NCBI RefSeq assembly: GCF_001544795.2
Contig: NZ_FCOI02000035.1
Coordinates: forward strand, 1-64,000
Direction of reading: 5' to 3'
Source of the DNA: Caballeronia temeraria
GTDB lineage: Bacteria; Pseudomonadota; Gammaproteobacteria; Burkholderiales; Burkholderiaceae
DNA: 64,000 nt
A model generated the notes under the pieces. That model saw only the letters and a program-made list of their open reading frames with translations. It was not told the DNA's origin and ran no database searches. A program made the translations under genes and the position numbers. Numbering within the stretch: position 1 is the first letter of the stretch; every line of letters begins with the position of its first letter. Below, in pieces: positions 1-64,000 of the stretch.

Positions 1-3000
1 AGCGCTTGTTCGAGCAAGCTCGTGAAACGCGCACCGAGGCGGGTGATGGTGATCTCATCGAACAGATCGGTCGCGTAACTGAAGGTGCCGGTCAAGCCTT
101 CCTGGGTATGCGTGAGGCTCAAGGTGAGATCGAACTTGGCGCCGGCTTCGGCTGCGGGCAACAGTTCGAGCGTAAGCCCCGGCAAAGCGAACGCTTGCAT
201 GGGTGCGTTCTGCAACACGAACATCACCTGAAATAGCGGCGTGCGACTGATATCGCGAACCGGCGCGAGCGCTTCGACGAGCTTTTCAAACGGCAAATCC
301 TGATGCGCATACGCGGCAAGCGTCGTATCACGGACTTGCGCGAGCAGCGAACGCAGGGATGGCGAGCCGGAGAGATCGGCACGCAACACGAGCGTATTGA
401 CGAACAAGCCGATGAGCGGTTCGATTTGCGCATGCGTACGATTAGCGATGGGCGAACCGACTGCGACATCGGACTGTCCGGAAAGGCGTGCGAGCAACGT
501 CTGGAACACGGCGAGCAGCAGCATGAAGGGCGTGACGCCTTCCTGTTGAGCAAGTGTGTGCAGGCGCTGGGACAGTTCCGGACTCAACGCAAAGGGCAAC
601 GTCGCGCCTCGCCCGCTGATCTGCGCGGGACGAGGACGATCAGTGGGAAGGTCCAGCGGCGCAAGCTCGGCGAGTTGATTGCGCCAGTATTGCGTCTGAC
701 GTTCCAACTCCGCACCGGCGAGCCAGTCGCGCTGCCACAGCGTGTAGTCGGCGTACTGCACGGCCAGCGGTGCAAGAGCGATCGGTTCGTTACGCAGCGC
801 AGCCGTATAGCAAGCGCCGAGTTCACGCACGAGCACGCCGGTGGACCAGCCATCGGAGATGATGTGATGCATCGTGAAGAGCAGGACGTGCTGATCTTCC
901 GCGAGGCGCAGTAGTTGAGCGCGAAGCAGCGGGCCGTGCTGAAGATCGAAGGGGCGGCTGGCTTCGGCTTGTGCGAGGCGTCGGACTTCGTCGGCTTGCG
1001 CAAGCGTGTCCAACTCGATAAGCGGCAGAGGCAATTCGAGTTCGGCAGCAATGTGCTGCACGGCTTGACCATCGTGTTGAACGAAGGAAGTGCGCAGGCT
1101 TTCATGACGCGCAACGAGTTCATTCAATGCGGCTTGGAAGGCCCGAACATCGAGTGTGCCGTTTAAGCGCAAAGCGATCGGAATGTGATACGTCGATTGT
1201 CCGGGATTCAGTTGTTCGAGGAACCACAGACGTTCCTGCGCAAACGACAGCGGTAGATGCGCGGGACGTTCGATAGCGTGCAGCGCAGGCAGTGCACTGA
1301 CATGACGAGGCGATTCCTCCAGCGCTTCTGCAAGCGATGCAACGCTAGGCGCGTCAAACAGCTTGCGCAGCGGCACTTCGACGGAAAGCGCCTCACGCAA
1401 ACGCGAGACGAGTTGCGTAGCAAGCAGCGAATGCCCCCCGAGGGCAAAGAAGTTATCGAACACACTCACGCGTTCGAGCCCGAGCACATCGGCGAAGCAT
1501 TGCGCAAGCGACGCTTCGAGCGATGAACGCGGCGCGACATAAGCCGCAAGATCCTGCCACTGCGGATCGGGCAATGCACGCCGATCGAGCTTGCCGTTGG
1601 GCGTAAGCGGCAACACATCGAGCACGACGAATGCCGATGGCACCATATAGTCCGGCAGACGCGAATCGAGATATTCGCGCAGGGCACTCGCATCGATTTC
1701 CGCTGCGAGCGTGACATACGCGACGAGTTGCTGATCCTGCGCATCCTGCTGTCGTGCCCGCGCGATGACCACCGCCTCGCGCACCGCCGCATGACTCGCA
1801 AGCTGCGCCTCGATCTCGCCAAGCTCGATGCGGAACCCGCGAATCTTGACCTGATGATCGTTGCGCCCGAAGAACTCGAGGCTGCCATCGGCAAGATAGC
1901 GTCCGAGGTCTCCCGTGCGATAAAGACGCGCGCCGGGCACGAACGGATCGTCGATGAAACGCTCGGCAGTAAGCTCGGGACGATTCAGATATCCGCGCGC
2001 CACACCCGCGCCACCGACATATAACTCGCCCACCGCGCCGACCGGTGCAAGCTGACCTTGCGCATCGAGCAGATACACAGTCAGATCGGGAATACGCACG
2101 CCGATCGGACTGCTGCTCAGCGCACAATCATCGCGGGTCAGCGGCCGATACGTCACGTGGACGGTCGTTTCGGTGATGCCGTACATGTTGACGAGGCGTG
2201 GCTTCTGATCCGAATGCCGCGCGTACCACGGTTCGAGCATCGATGGATTCAGCGCCTCGCCACCGAAGATCACATAGCGCAGCGCATCGGCGTCGTCGCT
2301 GGATTCCTGCGCCTGAATGAGCGCGCGGAATGCGCTGGGCGTCTGATTCAGAACGGTCACGCCCTCTCGCTGAAGCAGGCGCAGGAAGTCGGGTGCGAAG
2401 CGCGCCACATGCTGCGGCACGATCACGAGTTTTCCGCCGAAACGGAGCGCGCCCCACAATTCCCACACTGAGAAATCGAAGGCGAACGAGTGGAACAGGC
2501 ACCAGACATCGCGTTCGTTGAAGCCGAACCAGTCCTGAGTCGCGTCGAAGAGGCGCACGATCTGGGCGTGCTCGATCATCACGCCCTTGGGCTTGCCGGT
2601 CGAACCCGATGTGTAGATGACATAGGCGAGATGAGGCAGCGCGACCGGCGTTTGCGGATCGTCTTGCGAGAATGAGTCATCGAGCGGTGCATCGGGATCG
2701 AGCGCCGTCAGCGCGCCGGTATCGCCCAATGCTTCACGGCCGGCGGCATCGGCGAGCAAGAGACGCGGCGTCGAGTCGGAGAGGATATGGCTCAGGCGTT
2801 CACCGGAATAAGCCGGATCAAGCGGCACATACGCACCGCCCGCCTTCAGGATGGCGAGCAACGCGACCACCATGCCGATGCCGCGCTCCACGCACAGCGC
2901 CACGCGATCTTCCGGATACACACCGAGCGCGATCAGACGATGCGCAAGCCAATTCGCGCGCGCATTGAGCTGCGCATACGTGAGCGATTCGTCTTCGAAG

Positions 3001-6000
3001 AGGAGCGCGATGGCATCGGGCGTGCGTCGAACCTGTTGCTCGAACAATTGATGGATGCACGCATCCGCAGGATAGGAGGCGCGCGTGCCGTTCCATGTCT
3101 TGACCAGCAACTCGCGGATGTCAGGGGGCACCACGTTCAACCGATTCACCGGCGTACGGGGCGCCTGTTCCAGCGCATCGGCGAGGCTCGCAAGCGCTTG
3201 CTCCATGTATCCGCACAGTTGCACGGGCGAGAGGGGCGCAACGGTCTGCGCGGTGAGTTCGAGGCTGTCGCCGTTGTCGTCCACCGAAAGGGTCAGCGGA
3301 TAGTTGGTGCGCTCCTCGGCGCCGAGCAGTTCGATGCCATCGAACGCGCGTTCATCGGCCGAGCCTTGATTGTGGCGATAGTTGAGCAACGCGCTGAAGA
3401 GCGGCGCGGGAGCGGCGACGCCACTGCATCGTTGCGCGAGCGCGAGCGGCGCATGCTGATGTTGCAGCAAAGCTGCGAGACGTTCATGCGTGGTGCGCAC
3501 GCTGTCGACGACCGAGGCATCGTTCACGTCGAGGCGTATCGGCAAAGTATTGATCAGGAGCCCGAGCGCCTGATCGACGCCCGCCTGCATGCGCCCGAGT
3601 AACACGGTGCCGAACACGATGCGTCCATCGGAGTCGAGCGCGCTGCCTGCACTGAGCACGCGCGCCCACGCGAGATGACACAGGCTCGCAAGACTCACGC
3701 CGACGCTGCGAGCCTGAGCGCGCAGACGCGTATCAAGCGATGCGGGCAGTCTTGCGCGCGCTTCGGCGACGGCCGAGCCGTCGTGATGAATGTCGGTGAG
3801 GCCGAAGGGCAGCGTCGGTTCGTTCACGTCGCCGAGCATGTCGCGAAAGAATGATTCATGCGCGTCTTGCGTCGCGCCGAGCCGCGCCTGCGCGACCAGA
3901 TCGCGGAACGGCTGCGCCACACCGAGCGTGTCGGCCCGGCCATCGAGGATCGCGCCGATTTCAGCGTGCATCACTTCCAGCGTCGCATGATCGCCGATCA
4001 GATGATGCCAGTTCAATTGCATCAGCCAGCGTCCGCTTCCCGTTTCGGGAACGATCGCAATCTGCAGCAACGGAGCGCGGGTGAGATCGAGGCGTTGCGT
4101 GCGGGCATCGAAATGCTTCGCCAGCTTTCCGGCGGCGTCGCCGTCCGTGATCCCGATCTCGGTGATGGTCACGGGCGCCTTGCGCCAGACCACTTGCGCG
4201 GGCGTGCTGAGTCCGTCGTGGATGAAGGCGGTGCGCAGGATGTCATGCCGCTCGACGACCTTTTGCAACGCATCGAGCCACGCATCGAGACGGGCGCGGC
4301 TGTCGAACGCGAGTCGCGCGGTTTGCAGATACGGATCGCCCTCCGTGGTCAGCATGTGATGAAACAGAATGCCGTCCTGAAGCGGAGCAAGTGAATAGAT
4401 ATCCTGAATATTCTCGAGCCTGCCGGGAACCTGTTCGACGATGCGATCGATGTCCGTCTGCGTGAGGTCGATGAGCGGCAGCATCGCCGGTGTGAGCGCG
4501 GTGCAATCGGGCGTGATCGCGTTGGGCGGCACGACGATATCGGGCTTCGGCGCGGCCTGCTCGAGCGCGGCGGCGAGCGCGCTGAGCACGGGCGTCGCGA
4601 ACAGATCGCGCACGCTGGCGTGAAGTCCGATGCGTCGCAGGCGCTCGATCAGCGTCACGGCAAGCAGCGAGTGCCCGCCGAGCGCGAAGAAGTTGTCGTG
4701 ACGGCCGACGCGCTCCAGCCCCAGCAACTTGGCCCACAGTCCGGCAAGGGCGCTCTCGGTCGCGCCCTGCGGTGCTTCGAACGGACGCAGCGCGAAGGCA
4801 TCGGCTTGCGGATCGGGCAGCGATCGGCGGTCGAGCTTGCCGCTCGGCGTGAGCGGCAGCGCGTCGAGCGTGACGAAGGCCGACGGCACCATGTAGTCGG
4901 GCAGACGCGACGCGAGATGCTCGCGCAGCGCGCTGGCATCGATATCGGAAAACAGCGTGACATAGGCGACGAGCGGCTGATCTTGCGAACCCTGATGCCG
5001 CGCCCGCGCGATGACCACCGCTTCGCGCACGGCGGGATGAGCGGCGATCTGAGTCTCGATCTCGCCCGGTTCGATGCGGAACCCGCGAATCTTGATCTGA
5101 TGGTCATTGCGGCCAAGAAACTCGATATTGCCGTCGAGATGAAAGCGCGCGAGGTCGCCGGTACGGTAGATGCGCGCACCCGGCACGAACGGGTCGTCGA
5201 GGAAACGCTCGGCGGTGAGCTCGGGCCGGTTCAGATAGCCGCGCGCCACGCCCGCGCCGCCGATATACAGCTCGCCCACGGCGCCGGGAGGCACCACGCG
5301 GCGCAGCGCATCGAGAACATAGGTGCGCGTGTTGGCGAGCGGCTTGCCGATGACGGGCCGCGTCTGCTCGCTCGTGATCTCGGCGACGGTGGCATCGACG
5401 GTGCACTCGGTCGGACCATAGACGTTGAAGGCGCGGATCTGCGCGGCGCGCGCGAGACGGTTCCAGGTCTGCGGCGTGAGCGGTTCGCCGCCCACGAGCA
5501 CCGTCAGCGGCGCCTTCCGTTGTTCGAGCAGGCCGGCGGAGAAGAGCGAGTCGAGCTGCGTCGGCGTGCAGTCGAACACGTCGATGCGCGCCTCGTCGAG
5601 AAAGTCGATCAACGCCATCGCATCGGTGCGCACGTCGGCGGGAACGATGACGAGCCGATGTCCGCCGAGCAGCGCGGCGAGATTCTGCACCGAGGCATCG
5701 AACGCGATGCTCGCGTTCAGCGTGACGCCGGAGTGCGGGGCGCAATGCGCGAACACCGTCGAGTGCAATGCGTGATGCAGATTCAGCACATGACGATGCT
5801 CGACCAGCACGCCCTTCGGCTTGCCGGTCGAACCGGACGTGTAGATCGCGTAGGCGAGATGATGCGAGGCGAGACCGGGCACATGCGGATCGTCCTGCGG
5901 CAGCGTATCGTCGAGCGATACGCCGGGGTCCAGCACGGCGAGCGCGCCCGTGTCGCTCAGGGCTTGTCGGCCGGCCGCATCGGCGACGAGCAGCACGGGC

Positions 6001-7670
6001 GTCGCGTCGCCGAGAATGTAGCTCAGGCGCTCGCCGGGATAAGCCGGATCGAGCGGTACATACGCGCCGCCCGACTTGAGGATCGCGAAGAGCGCGGTGA
6101 TCGCGCCGATGCCGCGCTCCATGCACAACGCCACGCGGTCTTCCGGACGCACGCCCGCCGCGATCACACGATGCGCGAGCCGGTTCGCGCGCGCATTGAG
6201 TTGCGCGAACGTGAGCGACGCGCCGTCGCATTCGAGCGCGACGGCATCGGGCGTGCGTCGAGCCTGCTGCTCCAGAAGCTGATGGATGCACAGATGCTCG
6301 GCATAAGGCGCGGCCGTGTCGTTCCACGATTCGAGCCACGCCTGCCGCTCGGGCAAGACGAGCTCGAACGAATGCAGCGGCGCATCGGGCTGGGCCAGCG
6401 CCTTTTCGAGCAGACGCGTGAAGCGCCGCGCATGGGCATCCACGGCATCGGCGGAGTAGAGCGCTGGATTGCCGTCGAACATCAGTTCGATGCCGAGTTC
6501 ATCGCCTTCGTCATGGATGATGAGCGCGAGATCATCGGGCGTTCCATAGAAGGAGCGATTCGATCCGATCCGGCATCCGGCGAAATCCAGCGCGAGGCTG
6601 TAGTCCGGCATGACGTTCACGGTCGGCCCGAAGAGCGGCCTGTCGGATTCGATGCGTCCCACATCGCGTCGAATGTCCTTCACGCGATAGCGCTGATGGC
6701 GCAAGATCCGGCGACTCTGCCGTGACACCGCGCCGAGCAGATCGATGATGGTCGTGTCCGCATCCAGCGTCGCGCGCAACGGCAGCGCATTGGACATCAT
6801 GCCGGGCACGTTTCTCGCCAGGCGTCCCACGCGGGCCGTGACCGGAAAGCCGAGCACCACTTCGGGCTGACCGCTGAGCCGCGCGACATAGGCCGCCATG
6901 ACCGCGGTGAAGAACTGCGGCCACGTCGCGCCGTGACGCTCCGAGACGTCACGCAGACGCCGGGTCGTTTCCGGTGACAGCCGCATCCGCGCGATCGTCT
7001 GTGTGGAAATCTCAGACGGTATCGGCTCGTGCGCCATGCATTCGGCGAGCAGCACCGGCTCGGCGCAATCGGCCAGATAATCGCGCCAGAACTGCTGATC
7101 GCCTTCGAACGCACGGGACGCGCGATAGGCGTCATCGTCATCGAGCAGGTCGGCGAGGCCGCGCCACGTGCACGGCGGCGGCTCGCGTCCTTCGACGAGC
7201 GCCGAATAGACAGCCGCGAGGCGCTGCGTGAAAAGAAAGAACGAATAGCCGTCGAACGCGATGTGATGAATCCGCTGGAACAGGAAGAAGCGCGTGGGGC
7301 CGGCCTGAAAAAGCTGGCCGTCGAAGAGCGGATAGGCATTGAGATCGATGGCGCTGGCGAGCGCGGCCTCCACTTCGCGATCGACCGCTTCGACGGGATC
7401 GGGCGCATCGCTGACATCGACGACACGAAGCGTGAAATCGTCCATTGCATCGGGCAGCACCTGATGCGGCATGCCGTCCTCGATGACGATGCGCACCTGC
7501 ATCGCTTCTGCCTCGCCGACCGTGCGCCGCAGCGCCGCTTGCAGCGCCTCGACATCGAGCGGTCCGATGATCTCCGTCAGCTGCGCGAGGTTGAAGCGCG
7601 GATCGCGCAGATCGAGTTGCTGGCGAAAGAAGATGCCCGATTGAGCGGGCGCGAGGGGAAGGCTGAACAT
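1..7670 (-). CDS. Nonribosomal peptide synthetase, C-A(Gln)-T-E/C-A(Thr)-T-C..., 3' end outside window
   Basis: Multimodular NRPS read from an ATG at 7670; 2556 codons are visible and the frame is still open at base 1. Domain order with approximate residues: an EntF/DhbF-like condensation domain (HHIAFDG near 135), adenylation domain 1 (YTSGSTG near 608), carrier 1 (GGHSLLA near 998), condensation domain 2 (near 1100-1500), adenylation domain 2 (YTSGSTG near 1687), carrier 2 (GGHSLLA near 2078) and condensation domain 3 (HHIISDG near 2268, incomplete). Aligning by hand to GrsA gives code DAQDLGVVDK for A1, the lichenysin-type Gln code, and DFWNIGMVHK for A2, the canonical Thr code. Condensation domain 2 has the elongated His motif HHMLTTEGD plus HHLIGDH, as in dual epimerisation/condensation domains, so Gln is probably delivered as the D form. 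The N-terminal C domain needs an upstream acyl or peptidyl donor. The start has no strong ribosome site; the cupin gene ends 85 bases upstream. Confidence 0.96.
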   Translation of the reverse strand, partial: MFSLPLAPAQSGIFFRQQLDLRDPRFNLAQLTEIIGPLDVEALQAALRRTVGEAEAMQVRIVIEDGMPHQVLPDAMDDFTLRVVDVSDAPDPVEAVDREVEAALASAIDLNAYPLFDGQLFQAGPTRFFLFQRIHHIAFDGYSFFLFTQRLAAVYSALVEGREPPPCTWRGLADLLDDDDAYRASRAFEGDQQFWRDYLADCAEPVLLAECMAHEPIPSEISTQTIARMRLSPETTRRLRDVSERHGATWPQFFTAVMAAYVARLSGQPEVVLGFPVTARVGRLARNVPGMMSNALPLRATLDADTTIIDLLGAVSRQSRRILRHQRYRVKDIRRDVGRIESDRPLFGPTVNVMPDYSLALDFAGCRIGSNRSFYGTPDDLALIIHDEGDELGIELMFDGNPALYSADAVDAHARRFTRLLEKALAQPDAPLHSFELVLPERQAWLESWNDTAAPYAEHLCIHQLLEQQARRTPDAVALECDGASLTFAQLNARANRLAHRVIAAGVRPEDRVALCMERGIGAITALFAILKSGGAYVPLDPAYPGERLSYILGDATPVLLVADAAGRQALSDTGALAVLDPGVSLDDTLPQDDPHVPGLASHHLAYAIYTSGSTGKPKGVLVEHRHVLNLHHALHSTVFAHCAPHSGVTLNASIAFDASVQNLAALLGGHRLVIVPADVRTDAMALIDFLDEARIDVFDCTPTQLDSLFSAGLLEQRKAPLTVLVGGEPLTPQTWNRLARAAQIRAFNVYGPTECTVDATVAEITSEQTRPVIGKPLANTRTYVLDALRRVVPPGAVGELYIGGAGVARGYLNRPELTAERFLDDPFVPGARIYRTGDLARFHLDGNIEFLGRNDHQIKIRGFRIEPGEIETQIAAHPAVREAVVIARARHQGSQDQPLVAYVTLFSDIDASALREHLASRLPDYMVPSAFVTLDALPLTPSGKLDRRSLPDPQADAFALRPFEAPQGATESALAGLWAKLLGLERVGRHDNFFALGGHSLLAVTLIERLRRIGLHASVRDLFATPVLSALAAALEQAAPKPDIVVPPNAITPDCTALTPAMLPLIDLTQTDIDRIVEQVPGRLENIQDIYSLAPLQDGILFHHMLTTEGDPYLQTARLAFDSRARLDAWLDALQKVVERHDILRTAFIHDGLSTPAQVVWRKAPVTITEIGITDGDAAGKLAKHFDARTQRLDLTRAPLLQIAIVPETGSGRWLMQLNWHHLIGDHATLEVMHAEIGAILDGRADTLGVAQPFRDLVAQARLGATQDAHESFFRDMLGDVNEPTLPFGLTDIHHDGSAVAEARARLPASLDTRLRAQARSVGVSLASLCHLAWARVLSAGSALDSDGRIVFGTVLLGRMQAGVDQALGLLINTLPIRLDVNDASVVDSVRTTHERLAALLQHQHAPLALAQRCSGVAAPAPLFSALLNYRHNQGSADERAFDGIELLGAEERTNYPLTLSVDDNGDSLELTAQTVAPLSPVQLCGYMEQALASLADALEQAPRTPVNRLNVVPPDIRELLVKTWNGTRASYPADACIHQLFEQQVRRTPDAIALLFEDESLTYAQLNARANWLAHRLIALGVYPEDRVALCVERGIGMVVALLAILKAGGAYVPLDPAYSGERLSHILSDSTPRLLLADAAGREALGDTGALTALDPDAPLDDSFSQDDPQTPVALPHLAYVIYTSGSTGKPKGVMIEHAQIVRLFDATQDWFGFNERDVWCLFHSFAFDFSVWELWGALRFGGKLVIVPQHVARFAPDFLRLLQREGVTVLNQTPSAFRALIQAQESSDDADALRYVIFGGEALNPSMLEPWYARHSDQKPRLVNMYGITETTVHVTYRPLTRDDCALSSSPIGVRIPDLTVYLLDAQGQLAPVGAVGELYVGGAGVARGYLNRPELTAERFIDDPFVPGARLYRTGDLGRYLADGSLEFFGRNDHQVKIRGFRIELGEIEAQLASHAAVREAVVIARARQQDAQDQQLVAYVTLAAEIDASALREYLDSRLPDYMVPSAFVVLDVLPLTPNGKLDRRALPDPQWQDLAAYVAPRSSLEASLAQCFADVLGLERVSVFDNFFALGGHSLLATQLVSRLREALSVEVPLRKLFDAPSVASLAEALEESPRHVSALPALHAIERPAHLPLSFAQERLWFLEQLNPGQSTYHIPIALRLNGTLDVRAFQAALNELVARHESLRTSFVQHDGQAVQHIAAELELPLPLIELDTLAQADEVRRLAQAEASRPFDLQHGPLLRAQLLRLAEDQHVLLFTMHHIISDGWSTGVLVRELGACYTAALRNEPIALAPLAVQYADYTLWQRDWLAGAELERQTQYWRNQLAELAPLDLPTDRPRPAQISGRGATLPFALSPELSQRLHTLAQQEGVTPFMLLLAVFQTLLARLSGQSDVAVGSPIANRTHAQIEPLIGLFVNTLVLRADLSGSPSLRSLLAQVRDTTLAAYAHQDLPFEKLVEALAPVRDISRTPLFQVMFVLQNAPMQAFALPGLTLELLPAAEAGAKFDLTLSLTHTQEGLTGTFSYATDLFDEITITRLGARFTSLLEQA

Positions 7671-7755
7671 GGCATCAATCCGTATGTGAGAGCACGCGGG
7701 TGCCCTGGAAAACGATGATCGAAAACATCGCTATCGACGTTCTGAACGAAACACT

Positions 7756-8652
7756 TCAGGGATTTACGATCCGGGAAAGCGAGCCGAGCGCGACGAACGC
7801 TCTCATGCGAAGCGCGAGCATGAGGCTTCCCTGCGCCCGGATCACGTCCTTCACCGCGGGATCGCTCAAGGAGCCGAGCCGGTTGAACGGCGTGCGAAAG
7901 CAGTGCGCGAGCGTGATGCCGAAGCCGTTGTCCGCGGGGTCCACGCCATGCCACCAGAACGGCGGAATGTAGAGCACGTCGCCCGGTCCGAGCGTGGCCT
8001 CGAATTTCGTCAACGATGCATCCGCGGGAAAGAAGCGCGCCCGCTCATCCATGTGATGAAGATTGGATCGGATCGGCCCGGCATACGCGTGCCAGTTTTC
8101 CTTCGACAGCTTGAACATCGAGATGCGTTTCGTGCCGAGTATCTGCGTGGTGAGCGTTTCGTCCGTCGTGTGGTAATGCCACTCGGTCGACGCATTCCGA
8201 TAGATGAAGAGACGGTCGCGCGCATACGCACGCGGCGGCAGATCGCGGTGCGCGTTCAGAAAATCGTAGCCGCCGAGATCGGCGCGCCATTCCGGCGGAA
8301 TGGGCAACGCGCGAATGGCGAACGTGTCGTCGGGCGCGGCGTTGCGCAGGCGCGCGATCGCTTCATCGAGGCGGTATTTCGGAAGGTTTTGATGCCAGAC
8401 GCCGGCGGGACTCGCATTGAACGTGTCGGACACGCCGACCTGGCGATTCGTGAGCGCTTCCAGATAACCGGGCATGCCCCATTTTTTAAAGGCGGGCCAA
8501 TCGAGCACGGCCTTTCTGATGACGATGGGTTCCTGAGCGCAAACATGATCGCGCCAGAATTTTTCTTGCTCGAGTGCTTGATTGTCGATGGACAGAAGCT
8601 GTACGCTCCGTCCCGGAACGAGATCGATGACTTTGACGACGCGCTTGGCCAT
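7756..8652 (-). CDS. Cupin_8/JmjC-like Fe(II)/2-oxoglutarate oxygenase, NRPS tailoring candidate
   Basis: A 298-residue protein with the layout of the cupin_8 (FIH/JmjC-like) oxygenases: an N-terminal block containing PIVIRKAVLDWPAFKKWG, then WHYHTTDE and later GDVLYIPPFWWHGVD, which carry the likely metal ligands. The usual His-x-Asp reads His-Tyr-His here, or is shifted to the Asp two residues further on, so the exact facial triad is uncertain. Members of this family beta-hydroxylate amino-acid side chains; in this position it may act on a carrier-bound residue or on free amino acid. ATG at 8652 is preceded by GGGAG, 21 bases after the upstream mbtH-like stop, so it belongs to the NRPS operon. 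Family call is secure, substrate unknown. Confidence 0.85.
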   Translation of the reverse strand: MAKRVVKVIDLVPGRSVQLLSIDNQALEQEKFWRDHVCAQEPIVIRKAVLDWPAFKKWGMPGYLEALTNRQVGVSDTFNASPAGVWHQNLPKYRLDEAIARLRNAAPDDTFAIRALPIPPEWRADLGGYDFLNAHRDLPPRAYARDRLFIYRNASTEWHYHTTDETLTTQILGTKRISMFKLSKENWHAYAGPIRSNLHHMDERARFFPADASLTKFEATLGPGDVLYIPPFWWHGVDPADNGFGITLAHCFRTPFNRLGSLSDPAVKDVIRAQGSLMLALRMRAFVALGSLSRIVNP

Positions 8653-8673
8653 GTGCCACTCCCAGATCGAGGT

Positions 8674-8859
8674 TCAGTAGGACCGCAGATCGATCCAATG
8701 CGCTTCGATATAGTCCAGACATTGCTTGCGCGGACTATCCGAAAGCTCCACTTCCCAACCAGCCGGGACGTCGAGATGAGCGGGCCAGAGCGAGCGCTGC
8801 CGCGATTCATTGATCAGGACACGAAACGTGCCGTGTTCATCGTCGAATGGGTTGTCCAT
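8674..8859 (-). CDS. MbtH-like protein (first copy)
   Basis: Short MbtH-family protein of 61 residues. It shows the family pattern NPFDDEHGTFRVLIN, SLWP, a PAGWEV core and the C-terminal CLDYIEAHWIDLR. MbtH proteins bind NRPS adenylation domains and are often needed for their folding or activity. I start it at ATG 8859 because GGGAG sits 8-9 bases upstream; an upstream in-frame ATG at 8883 would add eight residues that no homologue I know carries. It is followed after 21 bases by the cupin gene and then by the second NRPS, so it probably serves that enzyme. A second copy lies at 10738-10941. Confidence 0.95.
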   Translation of the reverse strand: MDNPFDDEHGTFRVLINESRQRSLWPAHLDVPAGWEVELSDSPRKQCLDYIEAHWIDLRSY

Positions 8860-9081
8860 GCTGTTGCTCCCTTGTTCATGCATCGGGTTGCAACGAAATA
8901 TAGGCGCCGGGAGTTAGAACTGAATTAGACGTCGCGCGACAGGAGCGGCCATGCCGGAGAAGCGCGGCCCGAGGCGCGACGAGCGCCGTGCGCAGAAGAT
9001 GAGGAATGCCTCGCTATTACATATCGGCTTCGATTCCGGATCAAGGGAAATCGAACGCCGCCGCGTCGTGTCACGAACCGG

Positions 9082-10716
9082 TCATGCGCCGGCCTTCGTT
9101 GTCATCACGCGCTGCACTTTGCCTTCTTCCATCCATATGACCTTGTCGGCGGCATTGAACCAGCGGTCGTCGTGACTGACGGCGATGATCGTCTTGCCCG
9201 CCGCCTTCAGCCGCGGCAGAAGTTTCTCGTAGTAATAGCGGCGGAACTGCGGGTCCTGATCGGCGGCCCATTCATCGAAGATCAGCACGGGCCGTCCTTC
9301 CGCGAGCGCGCTCACCATCGCAAGGCGTTTGCGCTGACCGCTCGACAGGTCGGTCGTGCTGAAGCGCCCGAGCTTGTAATGAACCTTGTCGGACAGATCC
9401 ATCTCCCTGATGAGATCGGCGAGATCGTCGTGCGCGGGATCGAGGCCGTAGAGACGGTCGAACAGATGGAAGTCCGAGAAGATCACCGAAAAGAGCTGGC
9501 GATACGCAGTCGCGTTGGCATCGGTGACGGTTTTATCGTCCCAGCGCACTTCGCCCGAATCCGGTGCATACAACTGCGTGATCAGATTGAGCAAGGTCGA
9601 TTTGCCGCTGCCATTGCCGCCCGCGATGAAGGTTACTTCGCCCGCCTTGATGACGAGATCGCACGGACCGACGTGAAAGCCCGGCTGGCCGCCGGGCGCC
9701 TTGTAGGTGTAGCTCACGCCGCGCAAGGTGATGCCGTGCACGAGCATCGGCTCGGGCGCGCCGGGGCCCGATTCGGCCGCGCGCGTGGCCTCCGCAAGCT
9801 CGCGTTCGAGCGCGTCGAGGCGGTCGACGGCGAGATCGGCGCGCGACACGGCCGGCAGCGCCTGGATCAGGCTCGCGATCGCGCCGCCGGAAAACACGAT
9901 GACGAGGATGATCTTCGCCGGCGTCGACGCATTGCTGATGTAGTACGGCGTCAGGAACACCATGCAGCCGAGCAGGCCGTAGAAGAACGCATCGCTCAGG
10001 GTCTGGCCGCGATTGAAGCCGCGGCCCGAACTGACCCGCAAGTCCTGCACGGCGAGCGCGCGTTGCACGATGTAGTTGTCGAAGAGATCGGTATCGCGGC
10101 GCGCGTTCATCTTGATCTCGCGAAAGCCTCGCAACAGATGATCGAAGCTGGAACGAAAGGCGCTTTCGAGTTCGGTCGCTTCCTTGGCGAGCGCTTCCGC
10201 GTGCGCATAGCTGCTGCGATAAAAAAACGTCGCGACCCCGAGAAAAAGCAGCGTCACGGCAAACGCGATCAGGGACAGATAGCCGATATACAGCGCCGAC
10301 GACAAGAGTTGCGTGACGAAATAAATCAGGACGATGACGGTCGGCGCGGCTTCCTCGATGGTCTGCAAGTCGCGGCCGATAGCGAAATCCACGCGCATCG
10401 CGCCGATCTTTTCATAGGCTTCCAGATCGAGCGAGCGCACGGCCCGCGCGATGTTCAGGCGCTTTTGCAGAATGAAGTTCGAGATCACGGCGGTGGTGGC
10501 GTTGAGCGCATAGTTCATCGCCAGAAGCAGCGCGACGCTCGCGATGATGAAGAACGCCATCAGATAGATATTCGGCCCTTTGCTCTGATCGTAGTTCGCG
10601 ACGGTCGTGACGAGCGCGATCACGCCGGACATCATCACCCCCGGCAACGTCGATGCCAGCAGCAAGGGCGTGCGGTCGCGCCGGGCCTCGCCGAACAGCA
10701 GCTTGATGAATTTCAT
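9082..10716 (-). CDS. Cyclic-peptide-type ABC exporter (PvdE/SyrD family), fused TMD-NBD
   Basis: A 544-residue half-transporter with an N-terminal membrane part (hydrophobic segments across about residues 15-300) and a C-terminal ATPase. The nucleotide-binding domain shows Walker A GGNGSGKST near residue 365, the signature LSSGQRKRLAM near 457, Walker B VLIFDEWAADQDP and the switch His in AVSHDD. Length and architecture match the PvdE/SyrD group, which moves NRPS products (pyoverdine precursor, syringomycin) across the inner membrane. It lies between the two mbtH-like genes inside the NRPS operon, so the likely cargo is the cluster's peptide. About 220 bases separate its stop from the next gene, the largest gap in this operon; I see no clear terminator or promoter in that gap. 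Confidence 0.95.
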   Translation of the reverse strand: MKFIKLLFGEARRDRTPLLLASTLPGVMMSGVIALVTTVANYDQSKGPNIYLMAFFIIASVALLLAMNYALNATTAVISNFILQKRLNIARAVRSLDLEAYEKIGAMRVDFAIGRDLQTIEEAAPTVIVLIYFVTQLLSSALYIGYLSLIAFAVTLLFLGVATFFYRSSYAHAEALAKEATELESAFRSSFDHLLRGFREIKMNARRDTDLFDNYIVQRALAVQDLRVSSGRGFNRGQTLSDAFFYGLLGCMVFLTPYYISNASTPAKIILVIVFSGGAIASLIQALPAVSRADLAVDRLDALERELAEATRAAESGPGAPEPMLVHGITLRGVSYTYKAPGGQPGFHVGPCDLVIKAGEVTFIAGGNGSGKSTLLNLITQLYAPDSGEVRWDDKTVTDANATAYRQLFSVIFSDFHLFDRLYGLDPAHDDLADLIREMDLSDKVHYKLGRFSTTDLSSGQRKRLAMVSALAEGRPVLIFDEWAADQDPQFRRYYYEKLLPRLKAAGKTIIAVSHDDRWFNAADKVIWMEEGKVQRVMTTKAGA

Positions 10717-10737
10717 GGATGCGTGTCGTTCCCTGGC

Positions 10738-10941
10738 TTAAGGCGCTTCGCGGCGCAGACTCGCGGGCCGTATGTCGGTCCAGTTTTCGTTGATGTAGTC
10801 GATGCATGCCTGCCGCGCCGCCACGCCGAACACGCTCGTCCATCCAGCGGGCACGGCGGCGAAAGACGGCCACAGGGAATGCTGCCCTTCATCGTTGCGC
10901 AAAACGAAAAACTCGCCGGTCTCGTCATCGAAAGGATTCAT
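10738..10941 (-). CDS. MbtH-like protein (second copy)
   Basis: A 67-residue MbtH-family protein: starts directly at [16 protein letters not shown], then [14 protein letters not shown] and C-terminal [18 protein letters not shown] at 10941 has GGAGAG upstream. It lies 13 bases after the HpaB-like gene and 21 bases before the ABC exporter, so it is co-transcribed with the 4414-residue NRPS. Sequence differs clearly from the copy at 8674-8859 (for example [12 protein letters not shown] against GTFRVLINESRQ), so this is not a recent tandem duplication. One copy per NRPS block suggests partner specificity, though MbtH proteins often cross-complement. Confidence 0.95.
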
Positions 10942-10954
10942 CTCGCTCTCCGGT

Positions 10955-12475
10955 TCATGGCGTTTTCCAGACGGGATTCACCCATCCGTGCTCGTCATAG
11001 TCGGCGAGGCACTGATCGACGAGATCCGTCATCCGTGCCAGTGAACCGTCCGCCGACGCCATCGCTTGCAGATGCACCTTCACTTCCTCATGGCTGCCCA
11101 TGTAATTGCGTTCGTACAGTTCGTGACGTCCGGCGAACTCGGTGCCGACCGCGTCCCACATGAGCTTCATCAGCTTGATGCGCTCGCGATGCCCGATGCC
11201 GTTCGAGCCGCGAACATAGCGCGACAGATACCGGTCGATCTCGGGGTTGTCGAAATCGCGCGTGGAGGAAGGCAGATAGATCAGCGCGGACGCCACGATC
11301 TTCTGCACGATCTCCTTGATGCGGCCGTAGGCATCGGGAGCGAGCGCGCGATAGGCGAGCGCCGCGTGCAGATTCGGCAGCACGGCGCCGTGTATCCACG
11401 GATCGGGCTGACGCGCCATCGTGTTGGCGAGCGACCAGAACATGTGGCGCAGCGCGATGACTTCGCCGAGCATCACCTGATTGCCGCGGAACTCGTCGCC
11501 GCTCGTGACATGCAGCGCTTTCGACAGCAGCCCGGTGAGAAAGTCGAGCTTCACCGCGAAACGCGTGCAACCGTGAAAGCTCGTGCCGTGCATGAAGCCG
11601 GAAGCGGTCGGGAAATCCGGCGGCATCGCGTCCGCGCCGAGACTCAGCACGTTTTCCCACGGCACGAATACGCGATCGAGGATCAGGATTGCGTCGTTCT
11701 CGTCGAAGCGGGAACTGAGCGGCGAATCGAAGGGACTCGACGTTCGCGTCGCCTGATATTCATATGAGTTCCGGCAGATGAGCTTCACGCCCGGCGCGTT
11801 CATCGGCGTGAAGAACATGACGGCGCGGCTCTTGTCGCTTTTTGCGATCCCCGCGTGATGGCTCAGAAACGTGTAGTGCGTGAACGCGGCGGACGTCGCG
11901 ACGACCTTGGCGCCCGAGATGACGAGGCCGCCGTCCGTTTCCTCGTCGATATGAATGTAGACGTCCTGCGCCTGATCGGGCCGCGCACGATCGATCGGCG
12001 GATTCGCGAGCGCGTGATTCATGAAGGGCACCGTTTCCTGCGCGAGCTTGTGCCACTGGCGGGCATTGCCGGCGTGCGCGCCGTAGTAGTCCGCGTTCAC
12101 GTCGAGCGTATTCATGATCGACGCCTTGTAATCCGGCGTGCGTCCCATCCAGCCATAGGTGAGCCGCGCCCATCCCGCGATCGCTTCCTGCTGCCCGACG
12201 AGATCGTCCGCATTGCGCGCGTGCCGGAAGTAGCGATGCGTGTAGCCGCCGTTGCCTGTGTCGGTCGCGCAGGTGAGAGCGGATCGATGCGCGGGATCGT
12301 GCAGCGCGTCGTAGAGACGCGCCAGCGAGCGCGCGCTGTTGCGAAAGGCCGGATGCGCGGCGACGTCGTCGACGCGTTCGCCTTCGAAGAAGACATCGCG
12401 CCCGTCGCGCAGGCTGTCCATGAACGCTCGCCCGGTCAACGGCCGCGCCGCCAGATGTCGCGATAGCTCATTCAC
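10955..12475 (-). CDS. HpaB-type FADH2-dependent aromatic hydroxylase (4-hydroxyphenylacetate 3-monooxygenase family)
   Basis: A 506-residue protein of the HpaB family. The N-terminal part reads like the family ([20 protein letters not shown] then [12 protein letters not shown]), and the middle shows [10 protein letters not shown]-type and [20 protein letters not shown] segments typical of the acyl-CoA-dehydrogenase-like fold. HpaB enzymes ortho-hydroxylate phenols using reduced flavin from a separate reductase; no reductase is visible in this window. The GTG start at 12475 overlaps the NRPS stop by 8 bases, which implies translational coupling. The NRPS A3 domain reads as Tyr/Phe type, so hydroxylation of Tyr to a catechol (DOPA) is a natural hypothesis. 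Other phenolic substrates remain possible. Confidence 0.92.
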
Positions 12476-15400
12476 TGTGTCTCACCCGATTGGCAAATAG
12501 ATCACGAATGATCGGTCCGATGACGGCGAGCGCGTCGGCCCGCATCATGTGGTCGTGTTCATAGGGCACATCGATGATATCGAGCGCGCCGCGAGCGCTC
12601 GCGCGCCATGCCCGCAGCGACGAATCGGCGGACGGCGTCACCGCGGCGCGCATGAAGGTGACCGGCGCACCGAGCGGCGCGGGCCGGAACGACGCGGCGA
12701 GCGATGCATGGCAGGCGGTCACTTCGACCAACGCGGGCAACGCGCTCTGCGGCACGTGCGCGAGCGGACTTTCGATGGCGCGCATATGGTCCATCACGCG
12801 GTCCCATCGCAGCGCGCCGGGCGCGGTCTCGCTGAACGGGTAGCCGATCATCGCGAGGACATTGCCGAGGTGCGTGGCCGGGGCGAGCGTTTCGTGCCGC
12901 GCGCGCTGCGGCAGATTGCTGTCGAGCATCACGACGCGCGCGACGGACTCGCCCTGCGCTTCGAGACGCGTCGCGATCTGATGCGCGACCAGACCGCCGA
13001 ACGACCATCCCATCAGCCGATAGGGACCGCGCGGCTGGATCGTGCGGATATGCGCGAGATAGCGGTCCGCGAGTCCGGCAAGCGATGGCGGCGGCGCTTC
13101 TCCGCTCAGCATCGGCGATTGCAGCCCGTAGAGCGGGACATCGACGCCGAGATGCGGGATAAGCGTCGCATAGCACCAGCTCAGGCCATAGCCGGGATGC
13201 ACGCAGAAGACCGGCGCGGCGGCGCTCGCATGCTGCAAAGGCAGGAGCGGCGCGAGCGCGTCGGATGCGTCGCGGCGCTGCAGCCGCTCGCCGAGCAGCG
13301 CGACGGTCGGCGCTTCGAACAGCGCGCGGATGCCGGGGTCCACGCCCAGCGTGTCGCGGATGCGGTTGACGAGGCGCGCCGCGCGCAGCGAATGCCCGCC
13401 CAGCGCAAAGAAATTGTCGTCGATGGACACGCTGTCGCGCTCCAGCGCCTCCGCGAAAAGGCGCGCCAGTTCCGCTTCGCGCGCGTCGCGCGGCGCCCGC
13501 GAGCGTCGCGGCGTGCGCACCGGCGCGGGGAGCGCGGCGCGGTCGAGCTTGCCGTTCAGCGTGACGGGCAGGCGCGCGAGCGTCGTGAAGCTCGCGGGAA
13601 CCATGTAGTCGGGCAGGCTGCGGGCGAGCGCGGCGCGCACGCCGGTTTCGTCGAAATCCGCGCCGGCGACGAGATACGCGGCCAGTTGGCCGTCGACCAG
13701 CGCGACGGCGCAATCGCGCACCGAGGCCTGCGCGCGCAGCGCGGCCTCCGCTTCGCCGGTCTCGACGCGAAAGCCGCGAATCTTGACCTGATGATCGGAG
13801 CGGCCGAGAAATTCCAGCTCGCCATCGGCGGACCAGCGCGCCAGATCGCCGGTCCGATACATGCGCTCGCCCGGCGCGCCGTAGGGATCGGCGATGAAGC
13901 GTTCGGCCGTCAGACCGGGCCTGCCGACATAGCCGCGCGCGAGCCCGCGCCCCGCGATATACAGGTCGCCGGGCGTTCCCGGCGGACAGCGTCCCAGCCA
14001 GCGGTCGAGCACATGCACGCGCGTATTCCACAGCGGCCGTCCGATGCCGGGGCTGGCCTGGCGCTCTGCGCGCTCCGCCGACGTCGACCAGATCGTGGTT
14101 TCGGTCGGTCCGTAGACGTCGATGACGCGGCGGGCGTGCGCGAGCAGCCGTTGGGCGAGGCGGGCGGACACCGTTTCGCCGCCGGCCAGCGCGAGCGTGA
14201 AGCGCGGCCGCTCCGGCATGGTCTCGATTTCGTGCAGCAGCGCGTCCCAGAGCGTCGGCGTCGCCTGCATTACGTTCGCGCGCGACGATGCGGCGAGGCG
14301 CGCGAGCCGGCGCGGGTCCTTCACGTCATCGGATGCGGCCAGCACGATCGTCGCGCCCGCGAGCAGCGGAGCAAGCAATTCGAGGCAGGCGATGTCGAAG
14401 CCGAGCGTCGTCACCGCGAGCAGGCGGTCGCCGGGCTTCATGCCCATGCGGTCCTGCATCGCCGCGAGCAGGTTGACGAGTCCAACGCGCGACACCGCGA
14501 CGCCCTTGGGCGTGCCGGTCGAGCCGGATGTGTAGATCACGTAGGCCAGATGATGCGCGCGGCACGCGGGCGCGGCGGCGCTGCCCGGGTTGCAGTCGTC
14601 GGGCATCGGCAAGCGGTCGACGACCCACGCGGGCCTGGCGTCGGCGAGCATCGCCGCGATGCGCGCCTCCGGGTAAGCGGGATCGACCGGCAGGAAGGCC
14701 GCGCCGCTTTTCAGGACCCCGAGCATGGCCACGACGATATCGGGCGTGCGCGGCAAGGTGAGCGCGACCAGATCGTCGGGTCCGATGCCGCGTGCGATCA
14801 ACGCCTGCGCGAAGCGATCCGAGCGCCGTTCGACATCGGCGTACGTCCAGCGCACGTCGCCCTGTTCGACCGCGATAGCGTCGGGCGAGCGGCGCGCCTG
14901 CCGCGCGAACGACACCGCGACGTCCTCGCCGGCAAGCGCGCGCGTCGTGCGGTTCCACGCGCTCATGCGTTGCGCTTCGTCGGGCGCGAGCAGATCGCGG
15001 GCGATGACCGCGCCCTGCGGCGCCGCCGCGACCTGCTCCAGCACGCGCACGAAGCGGTCGAGCAGCGCCTGCGCCGCATTGGCATCGAACTGGCTGATCC
15101 GGCAGTCGAGACGCAGCGCCATGCGCGCGCCCGGGATCGCCACGAGCGTCACGGGATAGTGCGTGCGGTCGTATCCGTCGATGGCGGCGATCGTCAGTTC
15201 ATCCGCGGCGCTGCGCGGGCGAAGGGCATCCATCGGATAGTTCTCGACGATCAGCAGCGAATCGAACAGCTCGCTCTGTCCGGACTGCTCGATGATGTCG
15301 GTGAGCCCGAGATGCTGATGCGGCAACCGATCCGCCTGCATCGCCTGCATGCGCCGGAACAGTTCCGTCCAGCGCTCGCGCGGATCGAGCACGACACGCA

Positions 15401-18400
15401 GCGGCAGCGTATTGATGAAGAGGCCGACGCGCCGCTCGATCTGCGGCAGCTCGGCCGGACGCCCCGACACGGTGATGCCGAACACGACGTCCTCACGGCT
15501 CGTGAGCCGCGCGAGCAGCACGGCCCAGCAGCCTTGCAGGATCGTGCTCACGGTCGTTTCGTGGCGTTGCGCCAGCGCGGCGAGCGTCGCGCTCAGAGGT
15601 TCGGGCAGAGCGATGCGGACGGTGCGCACGTCCGTCGTCTGCGAACCCGGTTCGGCGCGCGTCAGCCGCGTCGGGCCGTCCACGCCGCGCAGCGCGTCGC
15701 GCCACGCCGCGCGCGCGGCCGCCTTGTCCTGGCGTTCGATCCATGCGTGCTGGTCGCGCAGCGGGAAGGCGGCGTCGAGCGTCTCGCCTGCATAGAGCGA
15801 CATCAGATCGGATATCACGACCGGCATCGACCAGCCGTCGAGCAACAGATGATGGTTGCTCATCACGAGCCGATGCCGCCGCGGGCCGGTCCTGACGAGC
15901 ATGAAGCGCAGCAGCGGGGCGCGTTCGAGATCGAAGCGGCGTTCGCGTTCCGATGCGAGCAGCGCCGAGAGCGCCTCGCCGACATCCTGCGCGTTAGACA
16001 CATCCGCCTCGCGCCACGGCGCGCTCACCGGTCCGGCGATCACCTGAACGGGCCGGCCGCTCACGTCGCGAATGCCGACGCGCAAGGTGTCGTGACGCGC
16101 CAGCAACGCGTCCGCCGCGGCCCGCAGACGCGCGGCATCGACCTGACCTTCGAGCGTCAGCGAAATCTGCGCGATGTAGGGATCGGACGCGGACGCGTCG
16201 TAGAGCGAGTGAAACAGCAGCCCTTCCTGCAAAGGCAGAAGCGGCAGGATGTCCTGCGCGCCGGGTGTCGCGGCCTCGATCGCGTCGATGTCGGCTTGCG
16301 TGAGACGGGCGCCGATATCGGATGGCGTGAGGCCGCCGGATTCCAGCCGGGCAATGGCGTGCAGCGCGTCGGACCAGCGCCGGGCCAGATCGCGAATGGA
16401 CGTCTCCTCGAACAGGCCGCCGGCAAAGGTCCAGTGCGCGTGCAGGCGCGGCCCCGCGTCGCCGTCGATGACCTGCGCATCCAGCGCGATGGCGTGCGGC
16501 AGGGGCGCATCGGCATCGTCGCCGCCTTCGAGCGACAGGCCGCCGATCGCGGACCAGGCGCCGCCCGACGCGCCGAAGCGGCCGAGGTAGTTGAACGACA
16601 GGTGCGCTCGCGCGCCTTGCAGGTGCGGCGCGGTCCGCGCGTTGAGGTAGCGCAGCAGGCCGTAGCCGATCCCGCCGTCGGGCAGCGCGCGCAGCGCCTC
16701 CTTGACGCGCTTCACGAGCGCGGCGAGCGCCGGGCCGCTTCGCAGCATCGCGGCGGGATTGAAGCCGTCGTCGAAATCGATGCGCAGGGGATGAACGCTC
16801 GTGAACCAGCCGACCGTCCGCGACAGATCGAGGCCGCTTTCGCCCGGCTCGCGGCCGTGCCTTTCGAGATCCAGCAACACCGGACCGGCGCCGCCGCGCC
16901 AGCCCGCCACCGCGAGCGCGTAGGCGGCGAGCAGGACGTCGTTCACGCCGCCGCGAAACATCGCGGGAACGCTGCCGAGCAGGCGCGCCGTGGTCGCGGC
17001 GTCGAGCTGCCAGCTCACGCGGCGCGCGGTCGCGAGCGTGTCGGTGCGCGCGAGCGGGCGTGTGCCGAGCGGGGAATCGCAGGCCGACACGATCCATCGC
17101 CAGCGATCGAGTTCGGCGACGCGCCGTGTGGCGTGCGCTTCTTCGTGCAGATGGCGCGCCCAGCGGCGAAACGACGTCGGCACCGGCGGCAGAACCGGCG
17201 GCTCGCCTCGCGCGGCGAGATCGTAGGCCTGCGCGAGATCGTCGAGGAGGATGCGCCACGACACGCCATCCACGACGAGATGATGGATCGTGAGCAAAAG
17301 CTCGCCGCCTGCCGCGCCCCGGTCGAACCATACGGCGCGCAGCACGCGGCCCTCTCGCAGCGCGAGCGATCGTTCGGACGCCTGTTGATGAAGGGCGGCG
17401 TGGCGCTCGACATCGGCGCGGGTCCAGTCGTGCGCATCGATCCGTTGCAAGGGCGTTTCGGCGTCGGCGTCGTGCGCGGGCACGTCGAGTTCAGCGTCGA
17501 TGAAACGCGCCCGCAGCAGCGCATGCCGCGCGATCACCGCCTGCAACGCCTGCACGAGCCGAGCGTGGCGCGTGTCGTGCGGCAGGACCACGCGCATCGA
17601 CTGGCTGAACGCGTCGATCGCGCCGTCGCGCGCGCTCAGCCAGCGCATGATGGGCGTGGCGGGCACGCGGCCGGTCTCGTCGTCCGATGTCGATGTCGAT
17701 GCACGCGCGCGATCGGCGAGAACACCGGCGATCCGCGCGAGGCCCGCCGGCGTCTTGTGCCGGAATACGTGAGCCGGGCTCAGATCGAGACCCGCTCCGC
17801 GCGCGCGGCTCACGAAGCGGATCGACAGGATGCTGTCGCCGCCCAGCGCGAAGAAGCTGTCGTCCGGCTGCACGCCGTCGCGTTCGAGCACCTCGGCGAA
17901 GAGCCGCGCGATCAGGGCTTCCCGCTCCGACGCCGGAACACGCCGCGCCGATACATCGCGCGAAGGCGCCGGCAATGCCTTGCGGTCGAGCTTGCCGTTG
18001 GGCGTGAGCGGCAGCGCATCGAGCACGACGAACGACGACGGCACCATGTATTCGGGCAGGCGTCTCGCCACGGCCGCGCGCAGCGATGGCGCGTCGAAGG
18101 CCGGTGCCGGCACGACATAGGCGACGAGTTGCCTGTCGCGCACCGCGACCGCGCACGAACGCACGCCGTCGTCCTGCATCAGCAGCGCCTCGATTTCGCC
18201 CGGCTCGATGCGAAAGCCGCGCAGCTTGATCTGCTGATCGGCGCGGCCGAGAAATTCGAGTTGTCCGTCGGCTCGCCAGCGCCCGAGATCGCCCGTGCGA
18301 TAAAGCCGCTTCCCCGCCGCGCCGAACGGATTGGCAACGAAACGCTCCGCGCTCAGATCGGGTCTTGCGACATATCCGCGCGCGAGCCCCGCGCCGCCGA

Positions 18401-21400
18401 CGTAAATCTCGCCGCTCACGCCCGCGCCGCAGCGGCGCAGGAAGGCATCGAGCACATGGATCTGGCTGTTCCACACGGGACGTCCGATCGGCGGCGCGAC
18501 CGGGCCGCCGAGGTCGTCGCTCATCGTCGCGCATACGGTGACTTCCGTCGGTCCATAGGCGTTGACGAGGCGCCGTCCGTTCGACCAGCGCGCCGCTGTG
18601 TCGGCCGATATCGCCTCGCCCGCGGTGACGATCGTGCAGGCGGCGGGGATCGTGGCCGGGTCCATCGCCGCGAGCAGCGCGGGCGGCAGCGTGACGCAGG
18701 TGATCTCCCGTTCGCGGATCAGCCCGGCGAGCCGCTCGGCCGACATCAGCGACGCATCCGCGAGGACGAGGCGCGCGCCGTGCAGCAGCGTGACGAGGAC
18801 TTCGGAGACGGCGGCATCGAACGACAGCGACGCGAACTGCAAGACGCGCGATGCCGCCGTGATGCCGAAGCGTTCCGCCTGCGCCCCGACCAAGCTTGCG
18901 ATCCCGGCGCGCGTCACCACGACGCCCTTCGGCTTGCCGCTCGACCCCGATGTATAGACGACATACGCAGGATGACCGGGCGCGACGGCACGCTCGACGG
19001 CATGCGTCGGCCAGCCCGCGAGCGGCGGCAGGACGCTGAGCGTGAGCGCGGGCTGCGCATCGGCGAGCATCGCGTCGATGCGTTCGCGCGGATAGTGCGG
19101 ATCGACCGGCAGATACGCACCGCCGCTCTTCAGCACGCCGAGCATCGCCACGATGACGTCGGGCGTGCGGTTCATCGTCAGGGCGACGATACGTTCCGCT
19201 CCGATGCCCTGCGCGACGAGGCAATGCGCCAGCGCGTTGGAGCGCGCGTCGAGCTCGCGGTAGGTCAACTGTTGCGCGTCCTGCATCACCGCGATGGCGT
19301 GCGGCGCGCGCGCGGCCTGCGCACTGAAGCGCGCCGCGACATCGTCTTCGCCGACAGGGCGCGCGGTCGCATTCCAGCGATCGAGCTCGTCGCGTTCGGC
19401 GCGCGAAAGCAGATCGATGCGCCCGACGAGATCATCGGGTTGCGATGCCATCGACCGGAGAATCTGCATGAGCGTCGCGAGCAGGCGCTGTGCGTCGTGA
19501 CCGGACACCCGGTCCGCACGATGATCGATCCGCAGCTCCAGCTCCGTTCCCGGCGTCACCATCAGGCTGACCGGATAGTGCGTCGTGTCGTTGACGGTCG
19601 TTGCCGCCAGCGTCACGCCGTCGATCTCGCATGGCGTGCGCGCGGCGGGATAATTCTCGACCACCACGAGCGTGTCGAAAAGTTCGCCGTGGCCGGCGCG
19701 CGCCTGCACCTCCGTCAAGCCGATATGCTGATGCGGCAGCAGCGCGGACTGGTCTCGCTGGATGCGTTCGAGCAGACGCGCGACTGTCTCGCCGGCATGC
19801 AGCGTCGCGCGCAGCGGCAGCGTGTTGATGAACAGGCCGACGCGCCGCTCGACATCCTGAAGCTCGGCCGGCCGTCCGGCTGCCGTGACGCCGAACGCGA
19901 CATCGTTCCGGCCGGTCCGATAGCCGAGCAGCATCGCCCAGGCGCCTTGCGCGAACGTTGCCAGTGTCAGCCCGCGATGGCGCGCGCAGTCCAGCAGGCA
20001 CGCCGTCGTTTCCGCGTCCAGCCTGCCCGTGACGGACGCCTGCCGCGCGAAAGGCGCGCCGGGGTCCGCGTTCGCGACGAGACGCGTCGGCCCGTCCAGC
20101 CCGGCGAGCGCGGCTTCCCACGCGTTACGCGCGCGTTCGCGGTCCTGCTTCGCGAGCCAGACGAACTGTTCGCGCAACGGCGGCGCGTCGCCGAGCGCGT
20201 CGCCGGCGTAGGCCTGCATCAGTTCGGACACGATGACGGGCATCGACCAGCCATCGATCAGAAGATGATGCAGGCTCAATACCAGGCGATGCTCGCCGTG
20301 GCCCAGCCGGAGCAGCGCGGCGCGCAGCAACGGCGCCGAAGTCACATCGAAACGATGCTCGCGGTCCTCGACGAGCCACGCCGCGAGCGCTTCGTGCGGC
20401 TGCGCGGCGTCCGCGAGATCGACGTCGCGCCAGCGCGTCTGCACGGCGCGGCGCAGCGCCTGCACGACGCGCCCGTCGACGGCATGGAAGCTGACCCGCA
20501 AGGCTTCGTGCCGCTGCACCAGCCTGTCGACGGCCGCGCGCAGCCGGTCCGGCTCAAGCTGGCCCTCGAACGCCAGCACCAGTTGCACGATGTACGGATC
20601 GGGACCGGTGGCATCGAACGTGGCATGGAAGAACAGCCCTTCCTGCAGTGGCGCGAGCGGCAGAATCTCGGCCGCGCCGGGATTCCCGGTGCGCAGCGTC
20701 GCCGTGACGGACGCGGGCAAGTCCGGCCACGATGCATCGTCCGAACGCGGCTCGACGGTCAGATCGCGCGCGACGGCAGCGAGCGCAGCCGGTGTCTTTT
20801 CGCGGAAGACATCCGCCGGACTCAGCACGAGTCCCGCCTTGCGCGCACGGCTGACGAGCTGGATCGACAGGATGCTGTCGCCGCCCAGCGCGAAGAAGCC
20901 GTCGTCCGCACCGACGGACGCGAGGCCGAGCACGTCGGCGAACAGCGTCGTCAGCGCTCTTTCGCGTGGCGTCGCGGGCGCGCGTGTCGCCGATGTCCGC
21001 GCCTGAAAGGGCGGCAGCGCCTTGCGGTCGAGCTTGCCGTTGCTCGTGATCGGAAGTCTGTCGAGCCTGACGAAGCCCGCCGGCACCATGTAATCGGGCA
21101 GGCGCTGTCTGAGCGCGGCGAGCACGCGGCGCTCGTCGTAGTTTTCCTCCGCGACGACATAGGCGACGAGACGGCTGCCCGATGCGCCATCGTGCTGCGC
21201 GAGCACCGCGCAGGCGCGGATCGCGGGCTGCTCCGACAGCACGGTTTCGATTTCGCCGGGTTCGATGCGCAGTCCGCGCACCTTCACCTGCTGATCCGCG
21301 CGGCCGGCGAACTCCAGTTCGCCCCGTTCGTTCCAGCGCGCGAAATCGCCCGTGCGATACATGCGCGCGCCGGGACCGCCGTAAGGATCGGCGACGAAGC

Positions 21401-24400
21401 GCTCGGCCGTGATGCCCGTCTGTCCGACATAGCCGCGCGCGAGGACGTCGCCCGCGATGTAGAGATCGCCCGCGACGCCGATCGGGCAGAGGTTCAGGAA
21501 ATCGTCGAGCACGCGAATCCGGGCCGATGCGCGCGGCGCGCCGATCGGGACCGGATGCCGCACGCGTCGCGCGAGTGTCGCCGGATAGCTCGTGACGAAC
21601 ACGCTGGTCTCGGTCGGTCCGTAGCAGTTCAGGAGCGTGATGTCCGGAAAGCGCCGCAAGACTCGCTGGAAGCTCGCGACCGAGGCCGTGTCGCCGCCGG
21701 TGAGGATCGTGCGCAAGCCGCTCAGGCATTCGAGATCTTCCGTGACGAGAAGATTGAAAAGACTCGTCGTCAGAAGGAGATTGTTCGCGCCGTGCCCGGC
21801 GATTTCGCGGCGCAGATCCGCGGGCGTCAACTGTTCGCACGAAGCGACGACGAGTTCATCGCCGCGCAATAACGCGCTCCAGATTTCGTAGCTGCTGGCG
21901 TCGAACGCAAAGGACGACTGGAACAGCACGCGTTGCGGCGGAAGGTCCAGCAGATCCATCGCCATGTCGACGATGCCCCGGTGCGTGATCTCGATGCCCT
22001 TGGGCACGCCGGACGAGCCGGACGTGTACATGACGTTGATCAGCGATTCCGGCGCGATGTCGATCGCGACGGGACCGTCGTCGCCTTCGTCGAGCAGCGC
22101 GGCGTCGATGCGCAGCGCGGCGACGGACCCGTAGCCGCCAGCGGCGCTCGCGTCGTGCAGCACGAGCGCGGTCCGCGTGTCGTCCAGCATGCGTTGCCGG
22201 CGCTCCGGCGGAAGGCCGCGATAGAGCGGCAGGTAGCATCCGCCGGCCTTCACGATGGCGAGTGTCGCGACGATCAGTTCCAGCGAACGCGTCATGTCGA
22301 CGGCAACGCGCGTCTCGCGCGCCACGCCGCGCGCCGCGAGCCGATGCGCCAGCCGGTTCGAGATCCGGTCGAGTTGTCCGTACGTCAGCGCGCGCGCGCC
22401 GTGACGCAACGCGATGGCGTGCGGCTGTCGCGCGACGATCTCTGCGAATCGCCGGGGAATAGACTGCGCTTCCCGGAGCTGCGTTTGCGATGGCGTGCCG
22501 AACGCGAGAAGCGCCGCGCGCTCCTGCGGCGCGAAAACGCCGTGATGCCCGATGCCCGCGTCGGGATCGGCGATGGCCTGATCGAGCAGGCCTTCGAACG
22601 CGGCGGCCATGCGGCGCGCCGTGTCCGGCTCGAACAGCTCGGCCGCGAATTCGAGATTGCCTTCGATGGCGCCGTAGCCATCGTCGTCGCTGCCGTGCGC
22701 GACGAGTTCGAAGGCGAGATCGAACTTCGCCGCCGCATTGCCGATGGCTCGCGGGCGCGTTGTCAGGTCTTGCAGCGAGAGTCGCGCGTCATCGTCGTAT
22801 TCGAGCGACAGCGCGACCTGGAACAACGGATGACGCGCGACGCTGCGCTCGGGATTGAGCATCTCCACGATGCTCGCGAACGGCACGTCCTGATTGGCGT
22901 AGGCGGCGAGATCGGCCTCACGCACGCGCGCGAGCAGTTCGCGAAAGCCGGGATTGCCGCTCGCATCGACGCGCAGCACCAGACTGTTCACGAAGTAGCC
23001 GACGAGGTCTTCGAGCTGCGCGTCGAAGCGGCCCTCGCCCGGCGTGCCGATGACCACGTCCGTGCCCGCGCCGAAGCGCCGCAATACCGCGACGAGCGCG
23101 CTTTGCACGACCATGAAGAGCGTGGCGTGTTGAGCCTGCGCGAAATGCGCCGCTCGACGATGCAATCGCGAACCGATGCTGAACGCGATCCGCTCGGCGC
23201 GGCCCAGCGCTTCGGCCGGCCGCGCGCGCACGCGTGGCAGCGGCAGTTCGTCCGGCAGATCGGCCAGCACGCTGCGCCAGTGGGCGAGTTGACGTTGCGC
23301 GAGACTGCCGGTGTCGCCGGGAGAGCCGAGCAGCGCGCGCTGCCAGTTCGCGAAATCGGCGTATTGCACCGGCAGCGGTGGCAGATCGGGCCGCTTGCCG
23401 CCACGCCGCGCCGCATAGGCCGACGACAGATCGCGCAGAAACGGAACGAGCGACGCGCCATCGAAAGCGATGTGATGAAAGCTGAAAATCAGCACGGCGC
23501 GATCGCTTGCACAGCGCAGAAGGCGCGCTCTGAATGGAATGCGGCTTTCGAGATCGAACGGCGCTTCGACCTCGGCGGCGATGTGGCGATCGAGTTCGCC
23601 GGGCGTTGCATCGGTCACGCCGAGCAGTTCGTCGAGCATGCTGTCGCTCGCGGGCAGGACATGCTGATACGGTCCCTCGTCGGCATGACGAAAGAGCGTG
23701 CGCAGGCTTTCGTGACGGGTGACGACATCGCGAAGCGCGAGACGCAGCGCGTGCGCATCGCACGGACCGCGGAGGTCGAAGGCGTAGGGCAGGTTGTAGG
23801 CGGCGGCCGCGCTCGCCTCTTTCCCCAGCCGCGCCAGAAACCACATGCCCTGCTGACCCGCCGACAGGCGCACGCGTTCACGCCGCGCCTGTGCCGACAA
23901 GCGCGCGCGGCGCATTCCGTGCGCGTCGAGCAGCGCCGCGAGCCTCTCGACGGTCGGCGCGCGGAACACATCGCTGACACTTGCATCGATTTGCAGAACG
24001 GCGCGTATCCGGTTCGCGAGCTGCGCGGCCAGCAACGAATGGCCGCCCGACGCGAAGAAATCATCGTGGATGCCGACAGCATCCCGCCGCAGCACCTCGG
24101 CAAACAGATGCGCGAGTTGGATCTCGACAGGCGTGCGGCCCTCGGGACCGCGAGCGGCATCGCGTCTCGCGAAGGGCAAGGCGGCGCGATCGAGCTTGCC
24201 GTTGGGCAGGAGCGGCAGCGCAGGCAGCGTGACGAAGGACGCCGGAAGCATGTAGTCCGGCATCCGGCGCGCAAGTTCGCTACGCAGCGCGGCTTCGTCG
24301 TAGCCGTCCGCGGGCACCAGAAAGGCGACGAGTGTGTCTTCTTCCAGAACGACGGCCGCCGCCGCGACATGCCGATGCGCGAGCAGCGCCGCTTCGATCT

Positions 24401-25712
24401 CGCCCGGCTCGACGCGAAAGCCGCGTATCTTGAGCTGTCGGTCGGCGCGGCCGAGATAGTCGATGTGGCCATCGCTGCGCCGCCGCGCGCGGTCTCCCGT
24501 GCGATACATCCGCGAACCGGACGGACCGTGCGGATCGGCCAGAAAGCGCTCCGCCGTGTGGCCGGGTTGCCCGATATAGCCTCTCGCCAGCCCCGCACCC
24601 GCGAGATAGAGTTCGCCCGCCTCGCCAACGGCGCAGGGCCGCAGGCGTTCATCGAGCACATAAGCCGATGTGTTCCAGATCTCGTGACCGATCGGCGCGC
24701 CGTTTGCCGTCGTGGCCACGGCGTGCAGGCTGTCGCCGCTCGCCTCCGAGGAGCCGTAGAAATTGACGAGCCGCGCATCCGGCACGCATGCCGCAAAGCG
24801 TTGCGCGAGCGCGGGCGGCAGCGTTTCGCCGCTGCATATCCAGAGCGGACAGCGGTTCAGCGCGGCGTGATCGGGCTGATCGAGCAGGGCGGCGAGCAGG
24901 CTCGGAACGACGGTGATGCGGCCGATATTCAGACGCGCGATCTCGGCCGCCAGCAGCGCCGGGTCGCGCGCGGCTTCGGCATCGGCGAGCGCGACGGTGG
25001 CGCCGGCAATCAGCGGCGCGAGCAACTCGGTAGCGCCGTCGATGAAGCTCATCGAACTTTTGGCGAGCACCGTCTCGCCAGGCGCGAACGCGTAGATGCC
25101 GGCCACCCAGCACAGGCGGTTGACGAGGCCGGCATGCAGGCCGACCACGCCCTTGGGGCGTCCCGTCGAGCCGGATGTATAGATGACATAGGCCGCATCG
25201 AGCGGTGCCGGGCGCGCGCCGGTCGCTGTCTTTCGGACGACGTGATCGCTGCCGGGCAGATCGACCCTGTGCACGATCGGTATCGTCCGCACGGTTTCGG
25301 CCAGTTCGGCCGCGAGCCGCGTATGCGTCAACACGCACGATGGCCGCGCATCGCACGACATGAACGCGAGCCGCTCCGCCGGATACGCGGGATCGAGCGG
25401 CAGATACGCCGCGCCGCTCCTGAGCACGCCGAGAATGGCCACGACCATGTCGAACGAACGGGGCAGCGCGATCGCGACGATGTCGCCCGGCCCGAGTCCA
25501 TGCGACACGAGCAGATCGCCCAGCCGGTTCGCGCGCAGGTTCAGTTCGGCGTAGCTCATCTGCCGCGTGCCTTGCAACAGCGCCGGAGCCGCCGGCGTGC
25601 GCGCGGCCTGGCGCTCCAGCAGGTCGTACACGGTGAGCGTCGTCAGCTCGTCGGCGGACCCGCGCGCCGCGCCCTGGCCGCCGGTCCCGATCTGATCGGT
25701 CAGCGCGTCCAT
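12468..25712 (-). CDS. Four-module nonribosomal peptide synthetase A-T-C-A-T-C-A-T-E-C-A-T-TE
   Basis: A 4414-residue NRPS. Approximate landmarks: A1 YTSGSTG 176, T1 GGHSLLAAQ 556, C HHIAFDG 745, A2 YTSGSSG 1229, T2 GGDSILS 1609, C HHLLIDG 1814, A3 YTSGSSG 2252, T3 GGDSILS 2622, epimerisation domain (HHLVVDGVS 2810, then TVGWFTSVHPLRI and GIGYGLLRYLN), C HHLLLDG 3285, A4 YTSGSTG 3725, T4 GGHSLRAAR 4103, thioesterase GWSFGG 4236 with a C-terminal EHDHMM His. Hand-read pocket codes are A1 IDTTISFGDK (Asp shifted from position 235 to 236, as in beta-alanine-type pockets), A2 DAYLLGCVFK (unassigned, hydrophobic), A3 DASTVAAVCK (Tyr/Phe type) and A4 DILQLGVIWK (one change from the Gly code). It starts with an A domain after only about 26 residues, so module 1 is an initiation module. 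ATG 25712 lies 3 bases after the preceding stop. Confidence 0.97.
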   Translation of the reverse strand: MDALTDQIGTGGQGAARGSADELTTLTVYDLLERQAARTPAAPALLQGTRQMSYAELNLRANRLGDLLVSHGLGPGDIVAIALPRSFDMVVAILGVLRSGAAYLPLDPAYPAERLAFMSCDARPSCVLTHTRLAAELAETVRTIPIVHRVDLPGSDHVVRKTATGARPAPLDAAYVIYTSGSTGRPKGVVGLHAGLVNRLCWVAGIYAFAPGETVLAKSSMSFIDGATELLAPLIAGATVALADAEAARDPALLAAEIARLNIGRITVVPSLLAALLDQPDHAALNRCPLWICSGETLPPALAQRFAACVPDARLVNFYGSSEASGDSLHAVATTANGAPIGHEIWNTSAYVLDERLRPCAVGEAGELYLAGAGLARGYIGQPGHTAERFLADPHGPSGSRMYRTGDRARRRSDGHIDYLGRADRQLKIRGFRVEPGEIEAALLAHRHVAAAAVVLEEDTLVAFLVPADGYDEAALRSELARRMPDYMLPASFVTLPALPLLPNGKLDRAALPFARRDAARGPEGRTPVEIQLAHLFAEVLRRDAVGIHDDFFASGGHSLLAAQLANRIRAVLQIDASVSDVFRAPTVERLAALLDAHGMRRARLSAQARRERVRLSAGQQGMWFLARLGKEASAAAAYNLPYAFDLRGPCDAHALRLALRDVVTRHESLRTLFRHADEGPYQHVLPASDSMLDELLGVTDATPGELDRHIAAEVEAPFDLESRIPFRARLLRCASDRAVLIFSFHHIAFDGASLVPFLRDLSSAYAARRGGKRPDLPPLPVQYADFANWQRALLGSPGDTGSLAQRQLAHWRSVLADLPDELPLPRVRARPAEALGRAERIAFSIGSRLHRRAAHFAQAQHATLFMVVQSALVAVLRRFGAGTDVVIGTPGEGRFDAQLEDLVGYFVNSLVLRVDASGNPGFRELLARVREADLAAYANQDVPFASIVEMLNPERSVARHPLFQVALSLEYDDDARLSLQDLTTRPRAIGNAAAKFDLAFELVAHGSDDDGYGAIEGNLEFAAELFEPDTARRMAAAFEGLLDQAIADPDAGIGHHGVFAPQERAALLAFGTPSQTQLREAQSIPRRFAEIVARQPHAIALRHGARALTYGQLDRISNRLAHRLAARGVARETRVAVDMTRSLELIVATLAIVKAGGCYLPLYRGLPPERRQRMLDDTRTALVLHDASAAGGYGSVAALRIDAALLDEGDDGPVAIDIAPESLINVMYTSGSSGVPKGIEITHRGIVDMAMDLLDLPPQRVLFQSSFAFDASSYEIWSALLRGDELVVASCEQLTPADLRREIAGHGANNLLLTTSLFNLLVTEDLECLSGLRTILTGGDTASVASFQRVLRRFPDITLLNCYGPTETSVFVTSYPATLARRVRHPVPIGAPRASARIRVLDDFLNLCPIGVAGDLYIAGDVLARGYVGQTGITAERFVADPYGGPGARMYRTGDFARWNERGELEFAGRADQQVKVRGLRIEPGEIETVLSEQPAIRACAVLAQHDGASGSRLVAYVVAEENYDERRVLAALRQRLPDYMVPAGFVRLDRLPITSNGKLDRKALPPFQARTSATRAPATPRERALTTLFADVLGLASVGADDGFFALGGDSILSIQLVSRARKAGLVLSPADVFREKTPAALAAVARDLTVEPRSDDASWPDLPASVTATLRTGNPGAAEILPLAPLQEGLFFHATFDATGPDPYIVQLVLAFEGQLEPDRLRAAVDRLVQRHEALRVSFHAVDGRVVQALRRAVQTRWRDVDLADAAQPHEALAAWLVEDREHRFDVTSAPLLRAALLRLGHGEHRLVLSLHHLLIDGWSMPVIVSELMQAYAGDALGDAPPLREQFVWLAKQDRERARNAWEAALAGLDGPTRLVANADPGAPFARQASVTGRLDAETTACLLDCARHRGLTLATFAQGAWAMLLGYRTGRNDVAFGVTAAGRPAELQDVERRVGLFINTLPLRATLHAGETVARLLERIQRDQSALLPHQHIGLTEVQARAGHGELFDTLVVVENYPAARTPCEIDGVTLAATTVNDTTHYPVSLMVTPGTELELRIDHRADRVSGHDAQRLLATLMQILRSMASQPDDLVGRIDLLSRAERDELDRWNATARPVGEDDVAARFSAQAARAPHAIAVMQDAQQLTYRELDARSNALAHCLVAQGIGAERIVALTMNRTPDVIVAMLGVLKSGGAYLPVDPHYPRERIDAMLADAQPALTLSVLPPLAGWPTHAVERAVAPGHPAYVVYTSGSSGKPKGVVVTRAGIASLVGAQAERFGITAASRVLQFASLSFDAAVSEVLVTLLHGARLVLADASLMSAERLAGLIREREITCVTLPPALLAAMDPATIPAACTIVTAGEAISADTAARWSNGRRLVNAYGPTEVTVCATMSDDLGGPVAPPIGRPVWNSQIHVLDAFLRRCGAGVSGEIYVGGAGLARGYVARPDLSAERFVANPFGAAGKRLYRTGDLGRWRADGQLEFLGRADQQIKLRGFRIEPGEIEALLMQDDGVRSCAVAVRDRQLVAYVVPAPAFDAPSLRAAVARRLPEYMVPSSFVVLDALPLTPNGKLDRKALPAPSRDVSARRVPASEREALIARLFAEVLERDGVQPDDSFFALGGDSILSIRFVSRARGAGLDLSPAHVFRHKTPAGLARIAGVLADRARASTSTSDDETGRVPATPIMRWLSARDGAIDAFSQSMRVVLPHDTRHARLVQALQAVIARHALLRARFIDAELDVPAHDADAETPLQRIDAHDWTRADVERHAALHQQASERSLALREGRVLRAVWFDRGAAGGELLLTIHHLVVDGVSWRILLDDLAQAYDLAARGEPPVLPPVPTSFRRWARHLHEEAHATRRVAELDRWRWIVSACDSPLGTRPLARTDTLATARRVSWQLDAATTARLLGSVPAMFRGGVNDVLLAAYALAVAGWRGGAGPVLLDLERHGREPGESGLDLSRTVGWFTSVHPLRIDFDDGFNPAAMLRSGPALAALVKRVKEALRALPDGGIGYGLLRYLNARTAPHLQGARAHLSFNYLGRFGASGGAWSAIGGLSLEGGDDADAPLPHAIALDAQVIDGDAGPRLHAHWTFAGGLFEETSIRDLARRWSDALHAIARLESGGLTPSDIGARLTQADIDAIEAATPGAQDILPLLPLQEGLLFHSLYDASASDPYIAQISLTLEGQVDAARLRAAADALLARHDTLRVGIRDVSGRPVQVIAGPVSAPWREADVSNAQDVGEALSALLASERERRFDLERAPLLRFMLVRTGPRRHRLVMSNHHLLLDGWSMPVVISDLMSLYAGETLDAAFPLRDQHAWIERQDKAAARAAWRDALRGVDGPTRLTRAEPGSQTTDVRTVRIALPEPLSATLAALAQRHETTVSTILQGCWAVLLARLTSREDVVFGITVSGRPAELPQIERRVGLFINTLPLRVVLDPRERWTELFRRMQAMQADRLPHQHLGLTDIIEQSGQSELFDSLLIVENYPMDALRPRSAADELTIAAIDGYDRTHYPVTLVAIPGARMALRLDCRISQFDANAAQALLDRFVRVLEQVAAAPQGAVIARDLLAPDEAQRMSAWNRTTRALAGEDVAVSFARQARRSPDAIAVEQGDVRWTYADVERRSDRFAQALIARGIGPDDLVALTLPRTPDIVVAMLGVLKSGAAFLPVDPAYPEARIAAMLADARPAWVVDRLPMPDDCNPGSAAAPACRAHHLAYVIYTSGSTGTPKGVAVSRVGLVNLLAAMQDRMGMKPGDRLLAVTTLGFDIACLELLAPLLAGATIVLAASDDVKDPRRLARLAASSRANVMQATPTLWDALLHEIETMPERPRFTLALAGGETVSARLAQRLLAHARRVIDVYGPTETTIWSTSAERAERQASPGIGRPLWNTRVHVLDRWLGRCPPGTPGDLYIAGRGLARGYVGRPGLTAERFIADPYGAPGERMYRTGDLARWSADGELEFLGRSDHQVKIRGFRVETGEAEAALRAQASVRDCAVALVDGQLAAYLVAGADFDETGVRAALARSLPDYMVPASFTTLARLPVTLNGKLDRAALPAPVRTPRRSRAPRDAREAELARLFAEALERDSVSIDDNFFALGGHSLRAARLVNRIRDTLGVDPGIRALFEAPTVALLGERLQRRDASDALAPLLPLQHASAAAPVFCVHPGYGLSWCYATLIPHLGVDVPLYGLQSPMLSGEAPPPSLAGLADRYLAHIRTIQPRGPYRLMGWSFGGLVAHQIATRLEAQGESVARVVMLDSNLPQRARHETLAPATHLGNVLAMIGYPFSETAPGALRWDRVMDHMRAIESPLAHVPQSALPALVEVTACHASLAASFRPAPLGAPVTFMRAAVTPSADSSLRAWRASARGALDIIDVPYEHDHMMRADALAVIGPIIRDLFANRVRHSE

Positions 25713-25715
25713 CGG

Positions 25716-27014
25716 TCAGTTATCCCGATTATTCGATGCCACCAATCCGCGCGCACGCAGTTCGGGAATGACGGCGCGCCCAAATTCCTCGAAGGTGCCC
25801 GGGAAATGCGTCGGCGTGATGACGAAGCCGTCGCAGCAGTCCTCGAACAACGCCTGAAGCTGATCGGCGACGTCCGCCGCGGTGCCGACAAGACGTGGCG
25901 TGCCCGTGCTGCCCGACAGCGCGATGGCGGCGTCATCGATACGAACGTCCGGTTGCGAATCGAGCAGACTGGCGAGCCACGCCAGCGTGCCGCCGGCATC
26001 GACCGCGGGCCGCTTGTGCTGCGTTTCCAGAATCGGCTGCAGGCGCGCGTCGCCGGAAACGCCGGACAGGTCGAGGCCCAGCATCGCGGCGAGATAGCTG
26101 CGCGCCGCATCCGGTGCGACGAGCGAGTCGAGATGCGCGGTGCGAGCAGCGGCGATCTCGCGGGTCTCGCCGATCACCGGTTGCACCGCCGCCATCAGGC
26201 GTATGTCGTGCGGCGAGCGTCCCATGCGCACGGCGCGCGCACGGACGTCGTCGCGCAGTTCGCGCATGGCGGCGGGCTCGCTCTGTATCGCGAAGATGAC
26301 TTCAGCCCAACGCGCCGCGAAATCGCGGCCTCGCGGCGACACGCCGGCGGCCATCAGTGTCGGGGCGCCACGGTACGGCAGCGTCAGCGGGCCGCGTATG
26401 TCGAAGTGACGGCCCTTGTGATCGATCTGCCGGATCTTGTCGGCGCGGGCATAGACGCCGGACTTCTTGTCGGCAATAAGCGCGCCTTCATCCCACGAAG
26501 ACCAGAGATCGTGACAGACCTTAAGCGTTTCTTCGGCCCGATCGTAGAGGTCGCGGTGATCGAGCGACGTCAGATGCGCGAAGTTGATGCCATTGCTAGG
26601 CCCCGCCGATGTCACGATATTCCATGCCATGCGCCCGCGACTGAAATGATTCAGTGTACTAAGCGTTCTGGCGAGATGATAAGGCTCCATATAGGTCGTG
26701 GATAAGGTGACCGTGAACCTCAGCCGGTGCGTGACGCCGATCATCGGCGAGACGAGCAGCGCGGGATCGTGACGGATGGCGCCGCTCGCGCCGCGGCTCG
26801 TCATCGTTTCCCATGCGCCGTCTTCGCCCATCGGAACGGCGAGCGATTCCGGCACGAACGCATAGTCGTAACCATAACGATCGAGGCTGCGCGCGAGATT
26901 TTCATAGAGCTCGCGATCGCAGAAATCGGTTTCGCTATAGGGATGACGCCACATGGCGCCGAAGTGGCTGCCGGGCACGAGAATGTAGGCCGAAAAGAGC
27001 ATGCGCCGGCGCAT
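25716..27014 (-). CDS. Luciferase-like FMNH2-dependent monooxygenase (NtaA/SnaA/DszA family), first gene of NRPS operon
   Basis: About 432 residues of the bacterial-luciferase-like fold, NtaA/SnaA/SoxA/DszA branch. Family features visible are an N-terminal GSHFGAMWRHP segment, TVTLSTTYMEPYHLAR, FSRGRMAWNIVTS, and SPRGRDFAARWAEVIF near the middle. These enzymes use reduced FMN from a partner reductase for N-hydroxylation, sulfone cleavage or related oxygenations. It precedes the large NRPS by 3 bases and is the promoter-proximal gene, so it probably makes or modifies a building block. Start is uncertain: GTG 27017 and ATG 27014 are adjacent and share an upstream GGAG; a later ATG at 27002 is also possible. 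The substrate cannot be read from sequence. Confidence 0.9.
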   Translation of the reverse strand: MRRRMLFSAYILVPGSHFGAMWRHPYSETDFCDRELYENLARSLDRYGYDYAFVPESLAVPMGEDGAWETMTSRGASGAIRHDPALLVSPMIGVTHRLRFTVTLSTTYMEPYHLARTLSTLNHFSRGRMAWNIVTSAGPSNGINFAHLTSLDHRDLYDRAEETLKVCHDLWSSWDEGALIADKKSGVYARADKIRQIDHKGRHFDIRGPLTLPYRGAPTLMAAGVSPRGRDFAARWAEVIFAIQSEPAAMRELRDDVRARAVRMGRSPHDIRLMAAVQPVIGETREIAAARTAHLDSLVAPDAARSYLAAMLGLDLSGVSGDARLQPILETQHKRPAVDAGGTLAWLASLLDSQPDVRIDDAAIALSGSTGTPRLVGTAADVADQLQALFEDCCDGFVITPTHFPGTFEEFGRAVIPELRARGLVASNNRDN

Positions 27015-27161
27015 CACGGTGCGGCTCCGCTTGCCGTGTCACACGTTTGTGATGCCTTGATGGAAGCATTTCCGCCAGGGTTTATGACGAACATGGGACA
27101 CCACCTTTTTACTGGTAGTCACCGGAATTTCTGCGTATATTGTTCTAGTGTGGTTGAAGTT

Positions 27162-27176
27162 GTCAATTAAGTTGAC
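27162..27176. promoter_or_regulatory. Short inverted repeat in the NRPS/short-protein divergent promoter
   Basis: GTCAA-ttaag-TTGAC forms perfect 5-base arms with a 5-base spacer, 15 bases before the plus-strand short gene and 145 bases upstream of the NRPS operon start. This 173-base divergent region must hold the NRPS operon promoter. The repeat could be an operator, or only a -35-like TTGACC context for the plus gene. I found no sequence close to a Fur box in the interval. Confidence 0.3.
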
Positions 27177-27190
27177 CTGAGGGCCAGGAA

Positions 27191-27571
27191 ATGAAAGACA
27201 ACACCGCAGTCACCGAAACTCCTCATACGGAAAGAGTTACCAGCGAACCATCCGCTGTCAGCAGCGACGCGACTTCGGTGCGACGCAGCACGAGTCCGGC
27301 CACGAACGGCGTCAAGCTCGTCGGCGAGGCATTCGTCCCCGGCGCAAGTCTTCTGATGGATGGAAACGTCGTCAACGGCGCCGCGCATGTCGCCGCGGGC
27401 ATCGGCATCAAGATGCTGTTCGGGCCGGTGGGTCTGCTGCTCGCGGCGGCCGATTCCTACTCGAAATCGGTGACGGACAAATACCTTTGGAACCACGTCA
27501 ATGACCTGGTCACGAAGGCAAAGGAAACGCGCAAGGCAAAGGCAGAAACGGCGAGCCCGCCCGCGGAATAA
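27191..27571 (+). CDS. Short conserved protein with one hydrophobic stretch, possibly DUF6072-like
   Basis: A 126-residue protein. The first 40 residues are Ser/Thr-rich and look disordered. The conserved-looking core reads KLVGEAFVPGASLLMDGNVV, then a Gly/Ala-rich hydrophobic run around IGIKMLFGPVGLLLAAADS and YSKSVTDKYLWNHV; the tail is Lys/Ala-rich. The core resembles my memory of the DUF6072 family, which I cannot verify here. It has no signal peptide and one possible membrane-associated segment. It is divergent from the NRPS operon and could be linked to it only by position. ATG 27191 is preceded by GGCCAGGAA. Confidence 0.8.
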   Translation: MKDNTAVTETPHTERVTSEPSAVSSDATSVRRSTSPATNGVKLVGEAFVPGASLLMDGNVVNGAAHVAAGIGIKMLFGPVGLLLAAADSYSKSVTDKYLWNHVNDLVTKAKETRKAKAETASPPAE

Positions 27572-27613
27572 AACCCGCGATTACCGCAGTCATCGATGAG
27601 CAAGATCTTGCGA

Positions 27614-27639
27614 ATGCGCGGGAAGAATTCGCCGCGCAT
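27614..27639. terminator. Possible hairpin between convergent genes
   Basis: ATGCGCGG and CCGCGCAT form an 8-base stem around a 10-base loop in the 91-base gap between the convergent short gene and methyltransferase gene. There is no T-run after either arm, so it is at best a weak or factor-assisted terminator. Confidence 0.3.
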
Positions 27640-27662
27640 TTGAAAGAACACGTACGCTCGTT

Positions 27663-28358
27663 TTAATGCTCGAGTCGTTGAAACACCCGAAGCTCGTGCC
27701 CATAAATCAGGCGGGGAATAAATTCATCATGCACGAGCGCGAGCTGGTGATCGCTGGCCCAGGTTTCCACGGCGCCTTCGGCGACTTGCTCCACCCACTC
27801 GCGCGTAAAAACATAGTCGTCGATGTTATGTGCCAGCCGTCGGCCGCCCGGCCGCGCGGTCATATCCTTGTAGAGCAAGACGCCACCCGGTTTGACGCGC
27901 CGGGCCGCGGCGGCGAATACATCGCTTCTGTCGCGCGGGCGCACATGGTGCAGAACGTCGATCATCGCGACAGTGTCGAACGGCCCTTCGGGCGCCTCGG
28001 CGACCGAGCGCACATGTTCGAACGTCAGGATGCTTTCCGCGTCGAGCCGCCGCGCGGCGGCGCGCGCCGATTCGAGCGGCGGCGCCATTACGTCGCAACC
28101 CACGCCCCGGCGAATCTTCTTCGTCGCGGCGAGCAGCGCGAGCAAGGAGCCCGCGCCACAGCCCACATCGAGTACTTCACCGCCGTTGCGGACGAATTGC
28201 AGCAGCTTGTCGTAAGGACAGACGTAAGGGCGCACGGCGCTCAGCCATCGCAGGGGATTGGGCGTATCGCAGTAAGCGGCATAGAAGAAGCGCCGCAACT
28301 GCGCGGGCGTTGCGGCGGCGTCGACGAAGGGAATGGAAGTAGATGCGGGAGCGAGCAT
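27663..28358 (-). CDS. Class I SAM-dependent methyltransferase
   Basis: About 231 residues with a Rossmann-type methyltransferase core: motif I VLDVGCGAGSLLAL near residue 62, the acidic ribose-binding residue in VGCDVMAP, and post-motif I AMIDVLHHVRPRD. The pattern fits the Methyltransf_11/25 type that acts on small molecules. I chose ATG 28358 (MLAPASTS...); a TTG at 28406 would extend it by 16 residues with no better ribosome site. The substrate is unknown. It is convergent with the short gene and divergent from the SPFH gene, so it is a single-gene unit. A link to the NRPS cluster is possible but unsupported. Confidence 0.88.
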   Translation of the reverse strand: MLAPASTSIPFVDAAATPAQLRRFFYAAYCDTPNPLRWLSAVRPYVCPYDKLLQFVRNGGEVLDVGCGAGSLLALLAATKKIRRGVGCDVMAPPLESARAAARRLDAESILTFEHVRSVAEAPEGPFDTVAMIDVLHHVRPRDRSDVFAAAARRVKPGGVLLYKDMTARPGGRRLAHNIDDYVFTREWVEQVAEGAVETWASDHQLALVHDEFIPRLIYGHELRVFQRLEH

Positions 28359-28465
28359 GGGTGTCTCTGCGTGTCGTCCGATCTCGTGCCTGATGTTACT
28401 ATGCAAAAAATTTCTGCGCCCGGAAAATATTCCAATTCTTCGTTATCCGAACGAGTCGATGCCAG

Positions 28466-29554
28466 ATGAGCCCAGCGGATCCAGTCGACGACGAGGCTTC
28501 CGAACCTCAGAAACAACGCATCATCAGACATGTCCGGTATCGGATGAGCCGGAGCGAAAAGTTCATCGCGGTGTCGCTCGTCATCGGCGTCATCGTGCTT
28601 CTGCTGATTCCCTTCACGTTCATCATCGTTCCGGCGGGTCACGTCGGCGTGCTTTATCGCTTGCTCAGACACGGCACGGAGACGGACTTCGTCTATCACG
28701 AAGGGTTGAACATCAAGTGGCCGTTCGACCGGATCTATACGTACGAGGTCAGAACGAAGACGCTCGACGAGAGCGTCCACGCGCTCGCCCGTGACGGGCT
28801 GAGTGTTCAGGTTCAGATTTCCGTGCTGTATCGGCCGGTGCCGGACAATGCCGGGAAGCTGCATCAGGAAGTCGGCTATGACTACGTCGACCGCGTGGTG
28901 CGTCCGATCTCGCTCGGCGCCGTGCGCGACATCATCGGCAAGTGCGATCCGCATGATCTGTATCGCATCAATGTCGAAGATCTGGAGAGCCGCATACTCG
29001 AGAAGATGCATGCGTCGCCGGCGGCGAAGGGGATGATCTTTTTCGAGCGCGTCGTCGTGCGCGACCTCGATCTGCCGACGACAGTGAATGACTCGATCAA
29101 CAGAAAGCTGACCGAAGAACAGAATGCGCAGGCGTATAAATTCCTGATCGCGCAGGCGCAGGACGAAGCGGAGCGCAAGCGGATCGAAGCAATCGGCATT
29201 CAGACTTTTTATTCGATCGTCGCCAATTCCCTGACGCCTCAACTGCTGACCTGGCGAGGCATCGAAGCGACCGTGCAACTGTCCAATTCGAGCAACTCTA
29301 AGATAGTCGTGGTCGGTGGCGGAAAGGATCAGTTGCCGTTGATTCTGGGAAGCGATATTGCGAAGCAGCCGGATCTTCCCGCGCCCACGGTGATCGATCC
29401 GAAATCGCATCCGCTCCCGCAATGGCGCGAGCTTCCGAAGCTGTTTCCGAATTCGGGCGAGCAGGGCGCTTCCGGCGTGCAAGGCAGTGGCATCGGCCTC
29501 GGAAAAGACCGGAGCGAGCCGCACGCCACGAATGAAAGCGTGAAGAAACCCTAA
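28466..29554 (+). CDS. SPFH/prohibitin-domain membrane protein
   Basis: A 362-residue protein with one N-terminal membrane anchor (about residues 33-57, hydrophobic VIGVIVLLLIPFTFIIVP) followed by a band-7/prohibitin domain (GHVGVLYRLL, WPFDRIYTYEVRT, then VQVQISVLYRPV) and a helical region rich in EEQNAQAY and AQDEAERKRIEA typical of SPFH oligomers. The C-terminal 80 residues are Gly/Ser/Pro-rich and probably disordered. SPFH proteins build ring-shaped membrane scaffolds that modulate proteases or membrane domains. A 67-residue membrane protein follows after 58 bases and may be its partner. Confidence 0.92.
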   Translation: MSPADPVDDEASEPQKQRIIRHVRYRMSRSEKFIAVSLVIGVIVLLLIPFTFIIVPAGHVGVLYRLLRHGTETDFVYHEGLNIKWPFDRIYTYEVRTKTLDESVHALARDGLSVQVQISVLYRPVPDNAGKLHQEVGYDYVDRVVRPISLGAVRDIIGKCDPHDLYRINVEDLESRILEKMHASPAAKGMIFFERVVVRDLDLPTTVNDSINRKLTEEQNAQAYKFLIAQAQDEAERKRIEAIGIQTFYSIVANSLTPQLLTWRGIEATVQLSNSSNSKIVVVGGGKDQLPLILGSDIAKQPDLPAPTVIDPKSHPLPQWRELPKLFPNSGEQGASGVQGSGIGLGKDRSEPHATNESVKKP

Positions 29555-29612
29555 CCCGATGTAATGCTAATCTGATGGCTCATTGCAGCCGCGACGATCA
29601 CGGGAGGACATC

Positions 29613-29816
29613 ATGATTGTTATTCCCAGCCTCGTTTATATCGTGCTCTGCCTGCTGGTCGCTTATCGCGGCCGACGCACGCATCTCGGCTATCTCGGAA
29701 GCTTTCTTTTGAGCCTGTTTCTCACGCCGATCATCGTATTCGTCGGGCTGCTGCTGCTGACCCCTTCGCCGGAGAACGTCGAGATCATTTATCGCGGCGA
29801 TAAGCAGAAGATTTAA
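29613..29816 (+). CDS. Small two-helix membrane protein downstream of SPFH gene
   Basis: A 67-residue protein with two hydrophobic segments (residues about 3-18 and 30-50) separated by a short basic loop (YRGRRTHLG), and a charged tail ending YRGDKQKI. ATG 29613 is preceded by GGGAGGA at 5-6 bases, much better than the upstream TTG at 29583. No family is recognised. Its position directly after the SPFH gene suggests co-transcription. Confidence 0.72.
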   Translation: MIVIPSLVYIVLCLLVAYRGRRTHLGYLGSFLLSLFLTPIIVFVGLLLLTPSPENVEIIYRGDKQKI

Positions 29817-29928
29817 AAAGCCGAACGTTCAGAAAGCCTCGATTCGCGCATCGTCATTCTCAACTCATTCGCCACGGGACGGATTGTTGCGACTGTGATC
29901 CCGACTTCGAGAAACAGCCCGCCAAATA

Positions 29929-31170
29929 CTAGAACCTCCCCACCCGATAGGGCGCCGGATCGGTGAACCCCGCTTCCCCGCTCATCAGTTCGCCGACAAG
30001 CCTGCCCGTCACCGGACCGAGCGTGAGCCCGTGATGCGCGTGTCCGAACGCGAACCAGAGCCCAGGGTGGCGGTCCGCCGGCCCGATCACCGGCCGCATG
30101 TCCGGCGTGCAGGGCCGAAGCCCGAGCCACGGCGATTCGTCGATCCGCGCCCCGAGGCCGAACACGGGTCGGGCGATCCGCTCCGCGCGTTCAAGTTGCA
30201 CGGGGCTCGGCGGCCTGCCGCTGCAGGCGAGCTCGACGCCGGTCGTCAGACGCAGGCCGCGCCGCATTGGCGCCACCACATAGCCGTTCTCGATATCGAC
30301 GACGGGCCTCGACAGCGCAGCGCGTCCGTCGCCTTGGTAATGCATGTGATAACCGCGCTTCGCCATGAGCGGAACGCGGTATCCGAACTTGCGCGCGAGA
30401 TCGCCGGACCATACGCCGAGCGCCACGACGGCCGCCTGCGCCTCGACCGGGCCGCTCGCGGTCATCACGCGCCAGCCGCTGCCCGATGGTTCGAGCGTCG
30501 CGGCGTCGCCACTCAGGATGCGTCCGCCCTCGCGCTCGAACAACGCCGCATAGCCTTTCGTCAGCGCGCCCGGATCGATCACGCTGCGCGGATCGGTCCA
30601 GTGGATCGCCCCCGCGTATGCGCCATCGAGCGATGCCTCCAGCCGATTGAGCGCCGCTGCATCGAGCACCTTCATGCCAAGCCCGTGCTCGCGCGCGATC
30701 CGTTCGGCGGCGCTCGCTTCCCGCTCGAACTGCCCGCGCGAACGATACGCTTCGAGCCAGCCCGTGGGCCGCACGAGATCGGCGAGACCCGCCCGCGCGA
30801 TCAGCGCCTCGTGCTCGGCGACGCTTCTGCGGATGAGCGGCAGCATGTCGCGCGCGGCGGCGGCGAGACGCGCGGGCGCCGATTCCCACCAGAACCGCGC
30901 AAGCCACGGCGCATACGCGGGCAGCGAGCGCAGGTCGTAGCGCAGCGCGGTCGAGCGGTTCATCGCGAACCTGAGGACGGTGCCCCAGTCGCGCGGAAAC
31001 GCATAAGGCACGACCGACGATGCCTCGATCAGCCCCGCGTTGCCGAAGCTCGTCGCCTCGCCGGGCGCGCGACGATCGACGAGCGTCACTTGCCAGCCGC
31101 GCTGCCGCAGATGCAGCGCGACGCTCACTCCCACGATGCCCGCGCCGAGCACGATCACGTCCTGAGCCAT
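29929..31170 (-). CDS. FAD-dependent D-amino-acid dehydrogenase (DadA/DauA-like)
   Basis: About 413 residues with an N-terminal FAD Rossmann motif VIVLGAGIVGVSVALHLRQRG, a central WTDPRSVIDPGALTKGY segment, and the C-terminal GLRPCTPDMRPVIGP and FAFGHAHHGLTLGP typical of DadA-type oxidoreductases. These membrane-associated flavoproteins deaminate D-amino acids to 2-oxo acids. I start at ATG 31170 (MAQDV), 22 bases after the binding-protein stop; an in-frame start at 31203 would overlap that gene. The neighbouring DauB-like and DauR-like genes argue for D-arginine or another basic D-amino acid as substrate. Confidence 0.92.
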   Translation of the reverse strand: MAQDVIVLGAGIVGVSVALHLRQRGWQVTLVDRRAPGEATSFGNAGLIEASSVVPYAFPRDWGTVLRFAMNRSTALRYDLRSLPAYAPWLARFWWESAPARLAAAARDMLPLIRRSVAEHEALIARAGLADLVRPTGWLEAYRSRGQFEREASAAERIAREHGLGMKVLDAAALNRLEASLDGAYAGAIHWTDPRSVIDPGALTKGYAALFEREGGRILSGDAATLEPSGSGWRVMTASGPVEAQAAVVALGVWSGDLARKFGYRVPLMAKRGYHMHYQGDGRAALSRPVVDIENGYVVAPMRRGLRLTTGVELACSGRPPSPVQLERAERIARPVFGLGARIDESPWLGLRPCTPDMRPVIGPADRHPGLWFAFGHAHHGLTLGPVTGRLVGELMSGEAGFTDPAPYRVGRF

Positions 31171-31192
31171 ATTCCGATGCCTGATGAAGTGC

Positions 31193-31975
31193 CTATTTCG
31201 CAATGATGTCGCGTTTGAAGTACTTTTGCGACAGTGCGCTCAGCGTGCCGTCTTTTTTCAGTGCGTCCAGCGCGGCGACCACCTTGGCCTTCAACGCCGC
31301 ATCGTCCTTGCGCAAACCGATGCCGGTGCCTTCGCCGAGCGTGGACGGGTCGGTGAGGGCGCCGCCCGCGAAATCGAAGCCCTTGCCCTCGGGTTTCGCG
31401 AGGAAGCCGTCGATCGCGGTCTGCACTTCCTGCACGGCGCCGTCGAGCCGCCCGGCGGTGAGGTCCGCGAAGATCTGATCCTGGCTCTGATACGTCACGA
31501 CCTGCACGCCCTCGCTCGCCCAGTGCTTGCGCACGTAATCCTCCTGCGTCGAGCCTTGCAGCACGCCCACCGACTTCCCCTTGAGGCTCGCGGGCGTCGG
31601 CTGCAGCTTCGCGTCGCGTTTGGCGACCATCTGGATCGGCATGACATAGACGGGCGGCGTGAAGTCGATCACCTGCCTGCGCTTGCCGGTGATGTTCATC
31701 GCCGAATTGATCGCGTCGAACTTGCGTGCCTGCAACGCCGGAATCAGCCCGTCGAAGCTGTTCTCCACCCACACGCACTTCATCTTGATGCGCTGGCACA
31801 CGGCATTGCCGATGTCGATGTCGAAGCCTTCGAGCTGGCCGGACGGCGTCTTGCTCTCGAACGGCGGATAGGAGGCCTCGACGCCGAATCGCAAGGTCGG
31901 CGACTCCGCGTGCGCCAGGCCAGTTGTGAACGCGAGGCTCGCCGCGCCCGCGAAGCAGATCATCTTCCAGTTCAT
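31193..31975 (-). CDS. Periplasmic amino-acid-binding protein (ArgT/HisJ-type) of an ABC transporter
   Basis: About 260 residues with a Sec signal peptide (MNWKMICFAGAASLAFTTG ending AHA) and the SBP_bac_3 fold: LRFGVEASYPPFESK near the N terminus, GFDIDIGNAVCQRIK, and FDAINSAMNITGKRRQVIDF. The start at ATG 31975 places the signal correctly; an upstream start at 32008 would put 11 residues before it. No permease or ATPase gene is adjacent, so it must share them with another system. It is transcribed together with the D-amino-acid dehydrogenase and divergently from the DauB-like gene, consistent with uptake of basic amino acids. Confidence 0.93.
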   Translation of the reverse strand: MNWKMICFAGAASLAFTTGLAHAESPTLRFGVEASYPPFESKTPSGQLEGFDIDIGNAVCQRIKMKCVWVENSFDGLIPALQARKFDAINSAMNITGKRRQVIDFTPPVYVMPIQMVAKRDAKLQPTPASLKGKSVGVLQGSTQEDYVRKHWASEGVQVVTYQSQDQIFADLTAGRLDGAVQEVQTAIDGFLAKPEGKGFDFAGGALTDPSTLGEGTGIGLRKDDAALKAKVVAALDALKKDGTLSALSQKYFKRDIIAK

Positions 31976-32091
31976 TGTCGTCACCAAAAGTCGTGTGTGA
32001 ACCCGCACCGTCGCTGTCTTGCGCCAGGCGCGCGGTGAATCGCCGCGCGCTCACTCGAAATATAGACCGAAAATAAAATAAAAGTCTAGAA

Positions 32092-32107
32092 TGGACAAAA
32101 ATGTCCA
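32092..32107. promoter_or_regulatory. Palindromic operator candidate in divergent dau-like promoter region
   Basis: TGGACA-aaaa-TGTCCA is a perfect 6-base inverted repeat with a 4-base spacer, in the A/T-rich part of the 198-base region between the binding protein and the DauB-like gene. A second looser pair (TAGAC at 32063 and GTCTA about 17 bases on) lies beside it. The DauR-like regulator encoded at 33200 is the obvious candidate to bind here, by inference. Confidence 0.45.
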
Positions 32108-32173
32108 CGCCGATGCGGTCATGACGCGCTAGACGAAGCGGTCCTGCAACGGCCACGAACCGGAGGTTGTCGA

Positions 32174-33168
32174 ATGATTTCCTTGTCCGAAGAAGCGCGG
32201 GAAAGCGCACGCGCCCCGCAGACGCCTTTCATCGTTCATGAAGAAGACGTGCGGCGGGCGCTGCCTTCGCTCGATATCCGCGGCGCGCTCGAAGACATGT
32301 TCGCCGCGCTCGGTAGCGGCGAAGCCGTGCAGCCGCCGCAGACGCTCACGCTTTTTCCGCGCGATGCCGGCGATTTCATTACTTACCTCGGCGTGCTCGC
32401 GAAGCACGAGGTGTTCGGCGCGAAGCTCTCGCCCTACGTCGCGCAGCCTGGCGCGCCGATCGTCACCGCGTGGACCGCGCTCATGTCGATGCGCACGGGC
32501 GCGCCGCTCATGTGGTGCGATTCCGCGCTCCTCACCACCGAGCGCACGGCGGGCACGACGGCGCTCGCAGTCGACCGGCTCGCGCGTGCATCGAGCGAGC
32601 GGCTCGCGATCATCGGCTCGGGGAGCGTTGCGCTCGCGCATCTGCGGCATGTCGCGCCGTTGCGCGAATGGTCGGAGATTCGCATCCATTCGCCGCGCCT
32701 GACCAGCGAGGCGCGGGCGCGATACAGGCGCTCGATGCACGCGTGCGCGTCGCGCCCTCGGTGGCCGACTGCGTGCGCGACGCGGATGTCGTGATGCTGT
32801 GCACGTCCTCGGGCACGCCGGTGCTCGCGCTCGATGCGCTCACGAAGCCCGCGCTGATCACCTCCATCAGCACGAATGTCGCGCGCGCGCACGAGATCGA
32901 CCCGGCCGCGCTGAACGCGCTTGAGGTCTATTGCGACTATCGGCAGACGACGCCCACGAGCGCCGGCGAAATGGTGATCGCGCGCGAACGTCACGGCTGG
33001 TCGCCCGATGCGATACGCGGCGACCTTGCGGAGCTCGCACGCGACGCGTGTCCCGCACCTTCGAATGAGCGTGCGGTGTTCTTCCGCTCGATCGGGCTCG
33101 GCCTAGAGGACATGGCGGTCGCGCACGCGCTCTATGTTCATCTCGCGAAGCTGCGCGCGGCGGCCTAG
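32174..33168 (+). pseudogene. Ornithine cyclodeaminase/mu-crystallin family gene (DauB-like), frameshifted
   Basis: Two overlapping frames together encode one ornithine-cyclodeaminase-family protein of about 331 residues. The first frame gives the N-terminal part through LAIIGSGSVALAHLRHV (the Rossmann GxGxxA) and SEIRIHSPRLTSEARA. The second frame continues with IQALDARVRVAPSVADCV, VVMLCTSSGTPVL and the conserved GLGLEDMAVAHALY tail. The switch falls near 32720-32722 in a GCGCGGGCGCG tract and equals one missing base, so this is either a real one-base deletion or a base-calling error. In Pseudomonas DauB (NADP-dependent L-arginine dehydrogenase, same family) works with DauA and DauR in D-arginine use. 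If the deletion is real, the second step is broken here. Confidence 0.85.
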
Positions 33169-33199
33169 CGGTATCATCGGTTTTCGCCGCTCCGAACTC

Positions 33200-33865
33200 A
33201 TGCCTATCTCCATGCCACGACGCAAGACGCCGAAGTCCGACGAAACCGCGCGCGAAGCGCTGCTCGCGCGCTACGCGCACATCGCGGACAGCATCACGAC
33301 GCTCTTTTTTCCCTATGCGGAAGTGGTGATCCATGATCTCTCCGACCAGACCATCGCGTATCTGTCGAACAATCTCTCCAAGCGCGAGATCGGCGACGAC
33401 TCGGCGCTGGAGGATGTCGAGGAGACAGCGCGCGATCGTCTCGTCGGACCGTACGAGAAGCTCAACTGGGACGGGCGCCGCATGCGCTGCGTGAGCACGG
33501 CGCTCTTCGACGACGCGGGCCATGCAGCGGGCGTGATGTGCATCAACTTCAACATCGCGGCATTCGAGGAGATGCGCTCGACGCTCGATCTCTTCCTGCG
33601 CGGCGCGGGCGTCGTCGCGCAGCCCGTCGAGCTTTTCAAGGACGACTGGCAGGAGCGCATCAACACGTTCCTGCATGGCTGGCTGCGCGAGCGGCAGATC
33701 GCGCTCAACTCGCTCACGCGCGACCATCGGCGCGAGCTCGTCGAGGCGCTGCACGCGCAAGGCGCATTCAAAGGCAAGAGCTCGGCGAACTATGTCGCCA
33801 AGGTGCTCGGCATGGGACGCGCGACGGTCTACAAGCATCTGCGCGAGATGAAGGACAGCCCCTGA
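33200..33865 (+). CDS. YheO-like PAS/HTH regulator, DauR-like
   Basis: About 221 residues: an N-terminal YheO-type PAS-like domain (TTLFFPYAEVVIHDLSDQTI through AGVMCINFNIAAFEEM) and a C-terminal helix-turn-helix ending KSSANYVAKVLGMGRATVYK. This architecture matches DauR, the repressor of D-arginine utilisation in Pseudomonas. Its position directly after a DauB-like gene supports that assignment. I start at ATG 33200 (MPISMPRRK); ATG 33212 is equally possible, and the extension back to 33134 overlaps the upstream gene. The probable target is the divergent region at 31976-32173. Confidence 0.88.
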   Translation: MPISMPRRKTPKSDETAREALLARYAHIADSITTLFFPYAEVVIHDLSDQTIAYLSNNLSKREIGDDSALEDVEETARDRLVGPYEKLNWDGRRMRCVSTALFDDAGHAAGVMCINFNIAAFEEMRSTLDLFLRGAGVVAQPVELFKDDWQERINTFLHGWLRERQIALNSLTRDHRRELVEALHAQGAFKGKSSANYVAKVLGMGRATVYKHLREMKDSP

Positions 33866-34050
33866 GCAGTTGGCGCGGAATAATAGCCTCCTGGCTCATT
33901 TGCCGGATTGCACGGTTCCATTCCATGCCGGCCCGTGGTTAAGTGAGCGACTGCCCTTCCGTGTTCCACTCTCCGGCGATTAGCCGTGTGCAGAACCTGT
34001 CTTCGGGCATTTCACGCCACAATCCGGAAATGCTTCCACACGGACACGCT

Positions 34051-34935
34051 ATGGAACGTCGCACACTGCTTCCCCCATTGAATCCGACCCGGGCGTTCGA
34101 GGCGACCGGACGCCTGCTGAGCATTTCGAAGGCCGCTGACGAGCTGGCCGTGACGCCCGCCGCCGTCAGCCGGCAGGTGCGCACGCTCGAAGCCTACCTG
34201 GGCGTCGATCTGTTCGAGCGCGTGAAAGGGCGGCTGGAACTGACGTCGGCGGGCGCGCGATATCTGGCCGAACTGATGCCGCTGTTCGCATCGCTGCGCG
34301 AAGCCACCGACAGCCTGCGTTCGTCCGAGCGGCGTGCGCGCGTGCTCAAGATCCGCTCGCCCGCGACGTTCGCGGTGCGCTGGCTGATTCCGCGTCTCGC
34401 GAGCTTTCATCGGCTGCACGACAATATCGACGTGCAACTCACGACATCGCCGGCTCCGCTGAACTTTGCGCGCGAGGACATCGACGCCGGCATCCAGCTC
34501 GGCGATGGCAAGTGGGCCGGCCTGCGCGTGCAACGCCTCATCGCGAACGAACTGGTGCCTGTCGCCGCGCCATCGAGACAGGTCAAAGCCCGCTCGCAGT
34601 TGCAGGGCGAAACGCTTTTGCACACGCTCGCGCGGCCGGAAGACTGGACGTTGTGGCTGAAGGCAGCGGGCCTTCCATTGAACGGACGACGCCGTGAGAT
34701 GCGCTACGAAACGTCGCTGCTCGCGTATCAGGCGGCAATCGAAGGACACGGTGTCGCGATCGCGCAGAAGGCGCTGGTGCGCGCCGAACTGGAAAGCGGT
34801 CTGCTCGTCGCGCCGTTTTCATTCGAGCTCGATCGCGGGCATCACACCTACTACTTCGCGTGGCCAGCGGAGCGTCCGCAATCCGATGCACTGAAGATTT
34901 TCCGCCGATGGCTGGTCACGTTGCTCAACGAATAA
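34051..34935 (+). CDS. LysR-family regulator (GcvA-like)
   Basis: About 294 residues. The N-terminal helix-turn-helix reads PPLNPTRAFEATGRLLSISK, then AADELAVTPAAVSRQVRTLE, typical of the GcvA subgroup. The substrate-binding domain follows (LKIRSPATFAVRWLIPRL, then GVAIAQKALVRAEL). ATG 34051 puts six residues before the PPLN motif, as in relatives; 34030 and GTG 33943 are in-frame alternatives. It lies 138 bases upstream of, and in the same direction as, the CoA-transferase operon at 35074, which is its likely target. Confidence 0.92.
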   Translation: MERRTLLPPLNPTRAFEATGRLLSISKAADELAVTPAAVSRQVRTLEAYLGVDLFERVKGRLELTSAGARYLAELMPLFASLREATDSLRSSERRARVLKIRSPATFAVRWLIPRLASFHRLHDNIDVQLTTSPAPLNFAREDIDAGIQLGDGKWAGLRVQRLIANELVPVAAPSRQVKARSQLQGETLLHTLARPEDWTLWLKAAGLPLNGRRREMRYETSLLAYQAAIEGHGVAIAQKALVRAELESGLLVAPFSFELDRGHHTYYFAWPAERPQSDALKIFRRWLVTLLNE

Positions 34936-35073
34936 TGCTTGCGCGCCGCCGACCTTTTAACAAAAAGTCAAAGGGTCGTTTCTAAATTGTCGATTGTCCG
35001 GAAGGCCGGCGAGTCCCTATTCTCGTCGGCATGATTCGTCGCGGTGGCGAGTCTCCAGACAGGACAATCACAA

Positions 35074-36315
35074 ATGCCAAGAGACAGCCTCAACGGCGTG
35101 CGGGTGATCGATTTCTCGCATGTCCTCGCCGGACCGGTCTGCTCGATGACGCTCGCCGATCTCGGTGCGCACGTCGTCAAGATCGAACCGCCCGGCGGCG
35201 AGATCGGGCGGCGCATCGGGCCGCCGTGGATAAGCGGCGAAAGCCCGGCTTTCATCAGCGTCAACCGCAACAAGTACAGCGTCGCGATCGATCTGAAAGC
35301 CGAAGCCGGGCGCGAAGCCGTTCGCCGCATGCTGCGCGAGGCGGACGTGGTGGTCGAAAACTTCCGGCCGGGCGTGATGGCGTCGATGGGACTCGACTTC
35401 GACGCCGTGCGGCAACTGAATCCGCGGCTCGTCTACTGCTCGATCTCCGCGTTCGGTCAGACGGGCGCGAATCGCACGCGGCCTGGCGTCGATGGCGTGA
35501 TCCAGGCCGTCAGCGGTCTGATGAGCACGCTCGGCGCGACGAGCGCCGAGCCGCTGAAAGTCCCGATCCCGGTCGCGGACATGATGGGCGGCTATCTCGC
35601 GTCGATCGCGATTCTCGGCGCGCTGCATCAGGTCCGCGCGGGCGGCGGCGGGCAGCATCTCGACGTGAGTCTCTACAACGCGACGCTGATGCTGCAGCAG
35701 ATCGGCTTCGCTGCGTTCTTCGCGTCCGGGCGCGAGCCGGACAAGACCGGCAGCGCCGCGCCTTATGCGTGCCCGAACGAAGCGTTTCCGACGCGGGACG
35801 GCTGGATAATGGTCGTCGCCTACCATCCGGAACGATGGCACGCGTTATGTGAGGTGCTCGCAACGCCCGCACTCGAAGCGGACCCGCGATTCGCCACGAA
35901 CGACGATCGAGTGCGCCATCGCGCGACACTGCATCACATGCTCGCGGCGCGTTTCGTCGAACGCACGACTGCGGAGTGGATGGATCGGCTCGCGGCCCGT
36001 GACATTCTCTGCGCGCCCGTCGCAACTTACGGCGATGTCATCGAATCGGCGGAGTACGCCGAATGCGGACTGGCGCAGACGATCGATCATCCGGTCGCGG
36101 GCGCGATGCGTACGCACGGCTTCGCGCTCGGTCCATCCGACCGGCCGGGCGCGCCGGATTTGCCCGCGCCGCTGACGGGCCAGCACACGTTGCACATGCT
36201 GGAGCTATACGGCTTCGCTGAAAGCGAGATCGCGGGACTGCTGAACGCGGGCGTGATCCGCGTGGGCCGCGCACCGCGCGAGACGTGCGACGAAGACCGC
36301 AAGGTGAGCGCATGA
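35074..36315 (+). CDS. CaiB/BaiF (family III) CoA transferase
   Basis: About 413 residues with family III landmarks: GVRVIDFSHVLAGP near the N terminus, DLGAHVVKIEPPGG, ENFRPGVMASMGLDF, and PGVDGVIQAVSGLM. Family III enzymes move CoA between acyl-CoA and free carboxylates, activating a substrate without ATP. ATG 35074 has AGGAC at 8-9 bases, better than the GTG start upstream at 35044. The stop overlaps the following hydratase by ATGA, so the two are translationally coupled. The donor and acceptor acids cannot be read from sequence; the gene order (transferase, hydratase, isomerase-like crotonase, transporter) suggests an unsaturated carboxylic acid. Confidence 0.93.
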   Translation: MPRDSLNGVRVIDFSHVLAGPVCSMTLADLGAHVVKIEPPGGEIGRRIGPPWISGESPAFISVNRNKYSVAIDLKAEAGREAVRRMLREADVVVENFRPGVMASMGLDFDAVRQLNPRLVYCSISAFGQTGANRTRPGVDGVIQAVSGLMSTLGATSAEPLKVPIPVADMMGGYLASIAILGALHQVRAGGGGQHLDVSLYNATLMLQQIGFAAFFASGREPDKTGSAAPYACPNEAFPTRDGWIMVVAYHPERWHALCEVLATPALEADPRFATNDDRVRHRATLHHMLAARFVERTTAEWMDRLAARDILCAPVATYGDVIESAEYAECGLAQTIDHPVAGAMRTHGFALGPSDRPGAPDLPAPLTGQHTLHMLELYGFAESEIAGLLNAGVIRVGRAPRETCDEDRKVSA

Positions 36316-37088
36316 GCGCCGCGATGATCCGAACCGAACGACGCGGGCACGTCGCGCTCGTGCGTCTCGCGTCGGACAACCCGCTCAATCCGCTGACCGG
36401 CGCGTTGATGGATCAGCTCATCGACGTCCTGCTGCGCAACGAAGCCGATCCGCAGGTTCACGCGACCGTTCTGACAGGGTCCGATAAGGCCTTCGCCGCC
36501 GGCGCGGACATCGTCGCGATGTCGAAGCTCGATTACGCGAGCGCATTCTCGGACGATTACATCGGACGTAGCTGGGACCGTATCCGCACGGTGCGCAAAC
36601 CGCTCATCGCGGCGGTAGGCGGCTATGCGCTCGGCGGCGGCTGCGAACTGGCGATGATGTGCGACATCGTCATCGCCGCCGCCGACGCGCGCTTCGGCCA
36701 GCCCGAGATCAAGCTCGGCATCGTGCCGGGCGCGGGCGGCACGCAGCGTTTGCCGCGCGCGGTCGGCAAATCGACGGCGATGCTCGCGTGTCTGACCGGC
36801 GAGCCGCTCAGCGCAAGCGAGGCACTGGCTTACGGACTCGTGTCGATGGTCGTCGCCCGGGAGCGGCTGATCGACGAAGCGATGCGCGTCGCAGAACAGA
36901 TCGCGCGTCATTCGCTGCCGGTGATCGTCGCGATCAAGGAAGCCGTCAATCGCGCGTTCGAGTCGTCGCTGTCGGAAGGTCTGTTGTTCGAGCGAAGGCT
37001 GTTTCATGCGGGCTTCTCGCTCGCCGATCAGAAAGAAGGCATGGCCGCGTTTCTGCAACGCCGTCAGGCCGAATTCCAAAATAAGTAG
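36312..37088 (+). CDS. Enoyl-CoA hydratase
   Basis: About 258 residues of the crotonase fold with both catalytic glutamates in place: [11 protein letters not shown] (Glu144 equivalent) and [20 protein letters not shown] (Glu164 equivalent), plus the oxyanion-hole segment KAFAAGADI. It should hydrate a 2-enoyl-CoA to the 3-hydroxyacyl-CoA. ATG 36312 overlaps the CoA-transferase stop (ATGA). The product of the transferase is the likely substrate. Confidence 0.94.
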
Positions 37089-37115
37089 GTATCCGAATCA
37101 ATGGGAGAATGCTTC

Positions 37116-37937
37116 GTGTCAGCTTATCCAAATGATGCCAATTCACGGGTCGAGTCGTCCGTCGATGACGGCGTGCTCGTGCTCACGCTCAACAGTCCCG
37201 GCGACGGCAACGCGCTCGACGTCGCGATGACGGAGGCATTGTCGGACGCGCTCGAACAGGTCAACGACCGGCGCGACGTGCACTGCGTGCTGCTGCGTTC
37301 GTCCTCGCGGCACTTCTGCACGGGCGGCAATGTGAAGGACATGCAAAGCGGCAGCGACCTCATGAGCGGCAGCGTCGAGGACGTACGCGACCGCTTGCAT
37401 CGCAGCCTGCACAGGATCACGCGCGCGCTGAGCAGTCTCGACGTGCCCTCGGTGTGCGCGGTCAACGGCGCCGCGGTCGGAGCGGGCTGCGATCTCGCGT
37501 TGATGTGCGATATCCGCTTAGCGAGCACGAAAGCCGTGTTCGCAGAAAGTTTCTTGCGGCTCGGACTGGTGTCGGGGATCGGCGGATCGTGGTTCCTCGC
37601 GCGAATGGTGGGCTATGCGAAGGCGCTCGAACTGACGCTGACCAGCGAGTTTATCGACGCCGACGCGGCGCTCGGCCTCGGCATCGTGTCGAAGGTCGTG
37701 CCGGAGGATGCGCTCGACAGCGAGGCGCTGTCACTGGCGAAGCACATCGCGCACAACCCGCCGATTGCGCTGCGCATGGCGAAGCGGCTCGTGCGCGAAG
37801 CGGCCGATGCTTCGCTCCCGGCGACGCTCGAGATGGCGGCGAGCATGCAGGCCATTCTGTTGTGCGGTCGCGAGCACAAGGAGGCGGTCGGCCGGTTTCT
37901 GGAACAGCAGGCGGCGAAGAAGCGCACGCACAACTGA
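37116..37937 (+). CDS. Crotonase-family protein, PaaG/isomerase-like
   Basis: About 273 residues with the crotonase fold and an oxyanion-hole segment HFCTGGNVKDM. Unlike the preceding hydratase it has GAGCDLALMCD, and the second catalytic Glu position falls in FAESFLRLGLVSGIGG, where the hydratase Glu is not conserved. This pattern matches PaaG/enoyl-CoA isomerase relatives rather than hydratases. GTG 37116 has GGGAGA upstream; ATG 37101 is in frame and also possible. It is probably an isomerase or ring-handling step in the same pathway as its neighbours. Confidence 0.9.
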   Translation: MSAYPNDANSRVESSVDDGVLVLTLNSPGDGNALDVAMTEALSDALEQVNDRRDVHCVLLRSSSRHFCTGGNVKDMQSGSDLMSGSVEDVRDRLHRSLHRITRALSSLDVPSVCAVNGAAVGAGCDLALMCDIRLASTKAVFAESFLRLGLVSGIGGSWFLARMVGYAKALELTLTSEFIDADAALGLGIVSKVVPEDALDSEALSLAKHIAHNPPIALRMAKRLVREAADASLPATLEMAASMQAILLCGREHKEAVGRFLEQQAAKKRTHN

Positions 37938-38001
37938 TGCGCCGATACGGCCACTGCGTCGAACGCGCGGGGCCTCACACACCGAATCACAGGAGACGAC
38001 C

Positions 38002-39375
38002 ATGTCCACGAATTCCGGCGCCCGATATGCCAAGCCCGGCATGCTGCGGATCATCGCCACATCGAGCCTCGGCACGATGCTCGAGTACTACGATTTCTTC
38101 GTCTATGTCGCGCTGACATCGACGCTCACGCACTTGTTTCTTCCATCGACGGACCGGACCGTCGCCGCGATGGCGGGTGTCGCCACGTTCGGCATCGCGT
38201 ATGTCGCGCGGCCACTGGGCACGATCATCTTCAGCCCGATGGCCGACCGGATCGGACGCAAGAAGACCTTCGTCATCACGCTCGCGATCATGGGTATCGC
38301 GACGGTGGGCATCGGCTGCCTGCCGACGTACGCTGCGGCGGGCGTGCTCGCGCCGATCGGCCTCATCACATTGCGCGTGGTGCAAGGCATCGCGCTCGGC
38401 GGCGAATACGGGTCCGCGGTGGTCTACGTGATGGAGCATGCGCCCGCAGGCCGCAAAGGCATGGCGACCAGCGTGCTGCAAAGTACCGCGAGCCTCGGCC
38501 TGCTGCTGGCGCTCGCGATCGTGTCGGCGCTGAAGTTCGCGCTCGATGCAGCGGCATTCGAATCCTGGGGCTGGCGCGTTCCGTTCCTGATCTCGGCGCC
38601 GATCGTCGCGGTGGCGACATGGATCCGGCTCGGCATGACCGAGACGCCCGTGTTCGCGGAGATGAAGCAGGCCGGCCGTCTGTCGAAATCGCCGCTGCAG
38701 GACACGTTGTCGAGCGCGACGTCGTGGAAGGCGATTCTCGTCGCGATGTTCGGCGCGCAAGGCGGAACGTCGGTGTCGCTCTATACGTCGATCGTCTACA
38801 TGCTGTACTTCCTGCAGAACGTGTTGAAGGTCGATCCCGCGCGCGCGAATCTGTGCCTCGGTGTCGCGATCGTCGTGGCTGCGCCGCTTTATCCGGTATT
38901 CGGCCGGCTGTCCGATGCCATCGGCCGCGCGCGCGTGATGTTGATCGGCATCGTGCTGTGGATACTTGCGGCGTATCCGGCGTTCGCGGGCATCAGGACG
39001 AATGCGCTCGCGGGCGGCTGGGCCACGGTGACGCTGCTCGTCGCGTTGCTGGCGGTGTTGACCGCGATGATCATGGCGCCGCTGCCCGCGTTCATCGCCG
39101 AATGTTTTCCGCCGCAAAGCAGGACCACGGGCTTCGGATTGTCGCAACAGCTCGGCAATGTGCTGTTCGGCGGGTTTCTCCCGTTGATCAGTCTTTCGCT
39201 CGTCAACCTGACGGGCAATCCGCTCGCAGGCGTCGGGTACTCGATCGCGTCGCTGTTGCCCTGTCTCGCCGTCACGTTCTTCTGGGGACTGCGGCAGGAT
39301 CGGCTCATCCGTCAGCGCAATCGCGACGTCCAGTGCGCAAGTCCTGCCGACGCGGCCCAGTTGCCCGTGCGCTAA
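38002..39375 (+). CDS. MFS metabolite:H+ symporter (MHS family)
   Basis: About 457 residues with 12 predicted hydrophobic segments. The family signatures are SLGTMLEYYDFFVYV near the N terminus, FSPMADRIGRKKTFVIT between helices 2 and 3, and GIALGGEYGSAVVYVMEHAP in helix 4-5, as in ShiA/KgtP/ProP relatives that import carboxylates or osmolytes. ATG 38002 is preceded by AGGAGA. It is the last gene of the CoA-transferase operon and probably imports that pathway's carboxylic acid. Confidence 0.94.
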   Translation: MSTNSGARYAKPGMLRIIATSSLGTMLEYYDFFVYVALTSTLTHLFLPSTDRTVAAMAGVATFGIAYVARPLGTIIFSPMADRIGRKKTFVITLAIMGIATVGIGCLPTYAAAGVLAPIGLITLRVVQGIALGGEYGSAVVYVMEHAPAGRKGMATSVLQSTASLGLLLALAIVSALKFALDAAAFESWGWRVPFLISAPIVAVATWIRLGMTETPVFAEMKQAGRLSKSPLQDTLSSATSWKAILVAMFGAQGGTSVSLYTSIVYMLYFLQNVLKVDPARANLCLGVAIVVAAPLYPVFGRLSDAIGRARVMLIGIVLWILAAYPAFAGIRTNALAGGWATVTLLVALLAVLTAMIMAPLPAFIAECFPPQSRTTGFGLSQQLGNVLFGGFLPLISLSLVNLTGNPLAGVGYSIASLLPCLAVTFFWGLRQDRLIRQRNRDVQCASPADAAQLPVR

Positions 39376-39420
39376 GAGGTGAAGCGAGGCGCGGCATCGC
39401 GATGTCGCGCCTCGCGTCGT

Positions 39421-40797
39421 TCAGGCGAGACCGCCCATCAGCGTGTATTTGACGTGCACATATTCCTCGATTCCATGATGACTGCCTTCGCGCCCGTAGC
39501 CGGATTGCTTCACGCCGCCGAATGGCACCGACGCCGTGCCGACCGAGCCGGAATTCAGAATCACCATGCCCGCTTCGATGTTGCGCGACAGCCGGAACGC
39601 GCGGCCCAGATCGCGCGTGAACGCATAGGCGACGAGACCATATTCGCTGTCGTTGCTGCGCGCGATGACCTCGGCTTCGCTCGAGAAGCGATAGATCGGG
39701 AAGACGGGTCCGAATATTTCGGTCGAGGCGATCGGCATATCGTCCGCGACATCGACGAGGATGGTGGGCGCGTAGAAGAGTCCGCCCTTCGCGTGCGGAT
39801 GTCCGCCGAGCACGGCCTGGGCGCCGCGTTCACGCGCATCGTCGACGAGCTGGCCGACCTTGTCGATGGCCGCGCGATTGATCAACGGACCGACGACGAA
39901 CCGTTCCTGCAACCCTTGATCGACCGGAATCGCTTCGACGAGCGCCTTGACGCGCTCAACGAAGGCATCGTGCACGCTCGCCTGAACATACACGCGGTTC
40001 GGCGAGATGCAGACCTGCCCGCTGTTGCGCAGCTTCGCGGACACGAGCGCTTGTGCGGCTTCGTCGAGATCGGCATCGTCGAAGACGATGAACGGCGCGT
40101 TGCCGCCCAGTTCCATCGTCATGGTCTTCAGCGTGCCCGCGCACTGCGCGGCGAGCAGCTTGCCGACTGCGGTCGAGCCCGTGAACGAGATCTTCCGGAT
40201 GCGCGGTTCATCGGTGATCAGCGTGCCGATCTGCACCGGGTCGCCGGTCACCATTTCGAACACGCCTTCCGGAATGCCGGCGCGGCGCGCGTATTCGAGC
40301 AGCTTGTACGCGGTCAGCGGGGTTTCCTCGGCAGGCTTCAGGAGGATCGTGCAGCCCGCCGCGAGCGCGGTCGCCACCTTGCGCGTGATCATCATGAGCG
40401 GGAAATTCCACGGCGTGATCGCCGCGACCGGACCGACCGGCTCTTTCGTGACGATCACCGCGGCGTCTTTCGCGTGCGTGGGAATGGTATCGCCGTACAC
40501 GCGTTTCGCTTCCTCCGCGTACCATTCGACGAAGCCCAGCCCATACTCGATTTCGCCGAACGCTTCCGCAAGGCACTTGCCGTTCTCGCGGCACATCAGT
40601 TCGGCGAATGCGGTCTTGTCGGCGCTGACGAGATCGAACCATTTACGCAGCAGCGCGCTGCGTTCGCGCGCGAGGGTGCGCGACCACGCCGGAAAGGCCG
40701 CGCATGTGCGATCGATGGCCGCGCGCACCTGCGCTTCCGAATGATGTTCGACTTGCCCGACGAGCGTGCCGTCGGCGGGATTGAGTACATCGATCAT
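39421..40797 (-). CDS. NAD(P)-dependent aldehyde dehydrogenase (succinate-semialdehyde dehydrogenase-like)
   Basis: About 458 residues of the aldehyde dehydrogenase superfamily: TPWNFPLMMITRKVATALAAG, FTGSTAVGK, the general base Glu in MELGGNAP and the catalytic Cys in SGQVCISPNRVYVQ. The overall pattern is GabD-like (class of semialdehyde dehydrogenases). I start at ATG 40797 (MIDVLNPADG); the open frame extends to 40962 without plausible protein sequence. It is divergent from the AraC gene at 40961, which probably regulates it. Confidence 0.95.
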   Translation of the reverse strand: MIDVLNPADGTLVGQVEHHSEAQVRAAIDRTCAAFPAWSRTLARERSALLRKWFDLVSADKTAFAELMCRENGKCLAEAFGEIEYGLGFVEWYAEEAKRVYGDTIPTHAKDAAVIVTKEPVGPVAAITPWNFPLMMITRKVATALAAGCTILLKPAEETPLTAYKLLEYARRAGIPEGVFEMVTGDPVQIGTLITDEPRIRKISFTGSTAVGKLLAAQCAGTLKTMTMELGGNAPFIVFDDADLDEAAQALVSAKLRNSGQVCISPNRVYVQASVHDAFVERVKALVEAIPVDQGLQERFVVGPLINRAAIDKVGQLVDDARERGAQAVLGGHPHAKGGLFYAPTILVDVADDMPIASTEIFGPVFPIYRFSSEAEVIARSNDSEYGLVAYAFTRDLGRAFRLSRNIEAGMVILNSGSVGTASVPFGGVKQSGYGREGSHHGIEEYVHVKYTLMGGLA

Positions 40798-40960
40798 GCT
40801 TTTCTCCGAAGTAAGTGAGACTGCTCGGCGCATCGGCGCAACGCGATTCACGGATGCGGATGCATGATCGAATGTTAGGGATGTGGCGTCGTGACGAGAA
40901 CGCGTGATCGTCTGCGAAGCTTGCCCGATTCTATGAACACGCCTTGATCGAACTCGAAGC

Positions 40961-41941
40961 ATGAAAACGCATTGCTTTCCCGGATTGCCGGCGATGGAAA
41001 CCGAAGGCGCAGCACTCGCTCGGGTGCACGCTTCGATGGTGAGCCGGCTCCTGGAACTGGCGCCGAACGAAGGCTACAACGCGACGCCAATGCCGGACAT
41101 TCGCCTGCTGCGATCGAACCGCCCGCTGACGCGCACGCCGGTGCTGTACGAGCCCGGCATCGTCGTCATCGCACAAGGCCGCAAGCGCGGCTATCTCGGC
41201 AGCACGGTCTATGTCTACGATGCGCAGCACTATCTGGCGGTCGCTTTGCCGCTGCCGTTCTCGATGGAAACCGACGCCACCGCCGACGAACCGTTGCTCG
41301 CGGTGTACGTGCGTCTCGATCCGGCGATTGCCGCCGACGTGCTCTTGCAAATCGACGAGCGCAACGGCGTGGTGCCGGGCGAGCCGGGCGGCATGGCCAC
41401 GACGCGGCTCGATCTGGCGCTCGGCGAAACCATGCTGCGGTTCCTCGACGCGATGCGCGACCCGCTCGAAGCCGCGCTACTGGGGCCGGCGCTGGTGCGG
41501 GAGATTTACTTTCGCGTGTTCATCGGCGAGCAGGGCGCTTCGATGCGCGCGGCGCTCGACCTGGACGGACACTTTGGGCGAATTTCCAGAGTGCTGCGCA
41601 AGATCCATTCGAGCTATGCCGAGGCGCTGACGATCGAATCGCTCGCAAGGGAAGCGGCAATGAGCGTGCCGTCGTTTCATATGCACTTCAAGGCGGCCAC
41701 GAAGACGTCTCCGCTGCAGTACATCAAGTCGACGCGATTGCATCAGGCGAGGCTATTGATGGCGCGGCAAGGCATGACCGCGGCAGCGGCGAGCGCATCC
41801 GTCGGCTATGAGAGCGCGTCGCAGTTCAGCCGCGAGTTCAAGCGGCTCTTCGGCGGCACGCCTTCCGAAGAATTACGCAGGATGAAGCGGCATTTCGCGG
41901 TGCCGGAGGCGGGGCCGTCGCTCTATGTTTCGTCGCATTGA
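40961..41941 (+). CDS. AraC-family regulator
   Basis: About 326 residues: an AraC_N-type sensor domain (RTPVLYEPGIVVIAQGRKRG, YDAQHYLAVALPLPF) and a C-terminal double helix-turn-helix (LTIESLAREAAMSVPSFHMH, then ASVGYESASQFSREFKRLFG). It is divergent from the aldehyde dehydrogenase across a 163-base promoter region. AraC proteins of this layout usually activate an adjacent oxidoreductase gene in response to an aldehyde or alcohol; here that is inference from position. Confidence 0.93.
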   Translation: MKTHCFPGLPAMETEGAALARVHASMVSRLLELAPNEGYNATPMPDIRLLRSNRPLTRTPVLYEPGIVVIAQGRKRGYLGSTVYVYDAQHYLAVALPLPFSMETDATADEPLLAVYVRLDPAIAADVLLQIDERNGVVPGEPGGMATTRLDLALGETMLRFLDAMRDPLEAALLGPALVREIYFRVFIGEQGASMRAALDLDGHFGRISRVLRKIHSSYAEALTIESLAREAAMSVPSFHMHFKAATKTSPLQYIKSTRLHQARLLMARQGMTAAAASASVGYESASQFSREFKRLFGGTPSEELRRMKRHFAVPEAGPSLYVSSH

Positions 41942-41964
41942 ATCGTGGGCGGGGCTGTTCATCG

Positions 41965-42918
41965 TCAGATGTCGCTGCGATGAAGCTGCTCGTCCCGCTT
42001 CTCCTTGCATAACTCGATGAACCTCTGCACCGGCGCCGTCGGCGTGGCGCCGCGGCGCGTTGCGATGCCGTAGGGCGCGCCGCGCCGTTCTATGCGAATC
42101 GGCAGCACCGCCATCATGCCGTGCGCCTGAAAGTACTGCGCGACTTTCAGCGGCATGAGCGCGACGGTCCCAACGCTGGCTCGCAGCAACGACAACGTTG
42201 CGAACGTCGACGACGTTTCGATGGCGTAACGCGGAAAGGGCACCTCGGCGTCGTCGAAAAGCTGCTCGAGCAGCGAGCGCATCGGCAGGGCGGCTTGCGG
42301 CACGATCCACGGATTGTCCGCAAGCTCGTCGAGCGTCAGGCGCTGCACGCTCGCCAGCGGATCGGCGCCGTCCACCACCAGGCACACTTCCTCTACTTCG
42401 AGCGGAATGAAATCGTAAGCTTCCGGATGGACGCTGATGCTCGGCCGCCCGATGACGAGATCGAGCAGACGCTGATCGAGCATCGACAAGAGCCGCGCGC
42501 TGTTGTCCTCCCAGACCTCGACGGACACGTCCGGCTGCACGTGCCGCAGCGCACGCAGGATGGGCGCGAGCCATTCGGGCATCGAGCCCATCACGGCGCC
42601 GATGGCGAGCATGCCGCCGCCGCCGCGCATGATGGCCGCAAGCTCGTCGCGCAGCGCGCCGATCTCGGAGCGCACCGCGCGCGCATGACGGATCACGCAG
42701 CGTCCGAGTTCGTTCGGCACGATGCCGCGCGGCGAGCGCGCGAACAGTTCCGTGCCGAACATCGCCTCGATTTCGCGCAGCGACTTGGTCGTCGCGGGCT
42801 GCGAGAGCGACACCTGCTGCGCCGCCTTGCGCAACGACCCGTGGTCGTCGAGCGCGATCAAAAGCGCGACGTGATTGCCGCGCAGCCGCCTCAATATCGC
42901 ATCGATACTGGTTATCAC
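41965..42918 (-). CDS. LysR-family regulator (GbpR-like) divergent from hyuAB operon
   Basis: A 317-residue LysR-type protein with helix-turn-helix HGSLRKAAQQVSLSQPATTK and a substrate-binding domain containing LAIGAVMGSMPEWLAPILR and LLDLVIGRPSISVHPEAYDF. The start is GTG at 42918, with GGAG nine bases upstream; no in-frame ATG fits. The operator repeat at 42911-42929 covers this GTG and the bases just upstream of it, so binding there could block its own expression. The same operator occurs at 52078, which suggests it controls two separate units. Confidence 0.92.
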   Translation of the reverse strand: MITSIDAILRRLRGNHVALLIALDDHGSLRKAAQQVSLSQPATTKSLREIEAMFGTELFARSPRGIVPNELGRCVIRHARAVRSEIGALRDELAAIMRGGGGMLAIGAVMGSMPEWLAPILRALRHVQPDVSVEVWEDNSARLLSMLDQRLLDLVIGRPSISVHPEAYDFIPLEVEEVCLVVDGADPLASVQRLTLDELADNPWIVPQAALPMRSLLEQLFDDAEVPFPRYAIETSSTFATLSLLRASVGTVALMPLKVAQYFQAHGMMAVLPIRIERRGAPYGIATRRGATPTAPVQRFIELCKEKRDEQLHRSDI

Positions 42919-42990
42919 CGATATAACTCCAGCGTCTCACCTGATCGGAAGGTTTCATTATCTGGCCGCGCCGATGCCTCTTTAAACTGG
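42907..42990. promoter_or_regulatory. LysR-type operator/promoter, copy 1
   Basis: The core GTTATCACCGATATAAC is an interrupted dyad (GTTAT / ATAAC around 7 bases) of the T-N11-A class bound by LysR regulators. It matches copy 2 at 52078-52160 over 21 consecutive bases starting at 42907, then again at TCTCACCTGATC and at CCGATG...CTT-A-ACTGG with spacing equal to within one base. It lies between the LysR gene and hyuA. The distal conserved blocks probably hold the activation site and promoter. Confidence 0.75.
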
Positions 42991-43103
42991 CTCGGTCGAT
43001 GTTCGTCACAGCCGGGCGCTCGACGGCGCGGCTCGATCATGCCGGAACACACGCGGCCTCGGCAAGCGAACCAGAAATCACGCATCCACAGGAGAGAGGC
43101 AAA

Positions 43104-45149
43104 TTGAAAAGAATCGGACTCGATGTCGGGGGCACCTTCACCGATGTCGTGATGGTGGACGACGAAGAAGGGCGCATCTGGTCGACCAAGGTGCCGACGA
43201 CGCCGAAGGATCGCGTCATCGGCACGATTGAAGGCTTTCGCAAGATTCTCGAACTCTCGGGCACCAGCAGCGCCGACGTGGCGTTCATCGGCCACGGCAC
43301 GACGATGGCGACCAATATGGTCGTCGAAGGCACTGGCGCCAAGACCGCGCTCGTCACCACGCGCGGCTTTCGCGACATCCTCGAACTCAGGCGCGTGTCG
43401 CGTCACGACCGCGCCGATCTCTACGATCTGCTGTTCGACAATCCGCGTCCGCTCGTCGAGCGCCGCTGGCGGCTCGAAGTGAACGAGCGCCTGCGCCATG
43501 ACGGCAGCATCGAAACGCCGCTCGATCACGGGCAGCTCGAAGCGCTCGCCGAACAGATCCGCGCGTCGGATATCGAGGCCGTCGCCGTGTGTTTCCTGCA
43601 CGCGCACGTCAATCCGCAGCACGAACGCGAAGCCGTCGATACGCTGCGCCGCCTGTTGCCGGAGCGCTTCGTGTGCGCGTCGCACGAAGTGAATCCCGAA
43701 TCGATGGAATACGAGCGCGCGAGCTCGACGGTCATCAACGCGATGCTCGGCCCGGTCTGCGGACGCTATATCGGCCGGCTCATCAACGCGCTGGCGCAGC
43801 ACGGCTTCGCGGGCAAGTTCCTTTTCATGCAGTCGAACGGCGGGCTCGCGAGTCCGGCGATGGTCGCGGACAAGCCGATCGTACTGCTCGAATCCGGGCC
43901 GGCGGGCGGCGTCTCGGCGGCGATCCGCAACTGCGAGAAGAGCGAACTGAAGAACGCGATTCTCGGCGACATGGGCGGCACGACCTTCGATGTCTCGCTG
44001 ATCCGCGACTCGCGTCCCGAACTGCGCAACAAGAGCCTGCTGCACACCTACACCGTGCGCTCGCCGAGCATCGACATCGATTCGGTCGGCGCGGGCGGCG
44101 GCTCGATCGTGTGGATCGACGCGGGCGGCGGCGTGCGCATCGGACCGGAGAGCGCGGGCGCCGATCCCGGACCGGCGTGCTACGGGCGCGGCGGCACGCG
44201 TCCGACCGTCACGGACTGCAATCTGGTGCTCGGCTATATCGATCCGGACAGCTTCCTCGGCGGCGAATTCAAGCTCGATGCGCAAGCCGCATGGCGCGTC
44301 GTCGATGAAGTCGTCGCGAAGCCGCTCGGCGTCTCCGTGCCCGAAGCCGCGCAGGTCGTGCGCTCGGTCGCGAACGCCTTGATGGCGCAGGCCATCCGCA
44401 TCATGACGGTCGAGCGCGGTTACGACCCGCGCGAGTTCTCCTACATCTGCTACGGCGGCGCGGGGCCGGTGCACGCGGTCGATCTCGCGCACGAAATGGG
44501 CATCCGGCGCGTGGTGATTCCGCCGCTGCCGGGTCTTTTCAGCGCGTTCGGCATGACGGTCGCGGACCAGCAATACGACTATCAGCGTCCGCTGGAAAGC
44601 GATCTCGCGATGATCGACGACGCGACCCTGCACGCCGCGCTCGACGAACTGGCAGCGCTCGGCATGAACGAGCTCGAACGTCACGGCGTCGAAGCGCAAG
44701 GCGTGAAGGCCGTGCGTCTCGCCGATTGCCGCTATGCCGGCCAGCCCGATGTGATCACCGTCGAAGTGCAGGCCGATGCGCAGGGCATCCGCGCGGCGCT
44801 CGCGCAGGCCTTCGAGGATGCGCATCTGCGGCAATGGAACTTCATCAGCAAGGACAAGCCCGTGATGGTCGCCAACGTGCGGCTGCAACTCGTGACGACG
44901 ACCGGCTGGCGCGGCTCGGTCGCGAGCGCCGATGGCGGCGCGCTGCCGCAGCCGGTGCGCACCCGCGACGTGTATTTCGACGGCCACGCGCGCACGCTGC
45001 CGGTATTCGCGCGCACGCAGATTCCGGTCGGCGCGACGATCGTCGGGCCGGCGGTCATCGAAGAACACAGCAGTTGCGCGGTGCTGAAGGCGTCGCATGT
45101 CGCGCGCGTCGATCCCGATCTCAATCTCGTCATCGAACTGGCAGCCTGA
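43104..45149 (+). CDS. hyuA: Hydantoinase/5-oxoprolinase A-like subunit (ATP-dependent)
   Basis: About 681 residues of the HyuA/OplaH-A family: an N-terminal actin-like ATPase motif IGLDVGGTFTDVVMVD, IGHGTTMATNMVVEGTGAKT, LGDMGGTTFDVSLI, and GAGGGSIVWIDAGGG with a following SAGADPGPACYGRGG. Members open lactam or hydantoin rings with ATP, or carboxylate ketones (acetone/acetophenone carboxylases). The start is TTG 43104, preceded by GGAGAGAGG; the open frame further upstream has no family sequence. The HyuB subunit follows after 4 bases. The actual ring or ketone substrate is unknown. Confidence 0.93.
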   Translation: MKRIGLDVGGTFTDVVMVDDEEGRIWSTKVPTTPKDRVIGTIEGFRKILELSGTSSADVAFIGHGTTMATNMVVEGTGAKTALVTTRGFRDILELRRVSRHDRADLYDLLFDNPRPLVERRWRLEVNERLRHDGSIETPLDHGQLEALAEQIRASDIEAVAVCFLHAHVNPQHEREAVDTLRRLLPERFVCASHEVNPESMEYERASSTVINAMLGPVCGRYIGRLINALAQHGFAGKFLFMQSNGGLASPAMVADKPIVLLESGPAGGVSAAIRNCEKSELKNAILGDMGGTTFDVSLIRDSRPELRNKSLLHTYTVRSPSIDIDSVGAGGGSIVWIDAGGGVRIGPESAGADPGPACYGRGGTRPTVTDCNLVLGYIDPDSFLGGEFKLDAQAAWRVVDEVVAKPLGVSVPEAAQVVRSVANALMAQAIRIMTVERGYDPREFSYICYGGAGPVHAVDLAHEMGIRRVVIPPLPGLFSAFGMTVADQQYDYQRPLESDLAMIDDATLHAALDELAALGMNELERHGVEAQGVKAVRLADCRYAGQPDVITVEVQADAQGIRAALAQAFEDAHLRQWNFISKDKPVMVANVRLQLVTTTGWRGSVASADGGALPQPVRTRDVYFDGHARTLPVFARTQIPVGATIVGPAVIEEHSSCAVLKASHVARVDPDLNLVIELAA

Positions 45150-45153
45150 ATTC

Positions 45154-46887
45154 ATGGACATCGTCACTTACGAAATCATCCGCAGCAGTCTCTTCGCGAT
45201 CGCCCGTGAAATGAAGATCGCGATGATGCGCACCGCCGGCAGCCCGCTCATGCACGCGAGCGGCGATTCGTCGGCGGCCATTTTCGACGCCGACATGCAG
45301 CTCGTCGCGCAAGGCAACGACATCCCGACGATGCTCGGCTCGGCCGTCATCTCGACGCGCGTGTCCGTGGAAGCGGTCGGACGCGACAATCTGCGCCCCG
45401 GCGACGTCATCGTCAGCAACGACGCCTACGTGGGCGGCGGCAATCATCAGCCGGACGTGCAGTTCACGCGGCCAGTGTTCGCGGGCGGCCAAATCGTCGC
45501 CTTCGTGATGACGCGCGGGCACTGGACCGACATCGGCGGACAGTCGCCGGGCAGCTACACCGTCACGACCTGGGATGTCTTCGCCGAAGGCATCCGCATT
45601 CCGCCGGTGTTTCTGTATCGCAACGACGAGCCGGTGCCGGACATGCTCAACCTGCTCACGAGAAACAGCCGCAACGCGCACGAACTGCTGCTCGACATCC
45701 AGGCGCAGTACGCGGGCACGTTCGTCGGCGACCGGCGCATCGGCGAACTGGTGGCGAAGTACGGCGCCGAGGCGCTGCGCGACGTGATGAGCCAGAGCCT
45801 CGACCACTCGGAAAAGCTGATTCGCGCGGAGATCGCGCGCATTCCGGATGGCATCTACGAAGCGCAGGAGTATCTCGATCCGATCGAGGCGCCGGGCTGG
45901 AAACAGGAGCGTCCGCTGCTCAAGGTGAAGATCACCAAGACGGGCGATCACATCACCTTCGACTACACCGGCACCGGGCCGCAGGCGCGCGGCGGCATCA
46001 ACTGTCCGCTTTCGGTGACGTGCAACAGCACGTGGTTCACGGTGAAGGCGCTGACCGATCCGGGCATTCCGACGAACCAGGGCTGCTACCGGCCGGTGAC
46101 AATCATCGCGCCCGAGGGCAGCGTGCTGAACTGCCGCTATCCGGCGTCGGTGGTGTCGGGCAACACGGAGACTTCGCCGCGCGTGATCGATCTGCTGCTC
46201 AAGGCGCTCGCGCCCGCGGTGCCGGAGCGCATCACCGGGCAAAGCAACTGCGCGTCGTGCGCGGGGATTTTCAGCGGACGCGATACCGACGCGGCGCGCA
46301 TCGCCCGTACCGGTCAGGAATTCGTCACCATGCACGACGTTCACGCGGGCGGCATGGGCGCGCGTGCGCAGAAGGACGGCGTGAGCGGCGTGCGCGTCTA
46401 CGTGGGCAACGCGGGCAGTCAGTCGATCGAAATGATCGAAGCGACTTCGCCGCTGATGGTCGAGGAATGGTCGCTCGTCACCGACAGCGGCGGCGCGGGC
46501 CGCCAGCGCGGCGGGCTGACGTCGCGGCGCGTGTATCGCGTCGAATACGACGAAGCCACGTTCACCGTATCGGGCGAACGCGGACGTTCGGCGCCCGAAG
46601 GCCACTTCGGCGGTGAGGCCGGCACGCGCTTTCTGTGCGTCGTCGAGCGCGCGGACGGCAGCGAGCACGTGGTCGCCGCGAAGGGCGGGCAGACCGTCGT
46701 GTATCGCGGCGATCGGGTGACGGTGCAGCCCGCGGGCAGCGGCGGCTACGGCGATCCGCGCGAACGCGATGAGAAGCGCGTCGATGCCGATGTCGCCGAT
46801 GGCTACATCAGCGCGGATGCAGCGGCGCAACGCTACGGCCGCACGCAGGAAACCGCCGACGCACCGCTCGAAGTCACCGCCGAATGA
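45154..46887 (+). CDS. hyuB: Hydantoinase/5-oxoprolinase B-like subunit
   Basis: About 577 residues of the HyuB family: N-terminal YEIIRSSLFAIAREMKIAM, GDVIVSNDAYVGGGNHQPDV, FVMTRGHWTDIGGQSPGSY and the C-terminal VTDSGGAGRQRGGL. It pairs with HyuA to form the hydrolase or carboxylase. ATG 45154 follows the HyuA stop by 4 bases and its stop overlaps the CoA-transferase start (ATGA at 46884), which indicates tight coupling of the ring-opening and CoA-activation steps. Confidence 0.94.
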   Translation: MDIVTYEIIRSSLFAIAREMKIAMMRTAGSPLMHASGDSSAAIFDADMQLVAQGNDIPTMLGSAVISTRVSVEAVGRDNLRPGDVIVSNDAYVGGGNHQPDVQFTRPVFAGGQIVAFVMTRGHWTDIGGQSPGSYTVTTWDVFAEGIRIPPVFLYRNDEPVPDMLNLLTRNSRNAHELLLDIQAQYAGTFVGDRRIGELVAKYGAEALRDVMSQSLDHSEKLIRAEIARIPDGIYEAQEYLDPIEAPGWKQERPLLKVKITKTGDHITFDYTGTGPQARGGINCPLSVTCNSTWFTVKALTDPGIPTNQGCYRPVTIIAPEGSVLNCRYPASVVSGNTETSPRVIDLLLKALAPAVPERITGQSNCASCAGIFSGRDTDAARIARTGQEFVTMHDVHAGGMGARAQKDGVSGVRVYVGNAGSQSIEMIEATSPLMVEEWSLVTDSGGAGRQRGGLTSRRVYRVEYDEATFTVSGERGRSAPEGHFGGEAGTRFLCVVERADGSEHVVAAKGGQTVVYRGDRVTVQPAGSGGYGDPRERDEKRVDADVADGYISADAAAQRYGRTQETADAPLEVTAE

Positions 46888-48053
46888 GCGCGAACGAAGC
46901 CATGAACCAGCCCTTGCCGCTCGCGGGCGTGTGCGTGATCGAGATCGGCCACAGTCTCGCCGCGCCGTATGCGGGCATGATCCTCGGCTCGCTCGGCGCG
47001 GACGTCATCAAGATCGAAAGCGCGGAACACGGCGACTATGCGCGCGACTGGGGCCCGCCTTTCGTCGATGGCGCGGCCGCGCTGTTTCATGCGGTGAATC
47101 ACGGCAAGCAGAGCATCGCCATGTCGTTGTCGAATCCGGACGAAGCGCAGGCGTTGCGCGAGCTGATCGCGGGCCGCGCCGATGTCGTGCTGCAGAACCT
47201 GAAGGCGGGCGGCACGGAGAAATACGGTCTCGGCGGCGAGGCGATGCTGCGCATGAAGCCGTCGCTCGTCTATTGCAATCTCGGCGCGTTCGGCACGGCG
47301 GGGCCGCTGCGCGACAAGCCCGGCTACGATCCGCTCGTGCAGGCGCTCTCGGGTCTCATGAGCTTTCTCGGCCAGCCGGGGGAGCCGCTGTCGCGCATTC
47401 CGGTATCGGTAAACGACATGGGCACGGGACTGTGGGCTGCGATCGGCGTGCTCGCCGCGCTCTTCCGACGCCAGGCGACAGGCACGGGCGAGATCGTGTC
47501 CGTGTCGCTGTACGAGACCGCGATCAGCTGGGCGGGCATCCAGATCGCCGACTATCTGGCGTCGGGCGTGCTGCCCGGGCGCTGGGGATCGGGGACGGCC
47601 GCGATCGTGCCGCATCAGGCGTTCGAATGCGCGGACGGCACCATCATGGTCGCCGCGGGCAACGATCGGCTGTTCCGCCGCCTGTGCGGCGTGCTCGATA
47701 TCGCCGCGCTCGCCGACGACGCGCGCTTCGTCACGAACGGCGCGCGCGTGAGCAATCGCGTTGCGCTGATCGACTTGCTGCACGTCGAGTTCCGCAAGCA
47801 GGGCAGCGCGCACTGGCTCGATGCGCTCGATCGGGCCGGCATTCCGTGCGGACCGATTCAGACCATCGATCAGGTCGTCGAGCACGAGCAGACCAAGGCG
47901 CTCGATCTGCTGCGTACCACCGACGACGGCGCGGCGACGGTCGTCGGCGTGCCGATTTCGTTCGGCGGCGCGCGGCCCGCGCGCACCGGCGTCACGCCGA
48001 AGCTCGGCGAACACAATCATCTGCTGGCGAAGAAAACACTGGAGACATCGTGA
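46884..48053 (+). CDS. CaiB/BaiF (family III) CoA transferase, hyu operon
   Basis: A 389-residue family III CoA transferase: GVCVIEIGHSLAAPYAGMIL, LGADVIKIESAEHGDYARDW, LQNLKAGGTEKYGL and KPGYDPLVQALSGLMSFLG. It is coupled by ATGA overlap to hyuB upstream and by a 4-base overlap to the following hydratase. It probably activates the acid released by HyuAB. It differs throughout from the other CoA transferase at 35074, so the two pathways are not recent duplicates. Confidence 0.94.
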   Translation: MSANEAMNQPLPLAGVCVIEIGHSLAAPYAGMILGSLGADVIKIESAEHGDYARDWGPPFVDGAAALFHAVNHGKQSIAMSLSNPDEAQALRELIAGRADVVLQNLKAGGTEKYGLGGEAMLRMKPSLVYCNLGAFGTAGPLRDKPGYDPLVQALSGLMSFLGQPGEPLSRIPVSVNDMGTGLWAAIGVLAALFRRQATGTGEIVSVSLYETAISWAGIQIADYLASGVLPGRWGSGTAAIVPHQAFECADGTIMVAAGNDRLFRRLCGVLDIAALADDARFVTNGARVSNRVALIDLLHVEFRKQGSAHWLDALDRAGIPCGPIQTIDQVVEHEQTKALDLLRTTDDGAATVVGVPISFGGARPARTGVTPKLGEHNHLLAKKTLETS

Positions 48054-48862
48054 AACTTGCATCGCAACTTGTCGGCGCGCTCGACACGCTGACGCTCGAA
48101 GAAATCGACGAACAGATACTCATCGTCAAGCTGAACCGTCCGGAAGTCTCGAACGCGATCAGCACGACGATGGGCGAGGAGATCATCCGCGTCTTCGGCG
48201 CGCTCGAAGCGAACCCCGCGCTGTATCGCTGCGTGATCCTGACGGGCGCGGGCGAGCGCGCGTTCTGCGGCGGCGCGGACCTCAAGCAGCGCGAAGGCAT
48301 GACCGACGAGCAGTTCGGCGTGCAGCACTATCTGTTCGAGCGCATGAACCGCGCGCTCACGTACTGCCCGGCGCCGGTCATCTGCGCAGCCAACGGCGCG
48401 GCGGTCGCGGGCGGACTCGAACTGCTGCTCGCCTGCGACTTCGCCTATGCCGTGAGCCACGCGACGTTCGGTTTCACCGAAGTGAAGCGCGGCATCATGC
48501 CGGGCGGCGGCGGCACGCAGCAACTGCCGCGCGCGATCGGCGCGCGGCGGGCGAAGGAGCTGATTCTGCGCGGCGGCAAGTTCACGGCGCAGGAAGCGCT
48601 CGCGTGGGGCGTCGTCAACCGGCTGTGCGAGCCGGGACGTGTGCTCGCCGACGCCATCGACGCCGCGCGCGACATCTGCACGAGCGCGCCGCTTTCGGTG
48701 GCGCAGGCAAAGAAGGCGATCGACCTCGGCATGCAGGGCGATCTGCGCACCGGGCTCTATCTGGAAATCGAAGCGTACAACCGGCTGATTCCGACCGAGG
48801 ATCGTCTCGAAGGCATCAGCGCCTACAACGAGAAGCGCTCGCCGCGATTCAAAGGCCGCTAG
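48050..48862 (+). CDS. Enoyl-CoA hydratase, methylglutaconyl-CoA-hydratase (AUH)-like
   Basis: About 270 residues with both catalytic Glu positions kept (AGGLELLLACDF and FGFTEVKRGIMPGGGGTQQL) and an oxyanion-hole segment RAFCGGADLKQR. The GGLELxLACD and VKRGIMPGGGGTQ patterns resemble the AUH-type 3-methylglutaconyl-CoA hydratases. GTG 48050 overlaps the CoA-transferase stop and has GGAGA upstream. Together with the HMG-CoA-lyase-like gene downstream this suggests a branched C6 dicarboxylic intermediate, by inference. Confidence 0.92.
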   Translation: MKLASQLVGALDTLTLEEIDEQILIVKLNRPEVSNAISTTMGEEIIRVFGALEANPALYRCVILTGAGERAFCGGADLKQREGMTDEQFGVQHYLFERMNRALTYCPAPVICAANGAAVAGGLELLLACDFAYAVSHATFGFTEVKRGIMPGGGGTQQLPRAIGARRAKELILRGGKFTAQEALAWGVVNRLCEPGRVLADAIDAARDICTSAPLSVAQAKKAIDLGMQGDLRTGLYLEIEAYNRLIPTEDRLEGISAYNEKRSPRFKGR

Positions 48863-48893
48863 ACCAAAACCGGATTCACCGGAGGAGACAGAC

Positions 48894-50255
48894 ATGACAC
48901 CCGACATCGGCAGCTTCGACAGGCCCAGGGCTGAAGCGACCTACGGCAAGATCACGCGCAGGCTCATCCCGTTCCTGTTCCTGTGCTACGTGTTCGCGTT
49001 TCTCGATCGCATCAACATCGGCATTGCGCAGCTCGACATGAAGCACGACGTAGGCTTCAGCGATCTCACCTACAGCATCGGCGCGGGCATCTTCTTTCTC
49101 GGCTAACTGCTGATGGAAGTGCCCAGCAATCTGCTGCTCGCGCGCATCGGCGTGAAGCGCACGTTCTCGCGCATCATGATCCTGTGGGGCTTGATTGCGG
49201 CGGGCACGGCGTTCGTCACGCTGCCATCGCATCTCTACACCGTGCGCTTCTTTCTCGGACTCGCCGAAGCAGGGCTGTATCCGGGCGTGATCTTCTATCT
49301 CACGCGCTGGTATCCGGTCGAGCGGCGCGCCAAGGTGATCGCCATCTTCACCTGCGCGACGGGCATCGCGGGCCTCTTCGGCGGCCCGCTGTCGGGCGCG
49401 CTGATGACGTACTTCAACGGCTATGGCGGCCTGCACGGCTGGCAGTGGATGTTCATCGTGCAGGGCTTGCCCGCGAGCGTGCTCGGCGTGATCGCATTCT
49501 TCTTTCTCGATGACGGCCCGCAGCAGGCGAAGTGGCTCACCGAGAGCGAGAAGGCGATCGTGCTGCACGACATCCGCAGGAGTTCGAGCGTCTCGACGAA
49601 GCACGCGGAGCACACGTTTGCCCGCGCGCTGAAGGATTTTCGCGTCTACGTGATGGGCTTTGTGTGGTTCACGCAGATCGCCGGCGTGTTCGCGATCGGC
49701 TTCTGGCTGCCGACGCTCATCAAGAGCGCGGGCGTGTCGAGCGCGTTGCAGATCGGCTGCTATTCGGCGATCCCGTACTTCGTGAGCTGGATCGCGCTGA
49801 TCGCGCTGAACCGTCATTCGGATCGCACGATGGAGCGGCGCTGGCACTGCGCGATCGCGATGGTGTTCGGCGCGGCCGGGCTTGTCGTCGCGGCGTTCAC
49901 GACGGGCAATCTCGCGCTGTCGCTCGCGGCGTTGTCGGTGGCTACCGCCGGCATCCTCGCGCCCAATCCGCTGATCTGGGCGATCTCGACCGACTACATC
50001 CGCGGCAGCGGCGCGGCGGGCGGCGTCGCGGTGATCAATTGCGTGGGCCTGCTCGGCGGCTTCGTGAGCCCGATGATCATCGGCTCGATCAAGACCATGA
50101 CGAACAGCATGGCAGGCGGACTCGGCGCGATCGCGCTGCTGATGGTGCTCGGCGCGATCGCCGCCGTGGTGCTCGCGCCGTCGACGTCGGCGGCGCCCGT
50201 CGGCGCAGGACATACGGATGAAGGCAGCGATGCAGTCGCGGACGCGACGATTTGA
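48894..50255 (+). pseudogene. MFS transporter interrupted by an in-frame TAA
   Basis: One reading frame encodes a complete anion:cation-symporter-type MFS protein of about 453 residues, but codon 71 is TAA (49104-49106). The stop sits between GAGIFFLG and LLMEVPSNLL, where homologues, including the intact paralogue at 52209 (GAGIFFLSYCLLEVPSAMLL), have Tyr or another residue; a single change from TAC or TAT explains it. The rest of the frame is well conserved, so the change is recent or a base-calling error. An internal ATG at 49113 could restart translation but would lack the first helix. ATG 48894 has GGAGGAGA upstream. It would have been the operon's importer. Confidence 0.88.
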
Positions 50256-50267
50256 ACCGGAGCAGAC

Positions 50268-51203
50268 ATGAACGAAAGAGACGTGCAGATTCGCGAAGTC
50301 GGCTTGCGCGATGGCTTGCAGATGGTGCGCACGATCCTCGCGAGCGGGCAGAAGCTCGAATGGTGCGCGCGCATGGTCGATGCGGGCGTGATCGATATCG
50401 AAGTGACGTCGTTCGTGCCGCCGAAAGTCGTGCCGCAATTCGCGGACGCGGTCGAGGTCGCGACAGGCGCGCTCGCGATCGCGGGCCTTCGCGCGGCGGC
50501 GCTCGTGCCCAACCTGAAGGGCGCGCAACGCGCCTTCGATGTGGGGCTAGGCAAGGTGCATTACGTGCTGTCCGCGAGCAACGAACATAACCTGAAAAAC
50601 GTGCGGCGCAGCACGGCGGAATCGGTGGAGGACTTCGAACGCATCGCGGCGGCGCGCGACGAACTGGGCCGCGATGTCATGCTCGGCGCGGGCGTGGCGA
50701 CCGCGTTCGGCTGCACGATCGCGGGCAAGGTCGATGAACGCACGGTGCTCGGGCTCGCCGAAACGCTCATCGAAGCCGGCGCGCAGGAGATCACGATCGC
50801 CGATACGGTCGGCTACGCGAATCCCGCGCAGGTGCGCGCGCTCATGCGTCAGGTCGTGGCGCTCGCGGGGCCGGTGCCCGTCGCCTGTCACTTTCACGAT
50901 ACGCGCGGCCTGGGGCTCGCCAACGTCATGGCCGCGCTCGATGCGGGCGTGCGCGCTTTCGATGCATCGCTCGGCGGCCTCGGCGGCTGTCCGTTCGCGC
51001 CCAACGCGACCGGCAATATCAATACCGAGGACACCGTGTTCATGCTCGAAGCGCAGGGCCTGCGCACGGGCATCGATATCGGCAAGCTGCTGGCGATTCG
51101 CGAGACGATCAGCGCGTGGCTGCCGGGCGAGCCGTTCACGGGCGCGATCGCGCGCGCGGGATTGCCCGCGACCTTCGCCGATCGCGAGGCCATCGCGGCG
51201 TGA
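50268..51203 (+). CDS. HMG-CoA lyase-like aldolase
   Basis: A 311-residue TIM-barrel protein of the DRE-TIM/HMG-CoA lyase family: IREVGLRDGLQMV at the N terminus with the catalytic Arg-Asp, then IEVTSFVPPKVVPQFADA, the metal-ligand HFHDTRGLGLAN and the GGLGGCPFAPNATGN loop with its conserved Cys. These lyases cleave 3-hydroxy-3-methylglutaryl-CoA or related 3-hydroxyacyl-CoA to acetyl-CoA (or a homologue) and a keto acid. It closes the hyu operon and fits downstream of the AUH-like hydratase. ATG 50268 has GGAGCAG upstream. Confidence 0.93.
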   Translation: MNERDVQIREVGLRDGLQMVRTILASGQKLEWCARMVDAGVIDIEVTSFVPPKVVPQFADAVEVATGALAIAGLRAAALVPNLKGAQRAFDVGLGKVHYVLSASNEHNLKNVRRSTAESVEDFERIAAARDELGRDVMLGAGVATAFGCTIAGKVDERTVLGLAETLIEAGAQEITIADTVGYANPAQVRALMRQVVALAGPVPVACHFHDTRGLGLANVMAALDAGVRAFDASLGGLGGCPFAPNATGNINTEDTVFMLEAQGLRTGIDIGKLLAIRETISAWLPGEPFTGAIARAGLPATFADREAIAA

Positions 51204-51205
51204 CT

Positions 51206-51973
51206 TCAGTCAGCGGCTCGCGATGCCGCCGCGAGCCGTTCCAGCAGATCGGCAAGCAGTTCGGGCGCGAGCACCATCGCGTCATGGCCGGTGTCGATGC
51301 TCTCCCAGCCCCAGTCCGGGCGATGCGACCGGACCTGCTCGCGCACGGGCGCGAGCGTGTCGTATGAAGGATTCGCGCAGTGCACGTAGGTGCAAGGCAG
51401 CCCGTTGCCGAGCGGCGCTTCGAGCTGGAGCGGCGTGGTGTAGGTCGCGAGCGGATGCGGCGTGAGCCGCCGCCGGACCCATTCCGCTTGCGGATGATCG
51501 TCCGGAATGCCGGTGCCCTTCAGGTCGTTGACGGGCATCGCGATCGCCTGGCCGCTTGCGCCGACCGACGCCATGCGCTCATCGACGACGCTTGCGGGCA
51601 GCACATCGAACGCGGACTGGCCGCTTTGCGCGAGCAGGCTGTCGAGGAAGACGATCGTGCGCAGCATGTGCGCGATGCGATCGGCGACGCCTGACGCGAC
51701 GAGTCCGCCGTAGCTGTGGCCGACCAGCACGGCGTCGTTCAATTCCTCCGTCTCGATGACGTTGACGATATCCTCGATATTCACATCGAGCGACGTGACC
51801 GATGCAATCAGATGATGGCGCTCGCCGAGTCCGGTCATGGTCGGCGCAACGACGCGATGTCCGCGCGCGATCAGTTCATCCGCCACGAAGCGCCAGACCC
51901 AGCCGCCGTGCCAGGCGCCGTGAATCAGGACGAAATTGAACCGCGTGCCGTTCTGTTGTGGACTGCTTTTCAA
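51206..51973 (-). CDS. Alpha/beta hydrolase (EstC/methylesterase-like)
   Basis: A 255-residue alpha/beta hydrolase: FVLIHGAWHGGWVWR oxyanion-hole segment, nucleophile elbow VGHSYGGLVASG and a C-terminal SIDTGHDAMVLAPELLADLL with the catalytic His. The motif set matches the plant-hydroxynitrile-lyase/methylesterase-like bacterial esterases. The start is TTG 51973 with GGAGACCGAC upstream. It is convergent with the lyase gene (2-base gap) and divergent from the MFS gene at 52209 across operator copy 2, so it is probably in the same regulon and may release the acid that feeds the pathway. Confidence 0.9.
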   Translation of the reverse strand: MKSSPQQNGTRFNFVLIHGAWHGGWVWRFVADELIARGHRVVAPTMTGLGERHHLIASVTSLDVNIEDIVNVIETEELNDAVLVGHSYGGLVASGVADRIAHMLRTIVFLDSLLAQSGQSAFDVLPASVVDERMASVGASGQAIAMPVNDLKGTGIPDDHPQAEWVRRRLTPHPLATYTTPLQLEAPLGNGLPCTYVHCANPSYDTLAPVREQVRSHRPDWGWESIDTGHDAMVLAPELLADLLERLAAASRAAD

Positions 51974-52077
51974 GTCGGTCTCCTGATCGATGTGCGCACA
52001 TTGGCGAGTTCGAAGATCGTCTCAGAGATGAAGCCGCCACGCAACCGGTTACACATGCCGCGAACACCGCGCCGCTT

Positions 52078-52160
52078 ACTGGTTATCACCGATATAACCC
52101 GCGCATCTCACCTGATCTGATCTTTTCAATATCTTCGTCTGCCGATGTTTCTTAGACTGG
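52078..52160. promoter_or_regulatory. LysR-type operator/promoter, copy 2
   Basis: GGTTAT-caccgat-ATAACC is a perfect 6-base inverted repeat. It matches copy 1 (42907-42990) over 21 bases including ACT before it, then TCTCACCTGATC and GCCGATG...CTTAGACTGG at the same spacing. The region lies between the divergent hydrolase and MFS genes. No LysR gene is adjacent here, so the regulator at 41965-42918 is the natural candidate acting in trans. Confidence 0.75.
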
Positions 52161-52208
52161 CTCCATTGCTCGAATCGTGGCCCACGCCGTCAATCATGGA
52201 GAGCGCGA

Positions 52209-53597
52209 GTGAACCCGTCTGTTCTGGAATCCGATCCGGCGTCAGCCGATTCTTCGCACGCTAGTTCGACCGCAAACGCGGATGAGCGCGCGCTCTACTG
52301 GCGCGTCACGCTTCGCATCGTGCCGTTGCTCTTCGTGTGCTATGTCGTCGCGTTTCTGGATCGCATCAATGTGGGCTTTGCGAAGCTGCAGATGCAGGAC
52401 GCGCTCGGCTTCAGCGACAGCGTTTATGGCCTGGGCGCCGGCATCTTCTTTCTCTCCTACTGTCTGCTCGAAGTGCCGAGCGCGATGCTGCTCAGGCGCA
52501 TGGGAGCGAAGAAAACGATCGCGCGCATCATGATCTGCTGGGGAATCGTGGGAGCGTGCTCCGCGTTCGTCACGAACGTCACGCAGTTCTATATCGTGCG
52601 TCTGCTGCTGGGCGTGTTCGAAGCGGGCTTTTTTCCCGGCGTGATCTTCTATCTGAGCTCATGGTTTCCGGAAAGACGGCGCGGTGTGATCATCGCGTGC
52701 TTCATGGTCGGATTTCCGGTCGCGGGGCTTGTCGGCGGGCCGGTTTCCGGATGGGCGATGACGAGTCTTGCGCACGTCGCCAATCTCGCCGGATGGCAGT
52801 GGCTGTATATCGTCGAGGCGTTGCCGGCGGTCGTGCTCGGTCTCGTCACGCTGATGTTGCTGGACGACAACATCGAAAAAGCAAAATGGCTCACCGAAGC
52901 GGAGAAGGGCGTGCTTCGTCAGGGCTTCGATGTCGAGACGGAACGAAAGCGTCGAGCCGGGCAACACGGTCATGCAAAACTTGCCGAAGCGCTCGCGGAT
53001 CCGAAAGTCTATATGCTCGCGTTCATCGACTTCGCCTTTGTCTGCGGAACCTATTCAGTGACGTTCTGGCTTCCGACCGTCATGAAAGACTCGGGCATTA
53101 CGAATCTTTCGCTACTCGGATGGCTTTCCGTCATACCGTACGGAATGGGCGCGATCGGGATGGTCGCGATCAGCCGAAGCTCGGATCGCATGCTCGAACG
53201 CCGGTGGCATGCGGCGATCGCGGGGTTCATCGGCGCTATCGCCTTGTTGCTGGTATCGCATCCGGCCAATTCGCCCGCGTTGACCGTCGCGCTGTTGACG
53301 GTGGCCTGCGTCGGCATCTTCGCGACCAACGTGCTGATCTGGTCGCTCGCAGCGGACTATCTGAACGGATCGCCGGCGGCGGCGACGAGCATCGCGTTCG
53401 TCAATTGCATCGGCTTGCTCAGCGGCTTTTGCAGTCCGTTCGTCATCGGATGGCTGAAGACCGCGACGGGCACGCTCGTCAGCGGTCTTTACGTGATGAC
53501 GGCGATACTCGTGGCGGGCACTCTCGTGATGCTGCTTGGCTTCAGGCGTCATACCGACGCGCAGGCACGCTCCGCACTGACGACAGGGTCAGAGTGA
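52209..53597 (+). CDS. MFS transporter (anion:cation symporter type), intact paralogue
   Basis: A 462-residue MFS protein with about 12 hydrophobic segments. Features include FLDRINVGFAKLQMQDALGF, SYCLLEVPSAMLLRRMGAKK, and RLLLGVFEAGFFPGVIFYLS, typical of the ACS/tartrate-like transporters. It is clearly homologous to the interrupted transporter at 48894-50255. GTG 52209 has GAGAGCG upstream. It is the first gene of the unit under operator copy 2 and is followed after 5 bases by a 2-hydroxyacid dehydrogenase. Confidence 0.93.
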   Translation: MNPSVLESDPASADSSHASSTANADERALYWRVTLRIVPLLFVCYVVAFLDRINVGFAKLQMQDALGFSDSVYGLGAGIFFLSYCLLEVPSAMLLRRMGAKKTIARIMICWGIVGACSAFVTNVTQFYIVRLLLGVFEAGFFPGVIFYLSSWFPERRRGVIIACFMVGFPVAGLVGGPVSGWAMTSLAHVANLAGWQWLYIVEALPAVVLGLVTLMLLDDNIEKAKWLTEAEKGVLRQGFDVETERKRRAGQHGHAKLAEALADPKVYMLAFIDFAFVCGTYSVTFWLPTVMKDSGITNLSLLGWLSVIPYGMGAIGMVAISRSSDRMLERRWHAAIAGFIGAIALLLVSHPANSPALTVALLTVACVGIFATNVLIWSLAADYLNGSPAAATSIAFVNCIGLLSGFCSPFVIGWLKTATGTLVSGLYVMTAILVAGTLVMLLGFRRHTDAQARSALTTGSE

Positions 53598-53602
53598 GAC
53601 TC

Positions 53603-54592
53603 ATGCATAACATTGCCATTCTCGATGATTTCCAGAACACCGCGCTGCGCTTCGGAGACTGGAACAGCTTGCGCGAACACGCGGACATTACCGTTTTCAC
53701 GGACCCTATTCGCGACGAGAACGAACTGGTCGAACGTCTGCAACCCTACGACATTCTTTGCGTGATGCGCGAGCGCACCTGGTTCACGCGCAGCGTGCTC
53801 GCGCGATTGCCGAATCTGAAGTTGCTGGCGAGCACGGGGCCGTGGAACGCAGCCATCGATATCGAAGCGGCCGATGAATTCGGCATCGCCGTATGCGGGA
53901 CCGCATCGTCGCCGACGGCCGCCGCGGAACTCGCCTGGGCGCTCATTCTGGCCGCGACGCGACACATCCCGAGCGAAGTGGCATCGTTCAGACGAGGCGG
54001 CTGGCAGGTATCGGTCGGCGGCGACCTGCATGGCAAAACCATCGGACTTCTGGGGCTGGGCTACACCGGCGGCGCGACGGCACGCGTCGCCCAGGCGTTC
54101 GGGATGCGCACGATCGCCTGGAGCCAGAACATGACGCACGAGTCCGCCGCGAAGTGCGGCGCGCGCTATGTGTCGAAGGAAGAATTGCTCGCATCGAGCG
54201 ATATTCTTTCGATTCATGTGCGGCTATCGGACCGCACGCGCGACCTGATCGGCGAGAAGGAACTGGCGATGATGCAACCGCACGCGCTGCTGGTGAACAC
54301 GGCGCGCGGACCGATCGTCAACGAGCGGGCGCTTATCGATGCACTGACTGAAAAGCGCATCGCGGGCGCCGCGCTCGATGTTTTCGATCAGGAGCCGTTG
54401 CCTGCGGATCATCCGTTCCGATCGATGGATAACGTGATCGCGACATCGCACATCGGTTATGTCACCGACTCGTCTTATCGCATCTACTACGGCGAGTCGG
54501 TCGAAAACATTCGGGCGTGGATCGCGGGTACGCCGATTCGTGTGCTGACGTCCGAGAAACGCGAGATCAGTTACATCAGCGGAGTCGCATAG
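53603..54592 (+). CDS. D-2-hydroxyacid dehydrogenase (NAD-dependent)
   Basis: A 329-residue protein of the D-isomer-specific 2-hydroxyacid dehydrogenase family: catalytic Arg in VNTARGPIVNE, Glu in DVFDQEPLP, His in ATSHIGYVT, and dinucleotide motif GLLGLGYTGG near residue 150. It reduces a 2-oxo acid or oxidises the 2-hydroxy acid. It follows the MFS gene and its end overlaps the convergent amidohydrolase stop by 17 bases. The substrate is unknown. Confidence 0.93.
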   Translation: MHNIAILDDFQNTALRFGDWNSLREHADITVFTDPIRDENELVERLQPYDILCVMRERTWFTRSVLARLPNLKLLASTGPWNAAIDIEAADEFGIAVCGTASSPTAAAELAWALILAATRHIPSEVASFRRGGWQVSVGGDLHGKTIGLLGLGYTGGATARVAQAFGMRTIAWSQNMTHESAAKCGARYVSKEELLASSDILSIHVRLSDRTRDLIGEKELAMMQPHALLVNTARGPIVNERALIDALTEKRIAGAALDVFDQEPLPADHPFRSMDNVIATSHIGYVTDSSYRIYYGESVENIRAWIAGTPIRVLTSEKREISYISGVA

Positions 54593-55403
54593 CGGGTGCC
54601 TGGAACCCATACAACTCAGCCGGATTATCGACGAGTATCTTGCGGCGAATCTCGTCGCTCTCCACGAGCCGCATCGTCCAGTCGAGCATGCGCGCATCGT
54701 CCGGCACCGGCCTGACGTTCGGATGCGGCCAGTTCGACGCCCACACGCCGCGCTCGGGAAAACGCGCCGACAACGTGCGCACGATCCAGCGCACGTCGTC
54801 GAAATCCGGCGCGCCGGCGCGCGAGCTTTCATACGGCGCGGACAGCTTGATCCAGCATCGCGGCCCGTCGAGCAGGCGGCACAGCGACGCGAATCCTTCG
54901 CTTTGCGGCGTGACCGGCGCGAGAAACTTGCCGAGATGATCGATGACGAGATTCGACGGCAATCGCGCGAGCATCGCTTCGTGCTGCGGCAGCGTGTGAC
55001 CGTCGAGTTGAAGGTTGATATTCCAGCCGAGCGGTGCAATGCGCGCCGACATATCCGCGAGTGCGTCCCACGGCAGCACGCCGCCCGGCAGCATCATGAA
55101 GCGCACGCCGCGAATGCCGGCATCGTGCAGGCGCTGCAGTTCGTCATCGCCGATATCCGGCGCGACCACCGCGATGCCGCGCGCGCCGTCGCCGAGTTGC
55201 GCGATGGCCGCGAGCGTGCAGCGGTTGTCGAAGCCATAGCCTGTCGGTTGCACGACGATCGCCCGCGAAAAGCCCAGCGCGCGCTGCACGTCCCGATACG
55301 CCGATGCGGGCGCGAGCGGCGGCGCGAACGTCGCGGTCTTCGCGAGCGGATAGCCTTCCTCGTAGACGTGAATGTGGCAGTCGCAAGCGCCTTCGAGGTT
55401 CAT
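54576..55403 (-). CDS. Amidohydrolase_2 family, PDC-lactonase (LigI)-like
   Basis: About 275 residues of the TIM-barrel amidohydrolase family: metal-motif CDCHIHVYEE at the N terminus, then GVRFMMLPGG, VIDHLGKF and the C-terminal WASNWPHPNV (Asn where LigI-type enzymes often have Asp). Members hydrolyse lactones such as 2-pyrone-4,6-dicarboxylate or similar ring compounds. ATG 55403 overlaps the dehydrogenase stop, marking it as the last gene of the TRAP operon; the long open frame upstream to 55919 is shadow. Confidence 0.9.
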   Translation of the reverse strand: MNLEGACDCHIHVYEEGYPLAKTATFAPPLAPASAYRDVQRALGFSRAIVVQPTGYGFDNRCTLAAIAQLGDGARGIAVVAPDIGDDELQRLHDAGIRGVRFMMLPGGVLPWDALADMSARIAPLGWNINLQLDGHTLPQHEAMLARLPSNLVIDHLGKFLAPVTPQSEGFASLCRLLDGPRCWIKLSAPYESSRAGAPDFDDVRWIVRTLSARFPERGVWASNWPHPNVRPVPDDARMLDWTMRLVESDEIRRKILVDNPAELYGFQAPAMRLR

Positions 55404-56407
55404 CGCGCGTCCGCCTGCATGTCGAAACCGGCGAGACGGAATGCGTGCGCCGCGTTCACCGCGCCCGCGGGCATGAGGCCGTCGAACAGCGCTCGCGTTT
55501 GCGCGACCGTTTCCATCGACTGATGCTCGATCGCGCCCGGCGTCAGCCCGCCGACATGCGGCGCCGCGATGACGCGCGGATGCGCCGCGAGCGCCGGCGC
55601 GGGCATCTGATCCGCCGCGCGTCCGACATCGAGCGCGCATCCCGCGAGATGACCGCGATCCAGCGCGGCCAGCAATGCGTCGTCGTCGACGAGTTCGCCG
55701 CGCGCCGCGTTGATGAAGTACGCGCCGCGCTTCATTGCGGAGAAGGTGCGCGCGTTCATGAGATTCGCCGTTTGCGCATTGGCGGGCGCGAGACACACGA
55801 CGAAATCCGACTGCGCGAGCAAGTCGTCGAGACCGGTTTGATGAAGGCGCGTATCGTCGATCGTCGCGTAAGGATCGGACACGACGACGCGCATGCCGAA
55901 TGCCAGCGCGAGATCGCACAGATAGCGCGAAATCTGCCCGTACCCGATCACGCCGAAGGTGCTGCCGCGCAACTCGCGGCCCATGACTGGCGCGGGCGCT
56001 TCATGGCGATGATAAGCCTCTGCATACGCGGTCGTGCCGCGCGCGAGATCGAGCATCGCGCCGATCACCCACTCCGACACGGACGGCACGAAGCCCGCGC
56101 TCGCCTGCGTGACGAGCACGCCGAGCTCGCTGGCGGCATCGACATCGACGGTGCGGATATCCACCGCGCAGCGCACGAACGCGGCGAGTTTCGGCAGCGC
56201 CTCGAACAAGGCGCGCGGCGCGGGCGTTTGCCGGTACGCGATGAACACGTCGGCGTCGCGCGCGGCGTCGGCGAGTTCGGCGCTCGTCAGCTCGCGATCC
56301 TCGGTGTTGTAGGCGACGTCCGCGAACGCCGCGAGCGCAGCCGATGCGCGCGCGCCGAAGTAATGCTCCAGCATGTGCCGGGGATGACTCACGAATACCT
56401 TGTTCAT
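55400..56407 (-). CDS. D-2-hydroxyacid dehydrogenase family protein
   Basis: About 335 residues of the same superfamily as the 53603 gene but a different branch: dinucleotide motif GVIGYGQISRYL, Arg in INAARGELVDDDAL, and His in IAAPHVGGLT. The usual catalytic Glu region (DVFxxEPLP) reads DVGRAADQMP, so the acid may be replaced by Asp or the enzyme may be unusual. ATG 56407 overlaps the LacI stop (ATGA); the reading frame further upstream is not protein-like. It probably reduces or oxidises the acid imported by the TRAP system. Confidence 0.9.
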   Translation of the reverse strand: MNKVFVSHPRHMLEHYFGARASAALAAFADVAYNTEDRELTSAELADAARDADVFIAYRQTPAPRALFEALPKLAAFVRCAVDIRTVDVDAASELGVLVTQASAGFVPSVSEWVIGAMLDLARGTTAYAEAYHRHEAPAPVMGRELRGSTFGVIGYGQISRYLCDLALAFGMRVVVSDPYATIDDTRLHQTGLDDLLAQSDFVVCLAPANAQTANLMNARTFSAMKRGAYFINAARGELVDDDALLAALDRGHLAGCALDVGRAADQMPAPALAAHPRVIAAPHVGGLTPGAIEHQSMETVAQTRALFDGLMPAGAVNAAHAFRLAGFDMQADAR

Positions 56408-57477
56408 GTCCTCGTCCTGATCTGTTTCGCGGGCGCGGCGACCGATTCGCGCTCCACCAGCGTGATATCCGTGAACAGCGCCTGCTCCGACGCAGGCATG
56501 GGTTCGTCGTGCGGACGCATCGCGCGCTCGACCATCGCGGCGGCCATCGCGGGCACGGGAAGCTGCACGGTCGTGAGCGCGGGATTGGAGATCGCCGCAA
56601 GAAAATGCCCGTCCATGCCGACGATCGACACGTCTTCCGGCACGCGCAAGCCGCACTCGCGCAGACCCGCCATCAGGCCGAGCGCCATCAGATCGTTGAC
56701 GGCGACGATGCCCGTCGGGCGCGCGTCGTCCTGCGCGAGCAGACGCGCGAGCGCGCGGCCGTTTTCGGCGATCATCGAATCGCCGTATTCGTTCACCGTG
56801 CCGCTATCGAGCACGCGCGCCGTCTGCGCGAGACCCGCATCGTTGGCGGCGGAAAGAAAGCCGTCGATCTTGTCTCGCCGGCTCATCGTCACGCCGGTCA
56901 GCGTGGCGAAGGCGAGCCGCGTGTGGCCGTGCGCGATCAGATGCCGCGTCGCGATGCGCGCCGCCTCGAAGTTGTCCGGCGTGACGTGCTCGACGCGCGT
57001 CGCTTCGCCTACGGTCGCGCGGCGGTCGTAGCTCACGACGACCATGCCGCGCTCGACAGCGGTTTCCAGATGCCGCTCGTTCGCGAGCGACGAGATCACG
57101 ATCACGCGCCGCACGCCTTGCGACAGCAGATCATCGAAGAACGACGCCTCTTTCGCCGGATCGCGATACGTGTTGCCGATCATCACGCGATAGCCGTAGC
57201 GCTCCTGCGCATACGTTTCGACTTCGCGCGCGATATAGCCGTACATCGGATTGGCGATCGACGGCACCAGCAGTCCGATCAGCGGCGTCTGTCCCGTCTT
57301 CAACTGACGCGCGAGCGTGCTCGGCCGGTATTGCAGCGCGTTCATCGCCGCCTGCACGCGCGCGAGCGTTTCCTGGCGCATCTGGTCGGTGCGGCCGTTC
57401 AGCACGTTCGATACCGTGCTCACGGACACGCCGGCCTCGCGGGCGACATCCTGAATGGTGCTCATAAGGTTTGACAT
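56404..57477 (-). CDS. LacI-family repressor
   Basis: About 357 residues. The N-terminal helix-turn-helix and hinge read STIQDVAREAGVSVSTVSNV and LNGRTDQM, followed by the periplasmic-binding-like sensor domain (TPLIGLLVPSIANPMYGYIA through VSIVGMDGHFLAAISNPAL). The start may be ATG 57477 or ATG 57465; the latter puts the helix-turn-helix at residue 3 as in most relatives. It lies inside the TRAP operon it probably controls; a palindromic site of LacI type is at 60535-60561. Confidence 0.94.
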   Translation of the reverse strand: MSNLMSTIQDVAREAGVSVSTVSNVLNGRTDQMRQETLARVQAAMNALQYRPSTLARQLKTGQTPLIGLLVPSIANPMYGYIAREVETYAQERYGYRVMIGNTYRDPAKEASFFDDLLSQGVRRVIVISSLANERHLETAVERGMVVVSYDRRATVGEATRVEHVTPDNFEAARIATRHLIAHGHTRLAFATLTGVTMSRRDKIDGFLSAANDAGLAQTARVLDSGTVNEYGDSMIAENGRALARLLAQDDARPTGIVAVNDLMALGLMAGLRECGLRVPEDVSIVGMDGHFLAAISNPALTTVQLPVPAMAAAMVERAMRPHDEPMPASEQALFTDITLVERESVAAPAKQIRTRT

Positions 57478-57484
57478 CTGCCGG

Positions 57485-59380
57485 CTACAGGCCGAGCCGG
57501 GTCGGCAACCACAACGAAAACGACGGCACCAGAATCAGCGCCACCAGTGCGACGAACAGCACCAGCAGATATTTGAGCATAGGACGCGCAACGGCTTTCA
57601 TTTCCGTGCCGGTGATGGCGCAGGTCGCGAAGAGCCCGAGTCCGACCGGCGGCGCAAAGAGACCCAGACCCATCGCGACGACGATCACCGTGCCGAAGTG
57701 CAGCGGGTTGATGCCGAGCTGCGTCGCGATCGGCGTGAGCAGCGGCCCGAAGATGATGAGCGCGGGCGCGCCTTCCAGCACCGCGCCGAACACGATCATG
57801 ATGAGCACGGACAGCAGCAGGAACATCGTCGGGCCGTACTGATGCGCGAAGGCGATCATCGAATCGGACACGAGCGCGGGAATCTGCTCGATGGTCAGCG
57901 CGAACGACACGCTGGAGGCCGCCGCCACGATGAACAGAATGCTGCTCGCCATCGACGCCGAACGCACGAACACGCGCGCGACCGACTTCGGCGTGAGCTC
58001 GCGAAACGCGAGCCATCCGACGATCAACGCATAGACGACGGCGAACGCCGACACTTCCGTCGATGTCGCGATGCCCGAGGTCACGCCTTTGCCGATCATC
58101 GTGATCATGACGAGCGCGACCAGCGCGCCGCCGGCGAGCGGCAGCCACTTGCGCGGGTTCGTGAGCGCATCGGCGAGATTGATGCGCCGGCCGCAGATCA
58201 CCGCGACGATCGCGAGCGCCACCGCCAGCACGGCCGCCGGCACGACGCCCGCGAGAAACAGCCCCGCGATCGAAATATTCGCGACGAAGCCCATGATGAT
58301 CATGTTCACGCACGGCGGAATGGTTTCCGCCATCACGGCGCTGCACGCGAGCAGCGCCGCCGCCTCGTTGGGATCTTCCTTGTTCTGGCGCACGGCGGGC
58401 ATGACGACGCCGCCGACCGCCGCGATATCGGCGAGCTTGGAACCGGACACGCCGGAAAAGAACGCCGTCGCCATGATCGTGATGAGACCGAGCCCGCCGC
58501 GCACGCGCCCGAAGATGCGCAGCAGCAGTTCGATCAGGCGCGACGACATGCCGTTGGTTTCCATCAGCAAGCCCGCCAGCACGAAGAACGGAATGGCGAG
58601 CAGCACGAAGTGATCGGTGCCGGCCATCACTTGCTGCGAGTAGACGAGCATCGGCAGGGTCGGTTCGGCGAGGAAGTAGAGCAGGGCCGAGAACGCCAGC
58701 ACGAAGCCGATCGGCACGCCGAGCACCAGTCCGCCGATGAAACCGGCCACCAGCAGAAAGCCGGGCTTGAGTGCCTGAGCCGGCACGAACGCGTTCCACG
58801 CGAACACCGCCGCCGCGAGCAGCACGCATCCGGCGAGAGTGCCGAGCACGGTTTTGCGCGCGCCGTTCAGCGCATTGGCGAGCGCGAAGACCGTCATGAA
58901 CACGCTGCCGATCACGAGCGGATACACGTTGATCCAGGCGGGCAGGCCGCTCGGCGTCATCTGGCCGTAGGAATCGACAAGCAGCAGACACGACGACACG
59001 CACAGATTGCCCGCGACGCCCGCGATCACCCAATGCCCGACATGCACGAGCGCGGGTTGCCAGCGCCTCGGCAACATGCCGCGAAACAGATCGACGCCGA
59101 CGTGCTGGCTGCGTCCGAGCACGGTGGCCGCGCCGAAGAACACCAGCACGATCATCAGCGCGCCGGCGACTTCCTCGGCCCAGTCGAACGGATCGTGCAG
59201 GAAATAGCGATAGATCACGGAGAGGAACACCACGATCACATCGGCGGCGAGGACAGCCGCGCAGAAGTATTCGATGCAGTGCATGAGGCGCGCGAGGCCG
59301 CGCGCGAGCACGGTCTCATGGCCGAAGCCGGGCGCGGCGAGTTGCGCCTCCGGTCCGGGCGTCGCGGAGAAAGCGGTCAT
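57485..59380 (-). CDS. TRAP transporter fused small/large permease (DctQ-DctM fusion)
   Basis: A 631-residue membrane protein. The first 180 residues are DctQ-like (four helices, RYFLHDPFDWAEEVAGALMI), and the rest is DctM-like (about 12 helices, GVPIGFVLAFSALLYFL, FSGVSGSKLADIAAVG, ALIIFGPLLTPIATQLGI). The fusion of the two permease subunits is a known variant. ATG 59380 lies 42 bases after the binding-protein stop. With the DctP protein it imports a carboxylate or related solute using an ion gradient. Confidence 0.95.
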   Translation of the reverse strand: MTAFSATPGPEAQLAAPGFGHETVLARGLARLMHCIEYFCAAVLAADVIVVFLSVIYRYFLHDPFDWAEEVAGALMIVLVFFGAATVLGRSQHVGVDLFRGMLPRRWQPALVHVGHWVIAGVAGNLCVSSCLLLVDSYGQMTPSGLPAWINVYPLVIGSVFMTVFALANALNGARKTVLGTLAGCVLLAAAVFAWNAFVPAQALKPGFLLVAGFIGGLVLGVPIGFVLAFSALLYFLAEPTLPMLVYSQQVMAGTDHFVLLAIPFFVLAGLLMETNGMSSRLIELLLRIFGRVRGGLGLITIMATAFFSGVSGSKLADIAAVGGVVMPAVRQNKEDPNEAAALLACSAVMAETIPPCVNMIIMGFVANISIAGLFLAGVVPAAVLAVALAIVAVICGRRINLADALTNPRKWLPLAGGALVALVMITMIGKGVTSGIATSTEVSAFAVVYALIVGWLAFRELTPKSVARVFVRSASMASSILFIVAAASSVSFALTIEQIPALVSDSMIAFAHQYGPTMFLLLSVLIMIVFGAVLEGAPALIIFGPLLTPIATQLGINPLHFGTVIVVAMGLGLFAPPVGLGLFATCAITGTEMKAVARPMLKYLLVLFVALVALILVPSFSLWLPTRLGL

Positions 59381-59422
59381 GATGTCGGCCTCTTTGGCGT
59401 CGTTGGCGTCGATGGCGCGGCT

Positions 59423-60463
59423 TCAGCCGCGCGCGGCGGCGATGGCGGTGAAAAGCGGCGCGGTCGCCGGATACTGCTTCGCGAAACTCGCATACAACTG
59501 CGACTGCATTTCATTGCGCGCGGTGTCGCGGTCGGCCTTCGACATCGGGTAGAAGGTCATGCCTTTCTTCTTCAGTTCCTGCTCGGCGACGGCGGCCGTC
59601 TGAATGGCGATGGCGCGCTGCTTCGCGGTCGCGTCCTGCGCCGCTTTCTGGAACGCGGGGCGCAGATTCTCCGGAATCTTCGCGAGCGCGCGGCGGCCCA
59701 TCACGACGACGAGCGGGCTGAAGACGTGCTGCGTCTGCCAGCACGATTTCACGACTTCGTCGTATTTGCTCGCGAGGACCGTCGCGCAATCGTGCTCGAA
59801 GCCGTCGACGACTCCGGTCTGCGCGGCCATATACAGCTCGCCGATGGGAATTGGCGTCGGCACCGCGCCCATCAGCTTGAAGGTTTCCATGAAGGCGGGC
59901 GTGGGCAGCACGCGCAGCTTCACGCCCTTGATATCGGCGAGCGATTGCGTGGGCTTCTTGGTGAACACGTTGCGCGCGCCGAAGGAGTAGCCCCACGTGA
60001 GCACCGAGCAGCCCGCGCGCTGTTGCAGCAGCGTGTCGAACGATTTGCCGACGGTGCCGTCCATCGCGCGGCCGACGTGATCGAAGCTGTCGAACACATA
60101 ACCGAGATCGAGCATGCCGAGCTCGGGAAGCGCGGTGGCCCAGATCGACGAGCCCGTCACCATCATGTCGACCGCGCCGACTTTCACCTGCTGGACGACG
60201 TCGCTTTCCTTGCCGAGCTGGTTATTCGGGAAATAGTCGATGCGGATCTGATCGCCGACGCTCGCCTTCAGGTTCGCGGCGAGGTTCTGATACCACACGT
60301 AATGCGCGGCGTTTTCGTTGGGCGGCATCGAGGAGGACAGCCGCAACGTGGCCGCGGGCTGGGCGCGCACGATCGCGGGAAAGCCCGCGCCCGCCGCCGC
60401 GAGCGTGGCCGCCGAGGCCGTCTGAAGGAACCGTCGGCGGGAAATGCCTGAAGCGAAGTGCAT
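59423..60463 (-). CDS. TRAP transporter periplasmic solute receptor (DctP family)
   Basis: A 346-residue DctP-type receptor with an apparent Tat signal (SRRRFLQTASAATLAAAGAG, cleavage after VRAQ). Family features include HYVWYQNLAANLKASVGDQI, GAVDMMVTGSSIWATALPEL, LRVLPTPAFMETFKLMG and PIPIGELYMAAQTGVVDGFE. ATG 60463 has AGGAGA upstream. It is the first gene of the operon receptor-permease-LacI-dehydrogenase-lactonase. The LacI-type palindrome is 72 bases upstream of its start. Confidence 0.95.
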   Translation of the reverse strand: MHFASGISRRRFLQTASAATLAAAGAGFPAIVRAQPAATLRLSSSMPPNENAAHYVWYQNLAANLKASVGDQIRIDYFPNNQLGKESDVVQQVKVGAVDMMVTGSSIWATALPELGMLDLGYVFDSFDHVGRAMDGTVGKSFDTLLQQRAGCSVLTWGYSFGARNVFTKKPTQSLADIKGVKLRVLPTPAFMETFKLMGAVPTPIPIGELYMAAQTGVVDGFEHDCATVLASKYDEVVKSCWQTQHVFSPLVVVMGRRALAKIPENLRPAFQKAAQDATAKQRAIAIQTAAVAEQELKKKGMTFYPMSKADRDTARNEMQSQLYASFAKQYPATAPLFTAIAAARG

Positions 60464-60534
60464 GGTGTTGTCTCCTGGATGCCGCTCTGAGCGCGGGCGG
60501 GATTGTGCAGCGCGACACGACAGGAGTGGCGCGG

Positions 60535-60561
60535 CTGTATCGATTTAGTGTATCGATACAG
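60535..60561. promoter_or_regulatory. LacI-type operator upstream of TRAP operon
   Basis: CTGTATCGAT-ttagtgt-ATCGATACAG has perfect 10-base arms. Within it TGTATCGATACA (60549-60560) is a perfect 12-base palindrome with the CG centre typical of LacI-family sites. It lies 72 bases upstream of the receptor gene whose operon encodes a LacI protein, so autoregulated repression is the simplest reading. Confidence 0.8.
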
Positions 60562-60797
60562 TAAAGGGAAGTGCGGGTGGTTTATATGGGCGTATACCCG
60601 TGATGGAAAGGGGTACCCGGAAGGACGCGTGAACAGACTTACCGTTCAGAGCGAAATCATGTCGTTATAGATGCCGCCAGACGAAACGGCTGCGGTTAAA
60701 GAGAAAGTCGCCCATTCTGCAATGGCGAACTTGATCGGTACCCGTTGTTCCCTCCTACTAATAAATATCTAACTCATCGCGCACACTATGCAGCCTT

Positions 60798-60811
60798 AAG
60801 CGCAAGTGATC
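60798..60811. repeat. Direct repeat AAGCGCAAGTGATC, copy 1 (copy 2 at 60884-60897)
   Basis: Fourteen identical bases recur at 60884-60897, 86 bases apart, flanking the promoter at 60842-60870. At about eight helical turns apart they could be sites for a regulator that loops or bridges the promoter. Confidence 0.5.
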
Positions 60812-60841
60812 GATGTGTTTTTCAAATGCGCATTAGGCGAT

Positions 60842-60870
60842 TTGACGTGATTTTTTCTCATCCATATTTA
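60842..60870 (+). promoter_or_regulatory. Sigma70-like promoter for the adhesin gene
   Basis: TTGACG (60842-60847), 17 bases, TATTTA (60865-60870): consensus-like -35 and -10 at ideal spacing, directed toward the adhesin gene. Initiation would fall near 60877 and give a leader of about 285 bases. The palindrome at 60867-60885 overlaps the -10 and start site. Confidence 0.6.
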
Positions 60871-60885
60871 TCCAGTTTGGATAAA
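60867..60885. repeat. Inverted repeat overlapping promoter -10/start site
   Basis: TTTATCCA-gtt-TGGATAAA: perfect 8-base arms, 3-base spacer. It covers the -10 end and probable start site of the adhesin promoter, so it looks like a repressor site. Confidence 0.6.
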
Positions 60886-60900
60886 GCGCAAGTGATCTCA

Positions 60901-60918
60901 CGATAAAAGCATTTATCG
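60901..60918. repeat. Second inverted repeat in adhesin leader
   Basis: CGATAAA-agca-TTTATCG: perfect 7-base arms, 4-base loop, 16 bases after the first palindrome. Both contain GATAAA and TTTATC, in opposite order. It could be a second operator or an RNA hairpin in the leader. Confidence 0.5.
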
Positions 60919-61162
60919 ATTTGAGTAGATTTTGTCGAGGCAGACAGGCGAGCGTTGGAAGGTCATTCCATTGCTGGGTAAGGCTCTATTTGCGCATATC
61001 ACGCGCAGATGCGGGCTTCATGTCATTCATTGCGTCGATCGAGCCGGGCCGGCAGGAAAACCCGTGTTTGCGCGACTCGCAGACAAATTCGATGTTGTTT
61101 AAAGAGACATCAACCATTCGCACCTGTCATTACGACGGAACCAAAAAGGAAAGATCGTGTAC

Positions 61163-64000
61163 ATGTTCAAGCATTCATCGCGTTATGAATCTGCGCGGGC
61201 AGTGACGTCGGCGCTTTTTGTGGAAGATGGCTGCGGTAAAAAGCGCCGGATTGCGGTCGCGATGACATTGGCGGTCGCGTCGCTTGCCTCGCTATTCGTT
61301 CCGGTCGCGGCGCGAGCCCAGTGCAACAGGAGCGCCAATCCCGCGATGCCTTCGGCGCCGGCGCAGACCAACTTTTCCAATCAGTCATTCGGCGCAGCGC
61401 CGCTTCCCCAGTATTACCTGAACGCCTCGGGGCAGGCGGGATGCAAAGGCGCTGACGACGGCTCCTGGAACGGGAGGGGCCAGGATGGCTTCGCTGGTCA
61501 GTCGGGTGGTTCCTTTAACAGCGTCAACAGTGGAATGACGGTGAAAGGCGGCTTCGCGCCGACCCCCATCAGCCCCACGATGGGAGCAGGATGGTCCGTG
61601 AACGGTGGCGACGGTGGTGCCGGCGGGCAGGGCGGTTACGACGACAATGGCTCCGCCCACACAGGAAACGGCGGAGCGGCGGGTCATGGCGGCGCGGTCT
61701 CCGTGCAGTTTAGCGGCACGGTTGGTCCCGACGCGAAAGGCGTCCTTCCGGAAGTTGCACTCGACGCGGAAGCCAATGGCGGCACCGGCGGAGCGGGTGC
61801 CGTGTCCAATACCCAGGGCATAGAGCCGCTCTACGGCGGCAACGGCGGCGCAGGGGGGCGGGGCGGTCAGGCAGCGCTTAGCGCCTCCTCCGGCAATATT
61901 CAGTTCTATGGTGTCGGCCTGCGAGCGTCCGCCTTGGGCGGGGCAGGCGGGGAAGGTGGCGACTCGCCCACTCCGGCTGATCTTGTCGTGGAAGGTCATG
62001 GAGGCAAGGGCGGCGATGGCGGCGCCGGCGGTACCGCGACACTTACGTATCAGAACGGCAGTCTGATCGCCAGCACCCCTGTCGGCCAGATCTTTCCGAT
62101 GCAGGCTGACGCCGATGGCGGACGAGGCGGCAGCGCGGGCGCCGCGTTGGGTGGCAGTGGCAGTTTTGGCGGGACCGGCGGCAACGGAGGTAACGGCGGC
62201 ACAGCCAGCGCGGAACTCGGCAGCGGCGGCCAGATCGTTTTCTCCGATCAGATGCAGCCGGTGAACAGTCAATATCAGCCGGGCAGCGGCGTGACCGCCA
62301 AGGCAAATGGCGGAGCAGGCGGGGACGGCGGGACTGCCATCGACGGCTCATTCCGCAATGAGGGTGGTGCGGGCGGCAACGGCGGGAATGCCGGCAGCGC
62401 CAGCGCCACCGTCCTTGGGTCCATCGATTACACGGCGAATGTTCCGGCCGGGCAGTCTGCTGCCGGGCTGATCGGGGGGGAGGCGGTGCTGGTGCAGGCC
62501 AATGGCGGCGCCGGCGGTCGCGGTGACGGCGGCCAGAGCACGATCGTGGGCGAAGGCGGCAATGGCGGTAAGGCAGGCGCTGGCGGGAGCGCCTCGCTGA
62601 CTCTTGGAGACGCGACGAACACGGCGGCAATCAAAACGAACGGTCCCTATACGCATGGCGCTCTGGTGCAAAGTATCGGCGGCGCCGGGGGCAATGGCGG
62701 CAGCGTGAGCTTCGTGCTGAACGGCTTTGGCGGCGCCGGCGCCGCGGGCGGCGATGGCGGCGCGGTCACGGTGAACTCGGACCACGCCTTTGTCACGGCT
62801 GGCAACACGTCAGGCGAAGGCAGCATTCCGTTGATCGCCCAGAGCATCGGCGGTGGCGGAGGAAGCGGCGGCGATGCCAGCGGCGTCACCGCTGGTGCGG
62901 GTTTCGAGATCGGCGGCAACGGCGGCCAGGGCGGCAATGGCGGCGCGGTGAAACTCACGCTGGGCCAGCACAGCGTCTTTGGCAGCCTCGACCAGAGCGG
63001 TGGCGCGGGGATACTCGCGCAAAGCATCGGCGGCTCCGGCGGCAACGCCGGCAGCGCGACATCGAGCGGCGGGGGGCTGATCACCATGGTCATCGGCGGC
63101 GATGCCCACGGTGGCGGCTCGGGCGGCCAGGTCACCGTCGACAACGGCGCACTCGTCACGACCCAGGGCGACCACGCGGCCGGTATCAAGGCCCAGTCGA
63201 TCGGCGGCGGTGGCGGCAATGGCGGCAACGCGACCGCGTTCACGGTCGGCGGCCCTCTGTCGAGCTCGGTCGCGATCGGCGGAAAAGGCGGCGGAGGCGG
63301 CGCGGCGGGCGCAGTTTCGCTGACCAACACGGGGCAGGTTGCCACGTATGGTTCGGACGCCGAAGGTGTCGTGCTGCAAAGCATCGGCGGCGGCGGCGGC
63401 TCCGGCGGCAGCGCCACGGCACGTGCGGTTGCCGCATCGGGCAGCCCCAACATTCCTGCGATCAGCGTCAGCGTCGCGATCGGCGGCGCCGGCGGGACCG
63501 GCAACACCGGCGGCAATGTCACGCTCGATAATTCCGGCCTGATCACCACAGCGGGCGACAGCGCGACCGGCGTCCTCGCGCAGTCCGTCGGTGGCGGCGG
63601 CGGTACGGGCGGCGACGCAACCGCCGCGTCGTACTCCGCATCGCCGGCCAAAGGGTCGTCCCTGTCGGTTTCCGTGGCCCTCGGAGGCAGCGGCGGCAGC
63701 GGCGGCACGGGCGGCGCCGTCAACCTGGAAAACGCCGGGGTGATCGCCACCCTGGGCCAGGACGCCCACGGCGTGTTCGCCCAGTCGATAGGCGGCGGCG
63801 GCGGCAATGGTGGCGCGGGCGATGCATCGGCAACGGCGGTTAACGCCAAAGCCAGCTTCAGCGCGTCGATCGCGGTGGGCGGCACGGGTGGAACGGGCGG
63901 GACGGGCGGCACGGTCGGCCTGACCAACGACGGTTCGATCGCGACGCGCGGCGACGGCGCCGATGCCGTGTTCGCCCAGAGCGTGGGCGGCGGTGGCGGC
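61163..64000 (+). CDS. Very large Gly-rich autotransporter/adhesin, 3' end outside window
   Basis: Open frame from ATG 61163 (or GTG 61157, which has AAGGA at better spacing) to the window edge, 946 codons with no stop. The N terminus has an extended signal: a charged first 30 residues, then a hydrophobic AVAMTLAVASLASLFVP ending AARAQ. The mature part opens with a Cys-containing segment and Gly-rich NGGDGGAGG blocks. From about 62670 it consists of repeats marked by (L/F)(V/A)QSIGGxGGxGG, recurring about every 170-210 bases (62670, 62840, 63018, 63193, 63372, 63583, 63782, 63972). Such repeats form the beta-helix passenger of large autotransporter adhesins in Burkholderiaceae; the expected C-terminal beta-barrel is outside the window. 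Confidence 0.9.
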   Translation, partial: MFKHSSRYESARAVTSALFVEDGCGKKRRIAVAMTLAVASLASLFVPVAARAQCNRSANPAMPSAPAQTNFSNQSFGAAPLPQYYLNASGQAGCKGADDGSWNGRGQDGFAGQSGGSFNSVNSGMTVKGGFAPTPISPTMGAGWSVNGGDGGAGGQGGYDDNGSAHTGNGGAAGHGGAVSVQFSGTVGPDAKGVLPEVALDAEANGGTGGAGAVSNTQGIEPLYGGNGGAGGRGGQAALSASSGNIQFYGVGLRASALGGAGGEGGDSPTPADLVVEGHGGKGGDGGAGGTATLTYQNGSLIASTPVGQIFPMQADADGGRGGSAGAALGGSGSFGGTGGNGGNGGTASAELGSGGQIVFSDQMQPVNSQYQPGSGVTAKANGGAGGDGGTAIDGSFRNEGGAGGNGGNAGSASATVLGSIDYTANVPAGQSAAGLIGGEAVLVQANGGAGGRGDGGQSTIVGEGGNGGKAGAGGSASLTLGDATNTAAIKTNGPYTHGALVQSIGGAGGNGGSVSFVLNGFGGAGAAGGDGGAVTVNSDHAFVTAGNTSGEGSIPLIAQSIGGGGGSGGDASGVTAGAGFEIGGNGGQGGNGGAVKLTLGQHSVFGSLDQSGGAGILAQSIGGSGGNAGSATSSGGGLITMVIGGDAHGGGSGGQVTVDNGALVTTQGDHAAGIKAQSIGGGGGNGGNATAFTVGGPLSSSVAIGGKGGGGGAAGAVSLTNTGQVATYGSDAEGVVLQSIGGGGGSGGSATARAVAASGSPNIPAISVSVAIGGAGGTGNTGGNVTLDNSGLITTAGDSATGVLAQSVGGGGGTGGDATAASYSASPAKGSSLSVSVALGGSGGSGGTGGAVNLENAGVIATLGQDAHGVFAQSIGGGGGNGGAGDASATAVNAKASFSASIAVGGTGGTGGTGGTVGLTNDGSIATRGDGADAVFAQSVGGGGG

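Follow-up and report, generated by a model that had tools for sequence, protein, structure and literature searches.

Several described systems bear on the locus analysed here. SgcC of C-1027 biosynthesis is an HpaB-type hydroxylase which acts on carrier-bound beta-tyrosine. It is reported to require carrier-protein-tethered substrates (excerpts of PMC6165268), and its structure is 4oo2 (as given in the reference list of PMC6393456). For the pseudomallei-group Burkholderia, Table 1 of PMC4906002 lists the '630-2979' cluster with an AT-CATECAT organisation, and excerpts of the same paper (Esmaeel et al. 2016) list, for Burkholderia sp. YI23, a six-monomer lipopeptide synthetase on chromosome 3 with a starter C domain and a TE.

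The window, i.e. the whole stretch of 64,000 nucleotides that was analysed, forms the left end of contig C35 in a Caballeronia genome. Profile searches recovered all the genes named in the preliminary description, on the minus strand and at about the same coordinates, and its recognition of a real NRPS locus was borne out, with no described product found in the open-access literature. Its picture of a single operon-like block, in which one assembly line would be served by all four tailoring functions and both MbtH proteins, was not supported: the block is two separable NRPS clusters lying side by side. Cluster 1 (9082-27017, minus strand) comprises an LLM monooxygenase, the four-module NRPS1, an HpaB-type hydroxylase, an MbtH-like protein and a cyclic-peptide-type exporter, with intergenic gaps of 3, -8, 13 and 21 nt in gene order. 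This tight spacing stops at the 198-nt gap between the exporter and the second MbtH gene (8884..9081, minus strand), below which cluster 2 (below 8883, minus strand) carries an MbtH gene, a cupin gene and NRPS2, the last of these truncated by the contig end. The gap was taken as the border because the two clusters separate in other Caballeronia, for which reason the tailoring functions and the MbtH pair cannot be ascribed to one assembly line. No sigma-70-like site was found around the border (8600-9300), so that a single transcript across both clusters is possible. Upstream of the LLM gene lies a possible sigma-70-type promoter (27139..27166, minus strand; TTGACA, 16 nt, AACAAT), a weak candidate with 10 of 12 consensus bases (one found, against a mean of 0.3 in shuffled sequences).

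The LLM gene of cluster 1 was found in 8 of the 58 Caballeronia genomes, and the cupin gene of cluster 2 in 11, three of which lack cluster 1. Where both occur, they lie on different contigs in two genomes (G004 and G021), are separated by about 22 kb in G007 and adjoin in the other five. On the strength of cluster 2 without cluster 1 and of the location on different contigs, a single cluster was rejected. A related reading, implied by the single-block picture, is that NRPS1, NRPS2 and a bimodular NRPS3 form one composite pathway leading to one product or a co-acting mixture. Clusters 1 and 2 are on the same strand with only the 198-nt gap between them, and both cluster 2 and NRPS3 are present in all eight cluster-1 genomes (Fisher p values for co-occurrence of 8.6e-8 and 4.7e-9, respectively, with shared ancestry ignored), which could reflect joint function. 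Yet the three synthetases each end in their own TE, there is an exporter on each side, and the separations given above point the same way; we consider a composite pathway quite unlikely. The reading we favour, and hold to be somewhat probable, is that of two independent NRPS clusters arranged head to tail, cluster 1 leading to an oxidised, exported D-DOPA tetrapeptide and cluster 2 to a separate N-capped peptide. The independence of cluster 1 is argued from its possession of its own TE, MbtH-like protein and exporter.

NRPS1 (12468..25712, minus strand, 4414 aa) has the order A-T-C-A-T-C-A-T-E-C-A-T-TE; the profile search found four A, four condensation-type and four T stretches and one TE, i.e. 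A, T and C domains in modules with a terminal TE, the composition of a modular NRPS with TE release. The four specificity codes read by hand in the preliminary description, and the two of NRPS2, were confirmed, and with them the order [beta-amino-acid-like]-[hydrophobic]-D-Tyr-Gly for NRPS1. Module 1, lacking a C domain, would load a non-alpha amino acid: the code of A1 (24576..25619, minus strand), IDTTISFGDK, has an Asp shifted from position 235 to 236 and a further Asp at 331, and the substrate is probably a beta-amino acid. This code resembles VDWVISLADK, which we take to be a beta-Ala code; neither string was found in the open-access literature, and codes of the A1 type were also seen within internal modules of plasmid NRPSs of Methylobacterium, Rhizobium and Roseibium. 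Module 2 would add a hydrophobic residue (A2, 21429..22445, minus strand, DAYLLGCVFK), module 3 what is presumably Tyr (A3, 18372..19328, minus strand, DASTVAAVCK) and module 4 presumably Gly (A4, 13929..14909, minus strand, DILQLGVIWK). The Tyr module is followed by a stretch with an E-type motif (16347..17621, minus strand), which falls among E domains, hence the assignment of D-Tyr. In the tree, the C domain preceding module 3 falls among post-E C domains, even though module 2 lacks an E domain; residue 2 may therefore not be L, bearing in mind that this clade (15 rows, support 92/82, below the star of the tree tool) includes rows with no preceding E domain seen. Across the seven genomes read, the A2 and A3 codes are identical in all, that of A1 in six and that of A4 in five, the remaining two having one residue changed. 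The TE would then free the tetrapeptide, as either a linear or a ring form.

The hydroxylase gene (10955..12475, minus strand) codes for an FADH2-dependent aromatic hydroxylase with both HpaB_N (282.2 bits, cut-off 35) and HpaB (203.8 bits, cut-off 25) Pfam domains, which place it among the HpaB/SgcC-type two-component FAD hydroxylases. With 676.6 bits against TIGR02310, under the 885.2 cut-off, it falls outside the 4-hydroxyphenylacetate 3-monooxygenase (HpaB) equivalog, and by this measure is HpaB-like rather than HpaB proper. Its top solved relative is 4oo2 (599.2 bits), by a small lead over catabolic-type HpaB chains (594.7, 592.0 and 591.9 bits). Together with a flavin reductase encoded elsewhere (no partner was seen among the cluster genes and the genes scanned), the enzyme would hydroxylate the Tyr ring, giving a D-DOPA residue. 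The MbtH-like protein of cluster 1 (10738..10941, minus strand) scores 93 bits against PF03621 (cut-off 27), and the PvdE/SyrD-type transporter (9082..10716, minus strand) 346 bits against TIGR01194, over the 286.2 cut-off for cyclic-peptide export ABC transporters; the latter would export the product. An HpaB-type gene adjoining a Tyr-module NRPS and a PvdE-type exporter are also what a catecholate metallophore would call for, the D-DOPA catechol binding the metal. A single catechol per tetrapeptide would nonetheless be a weak chelator; the 28 window proteins scanned included no siderophore TonB receptor, no periplasmic binder and no ferric reductase, and neither these nor ten scanned proteins of contig C20 included the TonB receptor or uptake genes of an ornibactin- or malleobactin-like cluster. 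We regard a metallophore as unlikely.

Outside Caballeronia, the only relative of cluster 1 found is in the alphaproteobacterium Microvirga brassicacearum CDVBN77 (NZ_VCMV01000035.1, loci L107 and L035). It likewise has LLM (59% identity), HpaB (75%), MbtH (62%) and exporter (59%) genes, its HpaB homologue scoring 696.9 bits against TIGR02310 (cut-off 885.2), and an NRPS which opens with an IDTT-type A domain lacking a C domain and contains Tyr, Gly and hydrophobic A domains, an E domain and a TE. Retention of the hydroxylase with a Tyr-module NRPS supports Tyr as its candidate substrate. The A2 code is DAYFWGAMFK, compared with DAYLLGCVFK in NRPS1, and the A1 and A3 codes differ between two readings, the second of which rests on a fuller alignment. 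Modules 3 and 4 read Gly then Tyr, as opposed to Tyr-Gly in Caballeronia, but it is just at this point that the assembly is ambiguous: both A segments are flanked by the same 54-bp exact repeats, with a 10-N gap at one of them, and the inverted order may thus be an assembly artefact. An evolutionary swap of the two modules was dropped as unsafe for the same reason. The three condensation domains of the whole Microvirga genome are all within the NRPS1 homologue, which also argues against the composite pathway. That cluster 1 makes a compound already described under a different name is unlikely: the search covered open-access papers, in which no description of its product was recognised, and the Microvirga genome paper calls both of its NRPS clusters undescribed (PMC6780248).

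The LLM-class FMN-dependent monooxygenase (25716..27017, minus strand; Pfam Bac_luciferase) belongs to the NtaA/DmoA subfamily (TIGR03860, 376.2 bits, cut-off 279.7) and would carry out a second oxidation. NTA monooxygenase strips glyoxylate from N-carboxymethyl groups. By analogy, the LLM enzyme could oxidise the alpha-carbon of the C-terminal Gly set by the final module and cleave this residue off to leave a peptide amide. The subfamily also includes sulphur, alkane and riboflavin oxygenases, however, the closest solved chain is DszA (5tlc, E 1.6e-86), and in Microvirga there would be no C-terminal Gly if the doubtful Gly-Tyr order were real; the probability of this cleavage is low. The joint proposal of a new family, [beta-amino acid]-[D or achiral hydrophobic]-D-DOPA-Gly, with an NtaA-type oxygenase converting the terminal Gly into a peptide amide, an amidating release by a stand-alone flavin oxygenase that would differ from the routes known to us, is highly improbable.

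With the block split in two, the cupin and the second MbtH go with NRPS2, which corrects the earlier product prediction. Cluster 2 contains the MbtH-like protein (8674..8883, minus strand; PF03621, 83.7 bits), a Cupin_8/JmjC-like oxygenase (7756..8652, minus strand; Cupin_8, 62.5 bits, cut-off 27.4) and the first 2555 codons of NRPS2 (1..7670, minus strand), namely a putative starter-type C, A, T, a probable dual-type C, A, T and C up to the contig end. The A codes DAQDLGVVDK and DFWNIGMVHK presumably specify Gln and Thr. The C domain that follows the Gln module, the second of NRPS2, groups in the tree with dual C/E domains, in keeping with the D-Gln-Thr start proposed earlier. The first C domain of NRPS2 and that of NRPS3 make up a clade of their own in this tree, which includes no characterised starter C. 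The last module and TE are on contigs C87 and C20 (exact overlap of 77 bp), so that NRPS2, with C, A and T domains in the window and a TE on C20, is also a modular NRPS with TE release; it has eight modules in two genomes and six in two others. Its product would be a separate N-capped peptide starting with D-Gln-Thr.

Taken together, cluster 1 looks like a real orphan NRPS cluster of an ordinary kind, and its predicted undescribed peptide is worth isolating. Should the reading hold, the five genes of this compact cluster, conserved in eight species-level genomes of Caballeronia and in one alphaproteobacterium, direct the synthesis of a peptide not reported so far, in which an unusual starter is combined with a D-DOPA residue and a second oxidation by a flavin enzyme. 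Cultured starting points are Caballeronia sp. NK8, whose complete locus lies at about 230-290 kb of NZ_AP024325.1, and Caballeronia glathei DSM 50014.

Among described systems, excerpts of the kasichelin paper gave no useful lead on beta-amino-acid codes, nor did excerpts on palmerolide for the LLM; those on bolagladins, legonmycin-type NRPSs, solanimycin and Burkholderia cluster surveys gave no lead either. SgcC, the best-scoring solved relative, is likewise an HpaB-type hydroxylase serving an NRPS pathway, but has a clustered reductase, SgcE6, for which no counterpart was seen in cluster 1. As listed, '630-2979' shares with NRPS1 an A-T start without a C domain and one internal E domain; compared by description only, it has three modules split between two proteins, whereas NRPS1 has four in a single protein. 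We take Burkholderia sp. YI23 to be a Caballeronia, and its six-monomer synthetase may be cluster 2, again by description only; NRPS2 likewise has six modules in two genomes. From the excerpts of PMC4906002, NRPS2 differs from the Burkholderia lipopeptide synthetases in the cupin and exporter alongside, in its eight modules in two genomes, and in the one TE found against their tandem TEs; it resembles them in its distinct N-terminal C type, in C domains that group with dual C/E types and in having a TE.

The minus-strand genes at the left end of the window form two groups, which the preliminary description had read as one NRPS cluster. Cluster 1 runs from the LLM monooxygenase through NRPS1, an HpaB-type hydroxylase and an MbtH protein to a TIGR01194-type exporter, with intergenic spacings of 3, −8, 13 and 21 nt, and is followed after 198 nt by cluster 2, in which the second MbtH, the cupin (Cupin_8) oxygenase and NRPS2 are spaced by 21 and 85 nt. 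The single-cluster reading does not hold, as the groups lie on different contigs in two other Caballeronia genomes (G004 and G021), and three cupin carriers (G031, G208 and G017) have cluster 2 alone; the NRPS2 cluster is thus separate from the adjoining cluster 1. No cluster-2 gene was found in the ~36 kb (G004) and ~33 kb (G021) past the exporter, and ~22 kb separates the clusters in G007, while they are side by side in five of the eight carriers of cluster 1 (own genome, G006, G011, G016 and G029). Orthologues of the LLM monooxygenase and of the cupin occur in 8/58 and 11/58 Caballeronia genomes, respectively, and the bimodular NRPS3 of contig C20 in 9/58 at ≥ 76% identity (a raw tally of 11 was inflated by weaker matches to NRPS2 itself). 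These sets are nested, all eight cluster-1 carriers having both cluster 2 and NRPS3, and co-occurrence with cluster 1 across the 58 genomes gave Fisher p values, uncorrected for shared ancestry, of 8.6e-8 for cluster 2 and 4.7e-9 for NRPS3. This association may be a clade effect. NRPS3 lies downstream of cluster 2 in the own genome, G006 and G011, upstream of and divergent from the LLM gene in G016, G007 and G021, while G004, G029 and G031 carry it on other contigs. To the right of both clusters (27191–60451), the selected ORFs scanned look unrelated (DUF6072, Band 7, DAO oxidoreductase, LysR, enoyl-CoA hydratase, MFS transporters, AraC regulator, hydantoinase A/B and CoA transferase).

The four-module, TE-ending NRPS described earlier was confirmed, its domain order being A1-T-C-A2-T-C-A3-T-E-C-A4-T-TE. 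The E domain bears HHLVVDGVSWRI and is placed among other E domains in a tree. The specificity codes are IDTTISFGDK (A1), DAYLLGCVFK (A2), DASTVAAVCK (A3, which we take to be Tyr) and DILQLGVIWK (A4, presumably Gly). Asp235 is the usual clamp for the alpha-amino group in A domains; A1 has no Asp there, but carries Asp at 236 and 331, which to our reading resembles a beta-Ala code. Among seven of the eight carriers (own, G004, G006, G007, G011, G016 and G021, with G029 left out), the A2 and A3 codes are invariant, while A1 reads IDTTISYGDK in G016 and A4 reads DILQLGVVWK in G007 and G021. Two plus-strand open frames, of 3107 aa (12549–21872) and 1590 aa (21933–26705), lie antisense to NRPS1 and its neighbour, and are probably a mere by-product of high G+C coding sequence.

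Close LLM orthologues were found in four of 299 evenly drawn family genomes, all Caballeronia. Among 398 family genomes, A1 matches of at least 78% came only from the eight carriers, the others listed reaching at most 51%. Among records of the plasmid collection, Caballeronia sp. NK8 alone exceeded 60%, for both A1 (1/1777 records) and LLM (1/1176 records). No description of cluster 1 was recognised in the literature searched, which is weak evidence of novelty because most subscription papers fell outside the search. Cluster 1 is a real orphan tetrapeptide cluster, interesting to isolate and ordinary in kind.

NRPS2 is truncated by the contig end rather than by the window, since window base 1 is the first base of contig C35 (the assembly has 129 contigs and 8,325,519 bases). 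The assembly contains only three of its A domains, of which C35 carries two and contig C87 one; because C87 shares a 77-bp exact overlap with C20, the own NRPS2 ends with a Gly module followed by a TE. In NK8 (G011), NRPS2 is a single protein of 8729 aa with codes, in order, for Gln, Thr, DSALIAEVWK, DSKDLGVVDK, DLTKVGHVGK, Gly, DLYNNALTYK and Gly, the residue names given to NRPS2 codes (Gln, Thr, Asp, Gly) being our assumption. Before modules 2, 6 and 8 this protein has C domains of the dual type, and its repeated C domains are almost identical. There are eight modules in NK8 and G208, and six in G006 and G017, without the last two; in G007 the contig ends after Gln-Thr-Asp-Gly. NRPS2 length (loci L079–L081 for NK8, L133–L138, L089–L091 and L141–L143) therefore differs between species by whole modules, a naturally occurring example of modules being gained or lost. 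Beyond NRPS2, L009:3297-12243 (on C20) encodes a second TIGR01194 exporter and NRPS3, which has two modules (DVAQVGAVCK and a Thr-type code) and a TE; the first C domains of NRPS3 and NRPS2 are sisters. The cupin (7756–8652) has the motif WHYHTTDE unchanged in all 11 orthologues aligned, but the spacing between it and the FIH HxD motif is off by one residue.

Both Pfam domains of the HpaB-type hydroxylase score far above cut-off, and its score, like that of the Microvirga brassicacearum homologue, is under the 4-HPA monooxygenase equivalog cut-off. Its top solved match is 4oo2, ahead of the next by 4.5 bits. PMC6393456 uses 4OO2 as template, citing the SgcE6/SgcC structure paper beside it, and PMC6165268 reports that HpaB-type enzymes of enediyne pathways act on carrier-tethered substrates. 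Hydroxylation of Tyr is therefore favoured, and the carrier-bound form would be the likely substrate. A search of the GTDB 220 collection gave 50 HpaB loci (six Caballeronia at 92–94%, Microvirga at 75%, others at 50–64%), and a scan of the fetched stretches, which detects close relatives only, found NRPS1-like sequence near seven, namely the six Caballeronia and Microvirga. By kinship the own genome belongs to Caballeronia, as the HpaB of named records of that genus is 92–94% identical to its own.

The Microvirga NRPS spans both ends of a single 103,920-base contig, which suggests that this contig is a circle. The module order Gly-E-Tyr was not considered trustworthy, as the stretch concerned (L107:16259-16828 and L035:1-560) is assembly-ambiguous, with 54-bp exact repeats and a 10-N gap. 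Whichever order is right, a Tyr module accompanies HpaB in Microvirga. The A1 and A3 codes differ slightly between two alignments, one of which was fuller than the other. Like NRPS1, the Microvirga enzyme has an IDTT-type A1, a hydrophobic A2 (DAYFWGAMFK, compared with DAYLLGCVFK in NRPS1), Gly-type and Tyr-type A domains, an E domain and a TE.
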